DNA of 42,919 nucleotides, taken from NCBI GenBank assembly GCA_020725055.1, contig DYFS01000004.1, positions 1 to 42,919 on the forward strand, given 5' to 3'. Made by a program: the position numbers and the translations under genes. The notes below the pieces were generated by a model. The model ran no database searches, had not been told where the DNA came from, and saw only the letters and a program-made list of their open reading frames with translations. The DNA is from Candidatus Hadarchaeum sp. GTDB lineage: Archaea; Hadarchaeota; Hadarchaeia; Hadarchaeales; Hadarchaeaceae. This document shows positions 1-42,919 of this stretch, piece after piece (the stretch's first letter is position 1; the number at the start of each line of letters is the position of its first letter).

Positions 1-58
1 TGCACGGCTACCTGTTCTCTCTTTATAAACCACCTCCGCGCAAATGCTCGGCGGGTAA

Positions 59-718
59 ATGGAGGGGATAACTAAGATGAGCTTGCTGTGCTCGCTAGCC
101 GGATTGGCGGCGCTCTACGCAGGCGCGGTGCAAATGCAGCCCTCGGTGACCGCGATCGCAAAGCTCGACAACGATTTCCTCGGACTCAAGGTCATCGTCT
201 CCGGCCAAGTTGTGGATCTGCGCGAGTCCAACGGCCACCTGTTCTTGAAACTGAAGGATGACTCCGGCGGCATGGTTTCGGTGCCTGTCTTCTCACGGAT
301 CCGCTCCCAGCTCGGGGGGCCAGTCGAGCTGCTCGACGTGGTGCAGGTGACCGGAGTGGTGAAGGAGTACAACGGCGAACTGGAGGTTCTGCCCGGGAAG
401 GCTGGCGACATCGTCGTCGTGCGCTCTCCGTGCGCGGCCATCTCCACACTCAGCGAGGAAAATCTCGGTGCCCTCGTCAAGGTGCGGGGAGTCGTGGTAG
501 AGCGGGAGATCGTCGGCAGGGGCAACCTGGTCCTGGCAATGAGGGAGGACGGGTGCCAACTGCGGGTGTTCGTGCCGGCTTCCGTCGCGAGAAACGGCTT
601 CCCGGAGCTGCACGTGGGCTACACCGTCAAGGTGAGCGGCTGGCTCCAGCTCTACAGGGAGAAACTCGAACTCAAGCTGGGCAACGCTAGCCACATCTGC
701 GTGCTCGAGGCGGCGTGA
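59..718 (+). CDS. Protein with two OB-fold-like nucleic-acid-binding domains
   Basis: 219 aa ORF; N-terminal hydrophobic stretch, then two repeats of an OB-like pattern (VIVSGQVVDLRESNGHLFLKLKDDSGG... and VKVRGVVVEREIVGRGNLVLAMREDG...). Confidence 0.6.
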   Translation: MEGITKMSLLCSLAGLAALYAGAVQMQPSVTAIAKLDNDFLGLKVIVSGQVVDLRESNGHLFLKLKDDSGGMVSVPVFSRIRSQLGGPVELLDVVQVTGVVKEYNGELEVLPGKAGDIVVVRSPCAAISTLSEENLGALVKVRGVVVEREIVGRGNLVLAMREDGCQLRVFVPASVARNGFPELHVGYTVKVSGWLQLYREKLELKLGNASHICVLEAA

Positions 719-1026
719 TGCTCGAAGCCCTGGCTTACACGCTGCTGGGTGTGGGGCTGGGCGCCCCCATAGCTACAAAACGGTGGGATCAAATGCTGGA
801 AACAGGCGGAACCCTTCATCTATGGCATCTGCCGAGAGGCAAGGTCCACGTGGGGTTAGATGAGTTTTTCAAACGCCAACTATGCGTTGCAGTAAAAGCG
901 TTGTTCGGAGGGTGTAGAAAAGAATTTAGCAGTTTTACTAAGGGACACTTGCGGTTGGCTGAATCCGGCTCTGGATCGAGACCAAATGTTTATGCCTTGA
1001 ACTCTGGCTGGGCATCCAATGCTTGA
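718..1026 (+). pseudogene. Truncated duplicate start of a TctA-like gene joined in frame to an orphan segment (possible decayed GcvH-like sequence)
   Basis: MLEALAYTLLGVGLG at 718 closely matches MLETLAFVVLGVGLG at 1019, then diverges completely; the following KVHVGLDEFFKRQL weakly resembles glycine cleavage H-protein. Confidence 0.35.
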
Positions 1027-2254
1027 AACGCTCGCGTTCGTTGTGTTAGGCGTTGGTTTGGGTACATTCACAGGTTTGATCCCAGGCATTCACTCGAACA
1101 ATATCTCCCCTTTTCTCGCCGCACTTGCTGTGGCATCCAGCCTGTCATCCATGAACCTCGCGGCCGCCGTCGTGGCGATGGCGATCACCAACGTATTCAT
1201 TAGCTACATCCCATCGACCTTCCTAGGGGCCCCGGAGCCCGGGACCGAGCTCTCGGTGCTGCCAGCGCACCGCCTGCTACTCCAAGGCGAGGGCTACGAG
1301 GCGATCAAGCTCACGGCTCTCGGCTGCCTAGGTGGCTTGCTCCTAGGTGCCGCGCTGCTCCCGCCCGCGCTGTTTTTCATCTGGCCCGCCTACGGCATCC
1401 TCAAGCCGCAGATGCACTGGCTGTTGTTGGCCGTTGTCGTTGTCATGATCGCCCTCGAGCACTCCAGAGCCAGGATTGGTTGGGCAGCGCTGATCTTTCT
1501 GCTTTCGGGCTTGCTCGGCCTGCTCACCTTGGACACGAACCTGTGCGGGGGTGACAAGGCGCTGATGCCCCTTTTGTCCGGTTTGTTCGGCTTGAGCGTG
1601 TTACTGCCCAGCCTGGCGGGCAAAAATAGCCTGCCCGAGCAACGGGTCGAGGAAAAGCCGCTCGAGGTGCGGCCCAACCTCCGGCCGCTTTGCGCGGGAA
1701 CTGCAGCTGGGGCCCTGACCGGTATCATTCCCGGGATAGGACCATCCCAAGGCACGGTACTCGCGCAGCTCGCGACCCGCTCGAGGGGGATGCGTGAATT
1801 CCTCGTAGCAGTGAGCGGTGTCAACACCGCGAAGGCCCTTTTCTCCTTTGTCGCTCTCTACGCCGTCGGCAGGCCTAGGAGCGGCGCAGCGGTTGCGGTT
1901 GGGCAGCTCATGGAGGTCGGCGCAAGGGAGCTCGTGTTCCTCGTCGGCGTTGCGTTGCTCGCGGGAGGGATAGCAGCCGTGCTCCACCTGAGGCTCGGGC
2001 GCCTCGCCGCAAAGCATATCTGGCGCCTGCCACACCGCGCGGTTTGCCTCGCGGTCGTTGTTGGCATCACCTGCCTAACGGTTTTTTACTCCGGCCTCAT
2101 CGGCCTGCCAATCCTTGTGACCGCTACTGCAATCGGTTTACTCCCGGCGGTGACTAAAGTCAAGCGCACCCACTGCATGGGCGTGATCATGCTGCCTTGC
2201 ATCCTTTACTTCGCGGGAGCAAAGGATGGTGTGCTCACAGCGTTGGGGCTTTGA
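1019..2254 (+). CDS. TctA/DUF112-like membrane permease
   Basis: 411 aa multi-TM protein with two GxIPGI motifs (TGLIPGIHSNN, TGIIPGIGPSQGT) typical of the TctA family. Confidence 0.7.
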   Translation: MLETLAFVVLGVGLGTFTGLIPGIHSNNISPFLAALAVASSLSSMNLAAAVVAMAITNVFISYIPSTFLGAPEPGTELSVLPAHRLLLQGEGYEAIKLTALGCLGGLLLGAALLPPALFFIWPAYGILKPQMHWLLLAVVVVMIALEHSRARIGWAALIFLLSGLLGLLTLDTNLCGGDKALMPLLSGLFGLSVLLPSLAGKNSLPEQRVEEKPLEVRPNLRPLCAGTAAGALTGIIPGIGPSQGTVLAQLATRSRGMREFLVAVSGVNTAKALFSFVALYAVGRPRSGAAVAVGQLMEVGARELVFLVGVALLAGGIAAVLHLRLGRLAAKHIWRLPHRAVCLAVVVGITCLTVFYSGLIGLPILVTATAIGLLPAVTKVKRTHCMGVIMLPCILYFAGAKDGVLTALGL

Positions 2255-2258
2255 GGTT

Positions 2259-2636
2259 CTAACCGCGTCTTCCCTTTATCAACATGGCGAGCACAGCCGC
2301 TGGAACTACAATCAGCGCGAGCCCCGCCACCAGTAAAATGCCCTTATGAACAGATGTAAGCGCACCCGTGAGTGCTTGAACAAGCGTGAAAACCCCCAAC
2401 ACGAGGAGAACGGGCATAAACGGCGCCGCGCTCGACTCGGTTTTGAGAAGGCGGTTGAGGCCGTCGCCGACCAACGCGCAGTAGCTTAGAATCAGTGCCG
2501 CCCCAAGCACAATCGCCGCCCAACCAGCGTGTGTTGCCGGCGTGGGCGTCGCACCCCAAAGTAACAGATACATACCTATGACAAGAACGACGATTGCCGC
2601 ACCCACCTTACCGGATTGCCGCACCTCAGCCCCCAA
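2259..2636 (-). CDS. Small hydrophobic membrane protein
   Basis: C-terminal about 125 aa of the 2259..3410 ORF is hydrophobic with TM segments; the upstream part is antisense to dph6. A TTG start near 2636 (or GTG at 2624) is the likely true start. Confidence 0.5.
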   Translation of the reverse strand: MGAEVRQSGKVGAAIVVLVIGMYLLLWGATPTPATHAGWAAIVLGAALILSYCALVGDGLNRLLKTESSAAPFMPVLLVLGVFTLVQALTGALTSVHKGILLVAGLALIVVPAAVLAMLIKGRRG

Positions 2637-2678
2637 TAGAGATATTTGTAGGGGTTTAAATTGTTTTGCGGGATTGAG

Positions 2679-3350
2679 ATGAGAGTTGCTGCCCTTTGTT
2701 CTGGAGGCAAGGATTCGTGCTATGCGCTTTGGCTGGCGGTGCAGAGGGGGCACGAAGTCGCGCAAGTAGTAGCGATGTTGCCGAAGCGGGAGGACTCTTG
2801 GATGTTTCACGCGATCAACATTCACCTCATTGACCTCTTCGCAGAGTGCGCTGGCTTGCCCATCATCAAAGCCGAGACGGGCGGGGCCAGGGAGGAGGAG
2901 CTCGAGGACCTCAAACGCGCACTCCGGGGGCTCGACGTCGGAGGTGTCGTCAGCGGCGCGGTGGCCTCGACCTACCAAAAGAGCCGCATCGACCGGATTT
3001 GCGAGGAGCTTGGTTTGGCGTCGGTAGCACCCCTTTGGGGGAGGGAGCCGGTTGAGCTCTTGCGTGAGATCATCGGCGCCGGGTTCGAAGTTATGATCAC
3101 AGGCGTCGCGGCCCAGGGTTTTGATGAGGGGTGGCTGGGCAGGAAAATCGATGAAGATACGCTGCGCGATTTGATTGAGCTGAACAAGAAGCATGGGATC
3201 AACCTCGGCGGAGAGGGTGGCGAGTACGAGAGCATGGTGCTCGACGCGCCTTTCTTTCGCAAGCGCATCGAGGTGTTGGGGGCCGAGCGGGTGTGGCGGG
3301 GCACCTATGGGCACTTGCTCATCACCAACGCGAGGGTGAGGGAGAAGTAA
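2679..3350 (+). CDS. Diphthine--ammonia ligase-like PP-loop ATPase (MJ0570 family)
   Basis: MRVAALCSGGKDSCYALW PP-loop SGGKDS motif; GGEGGEYESMVLDAPFF C-terminal signature. Confidence 0.85.
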   Translation: MRVAALCSGGKDSCYALWLAVQRGHEVAQVVAMLPKREDSWMFHAINIHLIDLFAECAGLPIIKAETGGAREEELEDLKRALRGLDVGGVVSGAVASTYQKSRIDRICEELGLASVAPLWGREPVELLREIIGAGFEVMITGVAAQGFDEGWLGRKIDEDTLRDLIELNKKHGINLGGEGGEYESMVLDAPFFRKRIEVLGAERVWRGTYGHLLITNARVREK

Positions 3351-4412
3351 ATGGGGACGGCGCTCGTCTACTCGGAAAAGTACTTGCAGCACAGGCCGGG
3401 GCAGGGGCACCCAGAGCGGCCCGAGCGCCTTGAGGCAATCGTGGGTGCGCTGAAGCGAGCAAAACTCTGGGGGGAGCCAAACACGAAAGTGATCGAGCCA
3501 GCACTCGCGAAGCGTGAGAACATCGAGCTAGCCCACGATGCCGAGTACATAGCCTTGGTCGAGAAGCTCAGCTCGTTCGAAAAACCGCTCGACGTCGACA
3601 CCTCCGTGCGCAAGAACACATTCGAGCTCGCGATGCTCGCCGCGGGGGGGGCAATCGATGCCGGGCGTGCGGTGCTATCGGGAGAAGCCTCGAACGCGTT
3701 TGCCCTCGTGCGCCCCCCTGGACATCATGCCGGTAGAAACCGCGGTGGCGGATTTTGCTACTTCAACAACCTTGCGGTGATGGTCGAGCGGCTAAAGAGG
3801 GAGTTCAAACTAAAGCGAATTTTCATCTTGGACATCGACGCCCATCACGGTAACGGTAGCCAAGATATTTTTTTCAACGACCCGAGCGTTCTCTACATGT
3901 CGTTGCACCAAGATGGGCGAACGCTTTACCCGGGGACGGGCTTCGTGGATGAATTGGGCGCTGGTGAAGGTGAGGGTTACACGGTCAATGTTCCCTTCCC
4001 TCCAGGTAGCGGTGATGCCGAATACGCGGGCGTCATGCGGGAGCTCTTCGTCCCGCTCACTAGGGAGTTTAAGCCGGAGCTCATCGCGGTTTCCGCCGGA
4101 TTTGATGCCCTCGCCGATGATCCGTTGACACAGCTGGGGCTCACGACTCAAGCATACGGTTGGTTGACGAGCTGCGTGGTCGAGCAGGCGAACAGGCTCT
4201 GCGGCGGCAAAGTAGTGCTTACGCTAGAAGGCGGATATGCTTTGAAGCTCCTCGCGGATGCGGCGGTGAATGTTGTGAAAGTTCTCGTTGGGCAGGAGCT
4301 AGAGCCACCACAGGAAAGCAGGAGATTACCCGTAATCGACGAGCTCAAAAAGAAGCTAGCGAGCTACTGGCGCCTAGAACAACATCTCAAAATTGTACAC
4401 ACATGCGTATAA
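3351..4412 (+). CDS. Class II histone deacetylase / acetoin-utilisation-like deacetylase
   Basis: RPPGHHAGRNRGGGFCYFNNLAV, DIDAHHGNGSQDIF and SAGFDALADDPL motifs. Confidence 0.9.
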   Translation: MGTALVYSEKYLQHRPGQGHPERPERLEAIVGALKRAKLWGEPNTKVIEPALAKRENIELAHDAEYIALVEKLSSFEKPLDVDTSVRKNTFELAMLAAGGAIDAGRAVLSGEASNAFALVRPPGHHAGRNRGGGFCYFNNLAVMVERLKREFKLKRIFILDIDAHHGNGSQDIFFNDPSVLYMSLHQDGRTLYPGTGFVDELGAGEGEGYTVNVPFPPGSGDAEYAGVMRELFVPLTREFKPELIAVSAGFDALADDPLTQLGLTTQAYGWLTSCVVEQANRLCGGKVVLTLEGGYALKLLADAAVNVVKVLVGQELEPPQESRRLPVIDELKKKLASYWRLEQHLKIVHTCV

Positions 4413-4464
4413 TTCTGAAAGCTAAACATTTTAACGCCCGCCGCAAATCGATGCTTGTGGTAAG

Positions 4465-5850
4465 ATGGACGAGGTTCTGAAGGCGGTGCTCAAGCGCATC
4501 AAGCCAACGCAGGCCGAGCGCAGGCAGCTCGAGCGGGTTGCTAACGAGATAGTGGCGCGAGTGAACCTAGCCTGCGCCAAGCTGGGGGTTCCGGCGCGTG
4601 GGGTGCTCGTGGGCTCAGCCGCGCGCAATACCTGGCTTCGGACCGAGCGTGACATCGACATCTTCATCCTCTTCCCCCCAGAAACCTCTCGCGAGGCCCT
4701 CGAGCAAAAGGGCTTGGCGGTCGGGTGGGAGGTGGCGGGAAAGCGCGGGAGAGAGCGGTTCGCCGAGCACCCCTACGTGACGATGGAGTTCAAGGGGTTC
4801 GAGGTCGACCTCGTCCCATGCTACGATATCGCCGACCCAAGCAAAATCAAGAGCGCCGTTGACCGCTCCCCCCACCACCAGCGTTACATCGGCAAGCACC
4901 TCACCCCCGCGCTTGCTGATGAGGCGTTGCTTTTGAAAAAGTTCATGGACGGCATCGACGTTTACGGTGCCGAGCTTAGGGTGCAGGGGTTCTCGGGCTA
5001 CCTCTGCGAGTTGCTCGTGCTCCGCTACCGCACGTTCGAGGGGGTCGTCGAAGCCGCGAGCCGCTGGCCGCCGGGTGAAGCGATTGACCTGGCGAAGAGC
5101 TACCACGATGTCGGCGAAATCAAAGCCCTCTTTTCGGGGCAGCCGCTCATCATCATCGACCCGGTCGACCCGAATAGAAACGCTGCCGCAGCGGTTTCGA
5201 TGCAGAACTTCGCGACCTTCGTCCGCGCGTGTCAAGATTTCATCCGCAAGCCGAATACGCGCTTTTTCTTCCCGGCCCAGGCGAGGGTGTTGGGCCCCCA
5301 AGAGGTCAAGCGCGCGCTGAGACAACGGGGTACGGCACTCTTCTGCCTCACGTTTGACTCACCAAACGTGGTCGAGGATATACTCTACCCGCAGCTGCGC
5401 AAGACAGAACAAGCGCTCGTGATGCGGCTCGTGCGCGAGGGCTTCGAGGTGCTCCGCAGCGATGTCTGGGCGAACTCAAAGGCGGCGATCCTTGTCGAGC
5501 TGTCATCTGAAAAGCTGCCCAAGGTGCAAAGGCGCCTCGGACCACCGATCACCGTCGAAGCGGGCGATTTCATAGAAAAACACCTCGCATCGAGAAAGAG
5601 GTTCAGCGGCCCGTTCGTTGATCAGGTCGGGAGGCTGGTGTTCGAGGTCGAGCGCAGGCACGTTAACGTCAGGCAAGTGCTCGAGGCGGCGCTGGAGGAG
5701 CGGGCGGCTTTTGGAAAGCACGTAGCCGAATCTCTGGCCGAGGACTACAAGATTTATGGGGGAAAGCAAATCGTCAAACTGTGTGCTGATAAAAAGTTTT
5801 CCAAATTTTTATCCGAGTACCTCACGCGTTGCCTGCCGTGGCATCGCTAG
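4465..5850 (+). CDS. cca: CCA tRNA nucleotidyltransferase (archaeal class I)
   Basis: LVGSAARNTWLRTERDIDIFILFP nucleotidyltransferase motif, 461 aa, archaeal CCA architecture. Confidence 0.88.
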   Translation: MDEVLKAVLKRIKPTQAERRQLERVANEIVARVNLACAKLGVPARGVLVGSAARNTWLRTERDIDIFILFPPETSREALEQKGLAVGWEVAGKRGRERFAEHPYVTMEFKGFEVDLVPCYDIADPSKIKSAVDRSPHHQRYIGKHLTPALADEALLLKKFMDGIDVYGAELRVQGFSGYLCELLVLRYRTFEGVVEAASRWPPGEAIDLAKSYHDVGEIKALFSGQPLIIIDPVDPNRNAAAAVSMQNFATFVRACQDFIRKPNTRFFFPAQARVLGPQEVKRALRQRGTALFCLTFDSPNVVEDILYPQLRKTEQALVMRLVREGFEVLRSDVWANSKAAILVELSSEKLPKVQRRLGPPITVEAGDFIEKHLASRKRFSGPFVDQVGRLVFEVERRHVNVRQVLEAALEERAAFGKHVAESLAEDYKIYGGKQIVKLCADKKFSKFLSEYLTRCLPWHR

Positions 5851-5881
5851 GAAAGTGTCCAACGTTGGACAGGGCACGACA

Positions 5882-6439
5882 TCAAGCCAGTTCGATGTGC
5901 GCAAGGGTGCTGTAAATCGGCCCCTTGGGGGTGAGGGTGCTCTGCTTCAGCTCGACCGCACCAACACGGCACGACCCGAACTCAACGTTTGTCACGCTTT
6001 TTAAGAATGCGACGAGCCGTTCTTTCCCCGCCGCCGATTTCGCCCTAGCCAGGGTGAGGTGTGGCACGAAATCCCGCTCCGGTTTGAAGCCGAGCTTCAC
6101 CAAGTTCTGGTCGATGCGTCTTTGAACAGAGGTAACTTGCTCCCTGCCGTCGGAAACGCCAGCCCAAATCACCCGGATGTATCGCAGATCTGGGAAGACA
6201 CCGATCCCCCGCACGCTGATGTCAAATGGCCCAATCCCAGCTACGGCCGCCCGCATGGCGTCAGTTATCGCGCCGATCTGGTCTTCTCGAACCTCTCCAA
6301 GAAATTTCATCGTCACGTGGATGTTTGGCGGTTCGACGAGCTTGAGCTGCGCTCCGGTTGCTGCGAGCTGCTTCTGAGCAGCCACAAGCTTCTGCCTGGC
6401 CGCCTCGTCGATGTCGATCCCGATGAAAGCTCGCACCAT
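5882..6439 (-). CDS. thpR: RNA 2',3'-cyclic phosphodiesterase (2'-5' RNA ligase family)
   Basis: 185 aa; two HxT motifs (HVTMKFLG and HLTLARAK); FIGIDI start; convergent neighbour of cca. Confidence 0.88.
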   Translation of the reverse strand: MVRAFIGIDIDEAARQKLVAAQKQLAATGAQLKLVEPPNIHVTMKFLGEVREDQIGAITDAMRAAVAGIGPFDISVRGIGVFPDLRYIRVIWAGVSDGREQVTSVQRRIDQNLVKLGFKPERDFVPHLTLARAKSAAGKERLVAFLKSVTNVEFGSCRVGAVELKQSTLTPKGPIYSTLAHIELA

Positions 6440-6447
6440 TTAGACAC

Positions 6448-6843
6448 CTAGCATGTGACGTGGAAGGCGCCGGCCACCTTGCGCCCAGCCTTGACCACCT
6501 CGTTGTACTTCTCGAGGGCGTTCGGTGTGATGTCGTCAATCATCTTGACCCCTTGTTTCACCGCTAACTCAGCGGCTTCTTTGTCTACCTGGACGCAACC
6601 CGACTGACCGGTCCCGACGACGACCAGCTCTGGCTTTCCTTTGAGCAGGAGGTCGAGCTCATCCAGCGTGAACTCATGGTCTCGATCCCGCCGCCTGATC
6701 GAACCGTCAGCGAAAATCCAGACATCGTGTGGGTAGCGCTTGCCGTCTACGGTTATGCTTCCGAAGCTCGCCCCATCGATGTGAACCATCCAATCACCTC
6801 TATAACTATCGGGTTTCAAATTTAACAACCTTCGGCAAGTCAC
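6448..6843 (-). CDS. Mth938-like domain protein (DUF498)
   Basis: FGSITVDGKRYPHDVWIFADGSI...ELVVVGTGQSGCVQV pattern. Confidence 0.75.
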   Translation of the reverse strand: MTCRRLLNLKPDSYRGDWMVHIDGASFGSITVDGKRYPHDVWIFADGSIRRRDRDHEFTLDELDLLLKGKPELVVVGTGQSGCVQVDKEAAELAVKQGVKMIDDITPNALEKYNEVVKAGRKVAGAFHVTC

Positions 6844-7486
6844 GAACGCTCTCGATGATTGCGTCGGGCCCGAACTTTTCTAAAAGCTCCCGCCGCATCA
6901 AACCCGTCAGCACGGCGACGGTTCGGGCGCCCAAGGCCTTGCTATCCCTTATATCATTCCAGTAGTCCCCAACCACAACACAGTCCCGAGGATCAACCCC
7001 GAGCCTCCCGGCCGCTAGCCTGAGAATCTCAACCTTGGAGAAGTGGTGTCCTTCCTCCAAATCCCCCGAGACATCATCCCCGGTGGCGGCCGTGTTCACA
7101 AATTTGTCGAGCCCAAAACTCGCTAGCTCATCCTTCACCTTGGTCACGGGAGTGATGCAACTTGTGATGACCGCGATCGGGACGCCCGCCTGGCTCAGCT
7201 CCCTGAGGACCTCCTTCGCCCCCGGGATGAGCTTGCTGCCTGAGTCATCCGCACGGTACCGGCGGAGGAACTCGAGCCAGAATTCGTGCAGCTTCCTCTC
7301 TTTGTCGGGAGGCGCAGATATCACATCGTCAAGGGTGTCTGCAACATAGTGTTTGAAAAAATTATCCCATGTGAGAGGTTCGCTTCCGCGCTCCTTTAGC
7401 AACTCGTTGAAGACATCGTAGAACCGCTTGAGGGTATCGACCAGCGTGCAGTCGAGGTCGAAGATTACAGCTTTCGCGGTGATCAT
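6806..7486 (-). CDS. HAD-superfamily hydrolase
   Basis: AVIFDLDCTLVDT motif I, VITSC motif II, VVVGDYWNDIRDSKALGA motif IV. Confidence 0.85.
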   Translation of the reverse strand: MITAKAVIFDLDCTLVDTLKRFYDVFNELLKERGSEPLTWDNFFKHYVADTLDDVISAPPDKERKLHEFWLEFLRRYRADDSGSKLIPGAKEVLRELSQAGVPIAVITSCITPVTKVKDELASFGLDKFVNTAATGDDVSGDLEEGHHFSKVEILRLAAGRLGVDPRDCVVVGDYWNDIRDSKALGARTVAVLTGLMRRELLEKFGPDAIIESVRDLPKVVKFETR

Positions 7487-8328
7487 TTGTATAACCCTAA
7501 CTTCCCGCTAGAAAGTTTGTGCTCCGCCTTGAGCTTTTCAACGAGCTCATAGGGCACCCGAACGGTTCCCACGGGGTCCTTAGATCCATGGCTATTTGTC
7601 CCACCCGTGATAAGCAACCCGTACTTCCGCGCAAGCTCCTCGTAGCGCCTGTTCGCCGACTCATCGTGTTTGATGTGGTAGACCTCAAGGCCCCGGAGTC
7701 CCAGTTCGACGTATGCTGGCAACATCTCGTCAGCTTGGGCGAAGATGGGGTGGGCGAGCACCGGGATGCCCCCAACCCTGCGGACGGTCTGAATTGCATC
7801 CGCGGGCGACATCTCGTATCGCTTTACGTATGCAGGCCCATCGCTCTTCAAGTATAGGTCAAAGGCGTCTTGAAATTTTTCAATGTAGCCGTGCTTCAGC
7901 AACACTCGGGCGATGTGGGGCCTACAGATCGCCTTTGCGTCACCAGCTTCCGCGAGCACCTCATCATAGGCGATATCGAGCCCTAGCCCCTGGAGCTTCT
8001 CCACCATCTTGCGGGCCCGCCACTTTCGAACGTCTTGAATTATGTTGAGGAGGACTCGGAGTTTTTTATCGTGCCAGTCGATGAAGTAGCCGAGCACGTG
8101 AATCTCGGACGTTCCCAGTTCGGAGCTCAGCTCTATCCCAGGGATTACCTCAACGCAAAATTTTTCGCCAGCCTCAAGTGCAGCATCGATGCCGTCTACT
8201 GAGTCATGATCTGCTATGCCGACCGCCGCCAGCCCTACCTCGCTGGCCTGCCTGATTACCTCGTCGGCCGGGTATTCCCCATCGGAGGCGTTGGTATGAA
8301 CGTGCAAGTCCACGAATTTTTGAGCCAT
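7483..8328 (-). CDS. PHP-domain metal-dependent phosphoesterase, paralogue 1
   Basis: MAQKFVDLHVHTNASDG, GIADHDSVDG, HPIF, TNSHG; start set at internal ATG (MAQKF), paralogous to 9648..10478. Confidence 0.85.
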   Translation of the reverse strand: MAQKFVDLHVHTNASDGEYPADEVIRQASEVGLAAVGIADHDSVDGIDAALEAGEKFCVEVIPGIELSSELGTSEIHVLGYFIDWHDKKLRVLLNIIQDVRKWRARKMVEKLQGLGLDIAYDEVLAEAGDAKAICRPHIARVLLKHGYIEKFQDAFDLYLKSDGPAYVKRYEMSPADAIQTVRRVGGIPVLAHPIFAQADEMLPAYVELGLRGLEVYHIKHDESANRRYEELARKYGLLITGGTNSHGSKDPVGTVRVPYELVEKLKAEHKLSSGKLGLYK

Positions 8329-8403
8329 CTGGCAACCACCAACCTTTTTTTCACGGTGGCTTAAAAGCATCGTAGCACACTTACTTAGTGGGGGGCCAAC
8401 AAG

Positions 8404-9282
8404 ATGGATTTGGTTTACTACTTCGTCGTCGCGCTCGCAGCACTACTTTTTGCCACAACCGCGCTGATGGTGCTTTCAATCCGCCGTACGCGGGAGTTGC
8501 TCACACAAGTGAAGAGGGGTGAGGAGGCGCTGATGAGGGCCCATCAAAGGCTAAAAAGCGCCCATGAGGAGCTGAAATCCGTAGACAAGCTAAAAACAGA
8601 CTTCATGAACATCGCCGCCCATGAGCTGAAGACCCCCCTCGTCCCAATGGTCGGTTACCTCCACTTGATAAATCGGAAAAAGTTGGGGCCAGAGGACAGA
8701 GAGAGCCTCGATATCGCACTCAGAAACACCAAAAGGCTACAAAGGCTGGTCGATGATATCTTGGACATCGCGAAGCTCGAGTCAAAGGTGATGAAATTTA
8801 GGGTGGAGGATGTTCAACTTGCTGACCTCGTGAGGGACTCGGTGGCAGGCGCAAGACCCTTTGCTGGGGAAAAGGGAATTACCCTCAAGGCGGTGGCGCC
8901 GCGGAGGCTGCAATTGGTTCACGGCGACCCAGGGAGGCTCGCTCAAGTCCTGACCAACCTCATCAACAATGCGATAAAATTTACGGATCGGGGTAACGTG
9001 GTAGTTGAAGCTCGCGCTAGGAGGGGCGACGTGGCGGTCGAGGTGAGGGACACGGGGATAGGGATAGCTAAAGAGGATATTCCAAAGCTGTTCACGAAGT
9101 TCTTCCAAGCTGAGACTTCCGCCCGGCGCAAGTATGGCGGTACTGGGCTGGGCTTGGCGATATGCAAAGAGATCGTGCAGGCCCACGGAGGCAAAATATG
9201 GGCCGATAGCGAGCCGGGGAAAGGCTCGACCTTCAGCTTCAGCCTGCCGATAAAGGGCAAGGCGTTAATAACCACCGAATGA
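8404..9282 (+). CDS. Membrane sensor histidine kinase
   Basis: N-terminal TM; H-box [19 protein letters not shown]-box [13 protein letters not shown] boxes [15 protein letters not shown] and [14 protein letters not shown]. Confidence 0.92.
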
Positions 9283-9301
9283 AACGGGACTTGGGGATAG
9301 T

Positions 9302-9661
9302 ATGGTAAAAATAATGGCCGTGGACGATGAACCGGACATCATCAGGTTGCTCACGAGGATCTTGAAGAGGGCCGGGTACGAGGTGGTAGCGTGCTCGAGT
9401 GGAGAGGAGTGCTTGAAGAAATTCCGGGCGGAGAAGCCGGACTTGATCCTGCTCGACATCATGATGCCAGGCATGGATGGCTGGCACGTTTACAAACGGA
9501 TAAAAGAGATCGATGAGGGGCAGAGGGTTGCTTTCCTCACCGTTTTAGGGGTTCCCGAGCCATCCCGGGAGGCTATGATCGAAATGGGCGCCGCCGATTA
9601 CATAATGAAGCCGTTCACCCCGGATGAGCTGTTGAAAAGGGTAAAAGCTATTTTGAAGTGA
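9302..9661 (+). CDS. Stand-alone response regulator (receiver domain only)
   Basis: MVKIMAVDDEPDIIRLL...DLILLDIMMPGMDGW...KPFTPDELL; 119 aa, no output domain. Confidence 0.92.
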   Translation: MVKIMAVDDEPDIIRLLTRILKRAGYEVVACSSGEECLKKFRAEKPDLILLDIMMPGMDGWHVYKRIKEIDEGQRVAFLTVLGVPEPSREAMIEMGAADYIMKPFTPDELLKRVKAILK

Positions 9662-10478
9662 GCTTTGCGCCCCTCAGCTTCTCGACCAGCTCGTAGGGTA
9701 CCCGGATAGTACCGATTGAGACATCGAACCCGTGCGAGTCCGTGCCACCCGTGATTAACAGGTGGAGTTCCTTCGCGAGCGCCTCGTAACGCTCGACCGT
9801 TGCCGAATCGTGCTCGCTGTGGTAGACCTCTATTCCCCTGAGGCCCCACTCGGCGAGATCGTGTATCAAATCGTCGACCTGCGCGAATACCGGATGTGCC
9901 AGCACAGCGACCCCGCCTATGCGACAAATCATGCGGATCGCCTCCCTCGGTGAGAGCCTGTATTTCGGCACGTGCGCTGGGCGACCGTCGCCGATGTAGC
10001 GCTCGAACGCCTCGTCCATCGATCGCACGTAGCCGTGCTTTATCATGACCTGCGCGATGTGCGGGCGACCGATAACCTCCCCCCTCGCGGCCGCCGCTAC
10101 CTCTTCGTAGGTGATTTCAACACCGAGCTTCCGCAGTTTCGCAATCATCCTCTTCGCCCTAGCCCTCCGCGCCTCTTGGAACTTGCGCAGCCTGTTCCCG
10201 AACTCGCGGTCGCGCCAGTCGATGAGGTAGCCGAGGATGTGGACTTCCGCTGGGCCAAACTCAGAGCTGAGCTCCACTCCCGGTATGACCTCAACGCCAT
10301 ATTTTTCGCTGGCCACCAGCGCTTTCTCTATTCCGTCGACGCTGTCGTGGTCAGCTATGCCAATTGCCGCTAATCCTAGCTCGTGGGCCCGCTTGACCAC
10401 TTCCTCCGAGCTAAGCCAGCCATCCGACGCGTTGGTGTGGACGTGCATGTCTGCGAATTTCTTGGCCATGTTTTTCAC
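9648..10478 (-). CDS. PHP-domain metal-dependent phosphoesterase, paralogue 2
   Basis: KKFADMHVHTNASDGWLS, GIADHDSVDG, HPVFAQ, TDSHG; high similarity to 7483..8328. Confidence 0.88.
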   Translation of the reverse strand: MKNMAKKFADMHVHTNASDGWLSSEEVVKRAHELGLAAIGIADHDSVDGIEKALVASEKYGVEVIPGVELSSEFGPAEVHILGYLIDWRDREFGNRLRKFQEARRARAKRMIAKLRKLGVEITYEEVAAAARGEVIGRPHIAQVMIKHGYVRSMDEAFERYIGDGRPAHVPKYRLSPREAIRMICRIGGVAVLAHPVFAQVDDLIHDLAEWGLRGIEVYHSEHDSATVERYEALAKELHLLITGGTDSHGFDVSIGTIRVPYELVEKLRGAKLTSK

Positions 10479-11704
10479 CTTTTCAGTGTTTTTCGTGAGA
10501 CGTTCTCGGCGAGTATTTTTCCGCCCTTGATTACCCAGCGCCTGTCCGGTTGTATTCTAATAGCATCTTTCGGTGATGTGGCGTCGATTATCACAAGGTC
10601 GGCGCGCTTGCCCACAGCAATGCCATAATCGTCCAGCACCCCCAGCGTTCGGGCTGCGTTCGTCGTCGTCATCTTGAAGACAGCCTCAATCTCTTCGGGC
10701 GTCGTGAGCTGCGCGGCGTGGGCGCTTATGTTGGCGACCTCAAGCATGTCCGCCTTCCCGAATGGGTAGAAGGCATCGTTCACGCAGTCCTGCCCGAATG
10801 TCACGTTGACCCCCGCTGCGAGCAGCTCTTTCACGCGGGTGATGCCGCGCCTTATCGGCTGCTTGTCCCCGCGCCCTTGAATCACGAGGTTCGTCACAGG
10901 GTTTGTAATCATATTGATGTCCGCGAGCTTTACTTTTCGAATAACCTCGCGCGCGTAGTCGTCCGGGTAGGCCGCGAGCGCACACGTGTGGCCAGCGGTC
11001 ACCCTCCCTTGATAGCCTTCTTTGATCGTTTTTTCAGCGAGGTACTCGAGTGAGCGCGAGTTTGGGTCGTCTGTTTCGTCGACGTGCATATCTATGTTCG
11101 CGCCGAACTCCTTCGCGATTTCAAAACAGATGTCGATGTGGGGCCTCGCTTCCGAGTACGGGCGCTCGTGGTGCGGCATCCCACCGACCAAGTCCGCGCC
11201 GAGCCCCATAGCTTTCCTCATGAGCTCCTCCGTGCCCGGGTCTTGCAGAATCCCCTCCTGCGGGAAAGCAACAACTTGAATGTCCATGATGTTTTTGAAC
11301 CTCTCTCGAGCTGCCAGCAGCCCCCTGATGGGAGTCAGTCCGCCTATGGTGTCAACATCCGCATGCGTCCGCATCCTCGTTGTGCCGTTGAGGGCCGCGA
11401 GTTCGATTACCTTGTCCGCGCGCTTCACGATGTCGGCTACTGTATACTTACGCTTCTTCTCCCAGATGATCTCGATTGCTTCCTGTAGGGTGCCGGAGAC
11501 GTTCGGCCTGATGTCGTCGCCTATCATGCATTTATCCAAGTGGATGTGGGGGTCGATGAAGGCGGGTGAAACCAACATTCCCTCGGCGTCGATCACCTTC
11601 CGTGCTTTGCCCCGAATTTTACCTATCTTAGCGATTTTGCTACCCTCGATGCCGATATCCGTTAGCCCGCGTTCGCCCACGATATGTGCGTTTCGAATTA
11701 CCAA
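10475..11704 (-). CDS. Cytosine-deaminase-like amidohydrolase
   Basis: SPAFIDPHIHLDKCM, THADVDTIGG, DMHVDETDDP, GHTCAL, GQDCVNDAFYPFG: codA-like amidohydrolase signature. Confidence 0.8.
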   Translation of the reverse strand: MVIRNAHIVGERGLTDIGIEGSKIAKIGKIRGKARKVIDAEGMLVSPAFIDPHIHLDKCMIGDDIRPNVSGTLQEAIEIIWEKKRKYTVADIVKRADKVIELAALNGTTRMRTHADVDTIGGLTPIRGLLAARERFKNIMDIQVVAFPQEGILQDPGTEELMRKAMGLGADLVGGMPHHERPYSEARPHIDICFEIAKEFGANIDMHVDETDDPNSRSLEYLAEKTIKEGYQGRVTAGHTCALAAYPDDYAREVIRKVKLADINMITNPVTNLVIQGRGDKQPIRRGITRVKELLAAGVNVTFGQDCVNDAFYPFGKADMLEVANISAHAAQLTTPEEIEAVFKMTTTNAARTLGVLDDYGIAVGKRADLVIIDATSPKDAIRIQPDRRWVIKGGKILAENVSRKTLKR

Positions 11705-11789
11705 GTCTATGACAATACCCCGTACGACTTATATCGAACTACTTATTAACGGCTGTAAAGTGGTTTTTGTTTCAAACTCGGGATAGACC

Positions 11790-12410
11790 CTAAATATATC
11801 CTCCCGATCTCATCCTCCCTTTCCTTACAAACAAGAGTGGGAACACGATGTCGCTCGTGCAGCACGGGACCCACACAGCTATGAAAAGCACCACGAACAT
11901 GAGCGGGAATATCGGGAGCCAGTCCACCACCCCGAACGCCATGAGGTAGAAGAGTGACGCCAATGTGCTTATCAACACGTGGGCCGCGTGCGGGCAGCGG
12001 GTCCAGCGCCCCGTCAAGGCCCCCAGCGCCGCCCCCACGAGCCCAGGTATGACAGCAAACCACGGGTGCGTTAGTAAACAAATGTGTAGTTCCATCTCGG
12101 CTCCAAGCAACGCTCCCCCCATGTAAGGGAATAAAATATCACTTATCATGCATATCCCCACTGCCCCCAAGAATCCGACGGCCACCGACCCCGTGAGTCC
12201 TCCTCGGTGCGACCTGAACATCGCAGCAGTCACGATTGAACTCAGCAGCATGTGGGCGGGGTACAAAAGGTGGAAGGAGTGGTGAGACACCTCTGGGTCA
12301 AGCCTCGCTAGGGACATGACAGCCATCACGACTACCCCTACTGCAGCCCCCAGGGCCGTGAAGGGTGCGTGCTCCTTGAGCTCAGCCGCGATGTGTTTAA
12401 GTCGACTCAT
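11790..12410 (-). CDS. Uncharacterised polytopic membrane protein in the iron operon
   Basis: About 206 aa, several TM segments, His/Cys-rich, repeated (I/T)SDI(L/V)FP motif; start could extend to 12440. Confidence 0.6.
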   Translation of the reverse strand: MSRLKHIAAELKEHAPFTALGAAVGVVVMAVMSLARLDPEVSHHSFHLLYPAHMLLSSIVTAAMFRSHRGGLTGSVAVGFLGAVGICMISDILFPYMGGALLGAEMELHICLLTHPWFAVIPGLVGAALGALTGRWTRCPHAAHVLISTLASLFYLMAFGVVDWLPIFPLMFVVLFIAVWVPCCTSDIVFPLLFVRKGRMRSGGYI

Positions 12411-12509
12411 GGGTATCCCCGAGCAATGACCCAGAAACATGGGGCATCGTCCTGCAAACCGTTTTCGTTATATGGCATGTTTTCTTTCACTCCGCCGATA
12501 ACCTTTTTC

Positions 12510-14432
12510 CTACACTAGAGTCAGCAGCCTGAACGCGATGCCGCCTAGGAGGAGGGCGAACGCTATCTCGAACACCGTGATGTAGGCAGCCTTCTTCCAG
12601 CCCAGCTCCTTCACCAACGCAGCAATGGTTGCGATGCAGGGGATGTAGTACATCACGACTATGGCGAAGACTATCATTTGAGTCGGGGTTAGGACTGTTG
12701 CAAAATTTGCCGTGCCCATAAGTGTCGCGAGCATGACCAGCGTGAGCTCCTTCCTGAGGACTCCGAAGATGAGCAGGACGCCTGCGATTGCGGGTAGCCC
12801 CAGCCACCCAACCGTGACGGGGCTCATGGCACTTCCGATGGGCCCCAGCAACCCCCCGACCTTTAGCCCCGTAAGCACGACGCTGCCGATGATGATCAGT
12901 GGAAACGCGATGTAGATGAAATCTTTCAGCCTCATCCAAGTCTCCTTGAGTACCGAGCGAGCGTGCGGCTTTCGGTAGGGCGGCATCTCCATGATCAGCC
13001 CCATGGGTTCGCCTGGCAGGACCTTGAACGCGACCCTCCCTAGGATGAAGATCATCGCCAAGTTTAGCAGATACAGTGATAGTGCCCAGTGGATACCCAC
13101 ATAGGCCCCAACCAAGCCAAAGACCACGACCGTCACGGCGGCGCATGGGACAAGCGTCACGACGAACGCGGCGATCGTCCGCTCTCGCTCGGTCTCCATT
13201 ATCCTGCATCCCAGGCACGCAGGGACATTGCAGCCGTAGCCTAGGATAAACGGGATGAAGGCTTTGCCGTGAATTCCCATCTTGTGCATGAGGCTATCGG
13301 CAATAAACGCGGCTCGGGGCAAGTATCCTGAATCCTCGAGAACCGTCAGGATCAGGTAGAATGGCAGGATGAACGGCAACACTATGGCGATCCCAGCTAT
13401 CAATCCGCCGAGCAGCCCCTCCCCAATCAACTCCCCCGCCCCACCTCCAAACGCGCCTCGAACTGGCTCCATCACGTCCTCAAAAAATCCACTCAGGTGG
13501 CCACCGACGGTAAAAACCGCGAGTAAAGTCAAAAATATAACGCCAACCAATACTGGGTAGCCCAAGACCGGGTGGGTTGTCACCGCGTCCAGCTTCTCCG
13601 TGAGAGTCGGTCCCTTGGGCGGCGTAATCCGCTGGCTTCCCCTAGAAATCTTGTTCGCGATGTTGTAGCGCTCCGACGTTATTATGGTTGAACATCGCTC
13701 GCCGTGGATTCGTTCCAAATCCCTAGCGTGCTTCTCAGTGGCAGAAACTATTTTCGGATCGATTCCACCGACAATTCCCCTAATCTCCTCGTCGCCTTCG
13801 AGGAGTTTGATCGCGACCCATCTCGGCGGGTACTTGATGGGGATTTTCTCTACAAGCTTTGTGACCCTGCGAATTTTTTCTTCTATTTCCCTGCCGTATC
13901 TGGCTGGCTTCGCTTTCTCTTTACTCTTTACGATCCTCACGGCTTTGTCCAGTAGCTTGTCTAGGCCGGTTCCCCTCGTGGCAATGGTCGGGGTTACGGG
14001 TACGCCGAGGGACTTTTGTAGCTCAGGAACATTGATACTTATCCCCTTCCCCTCTGCCACATCCACCTGGTTCAGCGCCACGATCATCGGCGTCTCCAGT
14101 TCGAGCAGCTGGAGGGTAAAGAAGAGGTTTCTTTCGAGTGCTGAGGCGTCGACGATGTTTATGACGATGTCTGGCTTTTGGATTGCGATGTACTCCCGGG
14201 ATATCCGCTCCTCAATCGAGAACGCGGAGAGTGAATAGATGCCAGGCAGGTCGAGGATATCTATCGTGTGCCCTTTGAAGTAGAGCGTCCCCTCGGCCTT
14301 TTCAACAGTTTTTCCTGGCCAGTTTCCGATGTGCTGGTGTAGCCCGGTAAGATAATTGAAGACGACCGATTTCCCGACGTTCGCATTGCCAGCTAGGGCT
14401 ACAGTCAGGGATTTTCTCCCGGCGGTTGGCAT
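12510..14432 (-). CDS. feoB: Ferrous iron transport protein B (GTPase-permease)
   Basis: ALAGNANVGKSVVFNYLTG G1, DLPGIYSLS G3, NQVD G4, plus gate/core membrane domains; 640 aa. Confidence 0.95.
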   Translation of the reverse strand: MPTAGRKSLTVALAGNANVGKSVVFNYLTGLHQHIGNWPGKTVEKAEGTLYFKGHTIDILDLPGIYSLSAFSIEERISREYIAIQKPDIVINIVDASALERNLFFTLQLLELETPMIVALNQVDVAEGKGISINVPELQKSLGVPVTPTIATRGTGLDKLLDKAVRIVKSKEKAKPARYGREIEEKIRRVTKLVEKIPIKYPPRWVAIKLLEGDEEIRGIVGGIDPKIVSATEKHARDLERIHGERCSTIITSERYNIANKISRGSQRITPPKGPTLTEKLDAVTTHPVLGYPVLVGVIFLTLLAVFTVGGHLSGFFEDVMEPVRGAFGGGAGELIGEGLLGGLIAGIAIVLPFILPFYLILTVLEDSGYLPRAAFIADSLMHKMGIHGKAFIPFILGYGCNVPACLGCRIMETERERTIAAFVVTLVPCAAVTVVVFGLVGAYVGIHWALSLYLLNLAMIFILGRVAFKVLPGEPMGLIMEMPPYRKPHARSVLKETWMRLKDFIYIAFPLIIIGSVVLTGLKVGGLLGPIGSAMSPVTVGWLGLPAIAGVLLIFGVLRKELTLVMLATLMGTANFATVLTPTQMIVFAIVVMYYIPCIATIAALVKELGWKKAAYITVFEIAFALLLGGIAFRLLTLV

Positions 14433-14433
14433 T

Positions 14434-15051
14434 TTATTCCGCCTTCACAAAAACTTTTGCCGCCACGCCACGGCCGATCGCCAGAGTGGTGCCTCTCACA
14501 GAGACCATAAGCGGGCCGCGGAACAGCGCCGACTTGACGACCTTTATTTCCGTGCGAGGTGTCAGCCCTAGATCGGCAAGCCTCTGGGAAGCTCCCCACC
14601 CGCCCCCGATGAAAGACACCACACATTTCTGCCCGTCCAACACGCTGGTGAGCGGCACAACGTTACTGGGAACCCCTGGGGGCAGTGGTCTTTCACCTTC
14701 AACTCTTTGGTAGATAGCCCGCTCGAGATCATCAGGGATGTGGTGTTCCAGCTCACACGCATTTCTGTGGAGTCTGGATTTTGGTAAGCCAAGATTGCTT
14801 AGAAACTTTTCCATCACCCGATGCTTCCTCAGAATTTTTTTCCCGGTTTTTTCCCCTTTGGGTGTTAAAGTGACCCCTCGGTAGGGAGTATATTTTAGGT
14901 ATCCCCGCTTGGCCAATTTTTTCAACATCTGGGTTACACTTGCGGGCGCTACCTTGAGCTCCCTAGCTACGCTTGTGGTAGTAGCGGCGTCCCCTCGCTC
15001 GCGCAGGTTGTAAATCGCCTCTAGATACTCTTCGGTACTCTCGGTAATCAT
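14434..15051 (-). CDS. DtxR-family metal-dependent regulator with C-terminal FeoA domain
   Basis: ESTEEYLEAIYNLRERG..., KHRVMEKFL, HIPDDLERAIYQ; C-terminal LADLGLTPRTEIKVVKSALFRGPLMVSVRGTTLAIGRGVAAKVFVK = FeoA-like SH3. Confidence 0.9.
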   Translation of the reverse strand: MITESTEEYLEAIYNLRERGDAATTTSVARELKVAPASVTQMLKKLAKRGYLKYTPYRGVTLTPKGEKTGKKILRKHRVMEKFLSNLGLPKSRLHRNACELEHHIPDDLERAIYQRVEGERPLPPGVPSNVVPLTSVLDGQKCVVSFIGGGWGASQRLADLGLTPRTEIKVVKSALFRGPLMVSVRGTTLAIGRGVAAKVFVKAE

Positions 15052-15060
15052 CAGTTAAAG

Positions 15061-15076
15061 TTTAAGTGTGCCTAAA
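15061..15076. promoter_or_regulatory. Candidate DtxR-like operator 1
   Basis: Near-palindrome TTTAAGTGTGCCTAAA immediately upstream of the dtxR-feoB operon. Confidence 0.45.
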
Positions 15077-15086
15077 TTTAAAAATG

Positions 15087-15101
15087 TTTGGTCAACCTAA
15101 A
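15087..15101. promoter_or_regulatory. Candidate DtxR-like operator 2
   Basis: TTTGGTCAACCTAAA (reverse TTTAGGTTGACCAAA), resembling the TTAGGTTAGCCTAA half of classical DtxR boxes. Confidence 0.4.
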
Positions 15102-15735
15102 TTTTGAGTGCTTCCGTGACTTTTTCTAACGCCTGCCTTAACCTCTCCAACCCATCGACATCGTTGCGCACCACCACTAGCGGCGCCGGAGCTTGTCGCT
15201 TCAACCCCGCTTCAGATTTCAGATAAAGCTCCTCGTAATCGTCGTATTTGTAGTACCGCTCCATGATGTCGCTGGGGGCAATGTGGTCGTCAAGGGTTTT
15301 GCTGCGGGCCTCCCTGAACCTGCGGACATTTCGCTGCACGCAGACATCGTAGGGGCAATATATGTAAAGGAGCAGCGAGCGCCCAAGCACCTCCCGGTCG
15401 AAGTTCTTCAACGCTTTAATGTAACGATCTCGGGCGAATTCTACGAAGATCATTTTCCCTGGCCGCTCGAGTTCCTTTAGCTTGCGGTTGATTTCTTTGA
15501 GCACGTCGTCGAGAATCGCAAAATCTGTGACGACGAAGCCGCCCTCCTTCCTGTAGTGGCGTTTGAACTCTGTGTCGCGGTCGAGGAGTTCCTGCAGCAC
15601 CGGGAAGTCGTCGATGCGCATGACCTCTTCAGCCAGCCCCTCAGCCCGCAGCCGCTCAGATAGGAGGCGGCAGATGGCGGATTTACCGGAACCCGGGCGC
15701 CCGAGCAGAAACACGTAGCTAAACATCTCAAACAC
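15097..15735 (-). CDS. P-loop kinase/NTPase (adenylate-kinase-like)
   Basis: VFLLGRPGSGKSAICRLLSERL Walker A; 212 aa. Confidence 0.7.
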   Translation of the reverse strand: MFEMFSYVFLLGRPGSGKSAICRLLSERLRAEGLAEEVMRIDDFPVLQELLDRDTEFKRHYRKEGGFVVTDFAILDDVLKEINRKLKELERPGKMIFVEFARDRYIKALKNFDREVLGRSLLLYIYCPYDVCVQRNVRRFREARSKTLDDHIAPSDIMERYYKYDDYEELYLKSEAGLKRQAPAPLVVVRNDVDGLERLRQALEKVTEALKI

Positions 15736-16711
15736 CGAAGACCTCGCACACGTACCTGCTCTCCGCCGCCAGCAGGTCGTGCCGCGCCAGCACCTGCTCG
15801 ACGTTCTTCAACGCGGTCTCGAGCACCACCACCTCAACCCCCTTCCGCTTGACGATCTCGGCGTAGCGCCCCAGGTTCTCGCGCTTCAGCTCCCCCCACT
15901 CCAAGTGGAGCGGCGGATGGAACATGCGCTTGCCGGGTACGTAGTCGTTGAGGTGTAGCTCCTTGAGCAGCTCGGGGGGCAGTATCTCCATTACCTTCTC
16001 CGGCGACGGTGGGATCTCCTTGCCGGCGTCGGCGCGGGTTAGCCAGTGCCCGATGTCGAGGTTGAAGTAAACGTCTACCCCCTGCCGCCGCGCGTCCTCG
16101 ATCGCGAGCACACATTCCCCTATCTCGCTAAAGACGTTGTCAAACACCGTGTTGTTCTCCATGCAAAAATTAACCCCGAGCCGCGATGCGAGCTCCGCAA
16201 GCTCAACCAAACTCCGCACGAGGGCCCCGCGCATGCGCTCGCGGTACCTTCCAACCGCGTGGTAGAACGGCGCGCTGCCCGGGTGGGCGTTGACATGCTT
16301 TGCCCCGATGTCGGCGGCAAACTCTATGCACTGCTTGTGGAGCTCCACGGCGATTGCGCGGTCGTCCTCCTGCATGCAGCAAAGCGCACCGCCAACGTAG
16401 CTGTACGGCAGGTGGAGCGAGAGCGTGATGTCGTTGTACTCGGCCACGCGCTTGATCTTCTCACGGTGTTCGCGCGGCAGGCCCAAGTACGGGTTTGGTG
16501 GGTCAGCGTCGAGCTCGACGTGGCCAAAACCGAGCTTGCGCGCGACCTCAATCTGGCGCGTGGTGTCGAGCTTGGTTTTGTGGAGCGCAGCGGCGTTCAT
16601 CGAGCCCAAGTCGAGCGTGCCCGCAGCGAAGGCCTTCTTTTCCTCATCTGAGAGGTAATCGAAAACCAAGCAGTTCGTGAAGTCGCGCCCTAGCCTCATT
16701 GCACCACGCAT
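15728..16711 (-). CDS. Xylose-isomerase-like TIM-barrel protein
   Basis: FGHVELDADPP, LHLPYSY, NAHPGSAPFYH, FCMENNTVFDNV, NLDIGHW, ELHLNDY motifs. Confidence 0.75.
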   Translation of the reverse strand: MRGAMRLGRDFTNCLVFDYLSDEEKKAFAAGTLDLGSMNAAALHKTKLDTTRQIEVARKLGFGHVELDADPPNPYLGLPREHREKIKRVAEYNDITLSLHLPYSYVGGALCCMQEDDRAIAVELHKQCIEFAADIGAKHVNAHPGSAPFYHAVGRYRERMRGALVRSLVELAELASRLGVNFCMENNTVFDNVFSEIGECVLAIEDARRQGVDVYFNLDIGHWLTRADAGKEIPPSPEKVMEILPPELLKELHLNDYVPGKRMFHPPLHLEWGELKRENLGRYAEIVKRKGVEVVVLETALKNVEQVLARHDLLAAESRYVCEVFGV

Positions 16712-16766
16712 TTAAACTCCCCTCACACTTTTATTAACCCGTGTCCTAATCGTGCTGGGTAGGTGA

Positions 16767-17591
16767 ATGAAGATTGTTTCAACCGAGCGCCCTGCCACAA
16801 AGGAAAAGCGGCAATACCACATCGCATGCGCCCCGGGGGAGGTCGCCCCCTGCGTGCTTTTGCCCGGCGACCCGGAGCGCGTGCCGAAGATCGCGCGCCT
16901 GTGGGACGAGGCCAAGAAAGTCGCTTACCACCGGGAGTATCAAACTTACACCGGCAAGGCTGGGGGAGTGCCGATCTCAGCAACTTCTACGGGCATAGGC
17001 TGCCCTAGCCTCGCGATAGCTGTCGAGGAGCTGGCGGCGGTTGGGGCCAACACCTTCATTCGGGTGGGAAGCTCTGGCAGCATACAACGGGATGTCAAGG
17101 TCGGGGATGTTGTGATCTCAAACGCTGCGGTCAGGCTGGAGGGGACGAGCAAGCAGTACGTGCGCGTCGAGTACCCCGCGGCGGCAAATTATGAGGTGCT
17201 GCTGGCATTAATTCAAGCTGCCGAGAAGCTCGGGCACCGCTACCACGTTGGGATAACCGCTTCGACCGACTCCTTCTACCTTGGTCAGGGCAGACCTGGC
17301 TTGGGCGGGTACACCCAATCGTTTGCGAAAGACGTAATGCAAGATCTGCAGGCAGCGCGGGTCATGAATTTCGAGATGGAGACTGCGTCGCTCTTCACGA
17401 TTGCTGGCGTTTATGGCTTCCGTGCAGGGAGCGTTTGTGCGATTTTCGCGAACCGCGTTACCGGCGAGTTCGGAGTTGGTGAGGGGGAAATGGCGAGTGC
17501 TGAAATCGCGACTGAGGCTGTAAAAATTTTGGCGAAGATGGACAATGAGAAACAAAAATCTAAGAAAAGGCATTGGGTACCCTCTGTTTAG
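16767..17591 (+). CDS. Uridine phosphorylase-like nucleoside phosphorylase
   Basis: LLPGDPERVPKIA, STGIGCPSLAIAVEEL, FIRVGSSGSIQ, VMNFEMETASLFTI: NP-I/uridine phosphorylase motifs. Confidence 0.87.
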   Translation: MKIVSTERPATKEKRQYHIACAPGEVAPCVLLPGDPERVPKIARLWDEAKKVAYHREYQTYTGKAGGVPISATSTGIGCPSLAIAVEELAAVGANTFIRVGSSGSIQRDVKVGDVVISNAAVRLEGTSKQYVRVEYPAAANYEVLLALIQAAEKLGHRYHVGITASTDSFYLGQGRPGLGGYTQSFAKDVMQDLQAARVMNFEMETASLFTIAGVYGFRAGSVCAIFANRVTGEFGVGEGEMASAEIATEAVKILAKMDNEKQKSKKRHWVPSV

Positions 17592-17609
17592 GTTGATTTC
17601 GGTGGGCTG

Positions 17610-18770
17610 ATGAGGGGCGTTGCAATCATAGGCTGCGGGATGACAAAATTTGGGCGTCGGGAGGAAGACCTGGTAGAGCTGCTCGCCGAGGCCTCGCTAC
17701 GCGCGATCGAACACGCGGGAGTCAGCGATAAAGATTTCGATTCGGTTTACGTGGGGAACATGATGGCTGGAGAACTCGTCCACCAGACTGCCATCGCGAG
17801 CTCTTTGGTTGACCGAATTAACCTCGCCCCCGCCGCCGCTGAGCGAGTCGAGAACGGTCCAGCCTCAGGGGCCTCCGCCTTCAAGAATGGACTTCTGGCT
17901 GTAGCATCCGGTGCAGCAGACTTGGTGCTCGCCGCGGGCGGGGAGAAGATGACGGCTGCGGACACCGATGTCATCACCGACTTAGTTTCAACGATGACCC
18001 ATCCCATTGCAGAGTATGTGCACGGGGTGACCCTACCCGCGATGGCTGCTATGCTTGCCCGCCTCTATATGGAGCGCTACGGCCTTACCGAGCGCCACCT
18101 AGCCATGGTCGCCGTGAAAAATCACACCAACGGGATGAAGAACCCCTACGCCCACATCCAGAGGTTATGCACGGTTGAGGGCGCCATGAGTTCGGGCGTG
18201 ATTGCGGATCCCATACGGCTTTACTACGCCTGCCCCATTAGCGACGGTGCCGCAGCCGTGGTCCTGTGCCCATTGGAGAAAGCCCGGGAATTCACAGATA
18301 AGCCGATTCGAATCGCCGGCTTCGGGCATGCGACCGATGTGCAAACCCTCCAGGAGCGGGAGGACCCCGCTGTGCTCAAATCTGTCAAGATAGCCTCGCA
18401 GCAAGCGTTCAAAATGGCCAAGCTTACGCCAAAGGACATAGATGTTGTGGAGTTGCATGATGCATTCGAAATCTTGGAAATAGTGCAGAGTGAGGACGCT
18501 GGGTTCTTTGAGAAAGGAAAGGGGCATCTGGCGGTTGAAAAGGGCGTGACCGCGCTCGATGGCGAGTTGCCGATCAATCCTTCGGGCGGACTGAAGGCCA
18601 AGGGACATCCTGTAGGGGCTACTGGTGTAGCCCAAATAACCGAACTCGTCTGGCAGCTGCGGGGTGAGGCGGGGGAGCGACAGGTCAAAGATCCCAAGCG
18701 GGCTTTCGCGTGCAACTTTGGTGGGTTTGGGAATAACACTGTCATTCACATTTTGGAAAGGGCGTGGTGA
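17610..18770 (+). CDS. Thiolase-family protein (acetyl-CoA acetyltransferase / SCP2-type)
   Basis: VAIIGCGMTKFGRR start, GASAFKNGLLAVASGAADLVLAAGGEKM, INPSGGLKAKGHPVGATGVAQ. Confidence 0.88.
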   Translation: MRGVAIIGCGMTKFGRREEDLVELLAEASLRAIEHAGVSDKDFDSVYVGNMMAGELVHQTAIASSLVDRINLAPAAAERVENGPASGASAFKNGLLAVASGAADLVLAAGGEKMTAADTDVITDLVSTMTHPIAEYVHGVTLPAMAAMLARLYMERYGLTERHLAMVAVKNHTNGMKNPYAHIQRLCTVEGAMSSGVIADPIRLYYACPISDGAAAVVLCPLEKAREFTDKPIRIAGFGHATDVQTLQEREDPAVLKSVKIASQQAFKMAKLTPKDIDVVELHDAFEILEIVQSEDAGFFEKGKGHLAVEKGVTALDGELPINPSGGLKAKGHPVGATGVAQITELVWQLRGEAGERQVKDPKRAFACNFGGFGNNTVIHILERAW

Positions 18771-18771
18771 G

Positions 18772-19119
18772 ATGCAGGAAAAATTCATGGGGTTCAAGTG
18801 TAGAAAATGCGGCCGGGTGATGTACCCCCGCCATGACCGCTGTCTGAGCTGTAGAGGCAGGGAGTTCGAGGAGGCAGAACTGGGAAAGGAGGCCGCACTT
18901 GTAACATATACAAAGGTCTATGCTATTCCCGAGGGGATTGAAATGCCGCCGCTGGTGCTCGGGATAGTTGAGTTCCCGGGAGGCGTCAGAGCGATGGGGC
19001 AACTTACTACAGACGACCCGAAAATTGGGGTGAAGCTCCGCCCCGTATGGGGGAAGCTCCGCAAAATAGGTGAAAAAGAGGTTTACGGGTTCAAGTTCGA
19101 GCCAGTCGAAAAAGGTTAA
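18772..19119 (+). CDS. DUF35 OB-fold/zinc-ribbon protein (thiolase partner)
   Basis: FKCRKCGRVMYPRHDRCLSCRG zinc ribbon followed by OB-like domain; directly follows thiolase. Confidence 0.85.
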   Translation: MQEKFMGFKCRKCGRVMYPRHDRCLSCRGREFEEAELGKEAALVTYTKVYAIPEGIEMPPLVLGIVEFPGGVRAMGQLTTDDPKIGVKLRPVWGKLRKIGEKEVYGFKFEPVEKG

Positions 19120-19151
19120 ATGTTTTGCCATGAGAAAAAAACGGAGGGATT

Positions 19152-19748
19152 GTGATGGAGGTTGACTGGGGCAAAATAATGAAGCCATACCCGAAAAGGA
19201 ACATCACTCTACCAAACGGCGAGGAGATGATCGTCTATTCTCAGGGAAAGGATGAAATCGAAAAAGTCGCCGATGTTTTGCTGCCGAATGTGAAATACCA
19301 CGCGGACCTCTTCGACCTCGTGAACGCCGAGATAATCACTGAGCTCTACCTCTGGCGGGAGAACCGGGAGATCTGGGGTTGCCCGGCCGCGAGCCACTTC
19401 AACTTGGTCGGCAAGGTCGGCGATGAGATTGTCGGAGTCTCGAACGGCGTGCTCCGCGATCCGAAAGTCGGCTGCAGCCTTCACACCACCACGCTGAAGC
19501 GCGGGCTGCAGATAGGCGCTTACCTCTGGCCGTGCAAGCTAGAGCATTACTTCGATGTGCTTGGGATTGAAAGGCTTGAAGCGAGTGCAGAGAGCGCGAT
19601 CGGCGGCAGAAAATTGTTCGCCACATACGGGTTTACAGTCATGCCGTTCCCAGAATACCGCAGCCACTTCGGCACACAGCTGCAGGTAATGACGAAGGAA
19701 CAGTGGAATCGAATAAAGGCCGGCAAGCTCGCGGGCGAACGGATTTAA
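19152..19748 (+). CDS. Uncharacterised protein with weak GNAT-like resemblance
   Basis: 198 aa; VGKVGDEIVGVSNGVLRDP and ...SAIGGRKLFATYGFTVMP resemble the acetyl-CoA-binding end of GNAT folds, without a clear signature. Confidence 0.4.
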   Translation: MMEVDWGKIMKPYPKRNITLPNGEEMIVYSQGKDEIEKVADVLLPNVKYHADLFDLVNAEIITELYLWRENREIWGCPAASHFNLVGKVGDEIVGVSNGVLRDPKVGCSLHTTTLKRGLQIGAYLWPCKLEHYFDVLGIERLEASAESAIGGRKLFATYGFTVMPFPEYRSHFGTQLQVMTKEQWNRIKAGKLAGERI

Positions 19749-20710
19749 TCCTCGCAGAGCAAGGCCTTCTGGGGTTTATTCTGGCACGATTAGCGAGGGC
19801 GACTTTCATAGCCCCTGCTGTGCTCGAAGCGTTGGGGTCAGGAGCCGCGGGCGAAATTCACAGCGTTTTCGAGCGGACTTTCAACATCTTGATAGGCGGC
19901 GAACTTGTGGGTGTCGCTCGGAGTGGTGTCTCACGGGGCCCGATTAATTTGATCACCGATATCCCTGCGAGCGAAAGCATGTCCGCGCTCGGCGTCGGCA
20001 AGGGAATGCATGTTCGAAAAGTCGGTAGTCGGTTACTCATCGACGAGGTGCTCGAGATTTCGCTAGAGGGGGCGGAGCTCTGGCGGCCCAAAACTCGCGC
20101 CGAACGGTGTCTCGACCTCGAGCTCATCAAACGCAACCTAGAGCTGGCAAAGAAGCTAGCCGCAAGCAATGCCGGGCGCGAGGGACTGGGCCAATTGTTG
20201 TCGCATGTCGACGAAATCTCCGTAGGCAAAGTGAATCCAACGCCTGACTTAAACGCGGTGGCTAGGACTGTTTTACCTCTGTTGGTTCAGCTTTCGGGAG
20301 CGGTCAAATCTGGAGATGTTAGGGGTATCGAGAGGGTTGCTCAAAAACTCATCGGGCTTGGTCCCGGGCTTTCCCCCTCCGCTGACGACGCGCTGTCCGG
20401 CTTCACGGCTGCTCTTTGGTGGGTCTCCCATTCAGTAAACAGGGGTGTTGACCGCGTGGAGGAGATTAATCGAGCAATCGCCGGTCAAGCAAGTGGCACG
20501 ACTTTGTTGAGCGGACAGCTCTTACGGCATGCCGCTCGTGGTGAGGTCAACGAACGGGTGGAGAAACTGCTCGGAAAACTGCTGGATGGCGCGCCATCCG
20601 AAATCGAGCCATTGGTAAAGCAGGTCCTAAAAATCGGTGAGACTTCTGGAATCGATATGATGGTTGGACTTCTGTTGGGGATGCGGGTTGGGCTGGAGAT
20701 AGGAGAGTAG
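19703..20710 (+). CDS. DUF2877 / AllH (YlbF)-like subunit of an oxamate-carbamoyltransferase-type complex
   Basis: LIGLGPGLSPSADDALSGFTAALWW signature of DUF2877; start may be internal as the ORF overlaps the preceding gene. Confidence 0.75.
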   Translation: MESNKGRQARGRTDLILAEQGLLGFILARLARATFIAPAVLEALGSGAAGEIHSVFERTFNILIGGELVGVARSGVSRGPINLITDIPASESMSALGVGKGMHVRKVGSRLLIDEVLEISLEGAELWRPKTRAERCLDLELIKRNLELAKKLAASNAGREGLGQLLSHVDEISVGKVNPTPDLNAVARTVLPLLVQLSGAVKSGDVRGIERVAQKLIGLGPGLSPSADDALSGFTAALWWVSHSVNRGVDRVEEINRAIAGQASGTTLLSGQLLRHAARGEVNERVEKLLGKLLDGAPSEIEPLVKQVLKIGETSGIDMMVGLLLGMRVGLEIGE

Positions 20711-20724
20711 AAGAGGGGCACTCG

Positions 20725-21219
20725 TCAGGACATAGATTTTTGTATAAACTCATGTTCTACTAAGTATTTCAGAGTTCTTGTCATGGGGTGTTCCTGCATT
20801 GTAGTAACCTTTCTAAGTAGTTTTAAGAAGTTTCTCATTAACTCCTCCAAAAGATAAACTTCAATCCCTCGCTTCTTGAGATTCCTTTCAACCTTCTTGA
20901 TTGAGGAGTCAACTACTAAAATTTTCTTAATTGATTTATTACCAACTAACCGCGCGTTCTTGATTGCGCGCTCTGCTTGTTTGAAGTCTTCAGAAAGCTT
21001 CTTGGTTGTTTCTCTTGAAGAACGATAGCCTGTGAATGCTTTACATTCAATAATCAATACTTCTTTATCAGTGATAGCTAGGACATCGATGTCTTTCCAT
21101 CCACTTACTTTCTTTCCTGTTACTTCTTTAGGCACCCGATACTTCCAGTCTTTAGATATGAAGTACCCTTTCAATCGATAGTATTCTGATACAATCTCTT
21201 CAACATAGCTTACTACCAT
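20725..21219 (-). CDS. PD-(D/E)XK-like solo nuclease
   Basis: WKDIDVLAITDKEVLIIECKAF (D...ECK catalytic pattern); AT-rich relative to surroundings. Confidence 0.6.
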   Translation of the reverse strand: MVVSYVEEIVSEYYRLKGYFISKDWKYRVPKEVTGKKVSGWKDIDVLAITDKEVLIIECKAFTGYRSSRETTKKLSEDFKQAERAIKNARLVGNKSIKKILVVDSSIKKVERNLKKRGIEVYLLEELMRNFLKLLRKVTTMQEHPMTRTLKYLVEHEFIQKSMS

Positions 21220-21285
21220 AAACTAGGCACCATCTGGATTTAGAAGCCAGATTATTTAACGGATGGGGGTACGCGAGGTGTTCAG

Positions 21286-22080
21286 TTATTCTTCTGCCGC
21301 GACCTTCTTCAGGAAGATGCCTTCTGGGTCCACCTTCTCCCGCAGGATTTTTATCTCGGCCTCGGTCGGCGGTTCCGTCTTTTTTGCCCGCGAAACATCG
21401 AGCTTAAAACCTGTGTTCTTTTTGACCTGCTTGGGCGTCACCCCCGGGTGGTACGAAGCGAGGTAGGCCCGCTTCGTCCGCTCGTCAAACCTCAGCACCC
21501 CTAGGGTGGTGATGACTGCGGAGGGACCACCCCAGGGCAACCCGGCCCGCTTCCGCCCCTCAGGCCCATCGATCCAGCCGGGACTCGTGATGTAGTCGAC
21601 GCGCTCGGGAAACCTCCGCTTCTCGTGGACGGCGATGATTATCGTTCGCTTCGAAAGGCAGGCGATGTCCCCGGAACCCCCGCTTCCCGGAAAGCGGACC
21701 TTCGGGCGATGGTAGTCACCGATGCAAGTTGCGTTTATGTTTCCGTACGCGTCGATCTGCGCCCCGCTGAGGAACCCGACATCGATGTACCCCCGCTGCA
21801 GGATTGTGGAGAAAACGTCGAAGAGCCCCGTCGCAGTCGAGGCAAAACGCATCGTGCGAGGGTCTCCCACCGACATCGGGAGGTGGGCGAGCTTGCAGTC
21901 GACGGCCCCCGCCTCGAAGACTATGGTGCAGTTGGGAGCATGGGTGTGCTGGGCGAGCATGGCCCCGAGCATCGGCAGACCGGTCCCAGCAAAAACGATT
22001 TCTCGATCCTTGATTTCCCGCGCCGCAGCCACCGCCATGAGTTCAATCAGCGTATAATCCTTCGCGTATTTTTTCTCCAT
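21286..22080 (-). CDS. CoA-transferase beta subunit (glutaconate CoA-transferase-like)
   Basis: MAVAAAREIKDREIVFAGTGLPMLGAMLAQHTHAPN; paired with adjacent alpha subunit. Confidence 0.85.
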   Translation of the reverse strand: MEKKYAKDYTLIELMAVAAAREIKDREIVFAGTGLPMLGAMLAQHTHAPNCTIVFEAGAVDCKLAHLPMSVGDPRTMRFASTATGLFDVFSTILQRGYIDVGFLSGAQIDAYGNINATCIGDYHRPKVRFPGSGGSGDIACLSKRTIIIAVHEKRRFPERVDYITSPGWIDGPEGRKRAGLPWGGPSAVITTLGVLRFDERTKRAYLASYHPGVTPKQVKKNTGFKLDVSRAKKTEPPTEAEIKILREKVDPEGIFLKKVAAEE

Positions 22081-22084
22081 CTCC

Positions 22085-23053
22085 CTACCCCCGCTTTAGT
22101 TTTGGCGCGTACCCCAGCTTCTTGTCCGCCTTGAGCTTCCTGAGTTTCTCGGCACCGCCTATTTTCCCGAGGTACTCCTCCCAGTCCCCAACACCGTAAA
22201 TGTATTCGTTGAAAAATTCTCTGAAAGATGCATCATCCCTTGCTCGCTCGTGATACAGCCGCAGGAACTCTGGATCGTAATCGTAGTACCTATAGCACGC
22301 ATACGGGTGGGCGCCGTACGGAACCTTGATGATTGCGTTCACCCTGAAAAACGGGATGAGGTTGTGCTCTGGGTACTCGCGCAGCTCCTCCGGCTGCACG
22401 ATTTCCTCACATGTGACGATTAGTTTTTTTGCACACTTCGCCTGTTGTTCGTCACCAAAGTTCTGCCCATAGATTCGAACGGTCCCTTGGGCATCCACAA
22501 CCTGGGCATGGATGATGGTCACGTCGGTTTGAATCGCCGGAAGAAGCACTATTTTGTCTCCGGTGAATGGGCAGTTTATGGTGGCGAGCTTTTTCGGGGC
22601 GATCTTTGGATCACTCCTCCTCGTTTTCTCGCTGAAGCCCTCTTTTTTCACTATGTCGGACCCGAGCATCGTCCTGGTTGGGATGAAAGGTATCCCCATC
22701 GCCCCCGCCGCGAACCTTTGTACCATCCCGAAGTTACTGTAATCCTCCCATTCGATCAGACCCCCCTCAACAGCACGCCTGAACCTAGGTCCGATTCTGG
22801 CAAACGCCTCATCCGCCTCGTAAGCGAGCTCAACCCTTCGAACGCATCCGGCCCCGATCAACATGTCGAGGTCGCCGCCGGGGGAGTGCCCATAGAAATG
22901 GAGGTTTCGCCTTTTTTGCCTGATTAGCTCGTAGACGAATGCCATCGGGTGGCGCTGGGTTGTGAAACCGCCAAGCGAGATGTGAGCGCCGTTCGGCACG
23001 AGTTTTGTAGCCTCGCGCAAGCTCATGATTTTATCATCAACCTTGGACGCCAC
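22085..23053 (-). CDS. CoA-transferase alpha subunit (glutaconate CoA-transferase-like)
   Basis: SLREATKLVPNGAHISLGGFTTQRHPMAFVYELIRQ; family I CoA-transferase alpha pattern. Confidence 0.87.
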   Translation of the reverse strand: MASKVDDKIMSLREATKLVPNGAHISLGGFTTQRHPMAFVYELIRQKRRNLHFYGHSPGGDLDMLIGAGCVRRVELAYEADEAFARIGPRFRRAVEGGLIEWEDYSNFGMVQRFAAGAMGIPFIPTRTMLGSDIVKKEGFSEKTRRSDPKIAPKKLATINCPFTGDKIVLLPAIQTDVTIIHAQVVDAQGTVRIYGQNFGDEQQAKCAKKLIVTCEEIVQPEELREYPEHNLIPFFRVNAIIKVPYGAHPYACYRYYDYDPEFLRLYHERARDDASFREFFNEYIYGVGDWEEYLGKIGGAEKLRKLKADKKLGYAPKLKRG

Positions 23054-23102
23054 ACATTCACCCCCATTCCAAATTTTTGGAGCTGTATAAAAAGAGGTGG
23101 GG

Positions 23103-24491
23103 CTAGTACTTCTCAGCCATCGCTTTCAGCGCCTTCTTGAAGCACTCCATCGGCGCACGGAGCACGCCGAAGCCCACCGTGCCAAAGCCCGGCTTCTTGT
23201 GAGCCACGCCGGTGTTGATGAACGGCAGGATGCCCGTGTCAATGACCTTCCGCAGGTCGATGCCGCGCGGTATGCCCTCGAAGTTCATGAATGGGATCGG
23301 CAGGTTGCCGTCCTTCACCAAGCATATCTCGCCCATCTCGCGGGTGTAATCGGCTGCGATGCTAGGCGACCCCCCTACCACTTGGACAACGGCTGGTGCT
23401 GCTGCTGAAGCGAAGCCCCCGAAGCCGGCAGTCTCCATTATCGCGCTGTCACCGATGTCTGGGTTGGCGTCCGCCTCACTGAACCCCGGGAAGAAGAGCG
23501 TCTTCGGAACCTCCGCAGGCGCCGTGAACCACTGACCGGGCAACCCGCTCCCCCTGATGCCGAAGTCCGTGCCGTTCCGCGAGAGGGTGGTGACGACGGT
23601 GCTGTGCTCGATACCGTGCGCCGCGTCGAGCGTCGCTTTGCACGCAGCCATCGCCGGGTTCAGGAAGAAGAGGAAGTTGTCACCCATGAACTTTAGAACC
23701 TCGTCGATTTCGCGCTTGTCGAAGCCCGTCTCGGCTAGGTGCGGCGCCATGATTTTCAGGAGGATCAGGCTGCTCGCGACGTTCCTGCAGTGGAGCTCGT
23801 CGCCCATCTGCAGCGCCTGGGCCATTATCGCCTTAATGTCGATCGGTCCAGAGTACTTCAGCGCCTCGGCGAGCATCGGCGCGAGTGTTTTTTCCATCCA
23901 CTTCAGCCTTTTGATCACGCTTTCCTCATAGGCGCCGTAACGCAGCACCTTGCCGAGCCCCTCATTGAAGTTCGAATACGAGCGGTTGCCGTGCTCCTTG
24001 TTTTCGATGACGAAGACCGGCATCGAGGGCGAGATTATGCCAGCCATTGGCCCCACGGAGTCGTGGTCATGACAAGCCCCAAACTTTATCTCCCCGCTTG
24101 AGGCCAGCTTGTCCGCCTCCTTCTGGTCTTTCGCCAAGCCTTCGTAAATCAGTGCCCCCCACACCGCTCCCTTGGTTGGGCCGGACATCCGCTCCCACCT
24201 AATCGGCGGTCCGGAGTGCAGAATCGTGTGCCCAGTCATTCCGGGGATTACATCCTTCGCTGTTTTGATGTCGACGAGCGCCGGCTTTACAGCAAGGATT
24301 TTTGCGACGGCGCGCTCGTTCGCCTCGTCGATTTCTGGGCGGTCGAGTTTCGCAAGCAACCGCGCTAGCTCGGGGTCACCTCCAGCGGGCGGGCGCCAGT
24401 CGACGTGGGCAACATCCGCGCCCTGGGCACGCATACTGTCGTAGAAGGAGCGCAGCCCGACGTTTACCAGCTTCGGCCGATCCAGTCTCAT
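23103..24491 (-). CDS. DUF1116 / AllG (YlbE)-like subunit
   Basis: DVAHVDWRPPAGGDPELARLL, GMTGHTILHSGPPIRWERMSGP, PVFVIENKEHGNRSYSNFNEGLGKVLRYG typical of DUF1116; start at MRLDRPK overlapping the AllF stop. Confidence 0.88.
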   Translation of the reverse strand: MRLDRPKLVNVGLRSFYDSMRAQGADVAHVDWRPPAGGDPELARLLAKLDRPEIDEANERAVAKILAVKPALVDIKTAKDVIPGMTGHTILHSGPPIRWERMSGPTKGAVWGALIYEGLAKDQKEADKLASSGEIKFGACHDHDSVGPMAGIISPSMPVFVIENKEHGNRSYSNFNEGLGKVLRYGAYEESVIKRLKWMEKTLAPMLAEALKYSGPIDIKAIMAQALQMGDELHCRNVASSLILLKIMAPHLAETGFDKREIDEVLKFMGDNFLFFLNPAMAACKATLDAAHGIEHSTVVTTLSRNGTDFGIRGSGLPGQWFTAPAEVPKTLFFPGFSEADANPDIGDSAIMETAGFGGFASAAAPAVVQVVGGSPSIAADYTREMGEICLVKDGNLPIPFMNFEGIPRGIDLRKVIDTGILPFINTGVAHKKPGFGTVGFGVLRAPMECFKKALKAMAEKY

Positions 24492-26053
24492 TTCAGCTTC
24501 CCCCATGCCTTGCCCTTCGTGGATATCAGCGCGGCGATTCTCGCAGCCTCAGCATTGCTGGGCATCACCACAACGCCCGCGTCTTCAAGCTTCTTCTTCT
24601 GCACCTCGAGGCTCTGCGGGTCGCGGGCCGTGCCACAAACAGAGGTGATGACCGACAGATAACCGTTGCTCTTCTCCACGATTTTCTTCGCCTCAGCGAT
24701 TGCGCCAACGAGTTCACCAGCCGGATCGGGGTTTGCACCGTAGCCGAGAACGTTGTCAAGCAACATAACGGCCACCTCCCAATCCTTCGCCTCGCGTAGC
24801 AGGCGCTCGCACCTCGGTTTGAAGAAGATCATCGGGTGAGGGGTGCCGCGCGTGAACTCCTCGGTGCCCATGTCAACGCACGTGTGGCGCTTGCTCTTGT
24901 AGGTGCTCGGCAGCCTGAGCCTCGGTTTGAGTGGGACGTTTGAGTAGATGTCGCCCACGAGCTCCTGCAAGATAAGCATGGCCTCCGTGCACAGCGTTCC
25001 CCCCGAGAAGAGGCCGCGGATGTACTTTTGACCGGGGGCGAAATTTTCAGTTTCGCGCTCGACGATGGCTTCGATTTGCTTCCGTGGGGCGGTGAACGTA
25101 ACTTCTTTCGGCTTCTTGCCCTGAGCGATGGCAATGGCTTTTGCGGCAGCGTCTCCGAGCGTGGCGGCATAAGTTGCACCTTGGCGTGCGACGAGCGACT
25201 CGGGCGCACCGAGCAGGCATGCGACAATCGGCTTGCGGGTTTCTTTCGCCGCTTTGAGCACCCCCTGTGCGACGCTCGTTGCAGGGGCTTTTGCGACGAG
25301 CACAATTACCCTCGTCTCTGGGTCGTTGGCGAGGAATCGGATGGCGCCCAGAGTGCCGAGCCCATCCACCTTCTGCGAGAGGTCGCGACCACCGACACCT
25401 AACGCGTGTGTAACCCCAGATTCAACGTCAATCAATCGCGTGATCTCTTGGATGCCGGTGCCAGCAGCCCCAACTACTCCGATTGGGCCGCGCTTGACGG
25501 CGTTCGCGAAGCCTAGCCCGACTCCACCGATGATAGATGTCCCAGCTTCGGGCCCAAGCAAGAGCAGATTTTTATCGAGCGCGGTCCGCTTCAGCTCAAT
25601 CTCATCTTCGAACGGCACGGCGTCGCTGAATATCATGACGTGCTTGCCGGCGTTGATGGCGCGCATCGCCTCTCGCGCCGCAAATTCTCCGGGGGTTGAT
25701 ATGACCACTAAATTGGCGTCGGGCAAAGCCGAAAGTGCGGAGCCAAGAGTTTTGTACACGATTTCGCCCTTTTCTGCCTCCTTCGCGGTGAGCAACCCCT
25801 CAACCTTCGAGAGAGCCTGCTTCGCCGCCTCCTCGCTTGTGGCGTCGATCGCGATGACGAGGTCGTTAGCACCAGCGCTCCGCACCTCATCCATGAACAG
25901 CCCGGCGTCTTTCAACATCTGCTTGTTGTTGTCGGTGCCCATCATCACAGACGCCTTTCGCACCCCCTCGAGTTCCTCAAGCTCCTTCGAGATGCGCATG
26001 AGGACTACGGAATCGCGGTACTCGTTCTTGCGTACCAAACTTTTCGTTACCAA
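24488..26053 (-). CDS. FdrA / AllF-like acyl-CoA-synthetase-related subunit
   Basis: RKNEYRDSVVLMRISKELEELEGVRKASVMMGTDNNKQML and GPEAGTSIIGGVGLGFANAVKRGPIGVVGAAGTGIQE; TTG start at 26053 preceded by GGAGGT. Confidence 0.88.
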   Translation of the reverse strand: MVTKSLVRKNEYRDSVVLMRISKELEELEGVRKASVMMGTDNNKQMLKDAGLFMDEVRSAGANDLVIAIDATSEEAAKQALSKVEGLLTAKEAEKGEIVYKTLGSALSALPDANLVVISTPGEFAAREAMRAINAGKHVMIFSDAVPFEDEIELKRTALDKNLLLLGPEAGTSIIGGVGLGFANAVKRGPIGVVGAAGTGIQEITRLIDVESGVTHALGVGGRDLSQKVDGLGTLGAIRFLANDPETRVIVLVAKAPATSVAQGVLKAAKETRKPIVACLLGAPESLVARQGATYAATLGDAAAKAIAIAQGKKPKEVTFTAPRKQIEAIVERETENFAPGQKYIRGLFSGGTLCTEAMLILQELVGDIYSNVPLKPRLRLPSTYKSKRHTCVDMGTEEFTRGTPHPMIFFKPRCERLLREAKDWEVAVMLLDNVLGYGANPDPAGELVGAIAEAKKIVEKSNGYLSVITSVCGTARDPQSLEVQKKKLEDAGVVVMPSNAEAARIAALISTKGKAWGKLK

Positions 26054-26097
26054 AAATCTAACCTCCAGAATTTTCAGGTAAAAATCGCTGAAACCCC

Positions 26098-26104
26098 TTA
26101 TAAA
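26098..26104. promoter_or_regulatory. TATA-like element TTATAAA, proposed for the minus-strand AllF operon
   Basis: CCCCTTATAAACC about 45 bp upstream of the proposed AllF TTG start. Confidence 0.4.
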
Positions 26105-26147
26105 CCTACTCGGAATCGTTTTGACGAACTCCTCCTCCCCGCAACCC

Positions 26148-26154
26148 TTATAAA
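26148..26154 (+). promoter_or_regulatory. TATA-like element TTATAAA, proposed for the cyclase gene
   Basis: CCCTTATAAATT about 40 bp upstream of the ATG at 26190, with GGAGG just before the ATG. Confidence 0.45.
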
Positions 26155-26189
26155 TTCTCTGGCACACCTTCAGCCAGGAGGTTGGAAAA

Positions 26190-27020
26190 ATGGCAAAAAT
26201 AGACCAACTGCTTCAACTGGTTGAGAAAAAGAAGGTGAAAGCGTACGACCTCTCGCAGCAGCTAGGGATCCACACGCACTTCTGGCCGTACTATCCCCCC
26301 TTTGAGATGAAGTACTTCAAGCGCAAGCCGGAGCACGGGGTGAACGCCCAGTACATCCAGAGCTCATGGCACATCGGCACCCACCTCGACGCGCCCCGGC
26401 ACTTCCTGACGCGGGGCAGAACCATCGATCAGTTACCCTTGGAGTGGACATTTGGCCCGGGTGTAATCGTGGATTTGAGGGACGAGATGGACGACTTGGC
26501 TGTCTATACCCCGAAGATGATAGAGGAAAGGGTGGATGTGCACGACGGGGACATCCTCATCCTCCACACAGGTTGGTACAGGTACGCTGCGTACGGACCG
26601 GAGCCAGACGAAGAGCGCTACATACACCGACATCCTGGATCTCACCCAGACATGGTCGATTGGTTGATCAAGAAGAAGATACACATCTGGGGTGTTGACG
26701 CCGTTTCCACGGATCACCCGATGGACTTGCCGATAGGCAGGTTTCTGGGCAAGGGCACGTTCGGCCAGTGCGACAGGGTCCGGGCCCTCTGCGAGAAAAA
26801 GTTCGGTGGTGAGGAAGCCGTGGACAAGCTCTTCCCACCCGAGGACTACCAGCTGACCCACAACAAACTGTTCCCGCACGACTGCATCCACTTGGAGAAC
26901 CTGGGCGGACAGATAAGCAAACCAGAGCTTCAAAACAAGCGTCTGACCATCGTGTGCTCTCCGATCTTGATTGAGGGCGCGGAATCGGCTTGGACGCGGG
27001 TGCTGGCGTTACTCGGGTAA
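26190..27020 (+). CDS. Cyclase-family metal-dependent hydrolase (kynurenine formamidase / isatin hydrolase-like)
   Basis: SSWHIGTHLDAPRHF matches the HxGTHxDxPxH metal-binding motif. Confidence 0.87.
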   Translation: MAKIDQLLQLVEKKKVKAYDLSQQLGIHTHFWPYYPPFEMKYFKRKPEHGVNAQYIQSSWHIGTHLDAPRHFLTRGRTIDQLPLEWTFGPGVIVDLRDEMDDLAVYTPKMIEERVDVHDGDILILHTGWYRYAAYGPEPDEERYIHRHPGSHPDMVDWLIKKKIHIWGVDAVSTDHPMDLPIGRFLGKGTFGQCDRVRALCEKKFGGEEAVDKLFPPEDYQLTHNKLFPHDCIHLENLGGQISKPELQNKRLTIVCSPILIEGAESAWTRVLALLG

Positions 27021-27031
27021 GTCAAGCTTCG

Positions 27032-27070
27032 GCCCCGCAAAGCACAAAATGCGGGGGCGCGCTTATTTTT
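27032..27070 (+). terminator. Hairpin terminator after the cyclase gene
   Basis: GCCCCGCA-aagcacaaaa-TGCGGGGGC inverted repeat, followed by GCTTATTTTT. Confidence 0.45.
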
Positions 27071-27109
27071 CGAGGAGCTGGAGGGGTCGCATAGGTTTGT
27101 CTGTCGAAT

Positions 27110-27310
27110 CTAGGGGATGAGTTGATATCGCTCGCCACATTTAGGGCAAGTAAAATCGATAACTGGTTTGCCGGTGGGAGCGGGGACTAGACCGCCGGAC
27201 AAGCACGATAAACAATACAAATTCTTTCGGCCCCATTTTTCCGTTATTACTCGCGTCCGCTGAGATGGACTTTAATCGGCTGCTATTTCCGGCACCAGTT
27301 CCAGCTTCAT
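27110..27310 (-). pseudogene. Truncated DpnI-like (Dam-replacing family) restriction endonuclease remnant
   Basis: Manual translation of minus strand: MKLELVPEIAAD*SPSQRTRVITEKWGRKNLYCLSCLSGGLVPAPTGKPVIDFTCPKCGERYQLIP*; resembles the DpnI N-terminus as I recall it (LELVETYKSNSQKARILTEDWVYRQSYCPNCG...NRPVADFYCNHCSEEFELKSK). Confidence 0.65.
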
Positions 27311-27374
27311 GATAACACACGGTATATTCTGCATGATGCGGGATCTAAAACTTTGCGCAAGCTATTTAAAAATT

Positions 27375-28952
27375 CTAAGCTTCCTCAGCCCACGTGAACT
27401 TCCTCTGCAGGGTATTCGGGTAGATTTTCTTCCAGTCGTACCCGATCTCTTTCGCCCACCTCACGTAGTGGCGCGGGTCGATGTAGCTCTTGAGCGATGT
27501 CCCTAGGTTGTAGTCCCGCGTGGCCTTGACCAGCTTCAACTTTAACTTGGCGGCCTTTATCTTCTCGTGGAGGCTCTTCATTTGCTTTGTGCGTGAGCGT
27601 GAGCGCGGCCTCGCCTTGACCTCTTTCAGCTTGGCCTCTAATGCTTTCAGCCTGTCCACCATTTTTGCCAAGGACTCCTTCCAGTTCTTCGGGAGCTTTC
27701 GCTTGTGGTTGCAGGTGATTGCTGCCTCGAGGTTTGCCATCGTGGCCACATATTTCTTTTCAATCTCTGGGCTCTCGGGTCGAACCTTGGTACTTGCCAA
27801 GTAGCCCCTGACCACTTTCGACGCATGGTATGTCCTGAAAACCTTCGCCGTGAGCCAGGGTGCCGCCTCGCCCAGAAAGGCATTGACCATCTCCGAGCAA
27901 ATCCCCGAGAAGACCTGCTCCCTAGACTTCCCAATAAAAGATCTCAGGTTGTCCACGACCTCGGGCGGAGGCCTGATTGTTTTTACCCACCTCACATAAT
28001 CCTTGCCGATGAAGTCAAACTTCACGTTTCCGGAGTCGTCTACCTTGATATGTGAGCCCCTGAGGGTGCTGGCCCCGACGGTGTTCGCTTCATCCTTGTC
28101 TTTCTCATCGCCGACCCTCATCTTCAAGGTGTCTATCAGGTATGCTACGGTGGCTATCTTGCGCCGGGTGATGTCCTCAGATGTAAGGTTTGTGTGGATG
28201 TGATGTCGGATCTTTTCAAGGAGTTGTCCCAATTCCAGTGCCTTGTTAAACTTCTCGATCTCTCGCTCCTGTTTGAAGCGCGCGCTGTCGGCTATCCAAA
28301 CGTACTTGAGTTCTCCGCTCAGCTTGTCCCGCCATTTAGCTATCCAGAGGGCGTCAGGGTCGAATTCCCTGCCGCCCCAATGCCCCCCGCCAGGAGGCCT
28401 CGGGGTTGGGGCATCAGGCGACAGATTCAGAATTGTGTCACCATAAGCGGCCTTCGGCTTCCACCTGCCTCTGAGCGGATGTTTTCCCCGCCCCATAAAA
28501 ATGCAGGGCGGCTCGACGGTGTAGTTGCTGAGTTCCACCCGCTCCCCGTTGAGGGTGGCGTACCCGTACTTCTCCTTGTTTGCCTCACGAGTCTTCTTCC
28601 TCATCTCGGCAAGCTTCTTTTTCTCCTCACGCGACATGCCCTCGCGCTTGGCCTTTTCCTCCTCGACCTCGCGCTGAATCTCAGAAAAATCGAAGTCCTC
28701 TATCCGGGAGGAGGTTTCGATCCCCAGAGCCTTGGAGAAATCGCCCACGAAGTTTTTGACGAAGACAGGATCTTTCACATAGTCCGTCCCCAGCTTTTTG
28801 ACCCACGATACCGCCATTTCTTCCTGGTCAGGGGTCAACGAGAGCTTCCTCCCTCTGTGGCTAATGGTAAAACATTTGGGTTCGTATGTCGGGACTAGAA
28901 CCCCATTATGAATCAACTGGTGTATCCTCGCAGACTGACGCATGGAAATCAT
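27375..28952 (-). CDS. DNA topoisomerase IB (eukaryotic type)
   Basis: CIFMGRGKHPLRGRWK, KVFRTYHASKVV, ITCNHKR, and LGTSLKSYIDPRHYVRWAKE containing the catalytic Tyr region. Confidence 0.93.
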   Translation of the reverse strand: MISMRQSARIHQLIHNGVLVPTYEPKCFTISHRGRKLSLTPDQEEMAVSWVKKLGTDYVKDPVFVKNFVGDFSKALGIETSSRIEDFDFSEIQREVEEEKAKREGMSREEKKKLAEMRKKTREANKEKYGYATLNGERVELSNYTVEPPCIFMGRGKHPLRGRWKPKAAYGDTILNLSPDAPTPRPPGGGHWGGREFDPDALWIAKWRDKLSGELKYVWIADSARFKQEREIEKFNKALELGQLLEKIRHHIHTNLTSEDITRRKIATVAYLIDTLKMRVGDEKDKDEANTVGASTLRGSHIKVDDSGNVKFDFIGKDYVRWVKTIRPPPEVVDNLRSFIGKSREQVFSGICSEMVNAFLGEAAPWLTAKVFRTYHASKVVRGYLASTKVRPESPEIEKKYVATMANLEAAITCNHKRKLPKNWKESLAKMVDRLKALEAKLKEVKARPRSRSRTKQMKSLHEKIKAAKLKLKLVKATRDYNLGTSLKSYIDPRHYVRWAKEIGYDWKKIYPNTLQRKFTWAEEA

Positions 28953-29003
28953 CCTAGTCGTCTGTCGTTTTTAACCTCATAAAATTAATCGAAACAGGGG
29001 GCT

Positions 29004-29471
29004 CTAAACTTTTCTAGAAGCGTCCAAAATAGCATCGATTATTTGCCGGTAGCCCGTACAACGACAGAGGATCCCACCTATCGCCTCTTTTATCTCTTCC
29101 TCGGTGGGGTGGGGATTGCGCTTGAGAAAAGCGGTGGCAGCGATGATGAATGCCGGGGTGCAGAAGCCGCACTGCACCGCCCCGTGCTCTATAAAAGCCC
29201 TTTGCACGGCGTTGAGCTCCTCCCCCTTGGAGATGCCCTCCACCGTTGTGACCTCCCGCCCGTCAACCTCTACTGCCAGCGCCAAGCATGATTTCGTGGG
29301 CACCCCGTCGATCAGCACTGTGCAGAGACCGCAGTCCCCGCGCTCGCACGCGTGCTTTGTGCCGGTCATCTCCAATTCCTCCCGCAGAACTTGGAGCAGG
29401 GTTCGGTTCGCCTCAACCTCAAGCTCGTAGCTCTGCCCGTTTACCCGAAGTGAAATCTTGTGTCTTGACAT
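29004..29471 (-). CDS. Xanthine dehydrogenase-family 2Fe-2S subunit
   Basis: CERGDCGLCTVLIDG and CGFCTPAFIIAATAFL...GGILCRCTGYRQI cysteine motifs. Confidence 0.93.
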   Translation of the reverse strand: MSRHKISLRVNGQSYELEVEANRTLLQVLREELEMTGTKHACERGDCGLCTVLIDGVPTKSCLALAVEVDGREVTTVEGISKGEELNAVQRAFIEHGAVQCGFCTPAFIIAATAFLKRNPHPTEEEIKEAIGGILCRCTGYRQIIDAILDASRKV

Positions 29472-30329
29472 CTAGCTACCTCCCAAAAGCTCCTCAAGGG
29501 CTCGCCGAGTTAGGGCCCCCGCCATGTGCAGGCGGTACTCCTTGCCACCCCGCACGTCCGTGATCGGGGCGATTTTCTCTCGAACTACTGAAACAGCTCG
29601 CTCGATTTGCTCACCCAACGGACCTTCTCCCTCAAAAATTTTCTCAACCTCGAAAACGCGGAGCGGAGTTTTGAACACAGAGGACAAGGCAACCCGCATT
29701 ATTCGCCTCCCCGAGTTCGCCACTAATGCTGCCACCCCAACTACTGCCAAATCCTCGCCGCGCGTGCGCCCCCATTTGTAATAACCTCCTTTGGCCCCCT
29801 CAGGCGGATTTGGGATTCGCACGGCGCGGACGAACTCCCCTGGCTTGAGCGAGGTTCGCTTGACGCCCGTGAAGAAATCTCGAATCGGGATGATCCGCTC
29901 GCCATCCTTTCCCGCGACTTCTACCTCGGCGTCGAGCACGAGCAACGCTGGGGCTGTGTCGGCCGCCGGGGAAGCGTTGCAGATGTTCCCAACCAGCGTG
30001 GCGCGGTTTCTTAGTGTTGGATCTGCCAGCACGCCCACAGCGCTCCAAAGCACCGAGAAGCGCTCTTTGACAACTTCTGATTCAAGGAGCTCGTTCAGCG
30101 TAGCGGTTGCCCCAATCCTCAGCCCGCGTTTTTCATCCCACGAGAGCCCGCGTAGCTCCCCGATGCCTTTGAGATCGATTACGTATCTCGGCCGGATGAG
30201 CTTGTCCCGCATTAGCACGAGCAGGTCGGTGCCCCCCGCAAGTAGCTTCGCGTCTTCTCCATACTCAGCCATGAGGCCAACGAGTTCCTCCGTCGTCTTG
30301 GGTCTGAGGTAATCGAATTTGGGTATCAT
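29472..30329 (-). CDS. Xanthine dehydrogenase-family FAD-binding subunit
   Basis: FDYLRPKTTEELVGLMAEYGEDAKLLAGGTDLLVLMRDK; TLVGNICNASPAADTAPALLVLDA. Confidence 0.93.
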   Translation of the reverse strand: MIPKFDYLRPKTTEELVGLMAEYGEDAKLLAGGTDLLVLMRDKLIRPRYVIDLKGIGELRGLSWDEKRGLRIGATATLNELLESEVVKERFSVLWSAVGVLADPTLRNRATLVGNICNASPAADTAPALLVLDAEVEVAGKDGERIIPIRDFFTGVKRTSLKPGEFVRAVRIPNPPEGAKGGYYKWGRTRGEDLAVVGVAALVANSGRRIMRVALSSVFKTPLRVFEVEKIFEGEGPLGEQIERAVSVVREKIAPITDVRGGKEYRLHMAGALTRRALEELLGGS

Positions 30330-32659
30330 TTTCGCCCCTCCGCTCGCTTGAGCTCCAACCAGACCTTTTCCCGGCTCATGGGCAGGTCGTAGAGGTCCAC
30401 CCCAGTTGCATCGTAGATAGCATTCGCAACCGCTGGTCCGATCGATATCGTTGGGTGCTCGCCTATCCCTCGGGCGCCGTAGGGGGCGTTATGCTTGGGG
30501 TTTTCGATCAAAATGGGCACGAATTCGTCAGGGATATCAGGCGCCCGGAAAATCTTGTAATCCGTGAGGTTGTTGTTGAGCAACACTCCCTTTTCGTTAA
30601 AAATGAATTCCTCACTGAACGTCGTTCCAAGACCCTGAACAACGCCTCCATAGATCTGGCCCCTCACGAGCAATGGGTTGAGGGCTTTTCCGAGGTCAAG
30701 GGCTGTGACCACTTTCAACACACGGACTTCACCGGTTTCCGTATCAACCTCAACCTCGGCCCCTTGCGCTCCAAAGGTCCACATGAGCGCGGGTAACCCT
30801 TGGCCGGTTTCAGGGTCCAAACCCGTTAGCCCTTCGGCGGTGTAATAACCATAACCGAGGATCGGCCCCTTGATGCCCGAGCCACTCGGCAGGATGCCAC
30901 ATGTCGCGATTGTTCCCAGCGGCAAACCTTTTTCTGGTCTACCTTCTGCGAGAACCTTTCCATCGGCCAGGGTTAGCTTGTCTTTGGATACCCCTAGAAG
31001 CTCGGCTGCTGTTTCCTTTATCTGTCCCCTTGCATCCTCGATCGCACGAAGCACCGCGTTACCATCCATGAAAGCGCCGCGACTTGCGACCGTTTGCCAG
31101 GAGTAAGGCGCGTAGTCTGTTTCCTGCCTGCTCACCACTTTGACTTTTTCGACTGGAATTTGCAGCCCCTCCGCCACCATTTGGGCGAAGGCGGTTGCGG
31201 TTCCTTGGCCCATCTCAATCAGGCTAATTGAGAGGGTGGCCGTCCCGTCCTCGTTGAGCTTCACGATGGCTGAAGAAGATGTGTAGGGGGGCATCGCGGG
31301 GGCTTTCCACAGAGCAGCTATCCCAATCCCCCTAACCTTCGTGCCTTTCCGCTCGGGCTTTTTCTTCCCCCACCTCAGCTCTTTTGCAACAGCCTTGATG
31401 CACTCGTCAACTCGCCCACAATCCTCACGGAGTTTTTCACCCGTAACGGTGATGCACCCCGGCAGAGCTGCGTTTTTCAGGCGGAACTCGACTGGATCCA
31501 TCCCAATCGCTCGGGCAACCAAGTCCATCTGTCGCTCGATCGCCCAGTGGAACTCGACATGGCCGAACCCCCGATAAGCCGTGCCGTACGGGTGATTCGT
31601 ATAGACGGTCAGGCTATCGCACTTCACATTCGGGATCTCGTAAGGTCCACTGCAAGAATAGCCTGCTGCGCGCCCGATGTTCACGCCGTAATCCGCGTAG
31701 GCCCCCGAGTCCCAGATGTACTCAATCTCCCCGGCGACGATTTTCCCATCTCGTTTAACCCCCGTCTTTATGCGCGCGTGCATCCCCTGGCGAACCGCCG
31801 CGGTGTTGAACTCCTCCTCGCGGGTCATCACGAGCTTCACCGGCCTCCCCCCAGCTTTCTTGGAGAGGAGGACGACAAGCGGCTCCCAGTGAAGCCCCGC
31901 TTTTCCACCAAACCCCCCGCCGACGTAAGGCACCTGAACGTTGATTTTGTGAATCGGCACGCCCAACCCGACGCTCAGCAGGTGCCGAACGGCAAAGGGC
32001 GATTGGGCGCTCGACCAGACGTTTATCTGTCCGCTTGGCAGCCACTGCCCAATCGACGCGTGGGTTTCCATTTGAACGTTTTGAACCATGGGCTGGTTGA
32101 ACTCGTTCTCCACGATCACGTCTGCCCCCTTGAAGCCGCGCTCCACGTCGCCCTTTCGGAGCTTGAAGTGGTTTGCAATGTTCGTGTGCGGCTTCGGGAA
32201 CACGAATGGAGCGTGTAAGTACTCGTGCAAGTTCTCGTGGACGAGCGGAGCATCGGTTTTCAACGCTTCACAGGGGTCGAAAACTGCGGGGAGCTCCTCG
32301 TATTCGACCTTGATCAACTCGACCGCTTGCTCGGCTATCTCCTCGGTATCTGCGGCAACTGCGACAACGGGCTCTCCGACGTGTCGAACCTTCTCGCGGG
32401 CGAGCATGTATTTATCCGTCATGTAGATTCCGAACTGGTGGGGAATCTCCTCCCCAGTTAGAATAGCTCGAACGCCCGGGAGCTTCTCCGCTTCAGATGT
32501 GTCTATCTTAAGGATGCGAGCGTGAGCATGTGGACTCTTTAGCAACCTGGTGTAGAGCATCCCCTGGAGTTTCATATCGGCGGTGTAGAGGGCTGTGCCC
32601 GTCACCTTCTCACACGCATCGATGCGCGAGATTTCTTTACCGACGTATGAATACTTCAT
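30326..32659 (-). CDS. Xanthine dehydrogenase-family molybdenum-binding subunit
   Basis: VGKEISRIDACEKVTGTALYTADM; GGGFGGKAG; GTAYRGFGHVEFHWAIE; GARGIGEHPTISIGPAVANAI with the conserved Glu; start at internal ATG. Confidence 0.92.
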   Translation of the reverse strand: MKYSYVGKEISRIDACEKVTGTALYTADMKLQGMLYTRLLKSPHAHARILKIDTSEAEKLPGVRAILTGEEIPHQFGIYMTDKYMLAREKVRHVGEPVVAVAADTEEIAEQAVELIKVEYEELPAVFDPCEALKTDAPLVHENLHEYLHAPFVFPKPHTNIANHFKLRKGDVERGFKGADVIVENEFNQPMVQNVQMETHASIGQWLPSGQINVWSSAQSPFAVRHLLSVGLGVPIHKINVQVPYVGGGFGGKAGLHWEPLVVLLSKKAGGRPVKLVMTREEEFNTAAVRQGMHARIKTGVKRDGKIVAGEIEYIWDSGAYADYGVNIGRAAGYSCSGPYEIPNVKCDSLTVYTNHPYGTAYRGFGHVEFHWAIERQMDLVARAIGMDPVEFRLKNAALPGCITVTGEKLREDCGRVDECIKAVAKELRWGKKKPERKGTKVRGIGIAALWKAPAMPPYTSSSAIVKLNEDGTATLSISLIEMGQGTATAFAQMVAEGLQIPVEKVKVVSRQETDYAPYSWQTVASRGAFMDGNAVLRAIEDARGQIKETAAELLGVSKDKLTLADGKVLAEGRPEKGLPLGTIATCGILPSGSGIKGPILGYGYYTAEGLTGLDPETGQGLPALMWTFGAQGAEVEVDTETGEVRVLKVVTALDLGKALNPLLVRGQIYGGVVQGLGTTFSEEFIFNEKGVLLNNNLTDYKIFRAPDIPDEFVPILIENPKHNAPYGARGIGEHPTISIGPAVANAIYDATGVDLYDLPMSREKVWLELKRAEGRK

Positions 32660-32711
32660 CCTACCCCATCTCTGTCGAGTAAGGGGAATTAAAAAGTTTA
32701 TGCCAAAAGCT

Positions 32712-32930
32712 CTAGCCACCGCCGACCGTCGGAACCAGAAGCAACTCGTCTCCATCCTTCAATTCGCTTTTTTTATCGGCGGGGATTCCATTCAACCTGA
32801 TCAAAGCGATAGAGGCGGGGTGGTACCTGAGCTCTTTTAAAACGTCTTCTACCCTCATGCCCTCTTTATATCCTATTTCTTTCCACTCTCTGCCCGCGGC
32901 GATTTTTACCCTTATCATGAGGCTTCCCAT
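32712..32930 (-). CDS. MoaD/ThiS-like beta-grasp sulfur carrier
   Basis: 72 aa; ALIRLNGIPADKKSELKDGDELLLVPTVGGG ends in Gly-Gly. Confidence 0.85.
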   Translation of the reverse strand: MGSLMIRVKIAAGREWKEIGYKEGMRVEDVLKELRYHPASIALIRLNGIPADKKSELKDGDELLLVPTVGGG

Positions 32931-32995
32931 TTTTGATATCTGACCGAGATGTCCAAAAGTTTATTCCCTCATCCATTTTCTCTTTTTTTGGGATC

Positions 32996-33412
32996 TCAGA
33001 TGACCTCGACCATCCCCTCTTTGCTGACCATAACGGCGAAATCTCTGAGGGCCTTTCTGCGCTTGAGGTTTTTCCACCCGAGTGTTTCCGTAATCAGCCT
33101 CACGACCTCAGAGTAGTTGTGGGAGACCTTTATGCGCTTCCTGTCGGCTTTGCTGAAGACTCGCTCGGAGACTTCGTAGACGTTGGAACCAGCTTTTACG
33201 TCTATTTTGATCGGCCACTTGATGGTCTCGATAAGCTTCAAGGTATTCCTCGCCCTGCCGATGTTTTCTTCCGCCGTCTTCAGGATAGCGCTGACATTAG
33301 ACCGGCTCGTGCGCAGTTCCGCCGCTATTTTCGCTAAAGTCCGCCCCTCGCGCCTCATCCTGAGAACTTCGAACTGCCTTTTCGTGAGATGAGTATCTTT
33401 GATGTTAACCAT
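32996..33412 (-). CDS. Tfx-family DNA-binding regulator
   Basis: DTHLTKRQFEVLRMRREGRTLAKIAAELRTSRSNVSAILKTAEENIGRARNTLKLIE HTH plus archaeal Tfx-like C-terminal domain. Confidence 0.82.
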   Translation of the reverse strand: MVNIKDTHLTKRQFEVLRMRREGRTLAKIAAELRTSRSNVSAILKTAEENIGRARNTLKLIETIKWPIKIDVKAGSNVYEVSERVFSKADRKRIKVSHNYSEVVRLITETLGWKNLKRRKALRDFAVMVSKEGMVEVI

Positions 33413-33484
33413 TTTTGGTTCACATTTGTCTATTTATTGACTTTTTTATTTAAATTTTTGGATGCGGATGCAGGGGGGCCAAAT

Positions 33485-34642
33485 TTGACCCGCTTCAGGT
33501 TTAACCGAATAGAGCTCGCTGGCTCCCTCGGCGACTTGGGGACAATGCTGCCACTGCTAATCCCTCTAGTCGTGATAAACGGGGTCAACGCCACGATAGC
33601 CCTGCTTTTAGTTGGGCTCTTCTATCTGGGGGCTGGGCTCTATTACAAGATCCCGGTCCCGGTGCAACCGCTCAAGGTTATGACAGTAATCGCCATCACT
33701 GGGGGCTTCTCCGCCCAGATGATTGCCGCTGCAGGATTAATCATGGGCATTTTCATGCTGTTTTTGGGTGCGACGGGACTAATCGACCAAGTCGCCAAGG
33801 TGTTTTCAAAACCGGTCGTTCTGGGGATACAGGTTGCTCTCGGCATTCTCCTGTTCATGAAGGGTGTCCAGTTTATCCTAAACTCAAAGCTGTTCGTCAG
33901 CGGTGAAACTGTCCTCCTCACAGGGGTTCCGCTAAATCCCATAGCCGGCTTGGCTGGCATGTTGATCGCGGCGCTTCTCCTCACAAATAGAAAAATCCCA
34001 GCGGCGATCGTGTTGGTCCTCTTCGGGTTTTTGGTCGGCTTAGCCCTCAAGCCCCCAAGCCTCACCTTTGGACCGCAAATTTCTCCCCCACAAGTGCCAA
34101 CGATGGCCGACCTCCAAGCAGCGTTTTTGTTTCTGGTCATCCCCCAGATTCCGGTCACGCTTTCCAACGCTGTGATCGCGACCTCCGACCTCGCCAAGAA
34201 GTACTATGGAAAGAGGGGCAGGAAGGCTTCTCCCCGGGCGCTCACCAGCACCATTGGGGCCGCAAACCTGGCTGCGGGAGGGCTGGGCGGCATGCCGATG
34301 TGCCACGGGGCCGGGGGCTTGGCCGCGCACTACCGCTTCGGAGCAAGGACCGGTGGAGCAAATCTGATAATCGGTGGAATTTTCGTGGCATTGGCCCTGA
34401 TATTCGGCTCAAGCGCAGTTTCTGTCCTCGGGGCTATTCCCCTATCAATTTTGGGCGTTCTCTTGGTGATCACAGGGATTCAACTGATGATGTTGGCTAT
34501 TAATGTCAGGGAACAAAAGGACTTTCTTGTGGTGTCAGTGATTGTGGGCCTATCCGTGGTCGTAAACATGACAGTCGCTTTTATGGCTGGCATAGTACTT
34601 CACTATATGCTGAAGTGGTGGAGCCCATGGTCAAGCGGGTGA
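33485..34642 (+). CDS. MOT1-like molybdate (sulfate-permease-related) transporter
   Basis: FNRIELAGSLGDLGTMLPLLIPLVV motif and duplicated core; TTG start at 33485 preceded by GGGGGG instead of the ATG at 33389, which lies inside tfx. Confidence 0.8.
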   Translation: MTRFRFNRIELAGSLGDLGTMLPLLIPLVVINGVNATIALLLVGLFYLGAGLYYKIPVPVQPLKVMTVIAITGGFSAQMIAAAGLIMGIFMLFLGATGLIDQVAKVFSKPVVLGIQVALGILLFMKGVQFILNSKLFVSGETVLLTGVPLNPIAGLAGMLIAALLLTNRKIPAAIVLVLFGFLVGLALKPPSLTFGPQISPPQVPTMADLQAAFLFLVIPQIPVTLSNAVIATSDLAKKYYGKRGRKASPRALTSTIGAANLAAGGLGGMPMCHGAGGLAAHYRFGARTGGANLIIGGIFVALALIFGSSAVSVLGAIPLSILGVLLVITGIQLMMLAINVREQKDFLVVSVIVGLSVVVNMTVAFMAGIVLHYMLKWWSPWSSG

Positions 34643-35601
34643 AAGCCGAGGACGCAATCGGGAAGCGGCTTGCCCACGATGTTGTCCGCTACGGGCCCGG
34701 GCTCAAGTCCGTCCTGTTCAAGAGGGGGCATGTGATCACTATCGCGGACGTGGAGCGGCTGAAAGACACCGGGAATTACTCCGTCTACGCCGCAGGGAGG
34801 GGGGAAGAGGGGGTCCACGAGGACGAAGCTGCGACTAGGATGGCTCAGGCTTCGGCGGGTGAAAACGTTTTTTGGGTGAGACCAAACCAGGGAAAAGTAA
34901 ACTTGCTTGCAAAGGTCCCCGGGCTCTTGAAGGTCAAGGCCGATGTCATCAAGCAGATCAATCTCATCGATGATTTCATTTTCTCCACCCGGCCCAACTA
35001 CACAGGGGTTAAAAAGGGAGGGCTCGTGGGCTCCGTCAAGATAGTTCCGCTGATGGTGGGCGGGGGCCGCATGAGGAAGGTGGAAGAAATCTTGAAACGA
35101 AACAAGCCCGTCCTCAAGGTGACCCCCACAAAGGTCAAGAAGATTGGTATCGTTATAACAGGAACTGAGGTTTACGAAAAAAGGATAAAGGACGCTTTCC
35201 TGCCGGCCCTGAGGGAGAAACTCGCGGGCTACGGTTTGAAGGTTCGGGAAACAGTCGTTGTGCCAGACGACGAGGAAAAAATAAGAGAGAAAATCATCGG
35301 CTTCAAGCGGGAGGGCTGTGAACTCATCTTGGTCGCGGGCGGGATGGCGGTCGACGCAGGGGATGTTACACCAGCCGCGATAAGGAAAACCGGTGCAGAA
35401 GTCATCTCACGCGGCGTCCCGGTCTTCCCTGGCTCTATGATGATGCTCGCCTACCTCGGCAGCACGGCGATTATGGGCCTCCCCGCGTGCGTGTTCGTCG
35501 ACAAGCGAACGAGCTTTGACCTGCTCCTGCCGCGGGTCCTTGCGAAGGAAAAAGCAACGAAGGCCGAGCTCGCGGAACTCGGGCACGGTGGGCTACTGTG
35601 A
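34627..35601 (+). CDS. Molybdopterin-binding (MoeA/MoaB-like) protein
   Basis: KKIGIVITGTEVY...LILVAGGMAVDAGDVTPAAIRKTGAEVISRGVPVFPGSMMMLAYLG; MoCF-biosynthesis-like domain. Confidence 0.8.
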   Translation: MVKRVKAEDAIGKRLAHDVVRYGPGLKSVLFKRGHVITIADVERLKDTGNYSVYAAGRGEEGVHEDEAATRMAQASAGENVFWVRPNQGKVNLLAKVPGLLKVKADVIKQINLIDDFIFSTRPNYTGVKKGGLVGSVKIVPLMVGGGRMRKVEEILKRNKPVLKVTPTKVKKIGIVITGTEVYEKRIKDAFLPALREKLAGYGLKVRETVVVPDDEEKIREKIIGFKREGCELILVAGGMAVDAGDVTPAAIRKTGAEVISRGVPVFPGSMMMLAYLGSTAIMGLPACVFVDKRTSFDLLLPRVLAKEKATKAELAELGHGGLL

Positions 35602-36158
35602 TAGGCGCTATCGTGCTTGCCGCTGGTGAGTCGAAGCGGATGGGCGAGCCGAAGCCGCTTGTCAAAATCAAAGGTAAGCGCATGATCGAGTGGGTAATCT
35701 GTTCCTTCGAGGGCACGGCCGATGATATAATCGTCGTGTTGGGGCATGAACCAGAGGCCGTAAAGCCGGTGCTGGAGAAGCTCGGGGTGCAGTGGGTGGT
35801 GAACGAAAATTACCACGAGGGAATGGCTTCCTCGTTCAAGAAGGGTCTCAAAGAACTTGAGGGTTGTGACGCGGTTTTTTTGGCGTTAGGGGACCAGCCG
35901 CTCATCGATCGAGATTTTTTGAAAAGGGCAATTGGTGTTTGGAAAGGCGGAGCGAAAATCGTAAGCCCGGTGTACAAAGGGAAGAAAGGGCACCCAGTTC
36001 TCTTTGATAAAAGTTTATTCAGCGAAATTCTCTCACTTAAAAAACAAGAGACAGTTCGAGATATCATTCACCGACACACCGGCGAGCTTCAACTCATCGA
36101 AGCAGAAAAATGGGCCCTTGTAGACATCGACACGCCCGGAGACCTTCAAAAGATTTGA
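35598..36158 (+). CDS. MocA/MobA-like molybdenum cofactor nucleotidyltransferase
   Basis: AIVLAAGESKRMGEPKPLVKIKGK and VFLALGDQPLIDRDFL. Confidence 0.88.
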   Translation: MIGAIVLAAGESKRMGEPKPLVKIKGKRMIEWVICSFEGTADDIIVVLGHEPEAVKPVLEKLGVQWVVNENYHEGMASSFKKGLKELEGCDAVFLALGDQPLIDRDFLKRAIGVWKGGAKIVSPVYKGKKGHPVLFDKSLFSEILSLKKQETVRDIIHRHTGELQLIEAEKWALVDIDTPGDLQKI

Positions 36159-36169
36159 AAGTTTCGTGA

Positions 36170-37000
36170 TCAACAGGGGTGTTTAGTTCCAGACGCTTTT
36201 CTCTTCTCTTTTATCAGCTCAGCTGCTATGCTCACGGCTATCTCTTCAGGCGTTTTCGCGTTTATGTCGAGGCCGATCGGAGCTTTTATCCTCTTTATCG
36301 CCTTTGCCAGCACCCTATCCTTTCGCAAAACCTCTTTCAGTTTGGCGATTTTGCGCGCGCTCCCGAGCAGGCCGAGGTAAGCCGTTCGCTCGCGGACGAA
36401 TCTGCGCAGGGCAGCGAGGTCGTGTTTCGGCTCCCCATGCACAATCGCCACGCAGGTGCGCCCATCGACCTTCACCTCTTTCAAAGCTTTTTCAAAATCC
36501 TCGCGATAAACTAGCTTCGCGTTCGGGAATCGGCTTTTTGTCAGGGTGTCTTCGTTGTCGTCAACCACTGTTATGTCAAAACCCAAGAGGTCGGCCACGG
36601 TGTAAGTTGGGAGAGCTATATGGCCGGAGCCGACGATCACCAACTTGGGCTTTGGCTCGACCACGTCCACGAACACCGTCATCGCCCCACCACACCACAA
36701 CCCCGTATCCAACTCACCCTCCTTTGCCCCGCCATAAAAGGAGAACTTCAAGCTCCTCGACTTACCCCCCCTAATCGCCTTCAGCGCCTCTTGCCTGAGC
36801 CCCCTCTCGAAGCACTCGCCACCGCCTATTGTTCCGATGATTTCCCCGTCCTCGGTAACAAGCATCTTCCTTCCCGGCTCGGCTGGCCCTGAGCCTATTT
36901 TCTCCACCACAGTGCAGAGCGCCACTCTCTTCCCCTCCTCCAGGAGTTTTGGGAGCCGTTCGAAAATGTTTACAGGGTTTGACATCCTCCCCCACCTCAC
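36170..37000 (-). CDS. XdhC/CoxI-family maturation factor
   Basis: LLEEGKRVALCTVVEKIGSGPAEPGRKMLVTEDGEIIGTIGGGECFE and Rossmann VIVGSGHIALPTYTVADLLGF. Confidence 0.9.
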   Translation of the reverse strand: MRWGRMSNPVNIFERLPKLLEEGKRVALCTVVEKIGSGPAEPGRKMLVTEDGEIIGTIGGGECFERGLRQEALKAIRGGKSRSLKFSFYGGAKEGELDTGLWCGGAMTVFVDVVEPKPKLVIVGSGHIALPTYTVADLLGFDITVVDDNEDTLTKSRFPNAKLVYREDFEKALKEVKVDGRTCVAIVHGEPKHDLAALRRFVRERTAYLGLLGSARKIAKLKEVLRKDRVLAKAIKRIKAPIGLDINAKTPEEIAVSIAAELIKEKRKASGTKHPC

Positions 37001-37518
37001 TTCTTCTTCCTCGCCGCCGCCAGGTAGCCACCGTGCCGTGCCCTAACGTCCAATATCGTGTAAAAAGCGTCCTTGTCGTGGGTCTTGAGCAAGTTCAAGA
37101 ATCTCCGCGTCTCCCTCCTCTCAAATAGCACGTTGTAGATCGGCTGCACCCCCTCCAGGCCAAGCCCCTCGACGACCGTGACCCCGAAGCCGGCGCCCCT
37201 GAGTTTTTGCGCGAGCCCCATATTCTTCGGCACCACGTGGGCGAAAACGTACCCCAACGCGATTTTTTCTTCGATGAGGCTCCCGAGGTAATTTCCGGTG
37301 GCGAAGCCAGCGGCAAACGCAAACATGTAATAGATCTTATCCAGCTGTGTGATCACACGGCTTACCGCGAGCACCCAAATCAATATCTCAAAGAAAGCTG
37401 TTAATGAGGCCACGTTCCTCTGCCCCCTGAAAATCAAAATTTGCCGGGTTGTGCCCATCGAAACATCGGTCATCCGGGCTAGGAAAATTGCAAGACTCCA
37501 GAGGAAGGCTTCGAGCAT
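36997..37518 (-). CDS. DUF2179/DUF5698 membrane protein (UPF0316)
   Basis: LARMTDVSMGTTRQILIFRGQRNVASLTAFFEILIWVLAVSRVI. Confidence 0.82.
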   Translation of the reverse strand: MLEAFLWSLAIFLARMTDVSMGTTRQILIFRGQRNVASLTAFFEILIWVLAVSRVITQLDKIYYMFAFAAGFATGNYLGSLIEEKIALGYVFAHVVPKNMGLAQKLRGAGFGVTVVEGLGLEGVQPIYNVLFERRETRRFLNLLKTHDKDAFYTILDVRARHGGYLAAARKKK

Positions 37519-37611
37519 CTGTTTACCATCGACTCATTCGTTTACCAGCTATAAAACTCGTTTCCCCGTTTTTTTTCGATTTGTCACATCTCTGGGTTAT
37601 GCTGAGCGCGA

Positions 37612-38415
37612 CTAGATCATTTCTCTGCGCTTTGTCACCCAGATGCTCAACTGGAACAGGATAACTGCGTACGTCAACAGCACTAAGAAGCTCAGGGTTG
37701 GTTCTGGGTTCCACTTGAATCTCAACCGTTGACCGGGCATTCCACCGAACGCTTGCTGGAGAGGAACCCCATAAGTGTTGGCAACCGCGTCTCCGGCATA
37801 GTCGGGCATAAACCAGGGAGCATAGCCCGCGTAAGACAAACTCGTTGAGATGATCGGGAAAATCAGCATGAAAGTTAGAAGCGTGGCTATCGTCGCCCCC
37901 ATGCTCCCCTTTAGCAGGGAACTAAAGGTGAATGCTATACTTAGTACACAGCACGCTAGCATCAACGCAATGGCAAACGACCCCAATATCCCGCCCGGTA
38001 ATCGTCGGTAGAACCCCAGCAACGCGCCCGTCGAAATCAAATATGCTAGCGCAAGTATCGCGGCCGTGGCGATGAAGCAGGCGATGTATTTTCCCGCCAC
38101 CAGGGTAATCCGCCTCACCGGGTTCGGGAACAATATGTATCCGGTTTTGCGCTCGAACTCGGATGCAATGGCATCCCCTGCAAAGAACACCGCGCCGAGG
38201 ATGGCTATCGTACTCATCGACGTCACGAATATCGCGAAGAGTTCTGGGGTATCTGGAGCACCCATCTGCCTAGGTAGATCTAGCCCCTTGTAAAGCCCAA
38301 TGGTTAAAATGACGGCAATAACTGTGATAGCCAAAGCTCCGTAGAACCGCCTCCTCCGGAACTGCTTCAACAACTCGTACCGCGTGACTGTTTTTAACTT
38401 CTCGAACTCGCTCAA
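37612..38415 (-). CDS. ABC-2 type transporter permease
   Basis: 267 aa, about six TM segments, LLKQFRRRRFYGALAIT start, downstream of and overlapping the ATPase gene. Confidence 0.82.
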   Translation of the reverse strand: MSEFEKLKTVTRYELLKQFRRRRFYGALAITVIAVILTIGLYKGLDLPRQMGAPDTPELFAIFVTSMSTIAILGAVFFAGDAIASEFERKTGYILFPNPVRRITLVAGKYIACFIATAAILALAYLISTGALLGFYRRLPGGILGSFAIALMLACCVLSIAFTFSSLLKGSMGATIATLLTFMLIFPIISTSLSYAGYAPWFMPDYAGDAVANTYGVPLQQAFGGMPGQRLRFKWNPEPTLSFLVLLTYAVILFQLSIWVTKRREMI

Positions 38416-39143
38416 ATGGTCACCTCCGTGAGCTTGAGATACGCCCGCTCTAACGAACGGTATTTTTTCTTCAGGTGGGCGATGTTGTCATAGGCGCGCA
38501 GTTTTCCGTGGTCGATTATCGCCACTTTTTTACATATTTGGGCGACCTCGGTGAGCAGGTGGGAGGCGAAGAAAACCGTTTTTCCCTTCCTTGCTTCCTT
38601 TAGAATCTCCCGCACCTCCATCATGCCCCTGGGGTCTAGGCCCAAGGACGGCTCGTCGAGGATGAGGATCGGCGGGTCGTGGAGCAAGGCTTGCGCGAGG
38701 GCGAGGCGCTGCTTCATCCCCCGCGAGAATTTTTCTACCCTCACATTGGCCCATCTCTCAAGACCGACGAGTTTGAGGACTTCCTTTATCCTGTGCCTCA
38801 GCTCACGCCCGTGCATCTTTCGAAGCCTCCCCAAGTAATTCAGGGTCTCATCTGGAGTGAAGAAGGGGTAGAACTCGGGCGTCTCCAAAATAGCCCCCAC
38901 CATCGAAACCGCCCGTTCGCGCTCCTCGGCTACGTTGGCACCGTTGATGTAAGCCGTGCCCGAAGAAGGGCGTAGGAGGCCGCATAGGAGCTTGAGGGTG
39001 GTGGTCTTCCCCGCGCCGTTCGGGCCGAGCAACGCAACGTCTTCGTTCCTCCTCACCTTGAGCGAGAGGTTGTCGAGGGCGAGAAAGCTGTTGTAGTACT
39101 TACTCAACCCCTCGATGACGATTGAACCGTCCATTTTTAACAC
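38412..39143 (-). CDS. ABC transporter ATP-binding protein
   Basis: LLGPNGAGKTTTLKLLCGL Walker A, FSRGMKQRLALAQALLHDPPILILDEPSLGLDP. Confidence 0.95.
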   Translation of the reverse strand: MLKMDGSIVIEGLSKYYNSFLALDNLSLKVRRNEDVALLGPNGAGKTTTLKLLCGLLRPSSGTAYINGANVAEERERAVSMVGAILETPEFYPFFTPDETLNYLGRLRKMHGRELRHRIKEVLKLVGLERWANVRVEKFSRGMKQRLALAQALLHDPPILILDEPSLGLDPRGMMEVREILKEARKGKTVFFASHLLTEVAQICKKVAIIDHGKLRAYDNIAHLKKKYRSLERAYLKLTEVTI

Positions 39144-39221
39144 CGGTCACTTTTTCAAGCCCCTATCAAATCGAAACGCTTTAAACTCTGCGTCTGTAAA
39201 CCAATTTGGCTCGGTGATTGT

Positions 39222-39686
39222 TTGCCGTACGTGTACTGTGACCCGAAGCTATGCACCGGTTGCAGGGCCTGCGAACTCGTTTGCGTTGGTTTTCACGAGC
39301 GTGTGTTTAACCCTAAGATAGCGCGCATCCGCGTGGTGAGATCCGAGCCAGCTTCGGATATCACGATCACGTGCCACCAATGCGAAGACCCCCCATGCGT
39401 GAAGGTATGCCCAGCTGGCGCCATCCGCAAGCTCAAGAGCGGCTTGGTTGAGGTCATCGATGCCCGCTGCGTGGGCTGCGGCGTGTGTGCCGAGGCATGC
39501 CCGTTCGGGGCGATCTGGCTGCACCACGAGCGGGGGAAAGCGACAAAGTGCGACCTGTGCGGCGGTGACCCCCAGTGCATCAAGCATTGTGTACCCGGTG
39601 CGCTGAAGCTTACGGCACCTGAGGGGGTAGCCATCGAAAGGCGCTTCGCAGCCGCGGTGCGCCGAGCGCCGGAGCGCGGGGGATGA
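39222..39686 (+). CDS. Multi-cluster 4Fe-4S ferredoxin (AOR partner)
   Basis: CTGCRACELVC, CHQCEDPPCVKVCP, CVGCGVCAEACPFG, CDLCGGDPQCIKHC; TTG start. Confidence 0.9.
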   Translation: MPYVYCDPKLCTGCRACELVCVGFHERVFNPKIARIRVVRSEPASDITITCHQCEDPPCVKVCPAGAIRKLKSGLVEVIDARCVGCGVCAEACPFGAIWLHHERGKATKCDLCGGDPQCIKHCVPGALKLTAPEGVAIERRFAAAVRRAPERGG

Positions 39687-39690
39687 GGAA

Positions 39691-41622
39691 ATGGCATTCA
39701 CCTACAAAGGTTACGCTGGCAAATACCTGCGCGTTGACCTCACGCGGGGCAAGACCCTCGAGCTCGAGCTACCGAAGGAGTGGGCGCGCGGCTACATAGG
39801 AGGGAGCGGGATGGGGGCGCGCATCTTGTACGATGAGGTGCCGCGCAACGTTGGGCCCCTCTCCCCAGATAACATTTTGATTTTCGCGACGGGCCCGGTG
39901 ACCGGCACGGCGTACCCGCCCTCCGGGCGCTACTGCGTCGTCACCAAGGCGCCGCTGACTGGCATTTGGGGCGAGGCTCACTCGGGCGGCTACTGGGGCC
40001 CCGAGCTGAAGTACGCCGGCTACGACCTGATTATCATCCGGGGGAGGGCGCCGAGGCCCATGTACCTTTTCATCGAGGACGGCAAAGTAGAGCTGCGCGG
40101 TGCTAAACGGCTCTGGGGTAAAAACACCGCGGAGACGACTGACGCTATCGAAGGAGAACTGGGCCGCGATGTGAGGGTTGCGTGCATCGGCATGGCTGGC
40201 GAGCGACTCGTGAAGTTCGCGTGCATAATAAACGAGCGCAGCAGGGCGGCAGGGCGGACCGGCGTTGGGGCGGTGATGGGGAGCAAGCGCTTGAAGGCGG
40301 TTGTGGTGCGCGGCAGCGGCAGCATCGAGGTCGCGAACTTCGACCGGGTCTGGGAGCTGACCAAGGAGGCGCACGAGCGGTACACCGGGGGCGAGTGGGG
40401 GAAGGCATCACACGACGCCCTCTACCGGTTCGGGACTCCGGGGCTGGTGAGCTGGGAGAATGAGATAGGCCGCCTGCCGACGAAGGGGCACCGCACCGGC
40501 GTCTTCGACCGGGCCGCGGATATAGGCCCGGAGGTCTTCGAGCGCGAGTTCATAATCCACCGCCGCTCCTGCATGAACTGCCGCATCCAGTGCAAGAAGG
40601 TCGCCAGGGTGGGGCGCTCCGGCCCGTACGCCGGCTTGATAACCGAGGGCCCGGAGTACGAGACCATCGTCGCGCTCGGCTCGAACTGCTTGGTCAGCAA
40701 TTTCCCCGCTGTGATGCAGGTAAACCAGCTCTGCAATCTGCACGGCATGGACACGATTTCATGCGGGGGGGCGGTGAGCTTCGCGATGGAGTGTTTCGAG
40801 CGCGGCGCTTTGAGCGAGCGCGACATAGGCTTCGCGCTGGGGTGGGGGGATGGGGATGCGATGGTCAGGCTCGTTGGGATGATGGCGTCGCGCGAGGGGG
40901 TGGGCGATGTCCTCGCGGAGGGTATTAGAGCCGCGGCGAAGCGCATAGGCAAGGGCTCGGGGCGGTGGGCGATTCAGGTGAAGGGGCTTGAGGCCTCTGG
41001 GCAAGACGGCAGGGCCCACCAATCGGTCGGGCTGACCCACGCCATCTCGGTGATAGGGGCCGCTCACCTGCGGGCGCTTTCCTCTCTCGATGAGCTCGAC
41101 TACAGGAAGACTATAACCGAGCGGTACGGCAAGGCAAGAGCCGCGGCGCTTGGTGACCGACTCTCAACGAAGTACAAAGGGATGCTCGTCAAGGATGTCG
41201 AGGACCTCTACGCGGTGGTCGACGCGCTTATCACCTGCAAGTACGGCACGATGTGGCCGCCGATCTTCTACTTTGAGGACTACGCTGAGATCCTGCCCGC
41301 TGTCACGGGTGTCGAGGAGTTCGGGAGCGTCAAGGAACTTCGAATCATCGCCGAGCGCATCGTCAACCTCAAGCGCGCCTTCAACGCTAGGCTTGGTCTG
41401 GGCCGCAAGGACGACACGCTGCCCGAGCGCATGCTGAAGGAGCCGATGCCAGAGGGGCCGGCAAAGGGCAGGGTGGTCGACCTGAAGCCGATGCTGGACG
41501 AGTACTACCGCGAGCGGGGGTGGGACGTTCGCACGGGGTTGCAACGCCGCGCTACTCTCGAGCGGTTTGGGCTTGCCGACGTTGCGCGGGATTTAAAGAG
41601 GGTAGGCGCCCTAGCAAAATAG
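39691..41622 (+). CDS. Aldehyde:ferredoxin oxidoreductase-family (tungsten) enzyme
   Basis: GYAGKYLRVDLTRGK, FATGPVTGTAYPPSGRYCVVTKAPLTGIWGEAHSGGYWGPELKYAGYDLIIIRG, CMNCRIQC cluster motif. Confidence 0.93.
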   Translation: MAFTYKGYAGKYLRVDLTRGKTLELELPKEWARGYIGGSGMGARILYDEVPRNVGPLSPDNILIFATGPVTGTAYPPSGRYCVVTKAPLTGIWGEAHSGGYWGPELKYAGYDLIIIRGRAPRPMYLFIEDGKVELRGAKRLWGKNTAETTDAIEGELGRDVRVACIGMAGERLVKFACIINERSRAAGRTGVGAVMGSKRLKAVVVRGSGSIEVANFDRVWELTKEAHERYTGGEWGKASHDALYRFGTPGLVSWENEIGRLPTKGHRTGVFDRAADIGPEVFEREFIIHRRSCMNCRIQCKKVARVGRSGPYAGLITEGPEYETIVALGSNCLVSNFPAVMQVNQLCNLHGMDTISCGGAVSFAMECFERGALSERDIGFALGWGDGDAMVRLVGMMASREGVGDVLAEGIRAAAKRIGKGSGRWAIQVKGLEASGQDGRAHQSVGLTHAISVIGAAHLRALSSLDELDYRKTITERYGKARAAALGDRLSTKYKGMLVKDVEDLYAVVDALITCKYGTMWPPIFYFEDYAEILPAVTGVEEFGSVKELRIIAERIVNLKRAFNARLGLGRKDDTLPERMLKEPMPEGPAKGRVVDLKPMLDEYYRERGWDVRTGLQRRATLERFGLADVARDLKRVGALAK

Positions 41623-41657
41623 AAGGGGTATCATAATAATCAAAAAGAGGTGATCTG

Positions 41658-42680
41658 ATGGTCGAGCTCTACGGCAAGGATTTCATAACGACGCAGGACT
41701 GGAGCGTCGATGAGCTGGTGCACGCGATAAAAGTTGCCAGAAAATTCAAGGACATCGTGAAGAAAGGCGGGCGCCCGCCGAGGGTCTTGGACCGCAAGAA
41801 TTTCTTCATGCTTTTCTATGCCCCGTCGACCAGGACGCGGGGGGCGTTCGAGGCGGCGGCGTCGATTTTGGGGGGCCACCCCGCCTTCATAGACGTTTCA
41901 ACCACCCGGATGGAGGAGGCCGTGAAGGACGCCGCCAAGATGTACGACTCGTACGCGGATGGGATTGGGGTGAGGATTCTGGACAAATACATCGACTTCG
42001 TCTACGGCGCTGGGTACAAGGTCGTCGCCGAGTTTGCACGGGTCGCGAAGGTGCCGGTGATCAACATGGCGTGCTGTACCTACCACCCGACGCAGGGGCT
42101 CGGGGACATCATGACCGTAGAGAACAAAATCGGCAAGGTGAGGGGGAAGAAGTACACGATAACTTGGGCCTACTCGAGCAAGCCTCGCGGGCGCTGCAGC
42201 ATCCAGGAAGAAGTGCTAATCGCGACGCGCTTCGGAATGGATGTCGTGCTCGCACACCCGAAGGGCTTCGAGATCGACCCGACAATTGTCGGGGCGGCGA
42301 AGCGGAACGCGAAGGAGAGCGGGGGCGGCTTCAAGATAAGTAACGATTTTGAGGAAGGGCTCGAGGGCGCGAACGTCGTGTTCCCGCGGAGCTGGGGCAC
42401 TTCGGAATTCCTCAGGGTCGGGGCGACGAAATTCGGCGTGGGCAAGGAGGTCGCGGTCTACAACAAGCACAAGGACTGGAGGCTAGATCAGCGCCACGTC
42501 GAAGACCTAATGGCCAAGCCGGCGATCGTCACGCACGTGTTGCCTGTGATGCGCGGCGAGGAGGCGACGGACGAGGTCATGGACGGGCCGAACTCCGTCA
42601 TCTACGAGCAGGCGGACGACAACTTCTACGCGAAGATGGCCTCGATTGCCCTGACCATGGCGAAAGAAGTGCCGCTTTGA
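41658..42680 (+). CDS. YgeW-like aspartate/ornithine carbamoyltransferase-family protein
   Basis: FYAPSTRTRGAFEAAASILGG carbamoyl-phosphate motif (STRTR); NMACCTYHPTQGLGDIMTVENKIG. Confidence 0.85.
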   Translation: MVELYGKDFITTQDWSVDELVHAIKVARKFKDIVKKGGRPPRVLDRKNFFMLFYAPSTRTRGAFEAAASILGGHPAFIDVSTTRMEEAVKDAAKMYDSYADGIGVRILDKYIDFVYGAGYKVVAEFARVAKVPVINMACCTYHPTQGLGDIMTVENKIGKVRGKKYTITWAYSSKPRGRCSIQEEVLIATRFGMDVVLAHPKGFEIDPTIVGAAKRNAKESGGGFKISNDFEEGLEGANVVFPRSWGTSEFLRVGATKFGVGKEVAVYNKHKDWRLDQRHVEDLMAKPAIVTHVLPVMRGEEATDEVMDGPNSVIYEQADDNFYAKMASIALTMAKEVPL

Positions 42681-42768
42681 AATTTAGGATGAAAGATGGT
42701 GATGTTTCAGTTTAACAATCAGAGGGAACCGCTTGCTAACTCTCACCTAACCTCGAACATTACATTAT

Positions 42769-42919
42769 ATGTCACGAAACCCGACCATCCACTTCCGCGT
42801 AAAGCGCCTCCAGCAGATCGGGGTGCTCAAGGGGTTCACCGCTGCGGTCGACCCACGCGAGGCCGGGCTCCCCGATGTAGCCTTCATCAAGCTCAAAATC
42901 GCGAGTGGGGTGATGCCAC
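42769..42919 (+). CDS. Lrp/AsnC-like regulator fragment, truncated by window end
   Basis: MSRNPTIHFRVKRLQQIGVLKGFTAAVDPREAGLPDVAFIKLKI matches the end of an Lrp HTH and start of its ligand domain. Confidence 0.45.
   Translation, partial: MSRNPTIHFRVKRLQQIGVLKGFTAAVDPREAGLPDVAFIKLKIASGVMP

Follow-up and report, generated by a model that had tools for sequence, protein, structure and literature searches.

The core of the 42,919-nucleotide stretch of DNA analysed here (the window), at positions 16767-32755, appears on balance to be an archaeal version of a widespread module for anaerobic pyrimidine catabolism, which would oxidise uracil with carbamoyl phosphate conserved. The members of the module are uridine phosphorylase, the AllF, AllG and AllH subunits, a PF04199 cyclase, a three-subunit molybdenum (Mo) hydroxylase, a CoA-transferase, a thiolase, a DUF35 protein and a GNAT protein, and the set is found again in further genera of Hadarchaeota and, arranged as operons, in distant bacteria. 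A more specific reading, which we hold tentatively and at slightly below even chances, is that these genes encode an undescribed, oxidative form of anaerobic uracil fermentation, widespread in archaea and bacteria. Uracil would be oxidised by a Mo-dependent dehydrogenase, the barbiturase would be of the isatin-hydrolase type and have no relation to the known enzyme, and a paralogue of AllFGH would act as a ureidomalonate transcarbamylase, with the carbamoyl group of the ring saved as carbamoyl phosphate and ATP.

In sediments and guts that lack oxygen, pyrimidines derived from RNA are a source of energy and nitrogen, and their anaerobic breakdown is generally assumed to be reductive (PydA). 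If the specific reading is correct, it would provide genes for three activities at once, namely uracil dehydrogenase, a second kind of barbiturase, and ureidomalonate transcarbamylase, and many genes labelled ‘xanthine dehydrogenase’ and ‘oxamate carbamoyltransferase’ would be re-annotated.

Gene content and recurrence of the module

A prediction made earlier from the letters of this DNA (the original prediction) proposed nucleobase catabolism yielding carbamoyl phosphate; this is supported, the genome has a carbamate kinase, and every gene that was named is present at or near its predicted location. Uridine phosphorylase (16767..17591, plus strand) is divergent from a xylose-isomerase-like TIM-barrel protein (15728..16711, minus strand; PF01261), whose orthologues (59-62%) adjoin uridine phosphorylase in five relatives. 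It is followed on the plus strand by an SCP2-type thiolase (17610..18770; NF004720, 462 bits, cut-off 420), found also in module loci L060, L064, L065, L087, L095, L109 and others, and by the partner of the thiolase, a DUF35/ChsH2-type protein with Zn-ribbon and OB-fold (18772..19119; PF01796, PF12172). Next on this strand are a module-conserved GNAT-fold protein (19152..19748) and the AllH-type subunit (19703..20710), whose annotated start overlaps the GNAT gene and whose real start may lie downstream. A search of Pfam and NCBIfam profiles gave no family match for the GNAT-fold protein; its assignment comes from a predicted structure (pLDDT 90) with a GNAT acetyltransferase fold, for which the top match is 1yre (E 5e-8). 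Homologues of the protein occur in module loci.

The minus strand encodes class I CoA-transferase subunits B (GctB type, 21286..22080; PF01144) and A (GctA type, 22085..23053; 248 bits to glutaconate CoA-transferase, 1poi), together with the AllG-type (23103..24506) and AllF (FdrA)-type (24488..26167) subunits; subunit B of the CoA-transferase is retained with AllFG in three relatives. The cyclase-family metallohydrolase (26190..27020) lies on the plus strand, and the 2x[2Fe-2S] (29004..29471), FAD (29472..30329) and Mo (30326..32755) subunits of the Mo-hydroxylase, each assigned by family profile, lie on the minus strand. Beyond the core are genes for a MOT1-type molybdate transporter (33389..34642, plus; PF16983, 168 bits), a MoCF/MoeA-like Mo cofactor maturation protein (34615..35601, plus; PF00994), a MocA-like Mo cofactor cytidylyltransferase (35598..36158, plus; TIGR03310, 155 bits, below the cut-off of 186) and an XdhC-like maturation factor (36170..37000, minus; PF13478, PF02625). 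Because unrelated genes intervene (NERD at 20725, topoisomerase IB at 27375, TFX at 32996, and an ABC transporter at 37612-39143), the genes of the window form a region and not an operon. The GctAB-type CoA-transferase pair (21286-23053), thiolase with DUF35 (17610-19119), GNAT-fold protein and molybdate transporter were missing from the gene list of the original prediction. The host is a deep-subsurface archaeon (Hadarchaeota).

Bacterial and archaeal counts refer to the best 80 AllG loci in GTDB. The module is present in 23 of these, across at least eight phyla; 33 of the 80 carry the cyclase and 29 carry the Mo subunit, with a strong association between the two (Fisher p 8e-10). For 20 of the 33 cyclases, the gene is on the same strand as AllG and at most 300 nt from it. 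Clostridium rhizosphaerae (L064) has a full operon, in the order GNAT-thiolase-DUF35-AllH-AllF-AllG-cyclase-FAD-FeS-Mo-permease. Conserved co-localisation in relatives, proposed as a check in the original prediction, was found. In a tree of AllG, read with the E. coli row left out, loci labelled as having the cyclase group together (14 changes versus 24 when shuffled, with 0 of 500 shuffles as low) and do not form one clade, which implies gains and losses or transfer.

Pyrimidine features of the module

As judged from sequence comparisons, the substrate of the module looks like uracil and not a purine. What had been called a nucleoside phosphorylase is, more exactly, a uridine phosphorylase (TIGR01718, 302 bits, cut-off 280). 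It scores best in the PDB against uridine phosphorylases; for the pyrimidine motif, SDTFYPGQER is aligned to TDSFYLGQGR, with the Gln and Arg (GQxR) kept. The NAT motif of permeases is E-N (uracil type) in 9/9 module loci with a recognisable motif and Q-N (purine type) in 8/8 AllFG loci outside the module, a split with p 4e-5 among loci that are not phylogenetically independent; identity of module permeases to UraA is 70, 63, 63 and 58% in L040, L057, L078 and L064. Genes for uridine phosphorylase and CodA-like proteins also occur in module loci, and nucleoside-type Bmp transporters adjoin the module in two relatives. The window lacks a UraA-type permease and its genome a Bmp transporter, which counts against the explanation with respect to uptake. 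A CodA-like amidohydrolase (10475..11704, minus) is a possible cytosine deaminase; it scores 409 bits against PRK07572, below the cut-off of 438, and keeps the metal-site residues and Gln156 of CodA, with Cys in place of Asp314. Its orthologues (52-61%) are beside AllG/cyclase in loci L110 and L066.

The XDH-type molybdoenzyme of the original prediction does have three subunits, as Mo, FAD and FeS subunits of XdhABC type are all present, and xanthine chemistry is doubtful. Each subunit falls below its XDH cut-off (Mo 585 against 780, FAD 205 against 310, FeS 185.5 against 217 bits). The Mo subunit, with motifs KAPAMP and WQTVASR, belongs to a separate clade of 28 sequences (support 100), all of which have Ala at the site of Glu802 in bovine XDH, which we take to be a purine-binding position. 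Three paralogues have Glu at this site instead, and E. coli XdhA has Gln. The top PDB match is 4-hydroxybenzoyl-CoA reductase, an identity that was rejected on score (567 versus 994.55 bits). The Mo subunit is proposed to be a uracil dehydrogenase.

A predicted route to carbamoyl phosphate and its alternatives

In the predicted route, uridine phosphorylase, for which the family assignment was tested by profile, would cleave uridine to uracil. The Mo-hydroxylase would oxidise uracil at C6 to barbiturate, and the isatin-hydrolase-like cyclase would open this to ureidomalonate, the product of the one and the substrate of the other being suggested by the chemistry. AllF, AllG and AllH would then phosphorolyse ureidomalonate, an N-acylurea homologous to oxalurate, to give malonamate and carbamoyl phosphate. 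From the latter, carbamate kinase would make ATP, or arginine and pyrimidine synthesis would take it. The CoA-transferase, thiolase/DUF35 and GNAT protein might handle the C3 acid in the form of its CoA ester. The route as predicted is described in no paper that we found, and the module itself was not met with in a literature search whose coverage stopped short of subscription journals and preprints.

The cyclase (PF04199, 124 bits) has the metal motif HIGTHLDAPRHF, which contains the family pattern HxGTHxDxPxH. Its nearest fold is that of isatin hydrolase (4m8d, E 2.5e-10), found with a low-confidence model (pLDDT 65). It shares this motif and fold with the isatin hydrolases and kynurenine formamidases of PF04199, but only ∼20% identity. 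Hydrolysis of a cyclic amide is predicted, and the cyclase is the proposed barbiturate ring-opening enzyme. A search of the genome for AtzD-family barbiturase gave no match, nor did the same search in control genomes. The oxidative pyrimidine pathway of a few bacteria, as outlined in PMC3758960, uses an AtzD-family barbiturase and a ureidomalonase. The same intermediates, barbiturate and ureidomalonate, are proposed here, but the ring opener would be a PF04199 protein and not of the AtzD/Bar fold, and phosphorolysis conserving carbamoyl phosphate would replace hydrolysis.

All three AllFGH subunit families score over cut-off (AllF, NF004760, 474 against 433 bits; AllG, PF06545, 320 against 27; AllH, PF11392, 88 against 25), with AllF 37.5% and AllG 48% identical to their E. 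coli counterparts. The E. coli complex is a proven oxamic transcarbamylase that reversibly phosphorolyses the N-acylurea oxalurate (PMC11326118), and by analogy phosphorolysis of an N-acylurea to carbamoyl phosphate would be expected here. In contrast to E. coli AllFGHK, the window genes lie with those for Mo-hydroxylase, cyclase, uridine phosphorylase and CoA-transferase; the carbamate kinase gene is elsewhere, AllH is on the opposite strand, and AllG begins with what in E. coli is the C-terminal segment of AllF (residues 8-54, corresponding to E. coli AllF 508-554). Ureidomalonate is the more likely substrate than oxalurate, we infer; a switch between them is not visible in the sequences, because just one position of AllF, AllG or AllH discriminates strongly between module and non-module proteins (AllG 313, T versus V). 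AllFGH has already been reported in archaea, as allFGHK clusters in ammonia-oxidising archaea and other Nitrososphaerales, and also in comammox, in a 2025 study (PMC12625717). In the accessible portion of that study, one MAG outside the ammonia oxidisers has a bmpA-nupABC nucleoside transporter nearby, as in relatives here, but the clusters are interpreted as oxalurate use beside biuret hydrolase and no module with Mo-hydroxylase or cyclase is described.

The original prediction saw no carbamate kinase or hydantoinase, and neither is in the window; the genome encodes both elsewhere, the second as a hydantoinase-like enzyme. Carbamate kinase (C39:22173-23111, 446 bits, cut-off 358) lies within an arginine operon and not beside AllFGH, which counts against the explanation. 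CarA was not found in this genome, of which about a tenth is missing, while all 14 controls matched; it is over cut-off in one Hadarchaeal relative only, which lacks AllG. Since no CarA was found, carbamoyl phosphate may feed arginine and pyrimidine synthesis, and, if the predicted route is correct, AllFGH would be a possible source of it for Hadarchaeota. Supply of these syntheses could even be the main role of AllFGH and carbamate kinase, in place of ATP and in the absence of a carbamoyl phosphate synthetase. The pattern of CarA and the operon context of the kinase favour this, but we consider it very unlikely, as the bacterial module is also in lineages expected to have CarAB; such a role is compatible with the main explanation.

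A purine/oxalurate route, with xanthine dehydrogenase as the identity of the Mo enzyme and AllFGH as a genuine oxamate carbamoyltransferase completing ureide breakdown, is improbable. Consistent with it are the score of AllF, the proven activity in E. coli (PMC11326118), SsnA/PreA-type purine genes in the same genome, and a PucR-type regulator in one module locus. Against it, module loci lack enzymes for allantoin and ureidoglycolate, UraA-type permeases occur in the module and xanthine/urate-type ones outside it only, and the uridine phosphorylase, the Ala at the purine-binding Glu and the missed XDH cut-offs all point elsewhere. In established chemistry, a single cyclase is not known to take a purine to oxalurate. 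Degradation of uracil, or of thymine or cytosine, by other chemistry is a credible though unlikely alternative: the Mo enzyme might hydroxylate elsewhere, or use an intermediate whose ring is already open, and the substrate of AllFGH might be some other acylurea or a ureido acid. The evidence from permeases and uridine phosphorylase leaves the order of steps unfixed, in L110 and L066 the CodA-like gene separates AllG from cyclase, with no Mo subunit within the stretches examined there, and thiolase, DUF35 and GNAT are left unexplained. Favouring the route through barbiturate and ureidomalonate, this order requires exactly the three enzyme types of the operon, and ureidomalonate and oxalurate are homologues that differ by one carbon. 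That unrelated genes came together by chance on a contig of the MAG might be suggested by the use of both strands and the genes in between, but is hardly credible, since other genera of Hadarchaeota and operons of distant bacteria have the set too.

A separate system with a knot-type transcarbamylase

The right end of the window (39.7-42.7 kb) has a tungsten AOR-family oxidoreductase (39691..41622; PF01314/PF02730), preceded by its partner polyferredoxin (39222..39686), and a knot-type transcarbamylase of the OTCase family (41658..42680), all on the plus strand. The transcarbamylase has the carbamoyl phosphate motifs STRTR and HPxQ (as HPTQ). The idea of two unrelated carbamoyl-transfer systems is borne out, but their placement in one pathway is not: AllFGH goes with the cyclase, a distinct Mo-hydroxylase, uridine phosphorylase and uracil-type permeases, and AOR and transcarbamylase are assigned, from gene linkage in a relative, to a separate reductive purine pathway. 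In relative G006, which lacks the AllFG module, a 79% orthologue of AOR is in an SsnA/PreA cluster and an 81% orthologue of the transcarbamylase is linked to SsnA, PreA, hydantoinase and carbamate kinase, a linkage absent from the window itself. A single purine pathway for the whole region was rejected, as the pair and AllFG occur independently across relatives.

Among the genes that the original prediction proposed to seek in the genome, carbamate kinase and SsnA (544 bits, cut-off 455.5) are over cut-off and hydantoinase (341 bits) is below its cut-off of 393; PreA is also over cut-off (465 against 335). These other reductive purine genes are on contigs C29 and C39. The known reductive uric acid pathway includes XdhD, YgfK/UacX, SsnA, HyuA, YgeW and YqeA (PMC12507026), and the linkage in G006 resembles it, but here the genes are scattered over contigs and the transcarbamylase does not reach the YgeW cut-off. 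The earlier label of YgeW-like did not hold up, with 142 bits against a cut-off of 500 and a higher score for the N-acetylornithine carbamoyltransferase profile (219.5, cut-off 288). An arginine-biosynthetic role was rejected as well; argF is already present in an argGHCJBDF-like operon on C39, and the window transcarbamylase is therefore an extra copy. A third member of the OTCase family is at C29:32640.

Distribution of a putative uracil module

Sequence comparisons suggest that AllF/AllG/AllH, the PF04199 cyclase and the three-subunit Mo-hydroxylase serve, pending assays, to break down pyrimidines oxidatively with a transcarbamylase of a known family. No description of such a Mo-hydroxylase/cyclase/AllFGH uracil module was found in the literature searched. 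AllFGH in archaea is itself not new, since AllFGHK was already published there in 2025 (PMC12625717).

The window corresponds to contig C27 in a genome of 1.09 Mb (53 contigs, 90% complete). All genes listed in the original prediction are present, and its nucleoside phosphorylase can be specified as a uridine phosphorylase, since it exceeds the curated cut-off for that enzyme and carries the pyrimidine motif. Beyond that list, the window encodes a class I CoA-transferase, nearest to glutaconate CoA-transferase, and a thiolase of SCP2 type together with its partner, a DUF35 protein. It also contains a MOT1 molybdate transporter gene and a 198-residue protein without a family match, predicted to fold as a GNAT acyltransferase.

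The closest AllG homologues in GTDB are from Hadarchaeota MAGs (Hadesarchaea), including G003, from the window's own family. AllG-positive relatives number 12 of the 121 searched, and all belong to one family. The co-localization expected in relatives is borne out in other Hadarchaeota genera: around AllG, AllF is kept, with the CoA-transferase in G001, G012, and G004, Mo-hydroxylase subunits in G012, G004, and G005, the cyclase in G012, G004, G005, and G002, thiolase-DUF35-GNAT-AllH in G005 and G016, and uridine phosphorylase in G005. In G003, uridine phosphorylase, cyclase, and Mo-hydroxylase genes lie together on a contig other than that of AllG. Every genome with a Mo subunit orthologue (at least 74% identity; the window genome, G002, G003, G004, G005, G010, G012, and G016) is AllG-positive. 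Genes for Bmp, a nucleoside-type ABC transporter, adjoin the module in G004 and G016.

The comparison was extended by scanning 84,980 genomes. Among the best 80 AllG loci, 33 have the cyclase, 29 the Mo subunit, and 28 carbamate kinase, and 23, from at least eight phyla and including a Pyrodictiaceae archaeon, have the module. Across the 69 loci that span at least 9 kb, the cyclase is associated with the Mo subunit (both 24, neither 36, discordant 3 and 6; p 8e-10), and cyclase and carbamate kinase tend to mutual exclusion (p 0.002). In Clostridium rhizosphaerae the order on a single strand is GNAT-thiolase-DUF35-AllH-AllF-AllG-cyclase-FAD-FeS-Mo-permease.

Several neighbouring genes were also observed. 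Divergent to uridine phosphorylase, here (15728-16711) and in G003, G005, G010, G014, and G016, is a xylose-isomerase-like TIM-barrel gene with a possible role in ribose-phosphate handling. A eukaryotic-type DNA topoisomerase IB (27375-28952), an enzyme known in archaea mainly from Thaumarchaeota-related lineages, lies between cyclase and Mo-hydroxylase genes in G003 too (L142 8053-9636, 78%). A histone-deacetylase-family protein (3351-4412; PF00850, 321 bits) adjoins a CCA-adding enzyme. In locus L030 (G009:C22), a more distant AllG (50%) is accompanied by a cyclase, a pair of GuaD-like amidohydrolases, one RidA-like protein, and a large oxidoreductase of molybdopterin type; a further ureide or pterin-like pathway may be encoded there.

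Substrate and proposed chemistry

NCS2 permease type divides two kinds of AllFG locus. Where cyclase and Mo subunit are present, the signature motif begins E-N (9/9 with a recognizable motif), as in E. coli UraA and RutG, whereas without the cyclase it begins Q-N (8/8; p 4e-5), as in XanQ and UacT. Four module permeases have 58–70% identity to UraA, and the permeases of loci L095 and L086, without a recognizable motif, are nearest UraA. The exceptions are non-module L112, with Q-N yet overall nearest UraA, and module loci L038 and L058, with E-N yet scoring slightly higher to UacT overall. The module Mo subunits group in a single clade (28 sequences, support 100) that has Ala where XDH has its purine-binding Glu, and private motifs KAPAMP and WQTVASR (WSTVAS in L040); Hadarchaeal paralogues carry the Glu or cluster with E. 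coli XdhD. As comparative evidence, permease and Mo clade together point to uracil as substrate.

In E. coli, AllFGH cleaves oxalurate (HOOC-CO-NH-CO-NH2) by reversible phosphorolysis, yielding oxamate and carbamoyl phosphate (PMC11326118). Ureidomalonate (3-oxo-3-ureidopropionate, HOOC-CH2-CO-NH-CO-NH2), the product of barbiturate ring opening (PMC3758960), is also an acylurea, differing from oxalurate by a single additional CH2. From established reactions, the Mo-hydroxylase would convert uracil to barbiturate, the cyclase, a metal hydrolase whose low-confidence model is nearest isatin hydrolase in fold, would open it to ureidomalonate, and AllFGH would act on this acylurea as a transcarbamylase; we infer that these are the three steps required. 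Malonamate or malonate could then reach CoA metabolism via the CoA-transferase. A nitrilase-family amidase in three module loci (L043 14390-15310, L038, and L062) is a candidate malonamate amidase.

A probable second nucleobase pathway

The original prediction placed AllFGH and the transcarbamylase at 41658 in one pathway. Orthologues of the latter (at least 74%) occur in G001, G004, G006, G012, and G013 and not in AllG-bearing G003, G005, and G010; G006 lacks AllG. There, the orthologue clusters with AOR (79% to that of the window), PreA-like, SsnA-like, and hydantoinase genes (81, 80, and 69% to copies on contig C29 of the window genome) and carbamate kinase. This separate distribution and purine-gene linkage therefore argue for two nucleobase pathways, the second resembling the pathway of reductive uric acid breakdown, where a ureido group is phosphorolysed by YgeW (PMC12507026).

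Searches of the window genome recovered SsnA and PreA on C29, above cut-off, a hydantoinase-like enzyme there, below cut-off, and carbamate kinase on C39. The C29 cluster (L140 3183-11296: PreT/GltA-like oxidoreductase, PreA, SsnA, a second PreA-like and SsnA-like pair, and the hydantoinase-like enzyme) reads as an archaeal counterpart of the reductive purine pathway. An arginine role for the OTCase-family protein at 41658 was rejected; the arg operon, with argF and, at its end, the carbamate kinase, is on C39. In G005 (L144 1-2471, on contig C30), a YgfK-like protein (42% to E. coli) lies near XdhC, MocA, MoeA-like, and module Mo subunit genes, which brings genes for purines and for pyrimidines next to one another in that genome.

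Carbamoyl phosphate supply and the AllF/AllG boundary

CarA, the small subunit of carbamoyl phosphate synthetase, was not found in the 90% complete window genome, all 14 control genomes being positive, and among G000-G027 was above cut-off in one Hadarchaeal relative only, G008. Unless the missing tenth of the genome holds CarAB, carbamate kinase or these transcarbamylases must then supply the carbamoyl phosphate.

A segment of ∼47 residues forms the C-terminus of AllF in E. coli and the N-terminus of AllG in the window (23103-26167; compared with loci L028, L029, L026, and L060). It is a separate short ORF in G002, G004, G016, and G021, and in Sphaerochaeta (L060) AllF and AllG are a single reading frame with the segment inside the fusion.
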